Origin: Volutella citrinella
Lineage: Eukaryota; Ascomycota; Sordariomycetes; Hypocreales; Nectriaceae
Assembly: GCA_034401135.1 (NCBI GenBank)
Contig: JAWZSP010000008.1
Location: 2,604,001-2,668,000 of the forward strand
Reading direction: 5' to 3'
DNA: 64,000 nucleotides
The notes under the pieces were generated by a model, which saw only the letters and a list, made by a program, of their open reading frames with translations, ran no database searches and was not told the origin of the DNA. The position numbers were made by a program, and so were the translations under genes. Positions 1-64,000 of the stretch are shown piece after piece; the stretch's first letter is position 1, and each line of letters begins with the position of its first letter.

Positions 1-968
1 TTCGCCCTTGTGGCGGGCATGTCCTTCTTTGGCCTTGTCCTCTCCTTCTTCTTCATCCCGAGGTCGAGCGAGATTGGCAACCCAAAGTTGATTGAATCAT
101 GTCGGCCAAAGTCGTTCAAGGAGCGATTGCATGCCTTCAACCCCATGATTGTCTTTGTACAATATGCCAATCCTGGAATCCTATTAGCCGTGCGTATGAA
201 ACTCTGCATTGGTAGGAGCATGCTAACAAGGAGGCAGAACCTAACCTGTGGACTATTATCTTACAACCAATACGGCCTCCTCAGCTCCGTGCGACGCGTT
301 GTCAACCCCCGATTCGGCCTCACATCGGCGATGGAAAGTGGTTTATTCTACCTGGCCCCGGGCGCTGGCTTTCTGATCGGAAGCACAATAGGCGGCAAGG
401 TATCAGACCAGACCGTCAAGTACTTTGTCAAGAAACGCAACGGCGTTCGTCTTCCAGAGGACCGGCTCAACAGCAGCCTCCCCGCCCTATTGATCGTATT
501 GCCCCTTGGCACCTTGCTTTACGGATGGAGCGTCAACCAGAAGATTGGGGGCCTGGGCCTACCGATCGTGGGCTCCTTCATCCAAGGATTTGGCCTGATG
601 GCCTCCTTCAGCGCTCTCAACACTTTCTCAGCGGGTAAGTGGTCGTCACACAAAATTAGCGCCGTACTCGCTAACACTGTCAAAGAGGTTCGTCCCATCC
701 ACCGAACAGCCGTCATTTCCGGGAAATATGTCATCCAGTACTCCTTTGGCGCATGTAGTGTCGGTGGCGTGGTGCCTCTGATTGACCATGTTGGTGTGGG
801 GTGGACATTTACTACCAGTATGTATAAGCCTTTCCTCCAAGAAACACCATTGGTCCCATCCAATACTAATAATGCTCGATAGTGGCGGCAGCAGCTCTCG
901 TGGGAGGCATATTGACCACCGCAGTTGCACGTGGATTCGTTCAACGAGCCCAGAAGACTGAGAAATAA
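1..968 (+). CDS. MFS drug:H+ antiporter-like transporter, 3' part
   Basis: C-terminal portion of a major facilitator superfamily transporter; the 5' end lies outside the window. Exons read as 1-189, 238-634, 686-817 and 883-968, with three introns of 48, 51 and 65 bp (donors GTGCGT, GTAAGT, GTATGT; the first two contain CTAAC branch sites). After splicing the frame is continuous to the TAA at 966-968. The sequence carries NLTCGLLSYNQYGLL, then GLFYLAPGAGFLIGS and a basic loop, followed by alternating hydrophobic segments. From known families, this run is typical of fungal DHA1-type multidrug transporters (12 TM, plasma membrane, proton antiport). Substrate cannot be told. The first intron is in frame and stop-free, so an unspliced reading gives a false longer product. 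Family assignment is good; exact subfamily is inference. Confidence 0.85.
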
Positions 969-3909
969 TCCACTGCACAGTGGCCAATATTCGCAACAAG
1001 CGATCAATCACATCGTAGACATGATCGCCGGTATGGAAAACAGAACAAATCAGAGAGGTTGGAAAAGAAAATTCGGCATAGCGCTTCCATTTTCAACGTA
1101 CTGCAAAAGAAATTGATAGAGTAGGCGTTTTGTTTTCCGTTCCTTCAAAAGCATTTGTCTAGCATAAACCCGCATTATCAGGTAGTTGAGGTAGGCAAAA
1201 GTTAGAGTCGTGATTATTTATTAATGGGAAGTGTCTTGAAATCTCACTTAAACGCGTTTTAGCGACAGAATGTGATGACATCCAACAAGCATCCTGAACA
1301 GTACCTCTTACAGCGGGCACAACACAACCATGAGAGCTTAGCAACTGTCAGCGGATGCCGCAAGTAATGCCATAGCACTCATTCGAATTATCGCGTGTTG
1401 AAATATGGGGCACTTAGTATGTAAGGAAGTTTTCTGTCTTCGGAGACCGCTTCTGCCGAATTTTGAAGGCGCAGGGTAGGTTGTTGAGATCGCCGCTATC
1501 TCCGGTCCGGACCCGGCACCTTGAAATGGCAGCCAATGAGCGGGGAGCATGCAAGGGCACCCTGGCTTGTTAGCGTCAAATAACCGACGCCATCACGTTG
1601 CGAGGTTTGTGCTTATTTTAGCGAAAGCAAACATTTGGAGTTTTTGAGCTGAGCTTGATAAATATAGCTGCGTCTGGAGGCTGTCCCACTACCAGCTTGG
1701 GAGGGCTCAATTTGTGATACTTTGCTTTGTCATGAACAATTGCAACAACGGCTGCGATATTGATGACAAAGCGGCGGCGCCAATTGCTTGAACGCTTAAA
1801 TATTCTCTTGGTTGGGATCTTCAGGCTGGCTTCAGACCAAGTCTTGGCGGTCTTGAAGAGACGGGATGGAAAAAATAGATGTGGCGGTGGCGGTCGAAGC
1901 GGCAGGACTAGAAATAGCCTACAAATAAGACTACAGCCACCTGACCAAAAATTGAGGGCATTCAGGTCGCTGGATAAACTGAACGCCAACTGCAAAACTG
2001 CTCATCCATCAAGTTTGTCGCCTCTTGGCCCCGCCGACGCCCTCTACCACTCTCCTCCGTGCATGTGTGTGTGTGCCCTGTGAGGTTTACTATTCCACCT
2101 CCATAGCCACATCGACTCCCCATGGAGCGGAATGCCGGCGTGACGCGACGCCGCCTGCGATCAGGCCTGGCACTTGATATCGTCATGACCCCGGTTCCGT
2201 CCACGCTGGGAATGTCTCAGGTGGCAAATTACCGGCCGTAGATTTCATTGTCTCGGATGAAATCAGCGCCGTGGACTGTTGGACGAGCGCGGATTGCCAG
2301 TGCAACCCCCAGCCAACCGTTGCGGTGGCTGATCAACGGATGCGGTTCCGCGCCGCAGCATCCGAGACAACATGACGAGATAACTCCACCCCCCATTGTC
2401 TGACTGCCGGGCCCGCAAACGTCGTCCAACTAGGGGATAGCTTCCGTCACAAACCTTGCACGTAGATTGCGCCAGTACCGAGACAACGAACGGCTCCAGA
2501 TCTTATCTATCTGCCGAGACAGGCTATCGGTGTTGAGATCGTGGTCGTCTTGATTGCTCGCGTGCATGAGGCCGATAACTGCTGCTAGCAGTAATTGAAA
2601 CTCCTCCTTTCCCTCATCTGGAATGTGTGGAACAAGATTTAGGCTCCGAATGCTCTCCCTATGACACCGCTAAAGTGGTAGCACTCGCTGGGACGGTCTG
2701 GGGAAGCCTCACGTCCTGTCTCGACGTCATTCGCTCGGAAGAGCTTCCGAGCTGTTCCCGTTAGCCTTAAACCTAATGGAGCTGGGCCTCATGAGAGTTG
2801 GCCCGCCCGCCACCTCGACTCGTTCAGGGGTCCCCCAGCGACATTCCCGATTAGGGGTATGTGTGACACCCCTCCCTGAACGCTGCAAATGCGCATTGTT
2901 GGCGCGGATAATGCGGCTATAATTGACAGCCAGGCACGCCAAAGGCATGTGTAAAGCGCTGCTGCATTCGTCGTGCTCCTGCGTAAAAGTCAATTTGCAG
3001 AGCTCGTGTGAGGGTAGTTGCAGTTGAGCTACTATCCATTAGCGGCTGGACCTATCACGCCAAGAGTCAGGGACTTTTGGCCTGCCAACCCGGGAAAGGA
3101 TAAACAAGGGAAACGGCGAGCTGAATGAGAGCCCGGGGCGTGTGCTTTATCTGGTGACTTGTCTCGCAGGTGCTCATGTCTCGCCGCTGTCTAAGACTGT
3201 CATTGCGGAAATGCTCCGCGACTCCCATATGCTTGTCTGCAATATCAAGCATTGTGGCAATTCCTCGCGGCTGAAAAGCGGGATGTAAACGTGAAGGGGT
3301 TAGAAGCAGTGAAGATGCACAATAAGATATATTGGGTCATTTCCCATGGGTCAGGGCCGTCGGGCTCGGAAGTCGGCCACGGACTTTCGGGAAGCCGGAT
3401 GTTCGCAACCAGAAACACAAGAGAAATGGGTGTGAAGGAGTGTCTCGGACTCTACCAAGACATGGCCAATGAAGAGAGCCGACAAGGCATCACAAAGACG
3501 AATTAGGGTTTTATGACCGGTAAATAGCTGGTAGACAGCGTGGAGTCTTGGGTAGATTTCGAGACGGGCAGTCGCTGGGCCATGCTGTGCGACATGCCAA
3601 GGGACAGCCGTCCAGGCGCAGCCGTTACGGCTCCCCAGCCAGCTGGGACACAGTCAAGTGCGGCGACTGGAATGACGGCATCCAAACCGGTAGTCAGGCC
3701 TCATGAGCGCATCCGGGCTGCAGCTCCTGGAGAGCCTCCCAATTGGGTCGTTGCAGCAAAACAGGCTTCGCATATATTGATTGCAAGCCGGTGCACTTCA
3801 TTGTTGGCAGTCAGACCAAACCCACTCCCACAACCTTCGGTGCATCACCAAACCCGAGCCGTTCTGGATCGACTGCTGGTTACCAAGCTCCAGCTAAGCT
3901 ACAGACATA
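969..3909. other. Gene-free interval upstream of the giant gene
   Basis: About 2.9 kb between the MFS stop and the giant gene start. It should hold the MFS 3' UTR and terminator and the giant gene's promoter. Short open frames occur (for example minus 1618-1995 and plus 1760-2083), but none resembles a known protein or shows a signal peptide, conserved motif or convincing intron structure. I saw no tRNA, transposon ends or long repeats by eye. Confidence 0.6.
3739..3778 (+). promoter_or_regulatory. Candidate promoter: CCAAT palindrome and TATA-like element
   Basis: A CCCAATTGGG palindrome lies at about 3738-3747, containing CCAAT on both strands, and a CATATATTGA element at 3771-3780. They sit about 165 and 135 bp before the giant gene ATG. 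The spacing suits a fungal core promoter; transcription start is not known. Confidence 0.35.
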
Positions 3910-3981
3910 ATGGCCGGGCGTAAGCATTGGATGGCCAAGACGGCCCTGGCGACCCTCGCCGTCTTGCCTCTGGCGGGCGCC
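3910..3981 (+). other. Signal peptide of the giant protein
   Basis: Residues 1-24. A short basic N-region (GRKHW, then K10) is followed by a hydrophobic core and a small-x-small site (A-G-A) before W25. It routes the whole product to the secretory pathway. Confidence 0.9.
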
Positions 3982-6900
3982 TGGAAGTTTCCCATCGACT
4001 TGGGAAAACACGAAAGCTGGAGGAACTTTTTGCGAACACCCGAACAACAACTCGACAACACATGCCCAACCGACGAAATCTGCATCGGAGGAACCTGCGG
4101 CCTGGCCTTGATCGGCATCGACCCACGAAATTGCGGAACAAAGGGCAACTCATGCGAGGCCGGCGAGCTTTGCATCACGGGGAAGTGCATCCCCCTCAGC
4201 ATTGGAACCGACGCCAGCAAGTGCGTCGACGGAAAGGCGTGTAAGCCTGGACAGTGGTGCAATGACGGCGAGTGCACTCCGATCCAGGTCGTCGCCAACT
4301 CGCTGCACTGTGGATCTACCGACACCGAATGCACCACGGGACAACTCTGCGTCAACGGAGTCTGTCTCGCCCTCAACACCACATCATCATCCGACCCCTC
4401 GAAATGCGGCCCAGACCGAGTAGCCTGCCGCCCGGGAAACTTCTGCCTTCGAGGCTCATGTACGCCGTTCGAAATCGGAACCGAAGCGCGCAAGTGCAAG
4501 ACCAACGCCGACTGTCCACTGAGCATCCCTTGCGAGAAGGGTGTCTGCCGCCCCTTCTCGGTCAGCCTCGACAGCCACCACTGCGGCGAGAAGCGCGAAC
4601 CGTGTGCCGGAGGCGAGCTGTGCATGGGCGGAAGATGCACCTCTCTGAACATTACGACCAACTCGGCAGCGTGCGGGCCCAACAAAGTCCGCTGCGAGCC
4701 CGGCACTGTCTGCGACACTAAGAAGTGCATCCCTCTTCACATCAGCACCTACTTGGAAGGATGCGGTGCCCGCGAGAAGCCGTGCGAGAAGGGCCAGTTC
4801 TGCGTGACTGGACTCTGCTTCAACTACACCCAGGGGCTTGGGTCTCCGGAAATGTTGGCTTGCAAGGCGGCTTCTGGGGACCGCATCGTTCAAAGCCCAC
4901 CCTCGGACAAATCAACGCCTGGCGGTGTCGGTGCTCCAGCTGGACAGCCTCCCTCTGGACAGATCCCCTCTGCACAGCAGCCCACAAAGGGAGAACCCCC
5001 GGGAGAACAGACCACAGGAACACAAGTTCACGCGGGAGGGAGCCAATCTGATGGCAAACTCGACTCACACGACCGCACTGAAGGACCCAACTGCAAGCGC
5101 GACTCTTCGTGTAGCTCAATGAACCGTTTACCAGCGGGCTGGAGCAAGGGTGCTCAAACCACCGGCGATATTCCTGTAGACGGCACTGGTTCTGCTTCCG
5201 GAAGAACCAAGTCTCCCACTGGATCAGATGGTAAGGCTGCTGGTCGCCCCGGTGCGACTGGTGGGTGGTCCTCGGAGGGCAGCAGCGGCAACGGCTCCGA
5301 CAGCATTCCCCCAGATGGCTGGGACTCTTCTGACGTTTTCTCCAACGGCCCCTTAGGTAAGTATCCGGGTGATGGTCCAACCGATGGTAACGGCGGCATC
5401 TCCGGTAGCAAGATGAAGTGGGCAGGTAGCGACGGCGGCGCTTCTGGAGTTACGCCACCCGCCGTCGAGTCTATCCGCTGCACCGTCAGTGGCGATTGCG
5501 AGGCTGGAAATGATTGCGTCAAGGGTGTCTGCAACCGCAAACCTGCTTTGCGGCTCTCGTGCCTCATTGACGTTCAGTGTGGACGAGGCGGCAAGTGCAA
5601 GGACGGCAGGTGTCACATGCCAGCCGGAGAGCCGGGAGCCACTCGGTGTCAGAAAGGCATCGAACAGTGCATCGCCGCGTTTCGGTCAAAGTGGTGTTTC
5701 CGAAGCTCGCAGTGCGGCGTCGGCAGGCTGTGCGTGGGAGGAAGGTGTATCGACGACGTCGACCCCAAGAGCTGTTCTCGGGACACCCAGTGTGGAACCG
5801 ATCGCATATGCGTCAATGGGAAGTGCCAGACGTCCGCCACCCCGACACAGTCCTGTCTTCTCGACATCCAGTGCGGCATTGGCCGTGTCTGCCGCAACGC
5901 ACGCTGCAGGAGCTTCAGCAACCCCGTCGCTGAGTGTTCTAGCAGTGGAGAATGCGGAACCGGTCGAATCTGCCAGGACGGAAAGTGTCGAGACAAGACC
6001 GACACATCCGTGGGCTGCACCTCGAACGATCAGTGCGGCTCTGGTCGTGAGTGCCGCAACGGGTCATGTCAACTCTCTGGCACGTCGTCCGCGGCCTGCT
6101 TCTTCAACTTCAACTGCGGCTTCGGTCGTGTCTGCCGCAACGGCCGGTGCCAGAGCATATCTGACCCGGCCGTTGCCTGTACCGTGAATCGCGAGTGTGG
6201 TATTGGTCGAGTCTGCCGCAATGGAAACTGTCGAGCTGCCGGAAACACCAACGTTGCCTGCACCGCTGATATCCAGTGCGGCATCGGTCGCGTCTGCCGC
6301 AACGGGCTCTGCCACATGGACATAGACATTCGCTGCGCCAGCAACAGCCAGTGTCCCACGGGTACCACCTGCAAGGGCGGATTGTGTGTTGCCATTGAGG
6401 GCCCGACCTCATCGTGCGAGGCAGACAAGGACTGCACCGGCAGTAAGGTCTGCCGCGACTTTGAATGCGTCGATCCCACTGAATCCAAGAGTTGCCTCTT
6501 TAGCGCCCAGTGCCCGACTGGCAGTCTCTGCCGCAACGGTGTGTGTGTCAAGGAGTCGACGGCAACTCGCTGCACCCTCGACAGCCAGTGTCCCGCTGGC
6601 AATGTCTGCCGCTTTGGCAGCTGCACCCCTGGGACGGGCACCTGCCTCAACAGCAACCAGTGCCCCTCGGGCAAGATCTGCCGCAACGGCGCCTGCGTCA
6701 CCGGCTCGACGCCAGCTGACGACAGCTGCACCACCGACAGCGAGTGTGGCGTGCGACGCATCTGCACGAACAACCAGTGCGTCGAGGGAACCCGACCTGT
6801 CCGCTGCATCAGCAACAGCCAGTGCGCAGTCGGGCAGAGATGCCTCAACGGAGAATGCAGCACCGCCAACACCACCAGCTGCATCGCCAACTCGCAGTGC

Positions 6901-9900
6901 GGCAACGGACGTGTCTGCGTCAACGGCAAGTGTGTCGACTTGACCCCCGAGACCCGGTGCGTCGCCAACGACGACTGCGGAGCTGGTAAGGTGTGTCGAA
7001 ATGGCGTGTGTACCGACTCGAACATCCCCTGCGTGCTCTCAGCGCAGTGCGGTGCTGGCAAGGTGTGCCGCAACGGCGCATGTGTCAACAGCACCAACCC
7101 CAACACGAGCTGCCAGCAGGATGCCCAGTGTCCCCCTGGATGGGTCTGCCGCGATGGAGTCTGCAAGGTCGAGGTCGATCCCTCTGCCGTTTGCGGCACC
7201 GACAGCGAGTGCTCATCCAGCCAGATCTGCCGCGACGGCTTCTGCGCCAATGTCGAATGCAAGACGGCGGCTCAGTGCGGAAATGGACGCGTCTGCCGCA
7301 ACAACACTTGTGTTGAAGACAACAACCCGTCGGGCTGCCTCTTCGACATCCAGTGCGCTTCTGGCTTCGTCTGCCGCAATCGCGCCTGTATCCCGGGCTG
7401 TCGATCCAGCCTCGAGTGTGGCAACGGGAAAATCTGCCGCAGCGGAAACTGCACCAGTGAGACCAGCGCTACTTCCTGTAGCAGTGACGACCAGTGCACC
7501 GGCGGCCTGGTCTGCCGCAACAACACTTGTGTTTCTCCTTCCTTGCCCGCTGGTGGATGCATTTTGGATACGCAGTGCACCGGTGGGCAGGTCTGTCGGA
7601 ACGGCACCTGTGTCTCGAGCACCACCACTGGCTGCAAGACTGACTCCGAGTGCGGTGCCAACCGAGCCTGTCGCGACGGGGCCTGCGTCAATATATTCTG
7701 TGACGGAGATGCAAACTGCGGCACTGGTCGAGTCTGCCGGGCCAGCATCTGCATTCCTGGTGGCTGTAACGGCAACGACGACTGCGGAACCAACCGAGTG
7801 TGCCGCGACAAGACTTGCGTTGCTGGTTGCCAAAACGACGCTGGCTGCATTCTGGGAAGCGTCTGCCAGAACGGCGCCTGCGTCCTGAGCGGTGGCTGCT
7901 CAGGCGATGGCCAGTGTTCCAGTGGTCAAATCTGCCAGAACAGGGTCTGCATCAGTGGCTGCCGAACTAACAGCCAGTGCACTGATGGCCGAGTCTGCCA
8001 GAATAGTGTCTGTGTGACTCCCGGCTCTGGAGACGACTGCACCAAGGACACCGAGTGTACCGGTGGCCGGATCTGCTTTAACAAGATCTGCATCCTCAAC
8101 GACTGCGGCAGCGATAGCGACTGTGGAAGCGATAGGATCTGTCGAGACCGGACCTGTGTGCCTGGCTGCACCGACAACTCGGGTTGCGGATCCAACCGCT
8201 TCTGTCGCGACGGAGTCTGTCGTTTCGGCTGTTCTGGTGATGGAGACTGTGGAACTGGCCGTGTGTGCCAGAGCAACAACTGCGTCAACAAGAACACCTC
8301 TACTACCGATGAATGTGAGATCGATGTTCAATGCGGGATCGGCAGACGCTGCAACAAAGAAGCCAAGAAGTGCGAGACCATTGTCACCCCCTCTGGTTGT
8401 CTGCTGGACGCTGATTGCGGTCCTGGCAAGCGATGCGACCTCAAGAGCAACCAGTGTGTGAACTCGACCACCACCGACCCGGACAAGTGCACATACAACA
8501 TCGAATGCGGGCTCAACAAGAATTGCGTTGATGGGAAGTGCCAGAACGGTACCAACGGTACCACCACCCCAACTGCGTGCCAGAAGGACGGAGACTGTGG
8601 CCCCGGAAGGCGATGCAACATCGACTCGAAGAACGGAAACAAGTGCGAGCTCATCACCAACCCCGACAACTGCCAATACGATATTGAGTGCGGCCTTGGA
8701 AAGAAGTGCGTAAACGAGACATGTCAGACTGGCACCAACACGACTACTGGCTGCCAGCAAGACTCCGACTGTGGCACGGGAAGACGCTGCAATTTAGATG
8801 GAAACAAGTGCGAGTTCGTCACCAACCCCGACAAGTGCAAATACGATATTGAGTGTGGCCTCGGAAAGAAATGTGTCAACGAGACGTGCCAGACTGGCAC
8901 TAACACGACTACTGGCTGCCAGCAAGACTCTGATTGCGGGGCAGGACGACGCTGCAACCTAGATGGAAACAAGTGCGAGTTTGTCACCAACCCCGACAAG
9001 TGTCAATACGATATTGAGTGTGGCGTTGCAAAAAAGTGCGTCAACGAGACGTGCCAGACCACCGTCACCCCCTCTGGATGCAAGGGCAATGAGGGCTGCC
9101 CCATTGGAAAGATCTGCAAGGACTCCAACTGCGTGGATGCCACCTCGACTACATGCGGCTCCAACTCCCCCGCTCCCGGTGATTGTGGCACTGGTTACAC
9201 TTGCAAGGATGGCAAGTGTACACAGGACAGTTCAGGTTGCACCCAGGACTCGGACTGTGGTGGTAATGGGAGCACCTGCAACAAGCTGCTCAGTGTCTGC
9301 ATTCCGCCAACGAGCAACCCCCAGTGCAACAACAGTACTAAGCCTTGCACCGGCGGCCTGGTTTGCAACTTAGCGGGCCAATGTGGAATTAACCCCGACC
9401 TGGGATCATGCTCAGGCACTGGTCCTTGTGCAGAGAATTTCGAGTGCAACCCGGTTCTCAACATCTGCGTACCAAAGCCCAAGACCAAATGCACCAAGGA
9501 CAGCGACTGCCTCTTGCCGCTCTTCGAGTGCAAGGGCAATGGTACTTGTATTGTCAAGTCAAAATGCCAAAACAACGGCGGTTGCCCCGAAGGTTATAAC
9601 TGCGACCCTATTACGGGCCTCTGCTCTCCCAAGCAAGAGATTCGTTGCACATTCGGAGGAACCGGATCGGCTGGATGTAGCACTGGATACTCTTGCAATG
9701 CCTTGGGTGTCTGCGAGAAAGACCCTGAGGCCCAATGCAGCGATACCAAGAAGTGTCCCCCTGGCCTCAAATGCAACTCCGGCAAGTGCGAGATCGATAC
9801 TTCACTGGAGTGCAGTCCCGCCAAGAAGTGCAGCGATGGAAAGGTCTGCTCCAATGACTTCAAGTGTATGCCCGACTCCGGTCGAGACTGCGACGACACC

Positions 9901-12900
9901 ACGAACCCTTGCCAGCAAGGATATGTCTGCAGCAATGGCAAGTGCGAGCAAGCAGCCAAACCCGAGTGTGACGAGAACATCAAGTGTGCCACTGGCTTCA
10001 CCTGTGACCTCTCGAAGAAGAAGTGTGCCTTCGACACAAAGCTTGAGTGTGACCAAAAAAATCCTTGCAAGCAAGCCGGGTATTCTTGCAACTTCTTGCT
10101 CGGAATTTGCCAGCAGGACTCGAAGCCTGAGTGCGACGAGAACATCAAGTGCATCACTGGCTTCACCTGCGACCTGTCGAAGAAGAAGTGTGTTTTCGAC
10201 ATAAAGCTTGAGTGCGATCAAAAGACTCCCTGCAAACAAGATGGGTATTCTTGCAACTACTTGCTTGGAATATGCCAGCAGGACTCAACGCCCGAGTGCG
10301 ATGAGAACATCAAGTGCGCGACTGGTTTCAACTGCGACCTTTCGAAGAAGAAGTGTGTCTTCATCGCGGGATCCAAGTGCGACGATCAGATCAAGTGTCC
10401 TCAGGGATACATCTGCGATAAGGTGCTCGGCGTGTGCGAGAAGGACTTCAGGCCGCAGTGTGATGATCAAACCGCTTGCCCCGACGGATACACATGCAAC
10501 AAGTCTCAAGGAGTCTGCGAGGTCACTGTCAAGCCCGAGTGCGACGAGAAAAATGCCTGCCTGGCTGGATTTGTTTGTGACCTTGACGCCAAGAAGTGCG
10601 TATTTACCCAGGGGAGCGGATGCAGTGACCAAAAGCCCTGCCCCAAGGGATATAATTGCAACAAATCGACCAGCAAGTGTGAGATCTCGACAGGCGCCGA
10701 CTGCACTACCATCCTGTGCCCTACAGGCTTCACCTGCAACCAAACCACCAAGAAGTGTGAGGGCACGAATACGACTCCTGAATGCGATGATGGCAAAGCT
10801 TGCCCCGACGGCTTCAAGTGCAATCTCGGCACGAAGAAGTGTGACATCGTGACTGGCATTGAGTGTGACGAAATCAAGAAGTGCCCTAACAGCCTCACCT
10901 GCAACCTCGACAAGAAGCAGTGTGAGCTCACCACTAGCACTGATTGTACTACCACTCCGTGCCCTATTGGCTTCGCCTGCAACCAGGGCACGAAGAAATG
11001 CGAGGTTTCGACTGGGCCCAAGTGTGATGGCCAGAATCCCTGCAAGCAGGATGGATATACCTGCGTGCTCGGCGTCTGCATCCCCCCCCTCCAATGTGGC
11101 CCTAACAGGAAATGCGACACTGGCTTCAGCTGCACAGGCGGCCTTTGCGTCCAGGATCTTGAGATTGCTTGCGACGACGCCAAAAAATGCGATGCCGGCT
11201 ACACTTGCACCGCTAAAATCTGTGTCGTTGACCCGACTCTCCAGTGCAACGATAATAAGAAGTGCGACAAGGGCTACACGTGCAAGAGCAACGTCTGCGT
11301 TCGCGACACTGTGCTCAGCTGCGATGCTAGCGGCAAATGCCCTGATCCTCTTGTTTGCAACAAGGACACAAAAATCTGCCAGCCGGCCACCGGCACTGAG
11401 TGCTCCGATACTAAGAAGTGCAATGGCGGTTCTACCTGCCAGAACGGCGTCTGTGTGCCCACGGTCGGTATTGAGTGCTCCGACACTAAGAAGTGTGATG
11501 GTGGCCTTGTCTGCGTGGCTGGTCGCTGTGGGCCCTCCACTGGACTCGAGTGCTCTGAAAGCAAGAAGTGCCAGGGCGATCTCGTTTGCAAGAACGGCCT
11601 CTGCGTTCCCAAGGATCTCACCTGTGGCCCGAAGGGCGAGTGTGCCCGGGGCTACACCTGCGGGCCTGCTAAAATCTGCATTCCCGACACCAACGTCCCA
11701 TGCAACAAGACTGCGGACTGCGACCGTGGCTACGTCTGCGGTTCGTCAGGTATCTGCACCCAGGACCCCAAGATTCCCTGCAAGGCAAGCGACCCCAAGC
11801 CATGTGACGACGGTTTCACTTGCAGCGATGCTGGCGTCTGCATTCCCAAGATCATCCCCCAGTGCCAAAACGACGATAACTGTTTGCTGGGCTTTAAATG
11901 CGATAAGACTAAGGGTTGCGTTCCCAACATCGAGCTGCAATGCGGTACCGGCAAGCCGCCTTGCGTCAAGGGACTGAAGTGTGGTCCTCTTGGTATCTGC
12001 ATCCTCGACCCCAACGTGGAATGCATCGATGATCAGGGTTGTGAAGATGGCGACATGTGCACCCCTGCTGGCAAGTGTGTCATCAACCCCGATCTTGACT
12101 GCAGCGGAAACAAGAAGTGCAAGACTGGCTTCACCTGCAAGAAGCCCGAGAACATTTGTATCCCCGACCCTGACCAGAAGTGCAACAATGATGATGCCTG
12201 CCAGTCTGGATGGAAGTGCAGCATACTTGGGCTCTGTATTGAGAACAATGATCTCAAGTGTGATAAGGATGATGACTGTGATCCTGGCAACAAGTGTGGC
12301 ATGCTCGGCTTCTGCGAGCCTGACCTCAACCTCAAGTGCACCAACGCCACCAAGTGTAATGATGGCTTCAAGTGTGGTCCTCTCGGCTATTGCATCCCCG
12401 AGAAGCCGTGCAATGATGACGCCGGCTGCGGCAAGAACTTCAAGTGCACCAGCCTTGGGGCCTGCGTTCCCGACCCGGGGCTTCAATGCATCGACGACGA
12501 CAGCTGCGGAGCCGGACGCAAGTGTGGCCCCAAGGGCGTCTGCATCGTTGACAGCGGCCCCAAGTGCACCAAGGCTACTGAAGCCAAGGACTGCAAGGAC
12601 GGCCAGAAGTGCAGCATCCTCGGCTTCTGTGTGGACGACAACTCTTGCGATACCAACGCCGACTGCGCCGACAAATTCGTCTGCGGCGTGACCAAGGAGT
12701 GTGTCCCCGAGATCTTCGTCCAATGCACGGCCGATGCCAACTGCACCACCGGCTTTGTCTGCTCGGCTCTCAACAAGTGCGTGCCCAAGGGTATCTCTTG
12801 TAAGAATGCCACCGATTGCCTCGATGGCTTCACCTGCAACTTATTTGGCGCATGCGTTCCTAAGATTGGTCGGGATTGCAACAAGGACTCGGAGTGCCAG

Positions 12901-15900
12901 CAGGGCTACTTCTGCACCCCTCTCACCGGCAAGTGTTTCCCGCGCACCATCGGCTGCGCTGGCAGCGATGCCAACTGCCGGGAGAACTACAAGTGCAATG
13001 CCTTCAACATTTGCGTCCCTAAGGCTATCCCGTACTGCGACGAAGATGTTGACTGCGCCGAAGGCCTGACCTGCAGTGCCGCTGGCCTCTGCTTGCCTCC
13101 CACCGACATGCCCTGCAATGGTCCACAGGACTGTGCCCCGGGAACCAAATGCGGTGCTGACAAAACCTGTGTGCCCGATGACATCCTCAATGAGTGCGCC
13201 AAAGACTCAGAATGTGCCGATGGCCAGGAATGCAGCGCGCTTCTGAAGGTCTGCATCCCTAAGAACGTTCTCGGCTGCAGCGACACCAATAAATGTCCCA
13301 GCAAGTTCGTCTGCAACAACGCCAAGATCTGCGTGCCCGAGGTTGATGTCGTTTGCACCAAAGCAGACACCAGCCAGTGTCCTGATGGCTACATCTGCAG
13401 CTCCTTGGGTGCCTGCGTTCCCAAGGGTATCGACAACTTCACCTGCGATCCCACTGCCACAGCCGATTCTGGAAAGAGGTGCCCTAGCGGTTATGTCTGC
13501 AGCGCTCCTGGTGTCTGCCTCCCCCAGATCGACCTTACCTGCGGTATCACAAAGTCTTGTCCCTCAAAGTACTACTGCGCCGGTGGCAAATGCCTCCCAG
13601 ACCTTGGCTTCCAGTGCGGTCAGAACAGGGCGTGCCCTGACCATTATGTTTGCGGCCTTGCTGGCTTCTGTGTCCCCAAGAGCACGATTACCTGTGATAG
13701 TGGAGTCCTATGCCCTCAGGGCTACACTTGCAAGGGCAGCATCTGCCTTGTCGACCCTGCAGTCACATGCGGCGACGGCAAGACTTGCTCAGATGGAAAG
13801 CTTTGCAACGCTCAGAACATCTGCGTCCCCAAAGGCATCGACCTCAGCTGCAGCGCCCAGAAGCCTTGCCCTACCGGCAGCTTCTGTTCCACCGCCAAGG
13901 TCTGTCTGCCAGATGCTCTTAATGTCCAGTGCGGGCCTGGCAAGAACTGTCCTGCTGGCTACAACTGCAAAGGAACAATTTGCATTCCAGATCTTGGCTT
14001 CCAGTGCAACGCTCAAACGCCTTGCCCTGATGGATACAACTGCGTCAACGTGAATGCCAATGGCGGCACTAGCGGGGGCTACTGTATCCCCAAGGGCCTT
14101 GACATTAGCTGCAATGCCAACAAGCCCTGCCCCCCCGGATTGAATTGCGGCCGTGGCAACATTTGTGTCCCCAAAGACTTGGATTTGTCTTGCAGTGCTA
14201 GCAAGCCGTGCCAGGCAGGCTATAAGTGCCAGGGCACTATTTGCATCCCCGATGTCCAACTGAAATGCACTGCGCAGAACCGTTGCCCCGACGGCTTTGT
14301 TTGTGGCCTTGGCGGTGTCTGTCTTCCTGATGATCTCAACCTTGGATGTAGCGACACCAACAAGTGTCCTACTGGTTTCTTCTGTGGACCCGCCAAGACT
14401 TGCGTGCCACAGCAGCTCGACCTTACATGCAGTGAGATCAAGCGTTGCCCTACTGCCTACACCTGCCAGGGAACCATCTGTATTCCCGATGTTGGCATCT
14501 GCAACGGAGACATTTCTTGCCCCAACAACTTCGTGTGCGGCCCAGGTGGCATCTGCCTCCCCAATAATCTCGACCTCGGGTGTGCCAACAAGCCTTGCCC
14601 CGATAACTACTTCTGCAGTGCCGCCAAGGTTTGCGTGCCTCGCCAGGTTGATCTCACTTGCTCCGCGACCAAGCCTTGCCCAGCCAAGTACACATGCAAA
14701 GGCCTGGTATGTCTTCCCGATATTGGAATTGACTGTACCAATGTTGCCTGCCCTGCTAGTTTTATCTGCGGGAAGGGTGGTCTCTGCATCCCTGGGGACT
14801 TGGACGTGGATTGTACCGACCAGAAACCCTGCCCGGCAGGACTTACTTGCAGCCCCGGCAATGTCTGTCTTCCACAGAATAACATCACTTGCGATGCGAA
14901 CAAGAAATGCCCCACTGGTACTGTCTGCACTGCACTTGGCCTCTGTGTTCCCGAGAATTTGGGCGTTCAGTGCAATGCCGCCAAGCCTTGCCCTACGGGA
15001 TTCAAGTGCAGCCTGGGTGGGCTCTGTCTGCCCGATATCTCGAGTGTGAAGTGTAACATTCTCAAGCCTTGTGGCAACGGCTTCACCTGCTCACCTGCGG
15101 GTATTTGCATTCCTACTAGCACTGGCCTGGAGTGCAATGCCAACAAGCTCTGCCGAGCTGGCTATACCTGCTCCTCGGGAGGAGTCTGTGTTCCCAACGG
15201 GCTCAGTCCTCAGTGCACCGGCGACGGTGACTGTTCGAGAGGCTACTCTTGCTTCGCGGGCGTTTGCTTCCCCGACATCTTCAAGAAGTGCAAGGACCGA
15301 GGCGATTGCTTGCGGGGACAGATCTGCCCAATGGCGATTGGGCGATGCCTCCCCTCCCTGATTCCGACTTGCGAGTCGAGTCGCGACTGTATCAACCCCC
15401 TGGCCTGCCGGTTCGGCTTCTGTGTCCCCACGATCATGTCTTTCCTCTGCATTGAAGGAAACGACTGCGCCAAGGGATACCGCTGCTTCGGAGGATACTG
15501 CTTCCCCAAGCTGGTCAACTTCTGCAAGGCCGACTATCAGTGCCCCGGCGCCCTCAAGTGCCGCAACGGAATTTGTCTCCCGAGCCTCTCACCCTTGTGC
15601 AAGAGCGATAGCCAGTGCAGCAATGGGCTCACCTGCCGCCTTGGTCTCTGCGTGCCTAAGCCACAACTTATCTGCAAGACCAAGTCCGACTGCGCTCCCA
15701 ATTCCTCCTGCTACGGCGGCATCTGCTACCCAGACCTCATCGGCCAGTGTCAGAAGAACGGGGACTGTGCCGCTCCCTTGGTTTGTAAATCAGGATACTG
15801 CCTCCCTGATATTCTGCCCGGTTGCAAGAGCGACAGCCAGTGCGCCGACCCTCTGGTTTGCAAGCTTGGCCTATGCGTTCCCAACCTTCTCAACAAGTGC

Positions 15901-18900
15901 AGCAATGACAATGAGTGTGGCGACGGCTACTACTGCGGCCTAGGTGACCGCGTCTGCTTGCCTCGTCTTGTGCCTGCGTGCAAGACCAACGCAGACTGCA
16001 CGGGCGCGACTGCGTGTACTCTTGGCCACTGTCTCCCACAGGCTTTGCCCAAGTGCGACTCTCGTCAAGGCTGTCAGGATGGCTTTACCTGCACCAAGAA
16101 TGGTTTCTGTGTGCCGAACATTGTTCCCACCTGCAGTGCAGCCGCACCTTGTGCCGAAGGCTTCACCTGCTCCGCCGGCGGCTTCTGTGTCCCCAAGACG
16201 CTTCCCACCTGCAAGAAGGACACCGACTGCAGCGCCCCATTGACTTGCTCCAAAGCCGGCATCTGCTTGCCCAAGCTTCTCAACACCTGCCAAGCGGACG
16301 AGGAGTGCGGTAGTGGGTTCGAGTGCGGTCCTGGCGGTATTTGCCGTCCCAAACCCATTGGTAGCTGCAAGAAGTCGGCCGAGTGCGCCAGCGGATTCAA
16401 GTGCGGTGCCCTCGGCTTCTGTGTGCCGAAGCTCCTCCCCGCTTGCAGCAATGACAAGCCATGCGGCGATGGCTACATTTGCAGTGTTGCTGGTGTGTGC
16501 GTTTTGGACCTCTTTCCTACCTGCAATGCCGATAAGACCTGCGACGATGGCTACGTCTGCGGTCTGGCAGGCATCTGCGTCCCCCAGGTTGTCCAAGCTT
16601 GCAAAAACGATGACTGCGAGATGGGATGGGCCTGCGGAGCTGCGGGTTTCTGCGTCCCCGACATCAAGAATGTGACTTGCAAGACGAACGGAGATTGTGC
16701 GAGTGGCTTCAATTGTAGCAGCCTCGGCGTCTGTCTCCCTGATTCCAACCTCCCTGGCGGCTGTCGCAGCGATGCTGACTGCAAGACTGGCTTTAACTGC
16801 ACTGACATTGTTGACGACGTCGGTGTCTGCCTCCCTGACATCAAAATCCCAGGCACATGTCGTGCCGACGTCGACTGCAAGAATGGCTTCAGCTGCACAA
16901 AGATTATCGGTGGTGTCGGTGTCTGCTCACCCAAGGTCGACATTGAGGGCAGCTGTAGTAGCGATGGTGATTGCAGCGAGGGGTTCAACTGCAGCAGCAT
17001 CACCAACGGTTTGGGTATCTGCTTGCCCAACCTCACACCAACCAAGTGCACCAAGAAGGTGGACTGTCCTCAGGGCTTCGCCTGTGGCATTGGTGGCATC
17101 TGCGTCATTGACCTCCTCGGTTCGTGTGATAATGATGGAGATTGCAAGAACAACTACACCTGTGGGCTTGCAGGTGTCTGTGTGCCACCGGCGCTCGACA
17201 CTTGCAAGAGCGACGCCGATTGCGGTAACAAGAAGACCTGTGCCCTTGGCGGTATCTGCATTCCCAAGATTCTCGACAGCTGTACGAAGGATGATGACTG
17301 TAAGCCCGATTTTGCTTGCGGCCTCGGAAACCTCTGTGTTCCCAAGATTATTCTCACCTGCTCAACCACAAACTCGACCAACAATACCTGCGGGGATGGC
17401 AAGATATGCGGCCCTCTTGGAATATGCATCCCTGAAGTCAAGCTTCCGGGATCCTGCAAGGTCGATGGAGACTGCAGGAAGGGATTCAGCTGTGGCAGCC
17501 TGGGATTCTGTGTCATTGACGCTCTGGGCGGATGCCAGAAAGACAGCGACTGCGGTGCTGGGTTCTCTTGCGGCCCTCTAGGCTTCTGCTCACCCTCCAT
17601 CGGAAAGCGATGTGCTGCCAAGGCCGATTGCTCTCCCGACCAGGACTGCAACGCCCTTGGCTTCTGTGTCACTAGGCTCCTCGATACATGCGAGCAAGCC
17701 TCGGATTGCAGTCCTGGCTACATCTGCACCGTGGCTGGCCTCTGTCTTCCCGGGCTCGCCAACAGTTGTACCAACGGCAAGGATGCCAACAGTGGTAACC
17801 GTACCATCTGTGGAGCCGGCTTCGTCTGTGGCCCTCTTGGTGTCTGCGTTCCCGATGTTCTCGATAGATGCACGAACAAAGCAGACTGCGGCCAGAACAA
17901 GACTTGCAATACCCTTCTTGGACTCTGTGTGCCCAAGATTCCAGGCACGTGCTCTGCTGCCAGCGACTGTGAAGACGGCTTTGCATGTGGACTGGGTGGA
18001 TTTTGCGTCCCTAAACTGCTACCAGAGTGCACAACCAACGACGACTGCAACAAGACCGCTATTTGCAACAAGCTCCTCGGTTCATGTGTTCCTCCGATCG
18101 TTCCTCTCTGCGCCAAGAACGCCGATTGTTCACCCGGACTTGTCTGCCTTGGTAGTGGACTATGTGCCCCGGATCTCATCTCGGGCTGCAAGAAAGACAC
18201 CGACTGCGGAACTGGTCTCCAGTGCACTGCGGCTGGTGTTTGCCTCCCCAAGCTTAACATCACCTGCGATACCGACGACGACTGTGGAAAAGGCTTTGAG
18301 TGTGCTGGTGCCGCGAACGGATCAGGCCTATGCCTGCCAGACCTCGGATGCGACACCGACGGTGACTGTCTTTCAGGATTCATTTGCAACAAGGCTGGCA
18401 TTTGCATCCTAAAGACAGCGCTGACCTGCAACGTGACGGACGACTGCGCCCCTGGCTTGGTGTGCAGTACTGCTGGGCTCTGCACTCCTAAGATTGAGCC
18501 GCTCTGCAAGCAAAATGCGGATTGTGGAGCGAGGGCCAAGTGCACTGCTGCGGGCGTGTGTATTCCCGACCTCTCCTGTACCCCTGGAAGCGATGGCTCC
18601 GGCAACTCTAGCAGCTGCGGCGATGGCTTCAAGTGCAGTGGCCTGGGCGTCTGTCTGCCCGACCTTGGTCTGGGCTGCAAGACTGATGCCGAATGCACGG
18701 GCAGTTCCACGTGTGGCCCCCTCAAAATTTGCATCCCTAATATTCCCAACCTGAACTTGACCTGCAAATCGACTGCAGACTGCAAGGACGGTCTCATGTG
18801 TAGCAAGCTTGGCGTTTGCATTATTGACCTTGGCCAGGAATGCCTGAACAGCAGCGGTTGCAATCCTGGCTCCATCTGCAATACTGCCGGATTCTGTGTC

Positions 18901-21900
18901 CCTGATCTCAACATCACCTGTTCCAAGACTGAAGACTGCAACAACGGCTTTGTCTGCACCAATGCTGGCATTTGTGTTGTTGAAACTGGTCTTACCTGCA
19001 TGGATGATAGCAACTGCAAGAAGGGTTTTACCTGTACCGACGCAGGACTGTGCCTACCCGACTTCTCGTGCAAGGATAACAGCGACTGCCTGCAAGGCTT
19101 CGTCTGTGGTGGCAACAAGGTTTGCACCATTGACCTCGGATTGACTTGCGGCGGTGATAAGGACTGCAAGAACGGTTTCGTGTGCAACAAGATTGGTTCC
19201 AGCGAGCGAGGTGTTTGCACACCCGACTTGAAGCTCGCTTGTAACGTCAACACCGACTGCAGCAACGGATACAAATGCAGCTCCCTCGGTATCTGCCTTG
19301 TCCAATCGTCTCCGACTTGCGCTACTTCTGATGATTGCCAAAGCGGTCTCGTGTGCAATACTGCGGGATTCTGCCTACCTGACCTTGGCCTTCTCTGTTC
19401 GAGTAACGATGACTGCAAGAAGGGCTACAAGTGCGGCACTGGTGGCCTCTGCGTCATCGATCTGTCGTGCAATAGCACCGCCGACTGCAATGATGGTTTC
19501 GTATGTGGCTCATCTGGATACTGCATTCCCGACCTTGGCTTGAACTGCAAGACAGACCAAGACTGCAAGCCAGGATTCAATTGCAGTAGCCTCAACGTCT
19601 GCATCCTCGACTTGGGCTTGACCTGCAACGCCGATGCAGACTGCAAGGGCAACGGAACCTGCAGCGCAGCCAAGGTTTGCATTCCCGACACAAAACTTGG
19701 CTGCAACAAGCCCGAGGACTGCCTTAGTGGATTTACTTGCAGTGACCTCGGAATTTGCACCGTCGATCTCAGCTGCGCTACGAAGGGTTGCGATCCTGGT
19801 TACGAGTGTGGTCTGCTTGGTCTCTGTGTGCCTAAGCTCAACCTGACATGCACACAAAAGAGCGACTGCCAAGATGGATTCTTTTGCAGCAGTGGCGGGG
19901 TATGTGTTCTAAGCATTCCTGGAGTCACCTGCCAGAAGCCCGAGGACTGCGATAGCGGCTTCACCTGCAACGCCGCCGGTCTCTGCGCGCCCAAGGTGAA
20001 CCTCACTTGCGCCGGCCCGAGTGATTGCCAAAATGGCCTTGTCTGTAGCAAGGCTGGTGTCTGTGTTGTTGATGTTGGGCTGGCATGTAACACTACCCAG
20101 GACTGCAACAGTGGCTTCAAGTGCAGCAAAGATGGCCTGTGTCTCCCTAGCCTGAGCTGCGACAATGATTCAGACTGTCTGGGAGGGTTCAAGTGCAGTT
20201 CCTCTGGTATTTGCACGCTATCTGGAGTCTCTTGCAACAAGAACGATGATTGCCTTGGCGGCTTCAAGTGCGGCAAGGCTGGCGTCTGCGTCCTTGACTT
20301 GGGACTTGCCTGCAACACTACCGATGACTGCGACAGTGGCTACATCTGCCGATCTACTCTTGGTGGACTTACTAGCCTATGCACTCCCAAGGGCTTAGCG
20401 TGCAACGACCAGTCAGACTGTCGGGACGGCCTTGTCTGCAGCAGCGCCGGCGTTTGCATCATCGATCTCGGGCTCACCTGTGACAAAGATGGAGCTGACT
20501 CTTGCAAGCCGGGCACCACTTGCGGCCCTACTGGCACCTGCATCCCATCTGGAATTACCTGCAAGTCCAATGACGATTGCAAGCCCGGGTTTTTCTGCAA
20601 CAATAATGGCACTGGTACCGGAATCGGAACCGGTCTGGACACTGGCATCTGCGTCGTGGACCTCAATGTCACTTGCAAGGCAGATTCCGACTGCGGCAGT
20701 GGTTTCAATTGCACCGCACTCGGCTTCTGCGTGGTAGACCTTGGCCTGACTTGTCTGAACACTGGAAACTGTAAGGACGGCTTTGTCTGTGGCCCTGGTG
20801 GGGTTTGTCTGCCTGGTGGAGTCGCCTGCAAGAAGGCCACCGACTGCAACGATGGCTTCACTTGTAGTGATGCTGGTCTCTGTATCCCCAAGGGCCTCAC
20901 CTGCAATGGCGACGATGACTGCAAAAACGGCACAATTTGCAGCGCCGCCAAGCTTTGCATTGCCAAGGGCCTGGTCTGCGAGAAGCCGGAAGACTGTCTT
21001 CAAGGCTTCACCTGTAATGAGAAGGGCATCTGCGTCCCCAGTGGCATTCTCTGCCAAGGCAACGACGACTGCAATAACGGCACTATTTGCGGCGACGCTG
21101 GTCTCTGCATCCCTAAAGGCTTGACTTGCAAGGGCAAAGACGACTGCAACAACGGTACTGTGTGTAGCCCTGCCGGTGTTTGTATTCCTGATGGAATCAC
21201 CTGCAAAACTACTGCCGACTGCACCGAGGGCAATGTTTGCAGCCCTGCCGGCCTGTGTATTACCAAGGGACTTCTGTGTAAAGAAGACAACGACTGCAGT
21301 AACAACTTCACCTGTACCCCCGCCGGTCTCTGCGCGCCTCGTGGCATTCTTTGCCGAAACGACACCGACTGCAAGAAGAACTACACTTGTGGTCCTCTTG
21401 GCGCCTGCCTGCCCGACGGTCTTGGCTGCTCGACCAAGGAAGATTGCAAGGACGGTTTCAGCTGCAGCGCTCTCGGAACCTGTCTCCCCGATATCAACCT
21501 TACTTGCACCGGCCCTGATGACTGCAAGTCGAACTTCACCTGCAGCGATCTTGGTCTCTGTATCCCCGGCGGTGTTCTCTGCAAGGGTAACGGAGATTGC
21601 AGCAACAACTTCACCTGTACCGACGCCGGCTTGTGCATTCCTCCCGGCATTCAGTGCAAGGTCGACGGGGATTGCAACAAGGGCTATAACTGCAACGCTC
21701 TTGGAGTCTGCCTTGCTGGCGGGCTGACCTGCAAGACATCGCGTGATTGCCTCGGCAACCTCACTTGCAGTGACGCTGGTCTCTGTGTACCTGATGGCAT
21801 TACTTGCTCCGCTCCCAGCGAGTGCAGAAATGGATTCACATGCAGCGAGGCTGGTGTCTGTATTCCCAAGGGTGTTTTGTGCAAAGGGCCCGACGACTGC

Positions 21901-24900
21901 CTGGCAAACTTCACCTGCAGCGCGGCTGGGGCTTGCATCGCCTCTGGCGTTACTTGCAGCCAGAGCAGCGACTGCAAGCCGGGCTTGTCATGCAGCCCTC
22001 TCGGACTTTGTGTTCCTGGCGGAGTCATCTGCAAGGAGGATACCGACTGCTTCAACAACTTCACCTGCACCGACGGTGGGCTGTGCGCTCCTGGAGCCAT
22101 CACCTGCAACGCGACTGAGGACTGTACCAGGGGCTTTACATGCAGTGCTGCCGGTCTCTGCGTCCCAGGCGGTGGTTTGCTGTGCAAGAACTCGACCGAT
22201 TGCCAGAGCGGATTTAAATGCAGCGCCCTTGGAATCTGCCTCGCTTCTAGCATCACTTGCGATACCGACGACGACTGTCTCAAGGGGTTCGAATGCAATG
22301 ACGGTGGTCTCTGCACGCCCGGAAGTCTTGCCTGCAAGGGCGACGGCGACTGCAAGAACGGAACCTCCTGTGGCCCGTTGGGGCTTTGCGTTGCCAACGG
22401 CCTTCTGTGCAAGGAGGACAAGGACTGCCGACAAGGATACTCCTGCAGCGACGCTGGTCTATGCGTCTTGGACGGACTTCTCTGCAGCTCCCTCGACGAC
22501 TGCAAAAAGGGCACCACTTGCAGCGATGCTGGTCTCTGTATTCCCAGTGGCATCACTTGCACCAGCAAGGTCGACTGCCTTCCTGGGTTCAAGTGCAGTG
22601 ATGCAGGCATCTGTGTCGCCGATTCTGGGCTGTTCTGCAAGACTAGCAACGACTGCTCCCCTACCTTCAACTGCTCTAGTGCCGGTGTCTGTGTTCCTGG
22701 CGGCGTTCTTTGTAAGAACTCGAGCGACTGCAGCAACGGACTGACCTGCTCCGGCCTCGGTTTCTGTGTCCCCGACGCCAACATCTTCTGTTCCAAGCCC
22801 GAAGACTGCGCTGGCAACACGACTTGTGGTCCTCTCGGCCTTTGCGTACCCAAGGGCATCACTTGCAAGACCAAGGCGGACTGTAGCGATGGCTATTCTT
22901 GCACTGCTGCAGGCGTCTGCTTGCTCGAATCCAATGTACTCTGCCAGAAGCCAGGCGACTGCAAGGCCAACTTTACCTGCAGCAATGCAGGTCTCTGTGT
23001 TCCCAAGGGCCTTACATGCACCGTCAACGACGACTGCAACCCAGGGTACAACTGTTCGGCGCTCGGAGCCTGCGTCATTGATGCGCCGTTCTTCTGCAAG
23101 GGCCCTGAAGATTGTGCGAAGGGCCTCGCCTGCAGTTCTGCGGGGGTCTGTCTCCCAAGTGGTCTCACTTGCGGGAATGACACGGATTGCAACGCCGGAT
23201 ACAAGTGCTCAGCACTTGGCGTGTGCAGCATCGATCTTGGCCTTACCTGCCAGAACGGAGTTGGCTGCCGGGAGGGTTTCACTTGCAGCTCCTCCGACAG
23301 CTCCCCTGGAATCTGCACCCCTAGCGGCATCACTTGCAAGAACGCGAGCGACTGCCAAGAAGGATACACTTGTGCCAATGCCGGCCCCGATACCACTGGT
23401 CTATGCGTCATCGATATTGGCCTTAAGTGCAGCGAGAAGAAAGACTGTGGCAAGGGCTTCACTTGCAGTCCTTCCGGTCTTTGTGTTGTCGATCTCGGCC
23501 TTAACTGCAACGCCACAGCAGACTGCCGAGACGGCCTCAAGTGCAACGCCCGAGGTCTCTGCGTGCTCGATCTTGGTTTGACATGCTCCAAGGATGAAGA
23601 TTGCAAGCAGGGCTTCAAGTGCACCGATACTGATCCCGGCCTATGTATTCCGGATGGAATCACCTGCGACAGCCCTGACCAATGCCAGAGCGGCTTCACT
23701 TGTAGCCAGGCTGGCTTCTGCGTTGTAGCCTCTGCTCTCAGCTGTCAGAATAATGCCGAATGCAAGCTTCCCGGTTTCATCTGCGGTAGCAAGGGCTTCT
23801 GTGTCCCCGGCGGACTGCAGTGTTCACCTGCGTCCTCCAATGGCACAGCTGCCAAGGGTTGTGGTGAGGGCCAGGTCTGCTCCGCAGCTGGAATTTGCGT
23901 TCCGGACCTTGGAATCACTTGCAAGGTGCCCGACGATTGTGGAAAGGGTCTCATTTGCAACGAAGCTGGTGTTTGCACTCCTGATCTCGGACTCTCGTGC
24001 AAGGACACATCGGAGTGTCGCGAGAACTTCATCTGCAACTCGCTCAACATTTGCGTTCCCAAGATCCAGATTACTTGTGACGACAGCACCTGTGCAAACG
24101 GTACAGTCTGCAGCAAGACTCTCAACGTCTGTGTCCCTGATCTTGGGTTGGTCTGCAACACTACGGAAGAATGCAAAGGCGGCTTCATCTGCAGCAGCTC
24201 GGGCTTCTGCGTGCCAGACATTGGCCTTGTTTGCAACACATCTCAGGACTGCAAGCAAGGCTTCACTTGCAACGATGCTCGTCTCTGCGTCGCTGATGTT
24301 GGTCTTACGTGCAAAGATACTTCGGACTGCAAGGGTGGTTTCATTTGCTCACCCCTTAACGTCTGTGTCCCTAACCTCGGCATCAATTGTGGAAAGCCCG
24401 AGGACTGCAAGGATGGACTCGTTTGCAATCCATTTGGGCTCTGCGTACCCGACCTTGGTCTTTCTTGTAGAAACGGCACGGCTTGCAAGGACGGCTTCAC
24501 TTGCAGCCCCCTTGGGCTGTGCCTGCCGAGCATCGGCTTGAAGTGCAGCAAGGACGACGATTGCAACAAGGGATTCGTCTGCGGCGATAACAAGCTGTGC
24601 ACTCTGGACCTCAGCCTCAATTGCAAGAAGGACGATGACTGCAAGGGGAGTCTCATATGCAGTAAATCCGGCGTCTGTGTGGTTGACTTGGGCCTTGGCT
24701 GCAACAATGACACTGACTGCGCCTCGGGCTTCAAGTGCTCATCCAACAACGTCTGTGTGCTCGACCTTGAAAACAAGTGCAGAGATAACAGCGACTGCGC
24801 AAATAACACGATTTGCGGTGCGAGCGGCCTTTGTATCCCCAAGGTCGACCTTACCTGCCAGGTCAACGACGACTGCCAGAAAGGATTCAATTGCGGCCCC

Positions 24901-27900
24901 TTCAACCTCTGCATTCCAACGCTTGGCCTCACCTGCACCAATGGAACGGGCTGCAACAGTGGGTTCGTTTGCTCTGACAGCGGGCTCTGTGTGCCAGATC
25001 TCAAAATCTCATGCAATGCGACCAAGGGTTGTGCTTCTGGTTTCGTCTGTAGCAGCGCCAATATCTGCGTCATTGATCTCGGCATCACCTGCAAGAACAC
25101 GAGCGACTGCAACCAGGGCTACACTTGCACTGATGGAGGACTCTGTACGCCTGACCTCAACCTTACCTGCACCACTAGCGCCAATTGCAGCAAGGGCTTC
25201 ATCTGCAGCCAGGCAGGGCTGTGCGTGGCTGACCTGGGACTTTTCTGCAAAACCGCTGCTGATTGCAAGGACGGCTTCAACTGCAGCGCTGCCGGAATTT
25301 GCTATCCACAGCTTGGCGTCAACTGCCAGAACACCGGCGAGTGCTCTAATGGCTTCCTCTGTAGCGCTGCTGGTGTTTGCGTTCCTGACCTGGGCTTCAC
25401 ATGTGGAGGCAACAACACCTGTGGTGCAGGCTTCGTCTGCAGCAAGTTTGGCGTCTGCATTCCGGATCTTGGCGGCCTGCTCTGTAAAGACGACACGGAG
25501 TGCAAGAACGGAACAATCTGTGGTGCAGGCGGTGTTTGTATTATTGACCTCGGATTGACCTGCAGCACAGCTGGCCAATGCAAGTACGGGTACACTTGTA
25601 ACGAGGCCGGGTTCTGCGTTCCAGATATCCGACTTCGGTGCAATGCCACTAGCGGTTGCCAAAGCGGCTATGAATGCAACCCGCTCGGCCTTTGCGTCCC
25701 TAGTGGCATTCTCTGCGCCGGCGATCAAGGCTGTAGCGAGGGTTACACTTGCACCTCTCTTGGTGTCTGCGCTGTTGACCCGAGCTTGGTTTGCAAGGAT
25801 CCTAGCGACTGCAAGAAAGGCTACCGCTGCAGTGCTCTTGGATTGTGTTTACCCGATCTTGGCCTCACATGCCAGACTTCCGAGCAGTGCCAGAAGGGAT
25901 ACGCTTGCACAGGTGGATTCTGTGCGCCCGACCTTGGTCTGACGTGCAGGAGCAACGCCGACTGCAAGGTGCCTGGCTTCAAGTGCGGTTCTCTCAATGT
26001 CTGTGTGCTTGACTTCGACCTTGCCTGCAACACTACCGACGACTGCAAGGCCGGATTCACCTGCAAGGAGCCTGGCTTCTGTGCCCCGTCGCTAAATCTT
26101 GCCTGCAGCAAAGACGATGACTGCTCCAAGGGATTCAAGTGTGGCACTGGTGGCCGTTGCACTTTGGATCTCAGATTGAGCTGTAAGTCAGCCGGTGACT
26201 GTCAGCAAGGATTTGTCTGCGGAGCCGCTGGGTTCTGTGTTCCCAACCTGGGACCGCAGTGCAACACTACCGCAGACGGACAGAGTGAGGGTTGCGACAC
26301 CGGCTACGTCTGTAGCGCGGCTGGATTTTGTATCCCAGACTTTGGTCTCAAATGCGAGACTGACGCCAACTGTCGAAAGGGCCAGAAGTGCAGTGCTGCT
26401 GGCATCTGTGTGGTGAACGTGGGCATTCTTTGCAAGAGCGACACCGACTGTCTGACTGGCCTTGTCTGCGACGCCTCGGGTCTTTGCCTACCAGATCTCA
26501 ATCTCGGCTGCAAGAACAACAGTGACTGCACTGGTGGCCAGATCTGCAGCAGAGAGTCAGGCCTGTGCATTCCTGATACCAGCCTCAACTGCAAGGTTGA
26601 CGACGACTGCAAGACAGGCCGTGTCTGCTCTGCGTTTGGCATCTGCGTCTCCGACGTGGGCATCAGGTGCAAAACTAGAGCGGACTGTTTCCCCGGTTTT
26701 GAATGCAATCCCTCCAACCGCTGTGTCATTGACATCATCCCTACTTGCAGTCGCACCGAAGATTGTGCCCAGGAAGGTTATGTCTGCGGTCCATTAGGTA
26801 TCTGCACACCCAAGCTGAACATCCTCTGCTCCAAGGACGACGACTGCAAGACCAACGGCACCATCTGCTCTGAGGCTGGTGCATGCATTCCCGACCTGGG
26901 ATTGACCTGCAAGGCCGACACTGACTGCAAGTCGGGCTTCAAGTGCACTTCCGGGCTTTGCGTTCCCAGGGTCCTTCCGCTCTGCTCCAACGATTCGCAG
27001 TGTGGCAACGGCTTCTTCTGCTCTAATGCTGGCCTCTGTCTCCCCAACATTGTGCCAACTTGCGCCAACGATAGCGATTGCGCCAGCAATCAGACCTGCC
27101 AGGGACTCGTCTGTGTTCCCAAGCTTCTGCCCAAGTGCACAACCAATGCCGACTGTTCCAAGGGCTACATCTGCGCAGATGTTTTGAAGACCTGCGTCAT
27201 CGACCTCTTCCCGCCCCAGTGCAAGAACAACACCGACTGCGATCCCAACTTTACCTGCTCGTCGGCCGGTATCTGCATCGCTGACCTGGGGCTTACCTGC
27301 AAGGTGGATGATGACTGCAAGAAGGGATTTAATTGCAGCTCCCTTGGCGTCTGCACCAAGAACCCTCTTGCTTGCAGCAATGACAGCGATTGCGACAAGG
27401 GCTCTAGCTGCAGCATTGCTGGACTCTGTCTACCGGATCTCTTCCCCAAGTGCACCAGCGACAACGACTGTACTCGAGGCAAGAGCTGCAACTCGTTTGG
27501 CATTTGCGTCGCCGATGCTGTGCCCACATGCAGTGTTGACAGCGATTGCTCGCCGGGCTATGTCTGCTTCGACACTGGCATCTGTGTCATCGATATCTTC
27601 CCCAAGCCTTGTCTGACTTCCAGCGACTGCAAGGATAACCGCGAGTGCATCGCTTTTACCTGCCAGAAGCCAACCACCCCTACCGGCCAGGCTTGCTTGT
27701 TCGATAGCAACTGCCCGGCCGGACAGAACTGTGTCAATCTCTTCTGCCAAGCCACGGCGACTCCCAACAGGCGACCTTGTCTCATTGACGGCAACTGCCC
27801 CAAGGGGCAAGGTTGTATCAACTTGTTCTGCGAGAACTCGACTACGCCATCGAATAAGCCTTGCCTGCTCAACTCCAACTGTGACGATGGCCAGGCTTGT

Positions 27901-30900
27901 GTCAACTTCGCCTGTCAAAACTCGACCACTACTGAGCGGCCCTGCCTCATTGACGACAACTGCCCCGCGGGACAGAGCTGCGTCGGCCTCGTCTGCAAGG
28001 ACGGAAAGGCTCCAGCTGGAGGACCCTGCTTGGTCGACCAGAACTGCCCAATCGGTCAGGCTTGCGTCCGGCTCACCTGCCAAAACTCGACATCTTCAAC
28101 TGCTCGGCCTTGCTTGATCAACGCCAACTGCAACGAGGGCGAAAGCTGCGTCAATCTCTTTTGCCAGAAATCCACCAGCGCGACCGCCAGACCCTGCTTG
28201 ATTGGCACCAATTGCCCTACCGGCCAGACATGTCTCAACTTCCTATGCCAAAATTCGACGGCCCCAGTCAGCAAGCCTTGCGCAGTCAATTCTAACTGCG
28301 ACGATGGCCAAGTTTGTCTCAACTTTGTCTGCCAGAAGCCGACCTCGACTGGACAGTCGTGCACAATCGATGCCACCTGCCCATCGGGTCAGGTCTGCGT
28401 CAACTCAACTTGTCAGGACTCTGCTACCGCTCCCACTGGCAGGTCTTGTGCACTTGATCTCAATTGCCCCTTGGGACAGGCTTGTGTCAATTACACTTGC
28501 CAGGACTCGACTATTCCCACCGCTCAGCGATGCCTGGTTGACCTTAATTGCCCCTCTCGGCAGCGCTGCCTCAATTTTGTCTGTCGAGATGCGCCCGAGA
28601 CGCCCAAGGGATGCTTGGTCGACGAAAACTGCCCAGGTGGACAGAGCTGCCTCTTCTTCGTGTGCCAGAACTCGACCAGTCCGGGCGGCAAGCCTTGCGC
28701 TTTCGACTCCAGCTGCCCTGCTGGTCAGATCTGCCAGAGCTTCACCTGCCGGAATGCGAGTACCAGTGGCAAGGCATGTGTCACAAGTGCGACGTGCGAT
28801 AAGGGCCAGACATGCCAGAACTTCAAGTGCATGGATTCCGCTACTTCACCTACCAGTCAGCCTTGCGTTGTTGACCTCGGCTGCCCCACGGGACAGACTT
28901 GCGTCGACTTTAGATGCCAAAACTCCACAACCCCCACTGGTCAGCGATGTCTCGTCGATGCTACGTGCCCAAGGAACCAGACCTGTCAAGATTTCGTCTG
29001 CAAGGATTCAGACGTCACTCCTTCCGGCAGACCTTGCTTGACAGACCTCAACTGCCCATCAGGACAGCGTTGTGTCGACCTATTCTGTCAAAGGAAACCT
29101 ACCACTCCAACGAATAGGCCTTGCGTGCTTGATGACAACTGCCCCGAGGGACAGAGTTGCGTCAACCTCTTCTGCCAGAATTCCACCTCCATCCCGACTG
29201 GCCGGCCCTGTCTACTAGACTCGGGATGCCCAGCGGGACAAAAGTGTGTGAGCCTTCTCTGCAGGGATTCGAATACTACCAGCCCAGCTACCAGGCCCTG
29301 TCTCATTGACGACAACTGTCCCGAGGGACAGAGCTGCGTCAACTTGGCTTGCCAAAACTCGACTACGAACGTCAAAGGAAGGCCATGTACACTAGATTCC
29401 GGCTGCGACAAGGGCGAGAGCTGTATCAATTTTAGGTGCCGGAACTCGACAAGCATCTCCGCTGGAGGATTTTGTCTGCTCGGCTTCAGTTGCCCTGCCG
29501 GACAGAGCTGTGTAAACCTCGTTTGCCAGAACTACACCAACCCTGGCGGCCAGACTTGCCACTTCGATCTCAACTGTCCTCAAGGCAAGGCCTGCCAGAA
29601 CTACACTTGCCAGGACTCGAGTAATCTGCCGACGTATAAGCCCTGCCTGATTGACGAAAACTGCCCAGCGGGGCAAAGCTGCAGGAACTTGGTTTGCCAG
29701 AACTCCACGGCGCCTGGTGGCCAGTCATGCTTGGTTACTCTCAATTGCCCCAAGGGCCAGACCTGCCAGAACTTTAGGTGTCAGAACGCCACTGCGGGAG
29801 AGCCCTGTCAATTCGACTTCAACTGTGGTATCGGACAGATTTGTGTGAACCAGACGTGCAAGAGCGGAACCAGTACGTCCCCCAGGTCGTGCCTGTTCCC
29901 CAGCGACTGCAAGTCGGGACAGGACTGTGTCAACCTGGTCTGTCAGAACTCTGCCGGGAGCCGAGCCTGCTTGTTCGACTTCACCTGCCCCATTGGACAG
30001 AGATGCATGGAACGCAAGTGCCAGGACGCAACCACACCCGGCGGCCCCAAGACATGTCTTTTCAACACGGACTGTCCCAAAGGGCAGTCTTGCCAGAACC
30101 TGGTCTGCCAGAACGGCACCGCTCCTCAAGCGTGCGTTGCCACGGCCAACTGCCCCGCTGGACAGGCTTGCATCAACTTCCAGTGCGAGGATGCATCCAC
30201 TCCAGGGCCCAAGTCGTGTGTGGCCGACCGCGACTGCGACGACGGCAAGACTTGCAAAAACCTCGTCTGTCAGGAAGCCGTCGGCCCTGCAGCCTGTCTG
30301 CTCGATAATAATTGTCCTTCCGGACAGACCTGCCAGAACTTCTTCTGTCAGAACGCTACAGGTCCCTCCGCGTGTGCCATCGACGCGAACTGCAAACCTG
30401 GAGAGACCTGTGTAGGCTTCAAGTGCCAGAAATCAACTGGTCCCAGCCCCTGTCTCTTGGATAGCAACTGTGGCACTGGCCAGAAGTGCGTCAACTTTGT
30501 GTGCCAGAACTCGACAGACTCCAAGTCGTGCATCACCAACAGCAACTGCGCCGCCAACGAGACCTGCATCGGGTTCAAATGCCAGGACTCGCCAACTACT
30601 CAGCCATTGGCATGTATATCAAATGGCGACTGCGGCACCAATCAAACGTGCGTCCTCTTCCAGTGCAAGGACAAGCCAACCACAGGCCCAGGGGCTTGCC
30701 TCACCAAGGCCGACTGCTCCAGTGGACAGAACTGCGTCAACTTCCGGTGCCAGGATGCGAAGCCTACGGCCACCCCTTGCAAGGGATCTGCCGACTGCTC
30801 GGCCGCCGGAGGCCCTCTCTGCGCTCTCGGCCTCTGCGTCTGTCTCAATGGCTTCTGTGAGACCAACCCCAACGTCACCACCTGCATCAACACGGCCGGC

Positions 30901-33900
30901 TGCAGATCTGGCGAGACATGTCAGAGCGGTGTTTGCCGGAAGAGCTTGAGCTGCGGTTCAGCCAAGGAATGCTTCCTAGGTCTCGATCTCTGCCTCTTTG
31001 GCACCCTCTGCATCTGCGTCAAGGGCTTCTGCGCTCTTGGCGGAGCCCCTTCGGTCCAGTGCAAGCTTGACAGCGATTGCGGCGATAGTTCGACGTGTAT
31101 CCTCGGCATCTGCGCGCCCAAGCTCATCAAGACGTGCACTTCGGATGCGAACTGCACTGGTAGCAATGTCTGCAACCTTGGCTTCTGCGGCCCCAAGATC
31201 ATCCCCGATTGCCTCTTTGACTCGGGATGCCAACAAGGACAGATCTGCAGCGGCGGCCGATGCGTCGCTGGCTGCACCGAAGGCAGCTGTGGTGCTGGAC
31301 AGAAGTGCGACCTTGGACGATGCGTCCCTCAGAGCCTTCCGACTTGCGACAACGACGCCGAGTGCGGCAGCGGCAAGATTTGCAATGGCATCAACATCTG
31401 CGTGCCCGGATGTCGCCAGACGAGCGACTGCACCGGGGAGAACCAGAAGTGCACCGCCAATCTGTGCCTGACCAACATCCTGCCTGACTGCACCCTCGAC
31501 TTGGGCTGCCCCAGCGGCCAGATCTGCCAGGCCGGTAAGTGTATTCCCGGATGCAACGACAGCAGCAACTGCACCAAGGGCCAGGTCTGCCGCAGCGGCC
31601 GATGCGGCGTCTGCCTGGCCAACAGCGAGTGCTCCGACGGCCAAGCCTGTATCCTTGGATCTTGTCAGGCCTGCCGCTCCAAGAGCGATTGCGGCCTCGG
31701 CGGCCAGGCCTGTGTCAACGGCAAGTGTGGCGACTGCACTGGCTCGTCGGACTGCGAGGGAGGTATCTGCAACAACGGCGTCTGTGGCCTCTGCACCAGC
31801 AGCTCCCAGTGCCCCAACGGCGGTGTTTGCACCCTGGGCACCTGTGGCAAGTGCGTCAACAGCGCCCAGTGCCCTGGCGGAGGCATCTGCACCGATGGAG
31901 TCTGCGCCCCCTGCAGCGACACCAACAAGTGTCCTACTGGCCAGATCTGTACCGGCGGCTCCTGCGGCCTCTGCTCAGATAGCACCCAGTGCCCCGATGG
32001 CGGCGTCTGCGGCGCTCTCGGTCTCTGCACACCCTGTATCCTCAGCGCCCAATGCCCCAACGGCGGAGTATGCAACAAGGGCAAGTGTGCCAAGTGCACT
32101 TCGACCTCGGACTGCTCCGGCGGCCTCGTGTGCGAAGCTGGAAAGTGCAGCAGCTGCTCCAGCAGCTTGCAGTGCCCCAACGGAGGAGTCTGTAACTCCC
32201 TTACCAGCACTTGCGTTGCCTGCGGTGTTGCCAACCCGTGCCCAAACAACGAGGTCTGTACCGCCGGTGCCTGTGCTCCCTGCAGCCGCACCAACGCCTG
32301 CCCGGGAGGACAAGTCTGTACCAACGGAGCCTGTGGCGCTTGCTCCAGCAGCAATCCATGCCCCAACGGCGGTGTCTGCAACTCTCTTACTGGCGGCTGC
32401 GCTGCTTGCAGCATCATCAACCCGTGCCCCGATGGCCAGGTCTGCACCAACGGCGGTTGTGGACCTTGTGGCCCCGATACACCTTGCACCGGCGGACAGG
32501 TTTGCAGCAACGGTGCCTGTACCGCGTGCTCTGACAGCTCCCAGTGTCCCAACCGCGGAGTCTGCAATGCTCTGTCCAAGACCTGCGTCCCCTGCGGTCT
32601 CCTCAACCCATGCCCCAACGGCGGCGTTTGCAGCAACGGCCAGTGCTTCCCATGTGGCGCTGACAAGGCGTGCCCATCCTCCGCACCGGTGTGCACCAAC
32701 GGCGCTTGTGGCCCCTGTACGGACGACAACCCGTGCGAAAACGGAGGCGTCTGCAGCACTGGCTTTGGCATCTGCAGCGCCTGCTCTGCCATCAACCCTT
32801 GTCCCAATGGCCAAGTCTGCACCACTGGCTCTTGCGCCCCTTGCAGTGGCTCCAACCCGTGCCCCAGCAGTTCGCCTATTTGCACTGCCGGATCTTGCGG
32901 CAAGTGTTCTGATACCGCGCCCTGCCCGAACGGCGCAATTTGCAACAAGCTCCTTGGAACGTGCAGTGCCTGTTCTGCCTTCAACTCTTGTCCCAATGGC
33001 CAGGTCTGTGCCAAGGGCGCCTGCACAGCTTGCGGCAGCTCCAACCCCTGCCCCAGCGACTCCCCTATTTGCACTGCAGGATCTTGCGGGAAGTGTTCTG
33101 ATACTGCCGCCTGCCCTGATGGTGGTGTCTGCAACACCCTCTTCGGCACCTGTAGCGCCTGTTCGCTCACCAACCCGTGTCCCAAGGGCGGCGTCTGTAC
33201 GAACGGCGCCTGTGCCCCATGCAGCGGCTCCAACTCCTGCCCTGGCAATGCACCGATCTGTACTGCAGGGTCTTGTGGGAAGTGTTCTGATACCGCCGCC
33301 TGCCCCAACGGTCAAGTGTGTAACACGCTGTTTGGCACCTGCAGCGCCTGTTCGCTCACCAACCCATGCCCCAAGGGTGGCGTCTGCACAAACGGCGTCT
33401 GCGCCCCTTGCAGCGATACCAACGCCTGTCCCAGCAGTGCACCTATCTGCAATGGCGGATCTTGCGACAAATGCTCTGGCAAAGCGCCGTGTCCCAATGG
33501 TGCGATTTGCAACACCCTCACAGGCACTTGCAGTGCTTGCTCATCCACAAACCAATGCCCCAGTGGCGGCGTCTGCACTAATGGTGCTTGCGCGCCCTGT
33601 AACTCAACCAACGCCTGTCCAACGGGTCAGGTCTGCAATGCAGGATCCTGTGGTCCTTGCTCGTCCAGCGTCCCCTGTCCCAATGGCGGCGTGTGTGCCT
33701 TGGGCGTCTGCACCCAGTGCTCAGCGCTCACGCCTTGCCCTACTGGCCAGGTGTGTGCCAACGGTGCCTGTGGCCCATGCAACGACGCCGCCAAGTGCAC
33801 TGGAGGAAAGGTCTGCGCCGACGGTACCTGTACCGACTGCTCGGCCAACGTGCCGTGTCCCAACGGCGGTGTCTGCACGGGTGGCTCTTGTGCGGCGTGC

Positions 33901-36900
33901 AGTGCCTTCTTGAAATGTCCCAACGGAGGAGTTTGTACGAATGGAGTGTGTGGAAAGTGTTCTCTGAGTTCCGACTGCTCGGGAGGTGTTTGTGTCGACG
34001 GCGCCTGCACCCCCTGTTCCAGCAGCGTGGCCTGCCCCGATGGTGGTGTCTGTACGCTAAGCGGCACCTGTGTCCCGTGCGGCGGCCTCAACCCGTGCCC
34101 AGGCGGCGGCGTCTGTACTGGCGGCAAGTGTGCTGCCTGCAGCTCTTCCAACCCTTGCACTGGCGGACTCGTCTGCAACGGAGGGTCATGCCAGGCCTGC
34201 TCCAGCAGCCTCCCGTGCCCCAATGGCGGAGTCTGCAATCTGGGCACTTGTGCCCCATGCGGCGACTTCAACGCATGCCCAAACAACCAGGTCTGCACCA
34301 AAGGAGCCTGTGCACCATGCAGCTCTTCCAACCCATGCACTGGCGGCAAGGTGTGCTCGAGCGGCTCTTGTGTCGCCTGCTCTAGCCTTGCCGGCAGCGG
34401 CTTGACCTGTCCCAATGGCGGAGTCTGTACGCTGGGTGCTTGTGCTCCTTGCAGCGATCTCAATGCGTGCCCGAACAACCAGGTCTGCAACAACGGAGCC
34501 TGTGCTCCCTGCAGCGAAACGAATGCATGCTCTGGTGGCAAGGTGTGTTCGGGCGGTTCCTGCGTCGCCTGCTCCAGCCTTGCTGGCAGCGGCCTGACGT
34601 GCCCCAACGGCGGTGTCTGTGTCTTGGGCTCCTGTACCAAGTGCAGCGCTCTCACATCCTGCCCCAACGGTGGTGTCTGCACCAACGGGGTCTGCGCTCC
34701 TTGCAGCGGGACCAATGCATGCCCCAACGGCCAGGTCTGCTCCAATGGCGCCTGTTCCGCATGCTCGAGCATCTCTGGCAGCGGCCTGCTATGTCCCAAC
34801 GGTGGAGTTTGCACCTTTGGCGGATCATGTGCTACCTGCTCTGACCTCAACCCGTGCCCCAATGGAGGCATCTGTAGCAATGGTGCCTGCTCTGCCTGCA
34901 GCGCCACCAACCTCTGTCCCAACGGCCAGGTCTGCACCAACGGATCCTGTGGCCCCTGTTCCGATACTTCACAGTGTCCCAATGGTGGTGTCTGCAGCGG
35001 CCTTCTTGTCAAGGCATGTCGTGCCTGTGCGAGCGATTCCGAGTGCCTGAACGGAGGCGTCTGCAACAAGGGCGTCTGCGGACCTTGCAGCTCAACCAAC
35101 ACCTGCTCGGGTGGTCTTGTCTGCTCCAGCGGATCTTGCGGCCCTTGCTCGACCAGCTCCCAGTGTCCCAACGGCGGTGTATGTGGCACTATCACAAAGA
35201 CATGCCGTTCTTGCATGAACGACGGCGAGTGCCCCAACGGCGGCGTCTGCAAGAACGGCGTCTGCGGAACTTGCAGCTCATCCAGCCCCTGCTCCGGCGG
35301 CCTGGTCTGCAACAGCGGCGGATCTTGCGTCGGCTGTTCCTCGACGGTGGCCTGCCCGAACGGAGGCGTCTGCACCAACGGAGTGTGTGCCGCTTGTTCA
35401 CTTACAAACCCATGCCCGAACGGCGGCGTCTGCTCTGGGGGCTCCTGTGCACCCTGCAGCTCAACCAACGCCTGCCCTGCCAGCGCGCCTGTCTGCAACA
35501 GCGGTTCATGCGCCAAGTGTACCGCCAACTCCCAGTGTCCCAACGGCGGAGTCTGCACCACTCTCACCGGCACCTGTGGCATCTGCCTCAGCAACACCAA
35601 CTGCGATTCTGGCCAGGCTTGTATCAACGGCAGATGCGGCGCCTGCAGCGCAAACAGCGATTGCGGTACCGGCCAATCCTGCAATAACGGCGTATGCGGA
35701 AAATGTTCTGCCAACGGCGACTGTGACAATGGCCAGGTCTGCAACAACGGAAACTGCCAGCTCTGTACCGACAACTCGCAGTGCCTCGGCGGCCAGGTCT
35801 GTCTGGGCATCCCAGGCCTCACCTCACGCTGCCAGGCCTGCGGAAGCAGCTCGCAGTGCAGTAACGGGCAGATCTGCCAGGGTGGCGCGTGCCAGAGCTG
35901 CAACAGCAACTCGCAGTGCTCTGGCGGACAGGTGTGCAAGGACGGCGGATGCACGACGTGCTCCAGCAGCACCGACTGCTCCAACGGCCAGGTCTGCAAC
36001 GCATTCAAGCTCTGCGCGGCGTGCAATTCTCTGACCAACCCATGCTCCGGCGGCCTCGTGTGCAACAGCGCCGGTGCCTGCGCCAGCTGTTCGGGCAATG
36101 GGCAGTGCGGCGCTGGACAGGCCTGTGTGGACGGACTCTGTGGCAAATGCTCCAACAACGGCCAATGTGGAAGTGGACAGGCCTGCAAGAGCGGCGTCTG
36201 CACCATCTGCACCAGCGCCAGCGACTGCACCGCAGGACAGATCTGCTCATTCGGTTCGTGCCGCGGCTGCAGCTCCTCTTCGGACTGTCCCGCCACGCAA
36301 GCCTGCATCAGCAGCTCTTGCAGCAAGTGTGTCAACAACGACGACTGCAACTCGGGCTTCGGCAACTCGGGCCTGGCGTGTGTCGATGGCGCCTGCAAGG
36401 GCTGCACCAGCAACAAGCAGTGCAACCAGGGCCAGGTGTGTCTGGCCCTTACCAGCCGATGCGGCACCTGTTCGTCCAACGGCGACTGCGACGCAGGCCA
36501 GGTCTGCCAAGGAGGCACATGCCAGGCGTGTTCCAGCACGACGCAGTGCTGGAGCGGCAAGGTGTGTGTCGGCGGCAGCTGCTCCAGCTGCACATCCAAC
36601 GACCAATGCGGCTCCAACGCTGTGTGTCGAGGCGGCACATGTCAACAGTGCACTGCCAACAACCAGTGCTCCACGGCCGGCGAGGTCTGTCTCAGCACCG
36701 GCGGCTGCGGCAAATGCGCCAGTCAGGGCCAGTGTGATTCGGGCCAGGCCTGTCTCAGCACCGGGCTCTGTGGGAAGTGCAGCAAGGGCTCCGATTGTCC
36801 GGGCACCCAGGGCTGCAACAACGGCGTGTGCGGAACCTGCAACGACAACTCGCAATGCGACTCGGGCCTCTGCACCGGCGGCGTCTGCGGCAGCTGCCTC

Positions 36901-37500
36901 GCCTCCACCAACTGCCCCGCGGGCCTGGCTTGTAGGGGCGGCAAGTGTACGACCTGTACGCAGAGCTCGGAATGCAGAAGCGGCCAATCCTGTAAGAACG
37001 GCGTGTGCGGCGCCTGCAACGGCGCCAACGATTGCCCAACGGGCCAGATCTGCAAGGGCGGCGCCTGCTCCGGCTGCTCATTCAGCGACGAGTGTCCTCC
37101 CACACAGGCCTGCGGCGTACTCGCTGGGCTTTTCGGGGGAACATGTGGCACCTGCGGCATCATAGGCAGCGGAGAAACCGGGCTCGCCGCCGTCTGCCAA
37201 GCCGGCAGGACGTGTCGCAACGGCATCTGCGGCGTCAGCTGCCTCAGTGCCGGTGACTGCAAAGAGAGTGGCTACACTTGCCAGCCCGTCCTCACCTCGC
37301 CCCCGGTCATCATCGCCTCGCCCGGCTCTTGCGCACCCAAGTGTACCTCGTTGGCCGATTGCGCCAACGGGCTCTTCACTGCCTGCGGCAAGGACGGTGT
37401 CTGCAAAGGAAGACAGTGCACAGTAGACGCCGACTGCAAGTTGCAGCTGTCGTGCCTCTTCAAGACATGTACCTGCTCCCTGGGTCTCTGCTATTCGTAG
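3910..37500 (+). CDS. Giant secreted cysteine-repeat protein, 11,196 aa
   Basis: One uninterrupted, intronless frame of 33.6 kb. The ATG at 3910 has A at -3 and G at +4 and opens a clear signal peptide (residues 1-24: basic start, hydrophobic core ALATLAVLPLAG, likely cleavage after AGA). The mature chain is a serial array of a four-cysteine module, C-x5-C-x5-C-x4/5-C, separated by linkers of 2 to about 11 residues. I estimate 400-430 modules, about 1,700 cysteines and a mass above 1.1 MDa; these are not exact counts. Only residues about 304-523 form a non-repeat Gly/Ser/Pro/Thr linker. Module blocks change consensus along the chain (listed separately). The spacing resembles Dickkopf-N-like or EB-type cysteine modules; this is by eye, not a search. 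Many N-x-S/T sequons suggest glycosylation. The C-terminus (CTCSLGLCYS) lacks a GPI signal or TM segment, so a soluble or matrix-bound secreted protein is expected. No catalytic domain is visible. Function unknown; adhesive, matrix or decoy roles are hypotheses. Confidence 0.93.
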   Translation: MAGRKHWMAKTALATLAVLPLAGAWKFPIDLGKHESWRNFLRTPEQQLDNTCPTDEICIGGTCGLALIGIDPRNCGTKGNSCEAGELCITGKCIPLSIGTDASKCVDGKACKPGQWCNDGECTPIQVVANSLHCGSTDTECTTGQLCVNGVCLALNTTSSSDPSKCGPDRVACRPGNFCLRGSCTPFEIGTEARKCKTNADCPLSIPCEKGVCRPFSVSLDSHHCGEKREPCAGGELCMGGRCTSLNITTNSAACGPNKVRCEPGTVCDTKKCIPLHISTYLEGCGAREKPCEKGQFCVTGLCFNYTQGLGSPEMLACKAASGDRIVQSPPSDKSTPGGVGAPAGQPPSGQIPSAQQPTKGEPPGEQTTGTQVHAGGSQSDGKLDSHDRTEGPNCKRDSSCSSMNRLPAGWSKGAQTTGDIPVDGTGSASGRTKSPTGSDGKAAGRPGATGGWSSEGSSGNGSDSIPPDGWDSSDVFSNGPLGKYPGDGPTDGNGGISGSKMKWAGSDGGASGVTPPAVESIRCTVSGDCEAGNDCVKGVCNRKPALRLSCLIDVQCGRGGKCKDGRCHMPAGEPGATRCQKGIEQCIAAFRSKWCFRSSQCGVGRLCVGGRCIDDVDPKSCSRDTQCGTDRICVNGKCQTSATPTQSCLLDIQCGIGRVCRNARCRSFSNPVAECSSSGECGTGRICQDGKCRDKTDTSVGCTSNDQCGSGRECRNGSCQLSGTSSAACFFNFNCGFGRVCRNGRCQSISDPAVACTVNRECGIGRVCRNGNCRAAGNTNVACTADIQCGIGRVCRNGLCHMDIDIRCASNSQCPTGTTCKGGLCVAIEGPTSSCEADKDCTGSKVCRDFECVDPTESKSCLFSAQCPTGSLCRNGVCVKESTATRCTLDSQCPAGNVCRFGSCTPGTGTCLNSNQCPSGKICRNGACVTGSTPADDSCTTDSECGVRRICTNNQCVEGTRPVRCISNSQCAVGQRCLNGECSTANTTSCIANSQCGNGRVCVNGKCVDLTPETRCVANDDCGAGKVCRNGVCTDSNIPCVLSAQCGAGKVCRNGACVNSTNPNTSCQQDAQCPPGWVCRDGVCKVEVDPSAVCGTDSECSSSQICRDGFCANVECKTAAQCGNGRVCRNNTCVEDNNPSGCLFDIQCASGFVCRNRACIPGCRSSLECGNGKICRSGNCTSETSATSCSSDDQCTGGLVCRNNTCVSPSLPAGGCILDTQCTGGQVCRNGTCVSSTTTGCKTDSECGANRACRDGACVNIFCDGDANCGTGRVCRASICIPGGCNGNDDCGTNRVCRDKTCVAGCQNDAGCILGSVCQNGACVLSGGCSGDGQCSSGQICQNRVCISGCRTNSQCTDGRVCQNSVCVTPGSGDDCTKDTECTGGRICFNKICILNDCGSDSDCGSDRICRDRTCVPGCTDNSGCGSNRFCRDGVCRFGCSGDGDCGTGRVCQSNNCVNKNTSTTDECEIDVQCGIGRRCNKEAKKCETIVTPSGCLLDADCGPGKRCDLKSNQCVNSTTTDPDKCTYNIECGLNKNCVDGKCQNGTNGTTTPTACQKDGDCGPGRRCNIDSKNGNKCELITNPDNCQYDIECGLGKKCVNETCQTGTNTTTGCQQDSDCGTGRRCNLDGNKCEFVTNPDKCKYDIECGLGKKCVNETCQTGTNTTTGCQQDSDCGAGRRCNLDGNKCEFVTNPDKCQYDIECGVAKKCVNETCQTTVTPSGCKGNEGCPIGKICKDSNCVDATSTTCGSNSPAPGDCGTGYTCKDGKCTQDSSGCTQDSDCGGNGSTCNKLLSVCIPPTSNPQCNNSTKPCTGGLVCNLAGQCGINPDLGSCSGTGPCAENFECNPVLNICVPKPKTKCTKDSDCLLPLFECKGNGTCIVKSKCQNNGGCPEGYNCDPITGLCSPKQEIRCTFGGTGSAGCSTGYSCNALGVCEKDPEAQCSDTKKCPPGLKCNSGKCEIDTSLECSPAKKCSDGKVCSNDFKCMPDSGRDCDDTTNPCQQGYVCSNGKCEQAAKPECDENIKCATGFTCDLSKKKCAFDTKLECDQKNPCKQAGYSCNFLLGICQQDSKPECDENIKCITGFTCDLSKKKCVFDIKLECDQKTPCKQDGYSCNYLLGICQQDSTPECDENIKCATGFNCDLSKKKCVFIAGSKCDDQIKCPQGYICDKVLGVCEKDFRPQCDDQTACPDGYTCNKSQGVCEVTVKPECDEKNACLAGFVCDLDAKKCVFTQGSGCSDQKPCPKGYNCNKSTSKCEISTGADCTTILCPTGFTCNQTTKKCEGTNTTPECDDGKACPDGFKCNLGTKKCDIVTGIECDEIKKCPNSLTCNLDKKQCELTTSTDCTTTPCPIGFACNQGTKKCEVSTGPKCDGQNPCKQDGYTCVLGVCIPPLQCGPNRKCDTGFSCTGGLCVQDLEIACDDAKKCDAGYTCTAKICVVDPTLQCNDNKKCDKGYTCKSNVCVRDTVLSCDASGKCPDPLVCNKDTKICQPATGTECSDTKKCNGGSTCQNGVCVPTVGIECSDTKKCDGGLVCVAGRCGPSTGLECSESKKCQGDLVCKNGLCVPKDLTCGPKGECARGYTCGPAKICIPDTNVPCNKTADCDRGYVCGSSGICTQDPKIPCKASDPKPCDDGFTCSDAGVCIPKIIPQCQNDDNCLLGFKCDKTKGCVPNIELQCGTGKPPCVKGLKCGPLGICILDPNVECIDDQGCEDGDMCTPAGKCVINPDLDCSGNKKCKTGFTCKKPENICIPDPDQKCNNDDACQSGWKCSILGLCIENNDLKCDKDDDCDPGNKCGMLGFCEPDLNLKCTNATKCNDGFKCGPLGYCIPEKPCNDDAGCGKNFKCTSLGACVPDPGLQCIDDDSCGAGRKCGPKGVCIVDSGPKCTKATEAKDCKDGQKCSILGFCVDDNSCDTNADCADKFVCGVTKECVPEIFVQCTADANCTTGFVCSALNKCVPKGISCKNATDCLDGFTCNLFGACVPKIGRDCNKDSECQQGYFCTPLTGKCFPRTIGCAGSDANCRENYKCNAFNICVPKAIPYCDEDVDCAEGLTCSAAGLCLPPTDMPCNGPQDCAPGTKCGADKTCVPDDILNECAKDSECADGQECSALLKVCIPKNVLGCSDTNKCPSKFVCNNAKICVPEVDVVCTKADTSQCPDGYICSSLGACVPKGIDNFTCDPTATADSGKRCPSGYVCSAPGVCLPQIDLTCGITKSCPSKYYCAGGKCLPDLGFQCGQNRACPDHYVCGLAGFCVPKSTITCDSGVLCPQGYTCKGSICLVDPAVTCGDGKTCSDGKLCNAQNICVPKGIDLSCSAQKPCPTGSFCSTAKVCLPDALNVQCGPGKNCPAGYNCKGTICIPDLGFQCNAQTPCPDGYNCVNVNANGGTSGGYCIPKGLDISCNANKPCPPGLNCGRGNICVPKDLDLSCSASKPCQAGYKCQGTICIPDVQLKCTAQNRCPDGFVCGLGGVCLPDDLNLGCSDTNKCPTGFFCGPAKTCVPQQLDLTCSEIKRCPTAYTCQGTICIPDVGICNGDISCPNNFVCGPGGICLPNNLDLGCANKPCPDNYFCSAAKVCVPRQVDLTCSATKPCPAKYTCKGLVCLPDIGIDCTNVACPASFICGKGGLCIPGDLDVDCTDQKPCPAGLTCSPGNVCLPQNNITCDANKKCPTGTVCTALGLCVPENLGVQCNAAKPCPTGFKCSLGGLCLPDISSVKCNILKPCGNGFTCSPAGICIPTSTGLECNANKLCRAGYTCSSGGVCVPNGLSPQCTGDGDCSRGYSCFAGVCFPDIFKKCKDRGDCLRGQICPMAIGRCLPSLIPTCESSRDCINPLACRFGFCVPTIMSFLCIEGNDCAKGYRCFGGYCFPKLVNFCKADYQCPGALKCRNGICLPSLSPLCKSDSQCSNGLTCRLGLCVPKPQLICKTKSDCAPNSSCYGGICYPDLIGQCQKNGDCAAPLVCKSGYCLPDILPGCKSDSQCADPLVCKLGLCVPNLLNKCSNDNECGDGYYCGLGDRVCLPRLVPACKTNADCTGATACTLGHCLPQALPKCDSRQGCQDGFTCTKNGFCVPNIVPTCSAAAPCAEGFTCSAGGFCVPKTLPTCKKDTDCSAPLTCSKAGICLPKLLNTCQADEECGSGFECGPGGICRPKPIGSCKKSAECASGFKCGALGFCVPKLLPACSNDKPCGDGYICSVAGVCVLDLFPTCNADKTCDDGYVCGLAGICVPQVVQACKNDDCEMGWACGAAGFCVPDIKNVTCKTNGDCASGFNCSSLGVCLPDSNLPGGCRSDADCKTGFNCTDIVDDVGVCLPDIKIPGTCRADVDCKNGFSCTKIIGGVGVCSPKVDIEGSCSSDGDCSEGFNCSSITNGLGICLPNLTPTKCTKKVDCPQGFACGIGGICVIDLLGSCDNDGDCKNNYTCGLAGVCVPPALDTCKSDADCGNKKTCALGGICIPKILDSCTKDDDCKPDFACGLGNLCVPKIILTCSTTNSTNNTCGDGKICGPLGICIPEVKLPGSCKVDGDCRKGFSCGSLGFCVIDALGGCQKDSDCGAGFSCGPLGFCSPSIGKRCAAKADCSPDQDCNALGFCVTRLLDTCEQASDCSPGYICTVAGLCLPGLANSCTNGKDANSGNRTICGAGFVCGPLGVCVPDVLDRCTNKADCGQNKTCNTLLGLCVPKIPGTCSAASDCEDGFACGLGGFCVPKLLPECTTNDDCNKTAICNKLLGSCVPPIVPLCAKNADCSPGLVCLGSGLCAPDLISGCKKDTDCGTGLQCTAAGVCLPKLNITCDTDDDCGKGFECAGAANGSGLCLPDLGCDTDGDCLSGFICNKAGICILKTALTCNVTDDCAPGLVCSTAGLCTPKIEPLCKQNADCGARAKCTAAGVCIPDLSCTPGSDGSGNSSSCGDGFKCSGLGVCLPDLGLGCKTDAECTGSSTCGPLKICIPNIPNLNLTCKSTADCKDGLMCSKLGVCIIDLGQECLNSSGCNPGSICNTAGFCVPDLNITCSKTEDCNNGFVCTNAGICVVETGLTCMDDSNCKKGFTCTDAGLCLPDFSCKDNSDCLQGFVCGGNKVCTIDLGLTCGGDKDCKNGFVCNKIGSSERGVCTPDLKLACNVNTDCSNGYKCSSLGICLVQSSPTCATSDDCQSGLVCNTAGFCLPDLGLLCSSNDDCKKGYKCGTGGLCVIDLSCNSTADCNDGFVCGSSGYCIPDLGLNCKTDQDCKPGFNCSSLNVCILDLGLTCNADADCKGNGTCSAAKVCIPDTKLGCNKPEDCLSGFTCSDLGICTVDLSCATKGCDPGYECGLLGLCVPKLNLTCTQKSDCQDGFFCSSGGVCVLSIPGVTCQKPEDCDSGFTCNAAGLCAPKVNLTCAGPSDCQNGLVCSKAGVCVVDVGLACNTTQDCNSGFKCSKDGLCLPSLSCDNDSDCLGGFKCSSSGICTLSGVSCNKNDDCLGGFKCGKAGVCVLDLGLACNTTDDCDSGYICRSTLGGLTSLCTPKGLACNDQSDCRDGLVCSSAGVCIIDLGLTCDKDGADSCKPGTTCGPTGTCIPSGITCKSNDDCKPGFFCNNNGTGTGIGTGLDTGICVVDLNVTCKADSDCGSGFNCTALGFCVVDLGLTCLNTGNCKDGFVCGPGGVCLPGGVACKKATDCNDGFTCSDAGLCIPKGLTCNGDDDCKNGTICSAAKLCIAKGLVCEKPEDCLQGFTCNEKGICVPSGILCQGNDDCNNGTICGDAGLCIPKGLTCKGKDDCNNGTVCSPAGVCIPDGITCKTTADCTEGNVCSPAGLCITKGLLCKEDNDCSNNFTCTPAGLCAPRGILCRNDTDCKKNYTCGPLGACLPDGLGCSTKEDCKDGFSCSALGTCLPDINLTCTGPDDCKSNFTCSDLGLCIPGGVLCKGNGDCSNNFTCTDAGLCIPPGIQCKVDGDCNKGYNCNALGVCLAGGLTCKTSRDCLGNLTCSDAGLCVPDGITCSAPSECRNGFTCSEAGVCIPKGVLCKGPDDCLANFTCSAAGACIASGVTCSQSSDCKPGLSCSPLGLCVPGGVICKEDTDCFNNFTCTDGGLCAPGAITCNATEDCTRGFTCSAAGLCVPGGGLLCKNSTDCQSGFKCSALGICLASSITCDTDDDCLKGFECNDGGLCTPGSLACKGDGDCKNGTSCGPLGLCVANGLLCKEDKDCRQGYSCSDAGLCVLDGLLCSSLDDCKKGTTCSDAGLCIPSGITCTSKVDCLPGFKCSDAGICVADSGLFCKTSNDCSPTFNCSSAGVCVPGGVLCKNSSDCSNGLTCSGLGFCVPDANIFCSKPEDCAGNTTCGPLGLCVPKGITCKTKADCSDGYSCTAAGVCLLESNVLCQKPGDCKANFTCSNAGLCVPKGLTCTVNDDCNPGYNCSALGACVIDAPFFCKGPEDCAKGLACSSAGVCLPSGLTCGNDTDCNAGYKCSALGVCSIDLGLTCQNGVGCREGFTCSSSDSSPGICTPSGITCKNASDCQEGYTCANAGPDTTGLCVIDIGLKCSEKKDCGKGFTCSPSGLCVVDLGLNCNATADCRDGLKCNARGLCVLDLGLTCSKDEDCKQGFKCTDTDPGLCIPDGITCDSPDQCQSGFTCSQAGFCVVASALSCQNNAECKLPGFICGSKGFCVPGGLQCSPASSNGTAAKGCGEGQVCSAAGICVPDLGITCKVPDDCGKGLICNEAGVCTPDLGLSCKDTSECRENFICNSLNICVPKIQITCDDSTCANGTVCSKTLNVCVPDLGLVCNTTEECKGGFICSSSGFCVPDIGLVCNTSQDCKQGFTCNDARLCVADVGLTCKDTSDCKGGFICSPLNVCVPNLGINCGKPEDCKDGLVCNPFGLCVPDLGLSCRNGTACKDGFTCSPLGLCLPSIGLKCSKDDDCNKGFVCGDNKLCTLDLSLNCKKDDDCKGSLICSKSGVCVVDLGLGCNNDTDCASGFKCSSNNVCVLDLENKCRDNSDCANNTICGASGLCIPKVDLTCQVNDDCQKGFNCGPFNLCIPTLGLTCTNGTGCNSGFVCSDSGLCVPDLKISCNATKGCASGFVCSSANICVIDLGITCKNTSDCNQGYTCTDGGLCTPDLNLTCTTSANCSKGFICSQAGLCVADLGLFCKTAADCKDGFNCSAAGICYPQLGVNCQNTGECSNGFLCSAAGVCVPDLGFTCGGNNTCGAGFVCSKFGVCIPDLGGLLCKDDTECKNGTICGAGGVCIIDLGLTCSTAGQCKYGYTCNEAGFCVPDIRLRCNATSGCQSGYECNPLGLCVPSGILCAGDQGCSEGYTCTSLGVCAVDPSLVCKDPSDCKKGYRCSALGLCLPDLGLTCQTSEQCQKGYACTGGFCAPDLGLTCRSNADCKVPGFKCGSLNVCVLDFDLACNTTDDCKAGFTCKEPGFCAPSLNLACSKDDDCSKGFKCGTGGRCTLDLRLSCKSAGDCQQGFVCGAAGFCVPNLGPQCNTTADGQSEGCDTGYVCSAAGFCIPDFGLKCETDANCRKGQKCSAAGICVVNVGILCKSDTDCLTGLVCDASGLCLPDLNLGCKNNSDCTGGQICSRESGLCIPDTSLNCKVDDDCKTGRVCSAFGICVSDVGIRCKTRADCFPGFECNPSNRCVIDIIPTCSRTEDCAQEGYVCGPLGICTPKLNILCSKDDDCKTNGTICSEAGACIPDLGLTCKADTDCKSGFKCTSGLCVPRVLPLCSNDSQCGNGFFCSNAGLCLPNIVPTCANDSDCASNQTCQGLVCVPKLLPKCTTNADCSKGYICADVLKTCVIDLFPPQCKNNTDCDPNFTCSSAGICIADLGLTCKVDDDCKKGFNCSSLGVCTKNPLACSNDSDCDKGSSCSIAGLCLPDLFPKCTSDNDCTRGKSCNSFGICVADAVPTCSVDSDCSPGYVCFDTGICVIDIFPKPCLTSSDCKDNRECIAFTCQKPTTPTGQACLFDSNCPAGQNCVNLFCQATATPNRRPCLIDGNCPKGQGCINLFCENSTTPSNKPCLLNSNCDDGQACVNFACQNSTTTERPCLIDDNCPAGQSCVGLVCKDGKAPAGGPCLVDQNCPIGQACVRLTCQNSTSSTARPCLINANCNEGESCVNLFCQKSTSATARPCLIGTNCPTGQTCLNFLCQNSTAPVSKPCAVNSNCDDGQVCLNFVCQKPTSTGQSCTIDATCPSGQVCVNSTCQDSATAPTGRSCALDLNCPLGQACVNYTCQDSTIPTAQRCLVDLNCPSRQRCLNFVCRDAPETPKGCLVDENCPGGQSCLFFVCQNSTSPGGKPCAFDSSCPAGQICQSFTCRNASTSGKACVTSATCDKGQTCQNFKCMDSATSPTSQPCVVDLGCPTGQTCVDFRCQNSTTPTGQRCLVDATCPRNQTCQDFVCKDSDVTPSGRPCLTDLNCPSGQRCVDLFCQRKPTTPTNRPCVLDDNCPEGQSCVNLFCQNSTSIPTGRPCLLDSGCPAGQKCVSLLCRDSNTTSPATRPCLIDDNCPEGQSCVNLACQNSTTNVKGRPCTLDSGCDKGESCINFRCRNSTSISAGGFCLLGFSCPAGQSCVNLVCQNYTNPGGQTCHFDLNCPQGKACQNYTCQDSSNLPTYKPCLIDENCPAGQSCRNLVCQNSTAPGGQSCLVTLNCPKGQTCQNFRCQNATAGEPCQFDFNCGIGQICVNQTCKSGTSTSPRSCLFPSDCKSGQDCVNLVCQNSAGSRACLFDFTCPIGQRCMERKCQDATTPGGPKTCLFNTDCPKGQSCQNLVCQNGTAPQACVATANCPAGQACINFQCEDASTPGPKSCVADRDCDDGKTCKNLVCQEAVGPAACLLDNNCPSGQTCQNFFCQNATGPSACAIDANCKPGETCVGFKCQKSTGPSPCLLDSNCGTGQKCVNFVCQNSTDSKSCITNSNCAANETCIGFKCQDSPTTQPLACISNGDCGTNQTCVLFQCKDKPTTGPGACLTKADCSSGQNCVNFRCQDAKPTATPCKGSADCSAAGGPLCALGLCVCLNGFCETNPNVTTCINTAGCRSGETCQSGVCRKSLSCGSAKECFLGLDLCLFGTLCICVKGFCALGGAPSVQCKLDSDCGDSSTCILGICAPKLIKTCTSDANCTGSNVCNLGFCGPKIIPDCLFDSGCQQGQICSGGRCVAGCTEGSCGAGQKCDLGRCVPQSLPTCDNDAECGSGKICNGINICVPGCRQTSDCTGENQKCTANLCLTNILPDCTLDLGCPSGQICQAGKCIPGCNDSSNCTKGQVCRSGRCGVCLANSECSDGQACILGSCQACRSKSDCGLGGQACVNGKCGDCTGSSDCEGGICNNGVCGLCTSSSQCPNGGVCTLGTCGKCVNSAQCPGGGICTDGVCAPCSDTNKCPTGQICTGGSCGLCSDSTQCPDGGVCGALGLCTPCILSAQCPNGGVCNKGKCAKCTSTSDCSGGLVCEAGKCSSCSSSLQCPNGGVCNSLTSTCVACGVANPCPNNEVCTAGACAPCSRTNACPGGQVCTNGACGACSSSNPCPNGGVCNSLTGGCAACSIINPCPDGQVCTNGGCGPCGPDTPCTGGQVCSNGACTACSDSSQCPNRGVCNALSKTCVPCGLLNPCPNGGVCSNGQCFPCGADKACPSSAPVCTNGACGPCTDDNPCENGGVCSTGFGICSACSAINPCPNGQVCTTGSCAPCSGSNPCPSSSPICTAGSCGKCSDTAPCPNGAICNKLLGTCSACSAFNSCPNGQVCAKGACTACGSSNPCPSDSPICTAGSCGKCSDTAACPDGGVCNTLFGTCSACSLTNPCPKGGVCTNGACAPCSGSNSCPGNAPICTAGSCGKCSDTAACPNGQVCNTLFGTCSACSLTNPCPKGGVCTNGVCAPCSDTNACPSSAPICNGGSCDKCSGKAPCPNGAICNTLTGTCSACSSTNQCPSGGVCTNGACAPCNSTNACPTGQVCNAGSCGPCSSSVPCPNGGVCALGVCTQCSALTPCPTGQVCANGACGPCNDAAKCTGGKVCADGTCTDCSANVPCPNGGVCTGGSCAACSAFLKCPNGGVCTNGVCGKCSLSSDCSGGVCVDGACTPCSSSVACPDGGVCTLSGTCVPCGGLNPCPGGGVCTGGKCAACSSSNPCTGGLVCNGGSCQACSSSLPCPNGGVCNLGTCAPCGDFNACPNNQVCTKGACAPCSSSNPCTGGKVCSSGSCVACSSLAGSGLTCPNGGVCTLGACAPCSDLNACPNNQVCNNGACAPCSETNACSGGKVCSGGSCVACSSLAGSGLTCPNGGVCVLGSCTKCSALTSCPNGGVCTNGVCAPCSGTNACPNGQVCSNGACSACSSISGSGLLCPNGGVCTFGGSCATCSDLNPCPNGGICSNGACSACSATNLCPNGQVCTNGSCGPCSDTSQCPNGGVCSGLLVKACRACASDSECLNGGVCNKGVCGPCSSTNTCSGGLVCSSGSCGPCSTSSQCPNGGVCGTITKTCRSCMNDGECPNGGVCKNGVCGTCSSSSPCSGGLVCNSGGSCVGCSSTVACPNGGVCTNGVCAACSLTNPCPNGGVCSGGSCAPCSSTNACPASAPVCNSGSCAKCTANSQCPNGGVCTTLTGTCGICLSNTNCDSGQACINGRCGACSANSDCGTGQSCNNGVCGKCSANGDCDNGQVCNNGNCQLCTDNSQCLGGQVCLGIPGLTSRCQACGSSSQCSNGQICQGGACQSCNSNSQCSGGQVCKDGGCTTCSSSTDCSNGQVCNAFKLCAACNSLTNPCSGGLVCNSAGACASCSGNGQCGAGQACVDGLCGKCSNNGQCGSGQACKSGVCTICTSASDCTAGQICSFGSCRGCSSSSDCPATQACISSSCSKCVNNDDCNSGFGNSGLACVDGACKGCTSNKQCNQGQVCLALTSRCGTCSSNGDCDAGQVCQGGTCQACSSTTQCWSGKVCVGGSCSSCTSNDQCGSNAVCRGGTCQQCTANNQCSTAGEVCLSTGGCGKCASQGQCDSGQACLSTGLCGKCSKGSDCPGTQGCNNGVCGTCNDNSQCDSGLCTGGVCGSCLASTNCPAGLACRGGKCTTCTQSSECRSGQSCKNGVCGACNGANDCPTGQICKGGACSGCSFSDECPPTQACGVLAGLFGGTCGTCGIIGSGETGLAAVCQAGRTCRNGICGVSCLSAGDCKESGYTCQPVLTSPPVIIASPGSCAPKCTSLADCANGLFTACGKDGVCKGRQCTVDADCKLQLSCLFKTCTCSLGLCYS
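4063..4818 (+). repeat. Block A: N-terminal cysteine modules
   Basis: Residues about 52-303. Eight to nine modules of the form C-x(5-6)-C-x5-C-x4-C, with longer linkers than later blocks, typically starting IPLSIGTDA or similar and ending in KC or RC. The first module is incomplete. Sequences are diverged at DNA level, suggesting an old part of the array. Confidence 0.8.
4819..5478 (+). other. Low-complexity linker inside the giant protein
   Basis: Residues about 304-523, rich in Gly, Ser, Pro, Thr and Asp and with very few cysteines. It is the only long break in the cysteine array and probably a flexible, possibly O-glycosylated hinge between block A and the rest. A perfect GTAAGT donor at 5357 with a CAG at 5423-5425 would define an in-frame 69-bp intron; no good branch site is seen, so I leave it as coding. 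Confidence 0.75.
5479..8312 (+). repeat. Block B: 37 Arg-rich four-Cys modules
   Basis: I counted 37 consecutive modules with consensus C-x5-C-G-x-G-R-V-C-R-N-G-x-C, spaced 20-28 residues apart. The third cysteine is usually preceded by RV or RI and followed by RNG or RDG. Linkers become shorter toward the end (three residues such as IPG). Confidence 0.85.
8662..9060 (+). repeat. 165-nt tandem repeat, about 2.4 copies
   Basis: The NPD motif recurs with its Asp codon at 8665, 8830 and 8995, exactly 165 nt (55 residues, two modules) apart. The first two units are complete and the third is truncated after NETCQT. Most differences are single bases, many synonymous, consistent with recent unequal crossing-over or slippage. 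Confidence 0.9.
9961..10375 (+). repeat. Second 165-nt tandem repeat
   Basis: PECDENIKC units start at 9961, 10126 and 10291, again exactly 165 nt apart. The third unit ends early after KKKCVF. The sequence is unrelated to the array at 8662 apart from the cysteine frame, so the same two-module unit length was amplified twice. Confidence 0.9.
11081..15210 (+). repeat. Block D: C-P-x-G-Y-x-C / CVPK modules
   Basis: Residues about 2390-3767. Modules take the form C-x5-C-P/D-x-G-F/Y-x-C-x(4-5)-G-x-C-V/I-P-K/D, with linkers such as GLDLSC or QLDLTC. About 26-28 residues per module; boundaries of this block are approximate. Confidence 0.7.
15211..27600 (+). repeat. Block E: longest block, D-C-x-x-G-F modules with DLGLTC linkers
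   Basis: Residues about 3768-7897, an estimated 150-160 modules of about 26 residues. Consensus LTCKxDxDCKxGFxCSxxGLCVPDLG: an acidic D-D or S-D before the second cysteine, an aromatic before the third, and five residues in the last loop. Sequons occur as NLTC, NITC and NFTC. A few modules carry insertions, such as the Gly/Thr-rich one near 20608-20645. Confidence 0.8.
27601..30770 (+). repeat. Block F: N-C-P-x-G-Q modules with QNST linkers
   Basis: Residues about 7898-8954, roughly 38-40 modules of about 28 residues. The last loop shortens from five to four residues, the core becomes NCPxGQxCVN, and the linker becomes (Q/K/E)NSTxPTGRP. The repeated NST sequon predicts an N-glycan between many modules. 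Confidence 0.8.
30771..31611 (+). repeat. Block G: transitional, irregular modules
   Basis: Residues about 8955-9234. Spacing is irregular, with some modules gaining extra cysteines and LGLC/ICVKGFC stretches that echo the very C-terminus of the protein. Confidence 0.55.
31612..37110 (+). repeat. Block H: compact 20-21-residue modules (PCPNGGVC)
   Basis: Residues about 9235-11067, an estimated 87 modules. Consensus C-S-x-x-N-P-C-P-N-G-G-V-C-T-N-G-x-C-A-P, so only two residues join successive modules. This is the most compact packing in the protein and contains a 189-nt higher-order repeat. Toward the end (from about 35580) modules turn to QC-x-x-GQ-x-C variants. Confidence 0.85.
32590..33723 (+). 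repeat. 189-nt higher-order repeat (63 residues, three modules)
   Basis: Equivalent codons before the C-(S/G)-x-x-N-P-C motif fall at 32590, 32779, 32968, 33157, 33346 and 33535, each exactly 189 nt apart. Units contain CTAGSCGKCSDT, PNG-x-VCN-x-L-x-GTCSAC and a PCPKGGVC module. The units starting 33157 and 33346 are the most alike. A related 192-nt pair (SGSGLTCPNGG) lies at 34381 and 34573. Confidence 0.9.
37111..37497 (+). other. C-terminal domain of the giant protein
   Basis: Last ~129 residues. The module rhythm loosens: a Gly-rich insert near 37165, a hydrophobic Pro-rich insert near 37285-37320, and a final CTCSLGLCYS. There is no hydrophobic tail, GPI attachment signal, dibasic sorting site or TM helix. 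Confidence 0.7.
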
Positions 37501-40180
37501 AAACCCCAAACAAATGGCTCTGCCGATCAGCGAGCTGTCATGCGAAGCCCCCTCTAAAAGCAACTCGAGGGAAGCACCCGATTTCCTACTTTTACTTGTA
37601 TTATTTCATGTATTCTCGAAATATTTCTCTTGTCTCCCTTGTCACAGCAGCTTTTTTCTTCTCACCTAATTTCTATTGTTGCTGCTTGCATGGTATCATG
37701 TAATACCTACACCTTTACATTTTGTGGTTTTCTTATTTTCTTATGTACCCTCGGCTGCATGTAGCCCTCAAGCTTCACTGGTCTCATCTCCTGTTATTTC
37801 CTCGCTCACATGTGAAGATATCCGCTGGTTTCAGCCCGGCACTTTTTATTTACAATGTCATTGTCAAGAGCATGTATTAAATATTTGATAGTAGCCATGA
37901 ATATACCTGGCTCATACGCACCTTGCCTTGCGACGCCTGTGATGTTGGGTGGTGATGCACGCTACCCTAGGCTTCGTATTCGATCACTGCCCACTTTTCG
38001 CATCTGCAAAACAGCAGAACAAGGACGGGATGGAATCGGAGATGACTGAATGAGTCATCGGTTCCTTACCATCTCCGAACAGAACACTGCACCGGGTATA
38101 ATTTATATTCATATCCTTAGCGGAGGAGCATGACCTACCTCGGAGGTGAGTAGGGCATGTGTGCTTTTTCTTGGTCAAAATCCATGGCTATTTTAAACCC
38201 ATTGGGACCAGCAGTCATTGGCCCTGAGCCGGATCTAGCAAATATTTCAGTCTCTGGCCACTCCAGTTCACAAAGTACGACCGTTGGAATCAGTGAAGAC
38301 CCTGGAGGATTTATCCTCCGCAGACTCTTGAGTGTTACACTGGGCAAGTGATGACCCAACGGCCAAGGACAGGGCCTCAGGTAACGTAATATATCGACTA
38401 AGTAGAGGCCTAGATGTATCGCTACGTCTCGTCGCGTGGCTGCGTCTGGCTGTGCCAGTTGTTGACTGTTCTGATGTATTGATGCAGGATCAAATGCATG
38501 ATACATCAACTACTCTGTGCCTGAGATTCACCTCAGCGGTGCCAACCTGACAAGATTGAAAGACACCGGACAGCCCTTTCCTGGTCTGTCACATCGCCCT
38601 GGCGGTTCGCTTCGTGAGCAGGTATAGATCTTTCCCAAAGTTGCAAGTTGATGAGCCGATGATTGACTCTGGCTGAAAAGCTAAACTCTGCGCTAAGCTA
38701 CACCTCGTATTTCATCGCAGCCAAACCAACCTGAACTACTTGTGCAGACGATATCAGGGGGAGAAGCTGAGGGCGGAAAACAAGGACAAGTTCTCTGAAG
38801 CCGAGTTTCTCCGTGGCCGTACCGAATCCAGCGTGGCGAAACTGGAGGCCTATGCTCTTATTGAAACCAATTATTGTTACCAATATGGCAACCCGCAGTA
38901 CCAAGGCGACAGTTTGGATATCGAGTGGAGAGTCACGCCCATCTTGAATAACCCTAAACCTTAGCCGGCCGGCCTGGCATCTCAAATGCCGTTAAACTGC
39001 GAGGCGGGAATGCCAGAGGACTAGAAATGGTCCGATTGTGCACACTGGAGCATCCCTTTATCTTTTGGGGCGCGCCAGCGTTTCATCTTGTACATACTGC
39101 GGCCGCCCTGTTCTCATTGGCGGATTACGTACATTGTCCCCGATGCATTGCCAGCGAATTCATGCTTCTGTGGCGATTGGTGCCTTGCAGTAGCCCGGTC
39201 AGACCGTCAGCCTGCATTCTATTGGCGGGGAGAGGATGAAAATTGGTGAGCCTGGACCGGCGTTACTAATCTTGGTAAGCCTGGTTGCTAATCAGGGAGC
39301 CTTGTAGGGAGTTAGGGCTCAAGTCCTGGGCCTCTGTAGCTAAATTTGGGTCCTGGGATCGCCTGCTCCTATTTCAAGCTTGACTACGTATAATAAAATG
39401 CTCTCGCTTGCAAAACGACGGCTTGTCGGCGACGTCCCGGGGAAAGGAAAAAAAAAAGGAGCTGGCTCCACGGGCGGCTGACAGGCTGCAGTGGCGGCAG
39501 GGGATCTTGCGTCGAAAAACATGCTGGTGGAAATTGAGTCTCACAGGCATACATAGGGGCCATGCGGAGTCATGCAGAGACACGGCATGCATCCTCCGAC
39601 GGGCCAATAGGGCACTGACAGTTGGATGGGCCAGGCGCTGGCTCTGCATGGCGTGTCGATGATGCTTACTCTGTAGTCTATTAACTCACAGAATAGGAGA
39701 GATTTGATGCTGGTCGAAGCTTGCTCCGGTTACCCGATTCGTATCCCTCAGATTGCGAGCAATTCGACAACACGACACCGACAGCCCGATGGGCCGCAAT
39801 ACGAGGGGGCAGGTACGGAGTAGAGACTTGGGATTGCGCTGGGCCGTGAATTTCCATCTTGTCGTCGATGCGGGACAGTGGCAGGGGTGCCGGCCCGGCA
39901 GACAGAAGAGGCCAATCCTCGAGCGCGTGATCGCCGATCTCGAGGGCCATCAACGCACCCCGACAAAAAGGCCGCCTCGTATCCAGCATGGGCAGGAGAG
40001 CGACGACGGCTAAATGCTCTAGAATGATCCGTATCGCTGGTTGTCGCGGTGGATACGCACACGATGGGGCGGGCGGGCCTCGGCGATCAAAGACTGACAG
40101 ATGCGGATAGACGACAGACAAAGAGACCAGAGCGGGTGGGCTGCATGACGTTCATAATGGAGCACTGAGGTGTTCAGTCG

Positions 40181-40204
40181 ATGCCATGCCATGCCATGCC
40201 ATGC
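40181..40204. repeat. ATGCC pentanucleotide microsatellite
   Basis: ATGCC is repeated almost five times in tandem, ending ATGCAAC. It lies about 550 bp before the wall-protein start; likely length-polymorphic. Confidence 0.85.
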
Positions 40205-40624
40205 AACTACAGTAGAGGGCGGATGAGTGCCCAGGCACCAAGCACGCTGGAGGGTGGATCGTCCCATCTCCATGACATCAACACCTACTAGTAGTCCACA
40301 AGTCCACACCCACACACACACCTGCAAGGGGCAGGGCGCGAGGATTGGACGAGAATCCGGGCGCCAGACGGCCGCTGATGCTGTCAATGCCCCCACCCCG
40401 CGCACACTAAGCGGTGTCTGGTGTGGAGTAGGGGCGGCCGGATGTGCCGAGTCGGCTTCTGAATACGAAGGGCTAGCGACTGAGCATAGACCTCAACCTC
40501 CAACCAGCTTCCTTGGAAGGACTGTCCAGCCTGGAGGACACCCACCCGATGGGTGTCCGTCTATGATGTCAATCCGATTGGGGCGGGTTCCTGTCAGCCC
40601 GTTGTCAGCCTGCGGGAGGATGGA

Positions 40625-40662
40625 TATAAAGTTGAGCCAGTCTCTTCTCTTCTCTTCCTTCA
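40625..40662 (+). promoter_or_regulatory. TATA box and CT-rich tract of the wall-protein gene
   Basis: TATAAA at 40625-40630, followed by a pyrimidine tract (TCTCTTCTCTTCTCTTCCTT, about 40641-40660). This order, 90-125 bp before the ATG, is typical of strongly expressed filamentous-fungal genes. Confidence 0.65.
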
Positions 40663-40750
40663 GTCTCGAACCATCCCTATCAACGCACTCGTTTCGCAGT
40701 CCATCGCTTTGCAACAACCTCCAGTCGTTAATAATCCTTAATCAAGCACA

Positions 40751-41707
40751 ATGGGTCTCACTGCTCGTCTCGCCCTCGCCGGCCTCGCCCTCGGCGTCGC
40801 CTCCGCCAACCCCATGGGCAACGGCACCGTCTATGTCACCGAGGTCGTCAACGTCCTAACCACCTACTGCCCGGCCGCCACCACCCTCACCCAGGGCGGC
40901 AAGACCTACACCGTCACCGAGGCCACCACCCTGACCATCACCGACTGCCCCTGCACCATCACCCGGCCCTCCGGCCCCACCACCACCGGCCCCGTCAAGG
41001 ACGCCTGCGCCGAGGGCTGCATGAACGTCTACAACAAGTGCCGCACCGCCAAGGGCGCCAACATGTCCTACTGCGCTTCCCAGTACGCCGACTGCCTGGG
41101 CTTCAACCCCTTCGGCGGCGACGGCTCCAACAAGCCCGTCACTGCCTGCTCGCAGAAGCCCCCCGCCGGCACCCCCCCCGTCAAGGACATCGTCTACACC
41201 ACCGAGGTCGTCACCGCCATCACCACCTACTGCCCTGAGCCCACCACCCTCGTCTACAACAACAGGACCGTCCACGTCACCCAGCCCGGCACCGTCACCG
41301 TCACCGACTGCCCCTGCACCATCCGCCACCCCGTGCCCTCGTCCGTCCCTGCTCCCACCTGCGCCGAGATGTGCAACGACGCCTACAACAAGTGCCGCAC
41401 TGCCAAGGGCGCCAACATGTCCTACTGCGCTTCCCAGTACGCCAGCTGCCTCGGCTACAACCCCTTTGGCAACGATGGCACCTTCGTCACCCCCACTGCT
41501 TGCCATGCTGGCGGCAACCCTCCCGCTGGCGAGCCCACGAAGCCCGCTGGCCAGCCTCCTGCTCAGCCTACCCAGCCCGGCCAGGGCGGCAAGCCCTCGA
41601 CCACCGGCGCCCCTGCTGGTACTCCCGCTCCCCCCGTCCCTGCCGGTGCCGGCCGGGTTGCTCCCGCCGGTGTTGCTCTGGCCCTCGGTGCCCTCGCTCT
41701 TCTGTAA
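40751..41707 (+). CDS. GPI-anchored cell-wall protein (Sed1/Ccg-6-like)
   Basis: 318-residue intronless gene. Residues 1-19 are a signal peptide (LALAGLALGVASA). Two copies follow of a unit made of VTEVV-x-x-x-TTYCP-x-x-TT-(I/L), a VTDCPCT segment and a cysteine domain containing NKCRTAKGANMSYCASQYA; this last stretch is identical in both copies. A Pro/Gly/Thr-rich stalk and a C-terminal hydrophobic tail (VAPAGVALALGALALL) preceded by small residues indicate GPI anchoring. The TTYCP-x-x-TT motif is known from fungal Sed1-like and clock-controlled Ccg-6 wall glycoproteins, so a structural role in the wall is likely. TATA box and Kozak context (CACAATGG) support the start and high expression. 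Naming beyond family level is not justified. Confidence 0.88.
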   Translation: MGLTARLALAGLALGVASANPMGNGTVYVTEVVNVLTTYCPAATTLTQGGKTYTVTEATTLTITDCPCTITRPSGPTTTGPVKDACAEGCMNVYNKCRTAKGANMSYCASQYADCLGFNPFGGDGSNKPVTACSQKPPAGTPPVKDIVYTTEVVTAITTYCPEPTTLVYNNRTVHVTQPGTVTVTDCPCTIRHPVPSSVPAPTCAEMCNDAYNKCRTAKGANMSYCASQYASCLGYNPFGNDGTFVTPTACHAGGNPPAGEPTKPAGQPPAQPTQPGQGGKPSTTGAPAGTPAPPVPAGAGRVAPAGVALALGALALL

Positions 41708-42146
41708 GAGTTGAGTTGGAAGACGACATGAAACCTGCGAGACATCCTTTGATGGATGCACAGTGGTAGATAATTGTTAATAATTGACATGTTTTCAGCC
41801 ACATGTTCCGTTCTGGTGTACAAAACTTTGGATATTATAGACTATGAATCAAATATGGATCAACAATGATGCTTTGAATGCAACCTTTTGTGTTTCTGGA
41901 AGATGAGAGATGTGAACGTAGCCACTGGTGCGTAGTTAATGTGCCCAACGTATTAAACATGATGGGGTTGGTATAGAGATGGTAAGAAACTGGTAAATGT
42001 TGATGTAGGGAGTACGATGTTGGCTAGTATATATTGCTATAAAATCAAATACGTGTATGTTCATAGCCGTAAATGTTACCCACAACGCCTGTCAAACCCA
42101 GGACTGAACAAAAAGTCGGCGATCCATCAGCTCTCCATACATATAT
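41708..42146. other. Convergent 3' interval
   Basis: AT-rich DNA between the stop of the wall-protein gene and the stop of the minus-strand metallopeptidase gene. It presumably contains both 3' UTRs and terminators. No gene seen. Confidence 0.6.
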
Positions 42147-44449
42147 CTAGCAAGGGAAGAAACAGTCCATCTCACGAGTCTGTCCACAACGTTAGCCAAG
42201 ATACAGAGAAACAGCCTCAGGAGGCACGGCCACCACGGCCCAGGATTGAATGGACTTACTGCAGGGGATGTAGGTGAGTCCCAGGCGCTGACCTCGCATC
42301 GCGGCTCGCTGCTGCCCGTCGAGCTCTTCCAGTGCACATCACCGATATCAAACTGGATATAATTACCGCCCTGGGCCTCAGCCGTGACCTTGAGCGGTGC
42401 GGGCAGGATGCTCGTATACCAAGTAAAAGGCCGATCGTCGCCACACTCGATGCGGTCGCCGTCGCCGCTGTCCTTCTTGAAGCCGATGCGGGCAATCTCC
42501 GACTTGGCGTGGTCTACCATGAGCAGCCGCTCGACCCAGAAATAGTGCGTGCGCTGGCTGCCGCTGATGTCGGAGCCCGACCACTCGTGGCGCTGGCCCG
42601 CGTGGAACGAGCAGATGCCGGGGAGGTAGTCCTGGTCCCTCGAGGGGTTGATGGCGTAGGTGACGGCGCCGTCCTTCAGCGTTCCGCCGTGCTTCCAGTT
42701 GAGCGGGTTGGCGGGATTGTTGCCGTCGCAGGCTGGTGTTGTTAGCATTGGTTCTAAATAAAGAATGATGAAGATGGATGATGACGACGGAAGAGTGATG
42801 AAGATGGAAGATCAGGTCCCCACTCACAGTCCATAATCAGCCCCATCTTCTCCTTGCACTTGGCCTCCATCCCGTTCGAGATGTCCTGCCCCGAAGGCCA
42901 GTCCATGCGAAGCTCGATCTCGTACCGCTCCCCCGAGTTATACTTGCGCATCGTGCCGCCGCTGTTGCTGTCCTGCACCTTCTGCGCAGCCGCCTCGGCG
43001 CAGAACCGGTCAATCTTGTCACGCAGGTCGTCGCGCCCGATGAACTTCTTGTTGTCGATGCCGTGGCACTTGGGCCCCTCACTCTGGCCCCCGCCCTGGA
43101 CACCGTCATCCTCGTAGTCGCCATTATCACCCTGCTCAGCCGGCCACTCGTCGGGCAGGTTGGGCAGCGGCGCCATCGCGGCCTCCCACTCCTCGTCCGC
43201 ACGCTTGGCCACCTCAACCTCACTACCGGGCGCGCCGTTGGCGAACTCGCCGACGTGTAGGAAGATCATCTCAGTCCGCTTGCCCAGAACATCGCCCTCG
43301 GAGCCGCTGGCCACGGGTCGAGGAACCAGGTGGATCTGCCGGTAGACGTGCAGGCTGTTGGCGAGCCAGGCGTAGTTGTCGGCGTTGCGCGACGCCCACT
43401 GGGGTCCGCGCTTCCGCTTGGCGAGCTGGTAGACGTTCCACGGGCCATACGCCTTGGTGCGGTTGTCCTTTTGGCCCTCGAACTCGGCTTGGAAATGGCC
43501 CGGGGGGATGCGTTGGTCCTCGACTAGAGTGGGTGGTGGTTAGACCTTGCTGCTTCTTCTGGTCCTATCCTTCAACTTACTGTGCATCTGGCCCTCCGAC
43601 ACAATGTTAAGGTGCATAATTTCATGAAGGAGCGACTCGGCAACGTTGTGTTGGTAGGCGGGGTCCTCGGCCGCCTTGAGATCACCTCTCTCGAGCGCTT
43701 TCTTGGCTTCGCCCACCGCGTCGGCCAGGCTCGGTTCTTTGTAGAAGATTGGGCAAAGGTTGATCCACGACTTCTTCTGCTTGTCAATAGGGTCTTCAAA
43801 AGTCTCGGCGTGTCCAGCGGCAGTCGAAATTCCTCCACTGCTGGTCTGCCCCGCGTACTTTGTGCACACCTCGTGCCCTGGATTGCAGCTGATGATGAGC
43901 CTCGGGCCTAGCTCCCCCTTGCCGAGAGACACCGCGCGTTCAAGGTTGGCTGAGTTTTCTGTTTAGTGACGGCTTCATTGCTTGACTTGCATTGTCCGCA
44001 AGAACAGGATACATACCTTTGACGCGTTGTCTGTACGTCCTCTTGTCGGTCTGGATCTCAATGTTGACACCTGGCTTGTCCAAGGGGGCACCCATGTAGA
44101 TTCTCCAAATCTCTTCCTCAAACACCTCCGCCTCCTTGTTTTCGGGGGCGTCCAACACTGTCTGAGCCAGCTTGAAGGCGTCTGTCGCTGCCTTCTGGAA
44201 CTTGAGCTGCGAGTCGGCGTCACAGTTCTTCTCAAACACGATGACGGCCTTTTTGGCGCTGCCACGAAGTAAGTCACCTAGTTTCTGGCTGCACACCTCC
44301 GAGGGGTTCTTCAAGTCGAAACACTCAAACGGAACACCCGTAGTTTCAATCAGTTTCTCGTCAGCGCGAGCATGGAGACCGGTCAAGGGTGATGCTCCGA
44401 CAAACCCTGCGAGGCCAGCGCCAAGCAAAAGAAGGGAACGAGTAACCAT
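42147..44449 (-). CDS. Secreted aspzincin-like zinc metallopeptidase
   Basis: Spliced on the minus strand from exons 44449-44017, 43958-43581, 43523-42828, 42732-42260 and 42179-42147; introns are 58, 57, 95 and 80 bp with GTATGT, GTAAGT, GTGAGT and GTAAGT donors. Product 670 aa. Residues 1-19 are a signal peptide ending VGA. HEIMH (256-260) is an HExxH zinc site; D290 in KDNRTKAYG and the later NADNYAWLA (317-325) fit the aspzincin layout (known for deuterolysin, M35: HExxH, a downstream Asp ligand before YG, then an N-A-D-x-Y helix). The chain is about twice the usual deuterolysin length; from about residue 380 it has an acidic Gly-rich linker and a cysteine-containing domain (KCHGID, CEAEAA-like CAEAAA, PLNWKHGG) also expected to be extracellular. 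The last exon of ten codons rests on a good CTAAC branch and CAG acceptor but is the least certain part. Confidence 0.82.
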
Positions 44450-45455
44450 ATTGCCCAATGCGCTGCAGAGATGGTGATGGGAGTGAGTGCTGAGCGATGA
44501 TCGATTTTCCCCAGACACGAGATTGAGCTCTTTATACACTCATCTCCTTTCCATTTGACTATGATGTTTTCCTATGTCCACTCATCGAAGGATTGCAACA
44601 CCGCCTCCTCCCAGATAGACCACAGCTCCAAAGTACCAACATATCTTGGGACTTTGGTGTCGAGCGGCGGACTAAGTATATGGCGGCTGTGTTTAGTCTC
44701 AACTTATAGCGCGCGTAGGCTTCCTCCTCAGATTCCGGCAAGGCCAATGAGGAGCTGTGGGCTTCGCCCGCGCACTGTCCTCTATCCGACCACTCAAGCA
44801 CAGGAGCGGGCCAGGTGGATCGCAAGCTGCTGCAAAATCCTCCATGATTCGATCGTCGTCGTTACGCATGAGTGGGCGTTCACACAGCCTCATGCAGGTC
44901 CCATCACACAAGAAGCCAGAGCGAAACGTTAGACCTGATATTTACCCGCTGAAAACGGGCCGCTTAGCTCGGGTTTCCTCGAATAAGTATCATGATTCGT
45001 TTGGTAACCAGAGGAGCCTAAAATAGCGCCTGGCTACCCACTCTATGAGCGCGGTGGCAGGCTTGAGCCGTGCGCTCAAATCTCCATTGCATCATTGCGG
45101 CTTCACTTTGGGACTTTCACGCATCCTCTTGGAACTTTGGGCTTTAGTGAATTGTTTCAAAAGGGAAAATTTTTTTAAGAAAGAAAATGTCTTTGCGACT
45201 TTGCTGTCCGGCATTTTCATCACCCTCTAGTAGCAGAGGGGCGCCCAGCTGAAGGAAAATCGAGGCTGATGCTCAGCCCCTGTATCAAAACCCCTGCATC
45301 CTACCTGATTCGCTAAATTCAAATAGGGCTGTCCAGGGCCCTTGAGCTAAAATAAGCCAATGTGCAGAACCCCCTGATCCAATGTCCGTGGATCGCCGCG
45401 CCGCCATGACCTCCCATCGTAGCATGCAGCCACTCAAAGTCTCCAAGGCTTCCAT
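44450..45455. other. Interval between metallopeptidase promoter and helicase 3' end
   Basis: About 1 kb. It holds the metallopeptidase promoter at its left end and the helicase 3' UTR at its right end. Short frames such as plus 44757-45026 and 45045-45230 have no recognisable features. Confidence 0.6.
44531..44536 (-). promoter_or_regulatory. TATA box of the metallopeptidase gene
   Basis: TATAAA on the minus strand (TTTATA on plus), about 82 bp upstream of the ATG at 44449. Confidence 0.55.
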
Positions 45456-48400
45456 CTAAGCGATTGTTGTGCCGTGTACAGAGCGGCGGAGCAACAGCCG
45501 GGTGTCGCCTTGGACTTCTGGCTTTGACCCATCGAGCTGGCCCACGGTAATCGACTCACCAAATACCCAGCGGCTTGCAATGTCCTGCAGCCTCTCCTCA
45601 TCAACCAACGTTGCCTGCTCCGGGTTTTCAATCAAGAAGCCGCCCAGAGCCGAGAAGAAGTGACCCTCGCGCTCCGTTGCGTCGCTGTCCATCTCGTCCC
45701 AGGCTAGACCCCGTCTAGGATACCGGGAGGTGTGCTGTCCAAACTGCCGCCGGACCAGCTCGTAGGCACAAATCTGGCGTGCGTCACCCTTGATGCGAGC
45801 ATCTATGCCGCCCTCCGCCGAGTTGACCGACATGATCAACGCGTGCTTGTCCGTGTTTCGGGAGTCGATGAAGCCGTCAAACGAGTGCCGGCAGTATAGC
45901 ACCTCCCATTGGACGTCGTGCGTCTGGCCCATCCGGAAGAGTCGCCCCATGGCGTTGACCTCGGTGGCGTGGTTGTCTGCCCGCTCGACAATGATGCCCT
46001 CGTGGCAAGCTTGATGCAGGTCGAAGCCGAAGCCAAATAGTTTAAATGAGCCGATGAAGCACGTGTATTCCAGTTCCGAGTCGGCGTCATTGAATTGATC
46101 CATGGCCTCCTCGCGTTGTTCGTCGGTGTGCCAGCTCATGCACAGAAGCGTGCGCACGCCAGCATTAACCAGAGCGTAGTTCAAGATGCTACAAGTAATA
46201 TGTGTCAGCTTCAATGATTGATATCGTGTTAGGTAGCACTCACGCTGCTGTCAGTGGGAATTGCACCAAGAGGAGAAGTCGCTTGCGCTTCTTCTTGGCC
46301 TCTAGAGCCCTTTGAAGGACATACTGGTACTTGGGTGAGCTGGAAATGATGAGCTTGGCTATCTGCAAGCTATCAAGTTGACTGCTTTTGTCAAGACGCT
46401 CCGAGACCTTCAAGTAAAATTCTAGAGCGGCGGTCCGGTGATGGGAGCCCCGCGAGAGGCTGGTGAGCTCGTGTTTAACATGCTTTGGGGTATTCTCCCA
46501 CTCAGTGTTGAAAACATCTGTCGAGGCCAGCCTGAGCCGGCGGTAAACCCTTAACTTGGGCGTTTTGGTGGCGCCCGCTGCCTGGCCATCGTCATCATCC
46601 ATGTCAGTTGCACCGTCTCCGGTGAGGGCCAGGCTGGCGCAATGCTTCGAAATGTCGCGATCGAGTCTTTCCTTGGTCTCCAAGTCAGGCTCCAGCTCTA
46701 CCATGTTGACCACCAGCTGGATTTGGCCTGCGTCTGGGGTAAGGCCTTTGACTGGTAGTGAGGGATTGGTGGCCATGCTGCCAGGGACGCTTATCATGGT
46801 CATGACTTTGCTCGCCACACGACGTTGGAGGCCATCAACCCCCTTTGATGCCATGAGTGAAGAAAGCTGGTTTGGGTCCAGCATATGCAGCGGCGCCTGG
46901 CCACCGCCCTGAGAATGCTGGACGCTGTAGAGGGCTCCGCTATGCTCAGCAACTGGTGCTGACGGGCTTGTTCCCCCCCTCGCAACCCAAGCACCTCCCC
47001 TCGCAACCCAAGCATCGTAGAAGTTGGGGTCATACTTGTGCCTTGCGTTCTGACCGGCCGCCTCGCGCCTCCAAGTTTCATCCCAAAGAACAGAAACGTA
47101 TCCCGAGAGATCCTTCAAGGAATTATTCAAGGGCATCGATGAGATCATGATGAGGGAGTTCGCATTTTGGAAAAGGCTCGTGAGCAATCTGTTTCTCCCC
47201 GTGGCCTTGTTCTTGAACTCGTGACATTCGTCGGCCAATACCACGTTCCAGCTGTCCCCAGTGAACGCTTTGTCACGCAGTCTTCGTCGTTTGCTTAAAG
47301 ATGGCTTTTTGTTGGGTTGCTCTTGAGTGTCAGGCGTTCTGGGTAGGGTCAAGCGCTTGATTGCCTTTGCTGTAGTGAGCAACAACAGTACGCGGCCGGT
47401 CTGCTTAGATGTCAGTGTCACCGCCGTTTATAGAAGTACCAGAAAACTCACTCGAAAGTCTTTGTCGTTCTCCTTCCAGAAATAGATCTTTTGCTGCAGC
47501 TCGTTCTCATTCTCAATAGTTTTCAACGCCCGCATCGGATCGTGACAGAAATGTTTGGTTGAATAGAAAATGAAGATGTCAAAGACGTTGTCATGGTCGT
47601 TCATGAGGCTGTCAAACATTGACAAGGAATGTCTAGGGTTGATCAACATCACGTTTGGCCTGAACACGCGCTCTCCATTGGGCACGCGCAGCTTTCCTGT
47701 CTCGATTGCGACTTCTCGGCGGATGATGTGCAATTTGAGGGCTCGTAATGCAGTGAATGTTTTACCGCTTCCCGGGTCTCCCAACAAGAGGCAAGCCTTG
47801 AGTTCCCCAGATAGCATCTGGTCGATGGCATGAACATCTATTCCAGGGTCAGCTTCGCAGTCTTGTTGTACCCAGCTGACTTACTTCTTGTTTGGACTTC
47901 CGACAGGACTTTTGGTGGGCCGGGGATCAGACCTAGCTTCGAAAGTGTAGGTCGGATCTTACAGAACTTGTCCGCCAGCCCATCGTGTTTGACGGAGATG
48001 ATTTCTTCTAAGAGCTTCTCCAGAGACTCGAGATCCATGTCGTTGTTTGCTCGGGGCCCGCCATCCATCGACTGGGAGTCAGATTGCAGACTGCGCATGA
48101 GGTCCGTCCCCTTACCCCCGAGGGCCTCTGCGACCTGGTCCGACATCGTGATATCATCTGCGTTACAGCCGCTTGACGGCTCTCCGGAATTAGATGATTC
48201 ATTTGCTTTCGTTTCGCCAGACCCCTCGTCCACTGGTTCTGGCTCCGCCAATGCGCCTTCATTTGACGACGGTGCGACAGGTGCCTTCGGCTTCCGGTTG
48301 GGCAGCAAGAGTTTCCCTTCATTCAAGAGCTGGACGGACTCCTTTGGAACGTAGCCCCAGAACCACGATGGTTCTTTCTTCCACTCAAAATTCTCTTGTG

Positions 48401-49594
48401 GTCCTTTCTGGGAGTCGAGATTCGATGCACGATTCCGGAGGGCACACAGGACGGCTTCCACGGCTCTGTTCCAGTCCTCATGATGAAAGCCCCAGACTTG
48501 TGCCGCCGGTTCCTGAAGATATGACTGGCAGAATCTGTCGGTATTCTGAGCCATGAGTCTGTACGCAGCTGCGAGAATCGTCACTTCCACGTTCACATCT
48601 TCGTAGTCGGCATCTTCCTCGACGTCGAAAAAAGGCATGAGAAAAACGTCCTTTTTCACTAGGGTCTTGGTTGAGAGCTGGTTTAGGCCCTGTTGCAGCC
48701 ATTCCCTCTTCAGTAGTAACTTGAAAAGCTTCCAAGTATTCTCCTTGGAAGGCTTGAGGTTGGGCGACCTTGCTTGCAAGGCAACAAGCGGCTGAATCGC
48801 TCTCATTCCTGACGATAGCGTTAACTATGCCGGGCTAGTAGAGTTGCCAATGCCTCTCTCCCATGGCAAGGGAGGTTTGCATGGGCCTGAGTGGAAATGT
48901 AAACTCACCTGAGGTATGCAGGAATTGTTTCATCTGATCAGCACTTGGGAAATGCAAATAGGCGGCGATTTCGGCTTCTGTGGGTCGCATTGGCCGACGT
49001 GTCATGAAATAGGCATGTTTGGGTCGAAATTTCTCGGCATTCTTCCATATTCGAATGAGAACGCTCATCTTGTCTTGGTCGAGGTTCTTTGGGGTTTGTC
49101 TTTCGGGACTCCCGATTGCTTCCGCCCCACCAAGCTGCCTCACCGGGACGACAAACCCAAGCTTCCACTCCCGATTAGTGAGAGGTGACTGTCGTTGTGA
49201 GTCAAATGGGTCAGGAACGGACTGAGAATCATTGTTCTGGGCCTTTGGGTGTGTCTCTTCCGGTGCGGCGTGCTTTTCGTACTCGGTTGAGTCGATTCCT
49301 GCCGTGGCATGAGCGGTGTTTGATTCTGCAGGGCTTGATATTAGAATGAGGAAGTCAGAGTAGTGGTCTGTGAGGAGAAACTCTACCCGTCTTCTTGCTT
49401 CGTTTGTGGTCTTTCCCGGGAGATGGGCTTTTGGATCGCTTCAGGCCACCGCTGGAGTCGGACGACATGGCTTCGTCCTCGTTCTCGTTCTTTCCGTTCT
49501 GGTTGGGGCCAGGAGATGAAATATCCCCTTCTGGGTCGCTGTCGGAAGAATGGGTCGCTTCCTTCGGCCCTGGGTGGAGAGACTCCATGGTCAT
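45456..49594 (-). CDS. SNF2-family helicase-like ATPase
   Basis: Six exons on the minus strand: 49594-49387, 49325-48909, 48808-47885, 47837-47452, 47400-46244 and 46188-45456, with introns of 61, 100, 47, 51 and 55 bp. Product 1,274 aa. N-terminus is disordered, Ser/Pro/acidic with basic KRSK patches (possible nuclear targeting). The ATPase core has motif I GDPGSGKT (536-543), motif II LADECHEFKN (DECH at 702-705), motif III SSMPLNNSLKDL and, in the helicase C lobe, motif VI NAMGRLFRMGQ with R1113, R1116 and Q1119. Motifs III and VI follow the SNF2 pattern (TGTP-x-x-N; R-x-x-R-x-GQ). Motif I differs from the usual DE-x-GLGKT and motif II has Cys in place of Ala/Gly. These proteins use ATP to translocate on DNA and remodel chromatin or act in repair; which applies here is unknown. 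A 21-bp in-frame duplication gives AWVARGG twice near 46977-47018. Confidence 0.85.
46976..47018 (-). repeat. 21-bp in-frame tandem duplication in the helicase gene
   Basis: Two adjacent 21-bp units encode AWVARGG-AWVARGG between the DEAD-like and C-terminal helicase lobes. The units are nearly identical, so this is a recent slippage event that keeps the frame. Confidence 0.85.
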
Positions 49595-50674
49595 CAGTCT
49601 GAAGACGGTGTTGTTTGGTACTCTGTGAGGGTGTGTTGTGGGCTTGTGCCATGAGCTGAACTGAGAAGTGCGGAGTGGAGGAGAAGTTGAGTCGAAGAGC
49701 GAAAGTGGAGGAGAAGGGGAAATTTAAACGCGTCCTCACCTGCAACTCAGAATGCGAGTCGGCGTCGCGATTGCGTTTGGCTGATTGGATTGAAGTAGGA
49801 GCAACAGTGAATCATTGTCAACTGACAGCAAACGTGGGCCGCCCCAGGTGCTGGACATTCATCTGCAACCAGACAAGCTTGATTGCAAGCCGATATCGAA
49901 TCGAAATGCCTGCTGATCCCTGGCTCAGTCAAACGGGCGAGACTGATTGCTGACCATGATTGTATTCCGTGAAGGCCCTCTGCTTTCTCAAAGGCAGCTT
50001 GCAACATCAGCTTGCAACATCAGCTTGCACTATCAGCTTGCAATGGTAGTTTGCCACAGCGGGGAGCCTACATGGGCAACTCCAGGCGGTTTGCACGGCG
50101 ACCCGTGCTGGGTCTCGGCTTTGGAGGTGGTGTTAGACGGAAGGCACTGCAGTGCAGCGTGCTCACTAGAAAGGCTCCCGCCACTTGCCATCAACTCCGG
50201 CCAACAGTTCCAAACATTGCAAGACTGCATGTTTGCCCATCTCACGCACACCATATCATCTTGCTCGCTGGTCAAGGAACACGACTTCAAACCCATAGCC
50301 GTCGAGCAAGGTCCTGTAACAGCCTAGTAATTAGTGGCCATGATTGTGCTTGTCTTGTTGGTAATGGCTCCAAACAGGTGACTCGTCTACAACGTGGCCC
50401 ACACTTCAGCCAATTACCACCCCTGTCTTTGCGCTGCGCCGCCTAAACGGACCACCAACAATCGCCAGCAAAACAACACCGCCAAATCTCCCCGTCACGA
50501 GATAATTTCCGCCATCACTCCCCCCTCGCACAACCTCTGCTTCCCACGCGCCACGCTCAGGCAGCCTCTCTTTCACGGCGGGCCCGGACCTTGAACCCAA
50601 CTCCCAGCCATTACAGGCTGCAGTCGCTCATTAGCCTCATCGCAACCACCGCCGTCGCGTCCTTTTCCCCCGTC
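49595..50674. other. Divergent promoter interval
   Basis: About 1.1 kb between the helicase start (minus) and the membrane-protein start (plus), so it should carry both promoters. It contains a 13-bp tandem repeat listed separately and short frames with no recognisable product. Confidence 0.6.
49995..50046. repeat. 13-bp minisatellite, four copies
   Basis: CAGCTTGCAACAT is repeated four times in tandem, the first two perfectly and the last two with 2-3 changes. It lies in the shared promoter interval. Confidence 0.9.
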
Positions 50675-51766
50675 ATGGCCAGCAGCAGCAGCACGGTGCC
50701 CGACCCGACCGGGCCGTTCAGCACGCCCCAGCAGTTTCTCTTCTCGTGGCTCGACTTCGCCTTCGTTTCCGTCGCCGTCTTCTCCATCGTCAACCATGTC
50801 TTGCCGGCCTACCTCCGCCTGCGCCGGCGCAAGGACGGGACGCCGCTGACTGCCCGCCTTATCCAGTCCCAGTATCTCCTCATGTGGTGAGTCGCGCTGC
50901 ATGCTGCAGATGCCTTTGAATTCATTCTAAACAATTTACACAGGTGGCTTGGTCTGTGGCTCGTTAGGGCTGGCATTGCACTCATAATGCGCCATGCCAT
51001 CTCAGCAGTCTTGTACCAGATCGCCTACGCCCTCACCATCTACATGGACAGCATCGTCCGGGTGGTGGGCAGAATTGCTGTTGCCACAATCCTTGCGGCT
51101 GAGGTGGATGTTCTAGCTGCCTTGCACTCGGCCAATGGCAACGATGACGATGCCGATAAGAGCGAGGGCGTCGACCTGCAAAAGCTTGGCAGAACCTTTG
51201 AGCGTATCCGGCATGCCGTCAAGGTCGCAAGCATCGTGGGTTTCGTCGGCTTCATGGTAAGCTTCCCCCTCGGAAGCTCTATTCTCCGCGTTGGGTATTT
51301 CATCCTCGACGCTGTTGTTTCCATCGTCCTCCTCGTCGCGGCCATGTACACAATGATGCACGCATTCGGTGCCAGAGAAGCAAAGTCTCTGGCAAATGTA
51401 AGTCAACACCTTCTCCCCAACCCTCTCCCCATATGCAGCAATCAGACTCTGATTGACGCTTCATAGCTATCCCCTGCCCTCGCAGATTTGCTTGTGCTCC
51501 TTGCCGTGCGGCACACGTATGACGTGGTGTCCACCCTGGTTCATTGGTACCTCGTGGTATCAACCCTGGGCCCCGTTGAATCACTCAACCTTCAAGTTCT
51601 CCAAACCCTCTGCGTGGGATGGACAGCAGTTGCCTCGGTTGTGAAGCATCACAAGATCTTTGCGTCGAGCATCGACAGTCTCTGGTTGAGTGATTCGCAT
51701 TCCTCGACTGTGCTGGGGAAAGAGGTGCTGAAGGAGAAGTCGCGGTACTACGTCTCCAAGGAATAG
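50675..51766 (+). CDS. Multi-pass membrane protein of unknown function
   Basis: Exons 50675-50886, 50944-51397 and 51467-51766; introns of 57 and 69 bp (GTGAGT...CAG and GTAAGT...TAG). Product 321 aa. I start at the first in-frame ATG (50675, MASSSSTVPDP); the frame is open further upstream but without an ATG. After a short polar N-terminus come hydrophobic segments at about residues 22-40, 68-90, 95-125, 165-185, 190-212 and around 225-275, with an acidic loop (NGNDDDADKSEG) in the middle, so about six to seven TM helices are likely. The tail ends in a charged segment (KEVLKEKSRYYVSKE). I do not recognise the family. It diverges from the helicase gene. Confidence 0.75.
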
Positions 51767-54220
51767 AAGTGTTAGCTGCAGGTTGGTCTACTCGAAGCTT
51801 TCAAGTACGGCCATCTTGTCTCACAAAGCAATACATGGAAATAGCTTTTCTTTGCCAAGAATGGAGTTGGATTCTGAGCCTGGGAGCACGATTCTATTCC
51901 CTGGCTGGACTTGGCAAGGACAAAACATGATTCTGCTTCTTGTCCATGTTCTCAATCATGTCCCTCGCAATAAGATGATATGGATACTAAGCACACAATC
52001 CCTTGCCAGGGACTGACCACTAGTGACAACTCATACTCTTATCTACCCAGCAGGGCCGTAGCCAGGATGCAGCGTCAATCCCGCTTTCGCAGCATGGACA
52101 AGCTCAACCAGCAGAATTCTGGTGTGCTACTTCTTCCCATGTGCGTCTCCTGGCCATGGTGGCTCCGGGTTAGCGGCCACTGGCCACAGTTTGAGTTGGT
52201 GATGGGGGCTATTAGGCGTCGGGGTGGGTCGCAGATCAGGTGGGTTGCGCCGGAGCCGGGTCCGTCTTCAGTGATAGGGCTCATTGATAGGGCGCACGGA
52301 AGCTATACAAGTGAATCCCTCCCGCCCGTCGGGCGTTGTCGGCAGCCACTCGTATCTTTAGAAATCTGTACGACTCAGTGCCTACATGCATTCGCCACTG
52401 GCCGTGCTCCTTTTCCCCAACGCTGCCGGATCCTTTGTAGGGATCTGATGACAATGTTTACCTTCCTTGGCTGTTCCTACTCGCCATTGCCCACACCTAT
52501 GCCTTGTCATGGATCGAGTCACGTATCCATTTTGTAGCTGCAGCTTGAACAGCCTGCATTATAGAAAGAATGGCATTGGTGTGGAATATAGTTATCACAC
52601 TAGCATCTGGCAGTAGTTGGAAGACTCGGGCAGAATCGCTTGCTCCGGCAAAGCCTTCGTCTACAGTACGAAGAGTTCGCTCTTATCTACTGTGCAAGAT
52701 GTCCAACGTGCACCTACGAACCTTCATATCATGGAGGGTGATTAGCGTTTTCTTAGATCCAGGGCCTCATGGCAGGAGGTACACTGATAAGGTGGTTATA
52801 TCATGTTGTGATCCCCACTTGTCTATCACGGGCGACGGTAGGCCCGAACGAGTACATCTTGATAGCCATAGTGATGGTGGAGATTGGAAGATAGCTACAA
52901 CACGATATTCATACACAAGTCAGGATCTCGTCAGGCGCCATCGCTGCTTGGCGCTGCATCATGTGGCTCCTCTGGCTTGGCGCTCGGCGATACTGATGGA
53001 CATCACAACCAACGATCACGTAAGTTAGCCCCTGTGCGTAAAGCGCCTCGGCTCACTGGAAGCAGGTTCGTCAGGAATGGCGCCCTTAGGCCGAGAAGCA
53101 GCATAAAAATGTCGCACAGCCCTCTGTGTGGCCGCCACGCCATGCGGCGTCATCCGCAGTTCTCAGTGGTCGAGGCACTAATCAGGCCGGCAAAGCGAGT
53201 GGCGCAGATGACTGATTGCATCACGCAGATCCTGGGGGCTAGATCAACAGCCACCCCAAGGGAAACGTGGTCCGTGCCGAAAACGTTGGACAGGGGAGCG
53301 GGAGGGCAACGACGCAGTCAAGAGGGGGTTCGCATCCTTTTATAGAATTTGTGACAGGAGTGCCATGTATCTTGCACTTCGGTAATTCAGTTCTACCCTG
53401 GGCGGTCCCACATGCGATGATGGATACATCTTGGCACCACGTGGCTGTTGTCTCGTGATATCTATCAATGAGAAACACGGCTTCGAGCGCAAGGCAGCCC
53501 CCAGACCTGGGGGAGGGGCGGGCGATGGAAGACCCCATGAAGGAAGGGAATGCCGTGGTGTGGAACGGTCAAGCCATGATACGACATGCAGGGATTCAGG
53601 CCCGACCGGGCATTCGCGGCACCAAAGCCTATTCATTACTCATCCCATCCGCCATGTTTCACGGCATGGGCTGCCGACGCACCATCTGCGGGATACCCTT
53701 GGACCGGGTTTGAGCGAGGGAGGCGTTCAGTTGACCACACGTTTCCCATCTGGCGTCGCCCGGCCGTTCCATGGCCTTTCCAATGCAGACCGTTGCAGTG
53801 AAGTGTCACCGGCGCTATTCGTAAGGAACGGGCAGTGACCCACACATAAACCATTTATAAGCGTGGCAGATCGCCAACTAGGGCAAGTAAAGGCAAGGAG
53901 GTGCCTAGCCGACATCCGCATCTGGCCTAAACCTGGAGCCAAGGACCAAGAGAGTTCGCTAGCCAAGCCTCCGCATGCAGCCCCCAAGTGCCCGGGCCAT
54001 TGTTGGGTGCACATGTAAGAGCCATCCAGCTGGACATGGCCTCATGATTGTTCGAGACGCGAAATGGTGAACACAGAGTGCATGGCATTGCTGTGATTCT
54101 CTGTTACTCTTCTCGATTATAAGGGCGCCCGTGCCCCTGAATCCTTCCAAGCCTCTCATTGTTCTTATGTTCAATCGAAGCCTAGCATAAGCAACACGGC
54201 ATTCACAAGCGTCCTACACA
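51767..54220. other. Gene-free interval
   Basis: About 2.45 kb with no recognisable gene. Overlapping short frames occur on both strands (for example plus 52570-53028 and 53431-53838), none with known motifs or intron structure. No transposon ends or long repeats were noticed. The right end should carry the monooxygenase promoter. Confidence 0.55.
54118..54123 (+). promoter_or_regulatory. TATA-like element of the monooxygenase gene
   Basis: TATAAG about 103 bp before the ATG at 54221. Confidence 0.4.
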
Positions 54221-56386
54221 ATGTATGATTCTTCCAACTCGTGGCAGCACTTTCAGGCCAAGCCAAGGGTGAACCAAGGCCCGGTGGACTTGACGCCGAC
54301 TGCCTTTACTGCACGTCCGCTTGATGTCGTCGTCATTGGTGCAGGGTGCGCATCTCCTCGCAATCTCCTGGGTAGACATTGAAACCGGTTTGCTAATGAC
54401 CGCGTAGCATCTCTGGCATTCAGTTCGCCTACGACATCACCACACGCCTCAGCAACTTCAACCTCCGAATCTTTGACAAGAACCACGATGTAGGAGGCAC
54501 TTGGTTGGAGAACCGTTACCCCGGGTAAGTTCTCATCTCTCGATGGGTGATGTCTACCCAACATTGACACTTCTGTCTCTCTAGATGCGTCTGCGATGTT
54601 CCAGCCCACTCCTACCAGTTCAGCTGGAACCCCAACCCCAACTGGTCGACCCTCTACCCTGGTGCCTGTGAGATCCATCGCTATCTCCGCTCCACCGTGG
54701 ACAAGCACAACCTCAGGCAGTACATGCGATTCAACATGTCCTGCATCCAGTCCGTCTGGAACGAGGAGCAGTCCAAGTGGCACGTCACTCTCGCCGACCT
54801 TGGCAACAATGGCCGGCAGATGGAGGTCATTTGCGACGTCCTCGTCTACGGCATCGGTCGCCTCAACAACTGGCAGCTTCCCAGCATCCCCGGGATTGAG
54901 AAGATGCAGGATAAGATCTTTCACACAGCCAACTGGCCCTCCAACGTGAATCTTGAGAACAAGAGGGTGGCAGTTATTGGCAACGGCTCGAGCGCCCTGC
55001 AGACCGTTGGCAGTCTGGCCCCGAGTAAGTTCCCCGATGGATGCGATGACGCGCAGGGTGGTGCACTCAGCTGACATGTGGCTCGCAGTTGTTGAATCCC
55101 TCGACAACTTTGTTCGCAGCCCGACGTGGGTTGTGCCTCATGTCTTGTCGGAGAACAGGGAGGCCCAGCTACACTGTAAGGATTCCGTACACGTCAGTGG
55201 CTGACCGTTGCTAACCGCTGCCAGACTCGGAGGAGCAGAAGAAGAGTCTCGCCGCAGACCCCCAGGCATACTACAATTTCCGACTCAAGATCGAAAAGCA
55301 AATCTCGTCCAGCTTCCCAGTCCTATGGGCGGGCACCGCAGCCTCGGCACGCTTCAAGCAAACAGCGACAGACCACGTGGCGAGCAAGATCAAGGACAAG
55401 GCGACGCTGGAAGGCTTGTCGCCGAAGTGGACTATTGGCTGCCGTCGCTTCACCCCCGGCGACTATTACCTGGATGCCCTCAACATGCCGCACGTCCGCC
55501 TCATTACGTCGAACATTGCCCACGCAGACGAGCGGGGGCTGTACACAAAGGACGGCGCCAAGCACGAGGACTACGATCTCATCGTCTGCGCTACGGGCTT
55601 TGACTCGTACACGCAGCGATTCGAGACGGTGGGACGCAATGACGCCAAGTTGAGCGAGCGCTGGTGTCCCGATGGCGGCTACGGGAGCTACATGGCTGCC
55701 ACTGTCGCCGACTTCCCCAACCTCTTCGGTGCGTCGAGACATGTTTTTGCTGCGTTCTATTTGCTCGACATTTTGCTAACATGTCCATCCAGTCTTCAAC
55801 CCTCCCAACACCCCAGTGTCAGGCTCAGCATATTCCGGCATCCTGCGGACCAGCGATTACATCATGAGGGTCATGCACAGGCTGCAAACCGACCAGCTCA
55901 AGTCCGTCTGCGTCAAGGCCGACGCCCAAGAGTCATTCATGCAGTGGGCCAGAAGCCGCATGTCGGAAATGGTCTGGTCCGACAACTGCTCATCCTGGTG
56001 TAAGTCCCGAACACCCACCGACCATCCAACGACCATCCCACTAACACAAATGCCTCGCAGACAAGGCCCCCAACGGCCAAGTCGTCGTCCCGTGGCCCGG
56101 CACAAACCTGCACTACTACGCCGCCACCGCCATCGTGCGCTGGGAGGACTTCGACCTCCGCTTCATTGACGAAACACAAAAGTTTGCCAGCTTCGGCAAC
56201 GGCATCACAGTCGAGGGCTTCATGCCCGAGTCTTTCCCGTGGCTCCCCAAGCCCGATGCCATGGCCATGTTCGATAGCATGGCCCACCAAAACACCGCCG
56301 CCGCAAAGGCCGACGAGATTGCCATGAGCAGTAACATTGCAATGTCCAGCAGCCTTCCTCGACCGAGCGGCACTGTGACAGCTTAG
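54221..56386 (+). CDS. Class B flavin monooxygenase (Baeyer-Villiger-like)
   Basis: Seven exons: 54221-54345, 54408-54524, 54585-55024, 55089-55175, 55225-55728, 55793-55999 and 56061-56386; six introns of 49-64 bp. Product 601 aa. It has an FAD-binding Rossmann motif GAGISG (40-45), GGTWLENRYPGCVCD, a second dinucleotide motif GNGSSA (213-218) for NADPH, and ATGFD late in the chain. The segment MQDKIFHTANWP (188-199) corresponds to the Baeyer-Villiger fingerprint FxGxxxHxxxWP, with H194, W198 and P199 kept but the Phe and Gly replaced by Met and Asp. Such enzymes insert oxygen next to ketones or oxidise heteroatoms using NADPH and O2. Substrate unknown. There is no signal peptide, so it is probably cytosolic. 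It is convergent with the UNC93-like gene and about 3.3 kb from a hydroxyacid dehydrogenase. Confidence 0.88.
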
Positions 56387-56806
56387 ATGTATTTACATTG
56401 TAACGGTCCTGGGGGCACGTCCATGGAGTTTAGGAACGGAGTTTCTGCTTATCGTTTTCGGGCGGCTCCACGAATTTCATATTATCTAGAAGCTCACAAG
56501 AGTCATCAGATCATTCCAATACCATAATTTACTCATTCAAAGTCTTTTCATCGGATCTAGGGTGTCTTGTGATCGTACCAAACACTATCATTGAACATGT
56601 GGGCGAGCATTGGCCCTGGCGCAGCGAGTGGTGGAAAGAAGTTCAGTGATTGGGATATTTAGGGTCTTTTTGTTACGCAAATCTGTTGTGCGGCGCCCCC
56701 ATAGTCTTCTCTAGAGACCGACACCTCTCAATTGAACCATCTGCCTTTCTAGAACTGTAATGTTGCCTGATCAGTCTACTCGCGTCCTGGTTAGGACTAA
56801 GGATGA
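56387..56806. other. Convergent 3' interval
   Basis: 420 bp between the monooxygenase stop and the UNC93-like stop. It should hold both terminators; no gene seen. Confidence 0.6.
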
Positions 56807-58475
56807 TTAAATTGCTGCTTTCTTCTCAGCTTGCCCATCAGCGACAGTAACGTCGGCAGCTTTGCCTTCCAGCACTTCCTCGCCGTCCATCTTCTTGGCC
56901 TCGGCAGAAGTGGGCGCAATTACATTCTCCTCCGAGAAGTAGTTGCTCTCCTTGATGTGGAACATGAGGACCCAGACAATGCCGACGATTCCCAAGACGT
57001 AGAGTCTACTCAAGTGTCAGTAATCTGTCTCCGAAAAAGAAGAAATGGGGATACTTACACCAGCTGGACCAGAGTCTGGCCGAGAAAGCTCACACGCTCG
57101 CCCGCAAGCACAAACGAAATGCACATGCCGAGGGACGAGTAGAACTTGAACATGCCCGCCACTCGGGCCAGGGCCTCGGGGTCGTTGGTGGTGGCGGATA
57201 GAGTCCACTCGGTGACCATCTGGTAGCCCGAGTAGATGGAGCCGAAGAGAACATAGCAGGCAAATAGACCTCCCCACTGGGCGCTCGTCCAGTCAGCACC
57301 AGCCGCGGCCTTTAGCTCATCAACATGGTTGGCCTTGATCCATCCGATCAGGCCAGCAGAGGCGCCGACGGCGACAGTGCCCATGATGGCAATGCCGAGA
57401 AGTCCGCGCTTGCGCCGGGACTTGATGAGCCGGCTGTCCAGGACGCAGATCATGAGACCAGGGACAAAGACTTGGATCGCCTGGTAGGCAAAGTTATTGA
57501 CCGATCGAGTTCGCAGATTGAAGTATCGAGCTGTGTCGTGGCGGGTTAGCCAGAATCCCTCAAGTGTTTAGATGTCGTGACGTACAATTGACACTGCTGA
57601 CTAGCGCAAGAGGCATTTCGCACACAATCTGGGCCGGGGCCAGCAGGATATAGCGCCAATCGCACATGGTCTTGAATGTTCCCGTAAGCTCTCCCAGCAG
57701 GCGGACGTCTCGGAAGACTGCAATGTGGGTGCCGTCGGCTCGGACAACGTTTCGCGGATGGATAATGAAGAATAGGGCGATGAAGAAGGCCATGGAGTGG
57801 ATCACAATAAAGGCAATGTACACGGGCGTCGAGACTCCAACCGGCTTCAGCTGGTCAATGTTGAGGCCCAGCGAGATGGAGCTGCCAACAATGGCGCCGA
57901 CGCTCTTCATCATCCACTGGGTGCTAATGAACTGCGTCAAAAGTCAGCCGAGAGCCACATCAACCGGTGTAGGAATCTCAATCCACGCACAAGTCCCTTG
58001 TCCTTCTCCTCGGCATACGTGAACTGCACGTACGCAGCAGCTGTCCAGAGAAACCCGCCCGTGAGACCGAGAATGGCTCCCGACATGAGCGGGAACCAGG
58101 AGTTGCCGGTGCGGTCAAAGTACCACAGCCCACCGACATACAAGGGATAGCCCACCGATCCGATCATAAGACTAAGTTTAGGGCGCAGGATGTTCAGGAT
58201 GCTGCCGCCAAACAGACCGACGAAGGCGAGTAGGCCGTAGAGGATCGCATTCGTCTTGTTCGCGACGTCGGCAGATCCAGGCCGGCCGCCGCCAGCGCCG
58301 AGGCCCGTCAGGGCAGTGTAGATGCCAGGGAGGCAGAAGAGGATGCTGTTGGACGAGAGTCAGGTCGGTCATGACAGCCAGTAATCGGGCAAGCAAATGG
58401 GGCTACGTACCATCCGACGACGAAATTCTGATTAAAGGGTCTCGTGAGAGACAGCTTGGAGTTGGAACCCGCCAT
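56807..58475 (-). CDS. UNC93-like major facilitator family protein
   Basis: Exons on the minus strand: 58475-58411, 58345-57991, 57931-57586, 57530-57059 and 57005-56807; introns of 65, 59, 55 and 53 bp with GTACGT, GTGCGT, GTACGT and GTAAGT donors. Product 478 aa. The N-terminus reads LTRPFNQNFVVG, followed by PGIYTALTGLGAGG and then about ten further hydrophobic helices; FTYAEEKDKG marks an early cytosolic loop. This layout (early GLGAGG, WTAAAYVQFTYAEE) is that of fungal UNC93-like proteins, related to major facilitator transporters and of poorly known substrate. The C-terminal 60 residues are hydrophilic, acidic and Lys/Ala-rich, ending EKKAAI. The ATG at 58475 is backed by a TATA box 86 bp upstream. 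Confidence 0.83.
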
Positions 58476-59671
58476 TCTGAGGGTCTTTGAGTGTGTTTTC
58501 TGTAGATGCTGAGATCGACACAGATAAAATCCTGCTGACGACGTCGGCGCGCCGGGTTTGTTTTATAGCCATGCCCTTGTCGACTCGCCATATCTGGACG
58601 ATTATGACCTGCCATTCCCGAACCTTGCACAAGTGGTTTTCTTATCTCCATTGGGCCACCGTCTCCTTCAGGGTGGAGTTACCAGTGCGGCTTATCTGTC
58701 TAGTGGACACCGAACTGACACCGAACCAGGGAACAAGTGGCGGCGACGCGGGGAAATCCTGGGGTAGAACTCATGAACCCGGTCTCGGTGTCGTCAGAAC
58801 GACCCATAGATTGGCGGAGTCGAGTCAGTTGGGGCCCACCGGGTAATAAACAGCTATCAAATGGCCGGTCCTCATCCGACAGCCGTTGCCGGTGGCGAGA
58901 CGAACGACAGTAGATGAGACATCTAGTCGAACCACGATTGAGGTTATTGCTTCCTTAGCCTTGTGCAATTCATCCAGGGGCGAGTAGACTCGAGCTACAA
59001 ACCCCAATGGCAGGAATAGTTCCTCGCTTGGCACATATTGAATGCAGCCTTGCAGGCCATCAGTCCCAGCTGGTGCTAGCTTCGCCCAACTCCCCACCCG
59101 GCTCTTTTTGTTTTATTATCCGGTCCGCCATCTCGACATGCCAAGGGACATTGTCTGGGTGCCCAGGCCCCTAAAGAGCCGATACTACCCAGAGCAGAGG
59201 CATCGTCTCCTACTCGGCACTGTTGGGTCGGTCGTGTATTGAATCGAGTCTCCGAGGAAATGCAGCATGGGGATCCGGTGCACGGCCTTCATTGCTTGTG
59301 TAAGTACTTCACCATGGCCCATGGGATGATCCTGCTGCACGAAGGGTCGCTTAACAGCCAACTGGCGTAGAGTCCCGGATGATATGCTGTAGAGGTGCAT
59401 ACAGAGATATGACGTTGCATCATGTTGCTCATGCACAACCTCCGCCGTCTGCCGGCCGGAACACGGGCCGAGAATAAACCGATATCAGTTGCCCTACCCC
59501 AGCACACTCTCCCCTCCCCCACTTGCCAGTTGCGGAAGCCAGCCCAGCCCAACGCAACCTCGAATCGCAGCACTACTCTCGCCGACTTGTGCTTGCAAGA
59601 CACACCCTGGTCCTTTGGGATACTTCTGGTTCGCAAATCTTCTGCAGAGTACTCTCGTGTCAGGCGCCAAC
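58476..59671. other. Divergent promoter interval
   Basis: 1.2 kb between the starts of the UNC93-like gene (minus) and the hydroxyacid dehydrogenase gene (plus). Besides the TATA box at 58561 I see no distinct element and no convincing gene. Confidence 0.6.
58561..58567 (-). promoter_or_regulatory. TATA box of the UNC93-like gene
   Basis: TATAAAA on the minus strand (TTTTATA on plus), 86 bp upstream of the ATG at 58475. Confidence 0.6.
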
Positions 59672-60823
59672 ATGTCCGAGGTCCAGATCCCAGCTCGAGT
59701 CCCCGATGAGTCTCACCACGTAATTGTGAAGCTGGAAACAATCCATGTGCCGTCATCCCACGTCGACACATCGCCCTTCACCCATGAGCTCATCACCTAC
59801 GAGTACACTCCACCAGCAGACACCGACCTCATTGTCAAGAGAATCCAGCACGCCAGCATCATAGCAATTGTCACCGTCCCCATCAATGCCCGAACGCTGG
59901 GCGACGCCCCTTACCTGTAAGAGAATTGCACAACTTTGGCTACTCGGACTTCGTCTAAACAAGAACCAGCAAATGCATCATCACGGAGACAGCCGGCATG
60001 AACCACATCGACCTTGACGAGTGCAAAAGGCGCGGCATCACCGTCTACTCCGCCCCTTATGCTGCGACAGAGGCCGTGTCGGAGCATGCGCTCGGCCTAG
60101 TCAGTGTTCCAACAAATTGTGACTCCGTTTTCCATCTGCTAATCTGCGTAGTACTTCGCTACGCGGCGGAGGTTCTTCAACATCCAGGCCGCCATGTACG
60201 GGCCAGGCCCGTCTCAGCCCAACATGTGGGGAACAAACGGCAGCATGTCGTCCATGATGAAGGATTCCCGGAATCAACCGCCTCACACCTGTGCCAATGA
60301 GACAGTCGGCATCATCGGAAACGGTGCCATCGGGCAACGAATCGGTCTGATGTGCAAAACTTTGGGCATGGCAGTCCTCATAGCCGGCCGAAAGAATGCA
60401 CCCGGGGGCAATAGTCAGGAAGACCCTTCTCGCACGCCATTCGACGAGGTAATCCGCCGGGCTACCGTCCTGTTCATTGTACTCCCGTATCTTCCAGAGA
60501 CGCACCATGCTATCGGCGGCCCGGAGTTGAGTAAGATGAGACCCGAGGCAGTCGTCATCAACGTGGGGCGCGGCAACACTGTTGACGAGACTGCCTTGTT
60601 CGAGGCTCTACGTGACAAGAAAATCTTCGGCGCAGCAACGGATGTCTACGCCAAGGAGCCGGCGGGCAGTGCGGATGACACGGTCCTGCTGAGTGAGGAG
60701 GCCAAGGGCCTCAACATCACCTTGTCGCCCCATTTGGCCTGGTGCGCGGACCAGACGACTACCAACCACCAGACGGCGTTCAGGGACAATGTCAGAAAAT
60801 ATGTGGACTCTGTGTCTAAATGA
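59672..60823 (+). CDS. D-isomer-specific 2-hydroxyacid dehydrogenase
   Basis: Exons 59672-59916, 59970-60099 and 60152-60823; introns of 53 bp (GTAAGA...CAG) and 52 bp (GTCAGT...TAG). Product 348 aa. The NAD(P)-binding motif is GNGAIG (181-186); the catalytic set expected for this family is present as R265 (NVGRGN), E294 (YAKEP) and H319 (SPHLAW). The N-terminal half carries TETAGMNHIDLDECKRRGI, the usual substrate-domain stretch. These enzymes interconvert 2-keto acids and D-2-hydroxy acids (glyoxylate, hydroxypyruvate, phosphoglycerate types); the substrate cannot be assigned. I start at 59672 (MSEVQIP) rather than the upstream in-frame Met at 59489, because the intervening sequence is Pro/Ser-rich with no counterpart in the family. 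Confidence 0.88.
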
Positions 60824-62676
60824 TCCATGCGTTTAGAAACATTGGTGTTCACATTCAAAGCCCAGGGTGCCTTGCCTGAGTGGAAGAAGGCTGTCTGTTA
60901 TAGTATAGTTTAATTCCAATAATCAACTTTCACTAGTTGGGCCTGCTGAAGGAAGGGAAGGGGAAGCCTATATATCATTCCTGACCACCCCCCTAACCAC
61001 TCCCGGACTTCTTGCTCTTCCATCGCGAGCCACACTCCTTCGGCTAGTTTCCGTCGTCATTGCTCCTCCTACCATATACACCAACGAGGCAGCAATAGAG
61101 CAAGCCATATCTCACGAGTTGCAGACGCCTCCAGCAGGATATATATGCCTTGCGACTTTTTTTTATATCATGTATAAAGGTAAAGCGAAAGTAAGAGATT
61201 GGCATTCGCAGCACCGATATCATTGAAGCAGGCGAAGAACTTACGCCCTACACCGGAGATGTGATTCTCGGAAAGCTATGCAGTCTTCGCCACCGAGCGA
61301 GAAGAAATGTAAGTCACTCCTGCGTGTCTCGAGCGTCGACGATGGTCGATGGCTGCTGGGCTCAGTATGTTAGTCACGGGCCTATGGTGCTTGATCACCA
61401 ATGTCGCGCTGTGGACGCCCAGGTGCAGTAGTGCTCGCTGCCGAGACGTATCGTCAACCCCATGGGGAGACGATGCCGACCTGTGGGGTCCGGAGAAACT
61501 TTTACAAACAAGGAAAAAACGTATTCAACCGAAGGTATTTGACCGAAGTATTTACCCGTCCTGGAGTGCCAATTGTCCGCTGAGACGGGTAGTTCTTGAT
61601 GCCAGGATAGCCCCTCCAGAGATGCGGTGTATAGGTAGCGCGAAGAGTGTTTGGCCGGAATGTCGCCGGCGCCGATGACTTTCCGGGTTCCATAATGGGG
61701 AACGATCCCCGCACTCGTCGTGCGGAGATGCGTTCATATGCAGAGAGAAAAAAACGTGTTTATGGCGTTCCCCCCTGGCCATGGAGCTTGGAGGGGGGAG
61801 CACCTTTCCCTGTTCGCCCTTAGCGGTGAGCTACACCCGTCAACTTGAGTCCCCGCAAGTTCGCAACGAGGAAGCTCGTGTGCGGTGTTGTGCTCGGGGC
61901 AACTACGGATCCCCCATCGTCCGTTTCTTTTTCTCACTCTGGTACTATCGGAAATAAGTGCGAGGGGTATCATTCATGGGGAGGGAACGCGGGGAGAAAG
62001 AGGCCCGGTCTAGTTTAGTAGACGTCACCTCCAAGAGGGCCTCGGAAAATGTCGCGTGAGCAGCATGCAGGGTCTTCCCTGACGTACGTGGAGAAGTAAT
62101 CCACAATGTTTGACGCCTCCTCATCTGATCATTGTTCATGCTGCATCTACAGAGGTTCTAGAAGTGCCAACCTCACTCCGCTCGGATCTGGCCTAGACCT
62201 TTCTGTTGTCCCATATTGCTCTTTGCTGCTGTGCGTAGTTTACATAGAGCATCGTTTGGGATCAGCGTTACGAACGTTATGCCTTCCATACGCGGTCACC
62301 GTCGTCCAGTGACAGCCAGCGTCAGAATTCTATACTGCCGACACACTGGGCAAGAACCAGGCTTCCCGGTTTCTCTGTCATCAAGTCTCCGCTCAAACTC
62401 CGTAGAGGGTCGGGTAAGCAGGAGCATCCCGTCATGAACACTGGTGCGAGTGCGTACTGTTGTGATGTGGTACTGTAGAGTTATGTTCAGGCGGAGAGCT
62501 TTATGCTGCGGATATCACTAAACCAGGCCAAGGTTCATCATGGCCACAGGATCATGGTATTTTCACTTGGAATCTAAAGCACTCAAGGTCAAGATCAGGA
62601 TACGTCAGTCATTGATATTCATGGCCGTGTGCCCCGTAACTCTGCTCATAAGCAAAAAGCCCCCGTCCACGTCTCA
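60824..62676. other. Gene-free interval
   Basis: 1.85 kb between the dehydrogenase stop and the stop of the minus-strand hydrolase. Short frames (for example plus 61349-61678) show nothing recognisable. No tRNA or repeat noticed. Confidence 0.55.
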
Positions 62677-64000
62677 TTAATTGGACGCAAGCTTGTGACA
62701 AGGCTTAATCGTAACAGGATACAACAGTCCATAGTCTTGCTCCTTGGGTACAGGTGTCACCGAGGATACCAGCCGGAAGTTCATGATAAGCTGATCCCAG
62801 ACAGCTCTGCCTGCCCCACCCAAAGTGGTCGTTACCACAATGTTGATGGAATTCTGCCCAGAGACGAGGTAGGAGCTGATCTCGGCCGTTGGCGCGGTAG
62901 GATCTAGGGGCGGGAGTTGCTGGCCGTTAATCCACACACGAGCAGTTTCAAAGACGATGCCCAGATCGAGGATCGCGCCTTGCGACTCCTCCCCAGAGGT
63001 TGACCATTCAAACGTAGTGTTGTAGAAACCTCGGCCGGAAACATTTCGCAGGCTGTCGGAGATCTCGTGCCACGGTTGCAGCTCCTCAGTGTGGAAGGTT
63101 TCGTTGGTCTTGTCAGAGATGAAGGTATTGTTCAGGTCCGCGGGCATGGTCCAGGACTCGACAGTCAAGTCCCAGTCACGCAGAGAAAGCGTCTGGGCCT
63201 TCTCGGTAGAGGCAGACTGAGGAAGGCTGAAAGGAGTGATCTGGTGTCCCTCGCAGACCATCACCTCGGTGCGGTTGCCGCGCTTGGACGAACCATGAGA
63301 CCTGTGCATCGCTGACAAGTCAAACTGCGGATCGCACTCCTCAAGCTGGTGGAAGGCGATGACGGCAGATTGGTTTCCGTTGAGACTGATAGGGATGGTG
63401 ATGCCGCTTGCATCCTGTTCGTAGATTGGCACCGGCATCTTATCTCCAATCCAAGCATCGTAGATGTAGGGCTTGCCCAAGACCTCGAACTTGACCGTGC
63501 CGTTCGAGTTTCCAGTACCAGGCTCCATGCCAACGGCGTCGTTGTACACAATCACGTAAGTGATGGATGAGGAAATGTCCTCCCGCCAGTATGTGTACCA
63601 TGGTCTCGTCGAATCCACGACGGTTCGCGGGCTAATCTCAACGATTGACAGCAAGGACTCGGCGAGATGCTCGTAGGGTACCTCGTAGACGTTGGGGTAT
63701 TTGCGCATGGCCTCGAGCATGGACTTGATGGAATCGACATCATCCTGCTCTGATTCACCCGACACTCTGGACGGAATGCCACCCGAGAAGACAATCGGCA
63801 GACCTCGCCTACCCCATTGCTGGAGCTTCTGGACACCGGACAGGGACAGCGTGTCATTTTCCCTGATAATGAGGGCCCTGAATTCTTGGTTCAGCGGAGC
63901 AAGAGTTGAGTTGGCAACGTATACAAGTTCGCTGTCGAAGTTGCTCGGGCTGATGTAGTTGTAAGAGAAACCTGCCACCAAAATTAGATTCATACGTCGG
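62677..64000 (-). CDS. Secreted glycoside-hydrolase-like protein, 3' part
   Basis: C-terminal 440 or so residues of a larger minus-strand gene; the 5' part lies beyond the right edge, and the frame is open to the last base. No intron is needed in this part. Early segments (FSYNYISPSNFD, PLNQEFRALII, LPIVFSGGIPSR) look like a Rossmann-like subdomain after a catalytic barrel. Near the C-terminus, a jelly-roll-type segment (GIVFETARVWINGQQL, then SYLVSGQNSINIVVTTTLG) matches the galactose-binding-like sugar-binding fold of GH2 and GH106-type enzymes. Numerous N-x-S/T sites fit a secreted protein. The closest fit I can offer from memory is the fungal alpha-L-rhamnosidase-like (GH106-type) group; this is tentative without the N-terminal catalytic part. 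Confidence 0.65.
   Translation of the reverse strand, partial: RRMNLILVAGFSYNYISPSNFDSELVYVANSTLAPLNQEFRALIIRENDTLSLSGVQKLQQWGRRGLPIVFSGGIPSRVSGESEQDDVDSIKSMLEAMRKYPNVYEVPYEHLAESLLSIVEISPRTVVDSTRPWYTYWREDISSSITYVIVYNDAVGMEPGTGNSNGTVKFEVLGKPYIYDAWIGDKMPVPIYEQDASGITIPISLNGNQSAVIAFHQLEECDPQFDLSAMHRSHGSSKRGNRTEVMVCEGHQITPFSLPQSASTEKAQTLSLRDWDLTVESWTMPADLNNTFISDKTNETFHTEELQPWHEISDSLRNVSGRGFYNTTFEWSTSGEESQGAILDLGIVFETARVWINGQQLPPLDPTAPTAEISSYLVSGQNSINIVVTTTLGGAGRAVWDQLIMNFRLVSSVTPVPKEQDYGLLYPVTIKPCHKLASN

Follow-up and report, generated by a model that had tools for sequence, protein, structure and literature searches.

Analysing a 64,000-nucleotide stretch of the Volutella citrinella genome (contig JAWZSP010000008.1, positions 2,604,001 to 2,668,000 of the forward strand; hereafter the window), we identified a giant gene encoding hundreds of small four-cysteine modules in tandem, ordered in distinct zones behind a conserved N-terminal block, and a second giant of related build elsewhere in the same genome. 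With moderate confidence, we propose that the product of this gene (hereafter G) is secreted and kept intact, and forms a filament stapled by disulfides at the fungal surface or in the extracellular matrix, a filament or coat being the most probable role by likeness to the arrays of eggshell membrane proteins and slime-mould SP75, and to Dumpy.

The open reading frame occupies positions 3910-37500 of the window on the forward strand (11,196 codons plus stop) without any internal stop, exactly as the initial annotation had placed it, and the chance of an open frame of such length at its base composition is ~10^-165. The stop-to-stop frame measures only 11200 aa, which sets a stop just upstream of the ATG, while the five other frames hold 92 to 466 stops across the gene. 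GC content was highest at the third codon position in all twelve 1000-codon bins. The translated protein has a mass of 1135.6 kDa, a pI of 4.93 and 1734 cysteines (15.5% of its 11,196 residues). Intron-like motifs occurred twice on its sense strand (0.60 per 10 kb) and once on the antisense strand (0.30 per 10 kb); the adjoining 26.5 kb (37.5-64 kb) had 3.02 such motifs per 10 kb on one strand and 4.53 on the other. Judging from this density, the gene is likely intronless, as had been suggested. The companion claim, that every contained multi-exon neighbour carries several short introns, was set against this motif density and against one neighbour (42092-44539), which is spread over ORFs in several frames. 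By eye, the N-terminus resembles a signal peptide, as first annotated, and a hydrophobic stretch also opens both paralogues of G, pointing to a protein that would be secreted. An antisense open frame of 1003 aa (33627-36638, reverse strand) lies within the C-terminal zone III and is probably a by-product of the codon pattern and of the GC-rich third positions.

Segmentation by dynamic programming, with G, the paralogues A (9,408 aa) and B (1,651 aa) and a protein of Dactylonectria macrodidyma (D) as the training set, resolved G into 429 four-cysteine modules taking in 1716 of its 1734 cysteines, in line with the 400-430 modules first estimated. Applied to the relatives, the same procedure gave 274 modules for A (1096 of 1158 cysteines), 53 for B (212 of 232) and 44 for D (176 of 194). 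Each module covers ~26 residues including its linker, with C-x5-C-x5-C-x4 or x5-C as the commonest spacing (commonest gaps 5, 5 and 4-6) and a non-canonical gap in 75 of the 429 modules of G. Because this segmentation is fitted, an unfitted count was also made: G contained 355 disjoint C-x5-C-x5-C-x4..6-C units, against 201.1 after shuffling the gap order (sd 5.9, maximum 220 in 1000) and 1.4 after random placement of the cysteines.

The initial annotation had described one module repeated along the chain; G is instead composed of an N-terminal block (N-block), a cysteine-poor spacer and several zones (Table 1), whose limits are approximate.

Table 1. Coordinates, in the window, of the features of the giant gene and of its tandem duplications.
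Feature	Position	Strand	Basis or remark
Probable signal peptide, ~residues 1-24	3910..3981	+	By eye on the translation
N-terminal block, residues 51-304, 8 assigned modules, Stig1-like	4060..4821	+	Common to the paralogues and D, 42-48% identity
Gly/Ser/Pro-rich spacer, residues 305-520, 1.4% Cys	4822..5469	+	Translation composition
Zone I, 57 modules, median linker 8	5470..9909	+	Segmentation
Recent tandem duplication, 165-bp unit	8635..9059	+	dN/dS 0.06 (0.10 without Cys codons)
Zone II, 217 modules, median linker 7, 86 sequons vs ~40 expected	9910..27159	+	Segmentation, sequon count
Recent tandem duplication, 165-bp unit	9957..10362	+	dN/dS 0.08 (0.11 without Cys codons)
Zone Ib, 54 modules, median linker 10, 32 sequons vs ~17 expected	27160..31599	+	Segmentation, sequon count
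Zone III, 93 modules, 2-residue linkers, 19.1% Cys, 3.6% K+R	31600..37497	+	Segmentation
Tandem duplication, 189-bp unit	32772..33466	+	dN/dS 0.15 (0.26 without Cys codons)
Tandem duplication, 192-bp unit	34203..34722	+	dN/dS 0.15 (0.23 without Cys codons)
C-terminal cap, extra CxC + Cys	37417..37497	+	By eye; both paralogues end alike

The second giant, A, displays a comparable layout, with an N-block, an 877-residue and three more long cysteine-free stretches, then 120 modules with linker 7 (zone II) and 63 with linker 2 (zone III). Three cysteine-free stretches rich in Gly/Thr/Ala/Ser (477, 540 and 396 residues) break up its array between residues 2189 and 4478, whereas no long cysteine-free stretch interrupts the array of G. 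Linkers of three residues or fewer are concentrated in zone III of both proteins, where they make up 92 of the 93 gaps in G, compared with 8 of 335 in the rest of the chain, and 51 of the 63 in A, compared with 2 of 210. Core residues of zone III of G scored a mean of 11.4 against zone III of A, compared with 4.6 and 4.55 against the other zones of A; zone I of G scored 8.4 against zone III of A. A residue likeness between the two zones II appeared in a linker-inclusive score and was discarded, core residues alone giving 0.46 and no specific match. N-glycosylation sequons were enriched in zone II of both giants (86 vs 40.2 expected in G, 72 vs 33.7 in A), while the reversed motif used as a control stayed close to expectation (48 vs 40.2 and 33 vs 33.1). 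In zone III, sequons fell below expectation (2 vs 27.5 in G, 11 vs 20.9 in A), a depletion that may be a template effect, since G-x-S/T was depleted there too (30 vs 57.5 and 26 vs 51.7). The matching compact tails of two anciently separated giants suggest that this zoning matters for function.

The initial annotation had named Dickkopf-N-like, EB and some bacterial secreted modules of this spacing; Pfam scans, run over the whole length of G in five pieces, assigned the module a family of its own, PF23416 (DUF7107), with 331.9, 102.1, 204.8 and 50.8 bits in four of the five pieces (cut-off 24.6) and 19.6 bits, below that cut-off, in residues 1801-3800. The claimed likeness to Dickkopf_N and EB held above the cut-offs in residues 1-1800 but not in the other four pieces. 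Dickkopf_N scored 82 bits in residues 1-1800 and 23.8 in residues 3801-5600 (cut-off 25) and was absent from the matches of the three other pieces; EB (PF01683) scored 30.0 bits in residues 1-1800 (cut-off 24.3) and was absent from those of the four others. Stig1 (PF04885) passed its cut-off of 24.1 in residues 1-1800 only (29.2 bits), and its matches fall in the N-block of all three paralogues. Dumpy_DPY reached 16.3 bits against a cut-off of 27. Across the whole chain, these Pfam scans returned no EGF family at E 1, no colipase-like CRD2 family and no catalytic domain, the last as originally stated. An NCBIfam scan, covering residues 1-1800 and 8801-11196, detected the myxobacterial repeat TIGR04201 (Myxo_Cys_RPT) at 53.5 bits in the former and at 21.8 in the latter (cut-off 25).

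Searching the same genome (45.1 Mb, 26 contigs) with PF23416 yielded at least 67 matches, a lower bound as 150 of the 329 candidates were scored, and all of them fell within G and two other frames, one of 9,422 aa on contig 1 and one of 1,668 aa on contig 7. Counted from their ATG, the latter two correspond to A (9,408 aa; contig 1, 6204411-6232635) and B (1,651 aa). These paralogues, together with the Dactylonectria relative, run counter to the initial view of G as a lone chain. The three proteins share a common build of the same head and spacer, and the N-block of B, searched against the genome, gave eight matches, all within the frames of G, A and B. A scan of the genome for spaced Cys codons was uninformative, with 3729 forward matches against 2507 for the reversed control. 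In the protein database, the head of A had one match among 558 candidates, P0002 (D), a 1,872-residue protein of D. macrodidyma (Nectriaceae, Hypocreales) named as DUF7107. From ~residue 1470 onward, D continues as cysteine-poor sequence of another kind, and it is perhaps a fused gene model. No match was found for B among 7976 scored candidates, its Gly/Ser spacer having probably filled the word list. One match among 205 candidates was likewise obtained for the opening 5000 residues of a piece of 10,000: P0001, a metagenomic protein of 7,894 residues whose domains are mixed. Aligned over 7% of the query at 28% identity, it was rejected as a whole-length relative.

Pairwise identity among the N-blocks of G, A, B and D is 42-48% in all six pairs, and a tree of the four gave no resolved branching. 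The stretch following the spacer joins B and D at 131 bits, compared with 48.5-67.8 for the five other pairs, and B is therefore probably the orthologue of D; the duplications would probably predate the split from Dactylonectria. More distant relatives of the N-block (24-31% identity) were encoded at 14 bacterial loci, which belong to Myxococcota, to Deltaproteobacteria and to one unnamed bacterium; six of the 14 carry modules of the fungal spacing (8-25 each) and eight do not. The relatives encoded by these metagenome-assembled genomes of Myxococcota and Deltaproteobacteria are long Stig1-like cysteine-module arrays.

Recent tandem copies are present within G, as expected if the array were a neutral, self-expanding repeat with no selected function, or an assembly artefact. 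We consider this very improbable. Only four longer arrays were detected in the frame by TRF on DNA, the remainder having diverged, and in these four the dN/dS ratio was 0.06-0.15, in agreement with the purifying selection first proposed. The ratio stayed at 0.10-0.26 after removal of the Cys codons, so the protein sequence is constrained beyond its cysteines too. Fifteen further pairs, picked by amino-acid identity and hence a biased choice, gave 0.09-0.34 in 13 cases and saturation in two. The absence of a stop over 11,196 codons, and the occurrence on another contig of a second giant with matching head and tail, likewise argue against a neutral or artefactual origin.

Modelling of adjacent modules, suggested in the initial annotation, was carried out with AlphaFold on six of them and produced a repeating small fold, in which every module forms two short strands and one short helix, at a mean pLDDT of 74. 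Modelled single modules superposed on the squash inhibitor EETI-II at 0.7 Å over 23 columns, with 43% identity and weak E-values, and a modelled module lay at 1.1 Å from the two-disulfide intermediate of MCoTI-II. Searched against the PDB, the module profile retrieved at its top the Dumpy DPY module (1oig, E 0.0018), scytovirin, the eggshell membrane protein CREMP and EETI-II; the CREMP match (9pgb, E 0.0056) is weak, and no single stretch passes alone. The squash family PF00299 matched two of 15 six-module stretches (best E 0.00083), with a first member at 13.7 bits against a cut-off of 22. A phmmer search of residues 1552-1800 of G against the PDB gave nothing at E 1. No knottin appeared in the VIA-align list, which was not counted against the fold. 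As the module shares its spacing with Dkk4 and EETI-II, its disulfides would be paired 1-3 and 2-4.

Squash-inhibitor-like modules and a cysteine content of 15.5% could also evoke a sink or shield, whose many cystines and short loops would make it a decoy (redox, metal or protease) in the medium and not a structural element. This seems to us distinctly improbable: the third disulfide of the squash inhibitors is absent from the modules, and ordered zones with constrained non-Cys codons exceed what a decoy needs. Squash inhibitors are furthermore defined by a basic P1 residue, which the linkers of G do not supply in the loop preceding the module. Lysine or arginine reached at most 0.19 at any position of the 161 seven-residue linkers and 0.16 in the 90 two-residue linkers, with position 9 of the 20 ten-residue linkers as an exception (0.40), and this rarity speaks against a squash-type inhibitor.

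Tandem mini-domains, rich in disulfides and as small as inhibitors, could equally recall a polyprotein precursor, cut by a Kex2-like protease into hundreds of mini-knot peptides, a fate to which we give very little credence. Dibasic KR/RR sites numbered 12 vs 18.3 (sd 4.0) in G, 4 vs 19.4 (sd 4.0) in A and 2 vs 2.7 in B, with none in the 120 modules of zone II of A, and the two-residue linkers of zone III are too short for a spacer. Because such sites are not in excess, G is probably kept whole and uncut.

The main rival to the filament reading is that of a surface adhesin or recognition protein, whose N-block would bind a host, prey, another hypha or a polysaccharide, the array being a mere stalk that keeps this block at a distance from the cell. 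TraA, the outer membrane exchange protein of bacteria, is a cell-surface recognition protein, and its cysteine-rich part was matched in NCBIfam by zone III, in seven stretches of residues 8801-11196, at a sub-threshold 80.2 bits (cut-off 750). In addition, the N-block is the most conserved part of the family, and its model reached a pTM of 0.66. However, this block showed no known binding fold, Foldseek returning nothing at E 0.001 or better in the PDB or among viral models (BFVD) and its profile matching no PDB sequence at E 1 or better, and no membrane anchor was seen in G. On balance, we regard an adhesin as unlikely.

Returning to the filament, each module would be a cystine-stabilised beta-sheet bead of minimal size, bonded 1-3 and 2-4, and in effect a natural form of Min-23. 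The latter is a 23-residue peptide with two disulfides, designed by trimming EETI-II, and folds by itself (accessible part of PMC6259850). The N-block would form a conserved head, perhaps contacting a partner or the wall, followed by the long stalk of zone II, with its seven-residue linkers and probable N-glycosylation. The compact tail of zone III, with short linkers, more cysteine and little charge, may self-associate or be cross-linked. Assuming ~2 nm per bead, the stretched chain would measure ~0.8-0.9 micrometre. More tentatively, and with somewhat less confidence than doubt, G could be the fungal counterpart of Dumpy and CREMP: a single-chain extracellular fibre, sub-micrometre to micrometre in length, of hundreds of natural Min-23-like two-disulfide beads, whose head would bind, whose stalk would be glycosylated and whose tail would cross-link, each of the two giants being specialised for a different structure of the one fungus.

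Two neighbouring genes (40.7-44.5 kb) have products that likewise look secreted or wall-bound, a weak piece of context. The first (40751-41707, forward strand) encodes a secreted-looking protein with a twice-occurring cysteine motif and a Pro/Ala-rich hydrophobic end, without Pfam match at E 0.01, which we take to recall the clock-controlled GPI wall proteins of the ccg-6 type. The second (42092-44539, reverse strand) is a multi-exon gene spread over ORFs in several frames, with a signal-peptide-like start, an HEIMH motif of the metalloprotease kind and a Fungal_lectin_2 match (28.3 bits vs 26.5). Further along, a 13-bp tandem repeat of 3.8 copies was observed at 49995-50043.

The module family was thus already known in Pfam, without function, and our literature searches found no paper on DUF7107 and no function for it, nor any paper on fungal Dickkopf N-terminal cysteine-rich proteins; broader searches, with subscription journals mostly outside their coverage, revealed no title or abstract start describing such a protein. 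The size of G is no fungal record, since a fungal non-ribosomal peptide synthase of 2546 kDa is named in the accessible part of a 689-species survey (PMC7988114). The novelty lies in the tie between DUF7107 and the DPY/Min-23 bead type, in the zoned build of 429 modules and in the presence of two giants in one genome. DUF7107 thereby gains a hypothetical fold and a role that can be tested. Animal matrices and eggshell membranes are known to contain giant modular disulfide proteins, and slime-mould spores smaller coats of this kind; if our reading is true, a fungal version of more than one megadalton, built on one of the smallest two-disulfide folds, would represent a new kind of surface material in fungi. 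It would also offer a natural system for testing how mini-knots, hundreds of them in tandem, fold without mispairing.

Among known systems, DUF7107 (PF23416) is the module's own family, represented here by the two giants and by the 1,651-aa and 1,872-aa proteins. The myxobacterial TIGR04201 repeat, like the Dickkopf CRD1, EB and Stig1 families, passes its cut-off near the N-terminus of G and not in the other pieces scanned. The CRD1 of Dkk4 has the same cysteine spacing as the module and disulfides C73-C85 and C79-C90, that is 1-3 and 2-4 (accessible part of PMC6078440), but Dickkopf proteins combine one CRD1 with a colipase-like CRD2, whereas G strings 429 single modules, with no CRD2 family among its Pfam matches. 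The squash inhibitors EETI-II and MCoTI share the spacing of their last four cysteines with the module; they are single peptides with a third disulfide and an inhibitory loop, whereas the modules of G, with four cysteines each, lack both and stand in tandem.

Closer in architecture, the Drosophila matrix protein Dumpy contains 21-residue DPY modules; there, as in G, a short module with four cysteines forms part of a giant extracellular protein that also has a proline-rich insert (accessible part of PMC2930355). In Dumpy, DPY modules take turns with EGF repeats, of which there are more than 300, in EGF-DPY-EGF units, whereas the Pfam scans of G gave no EGF match. CREMP and slime-mould SP75 likewise carry long runs of four-cysteine modules, in their case within insoluble, disulfide-rich fibres or coats: such modules make up the insoluble fibres of the eggshell membrane and resemble the spore coat protein SP75, with a CREMP spacing of C-X4-C-X5-C-X8-C compared with C-x5-C-x5-C-x4/5-C in the fungal module (accessible part of PMC3068167).
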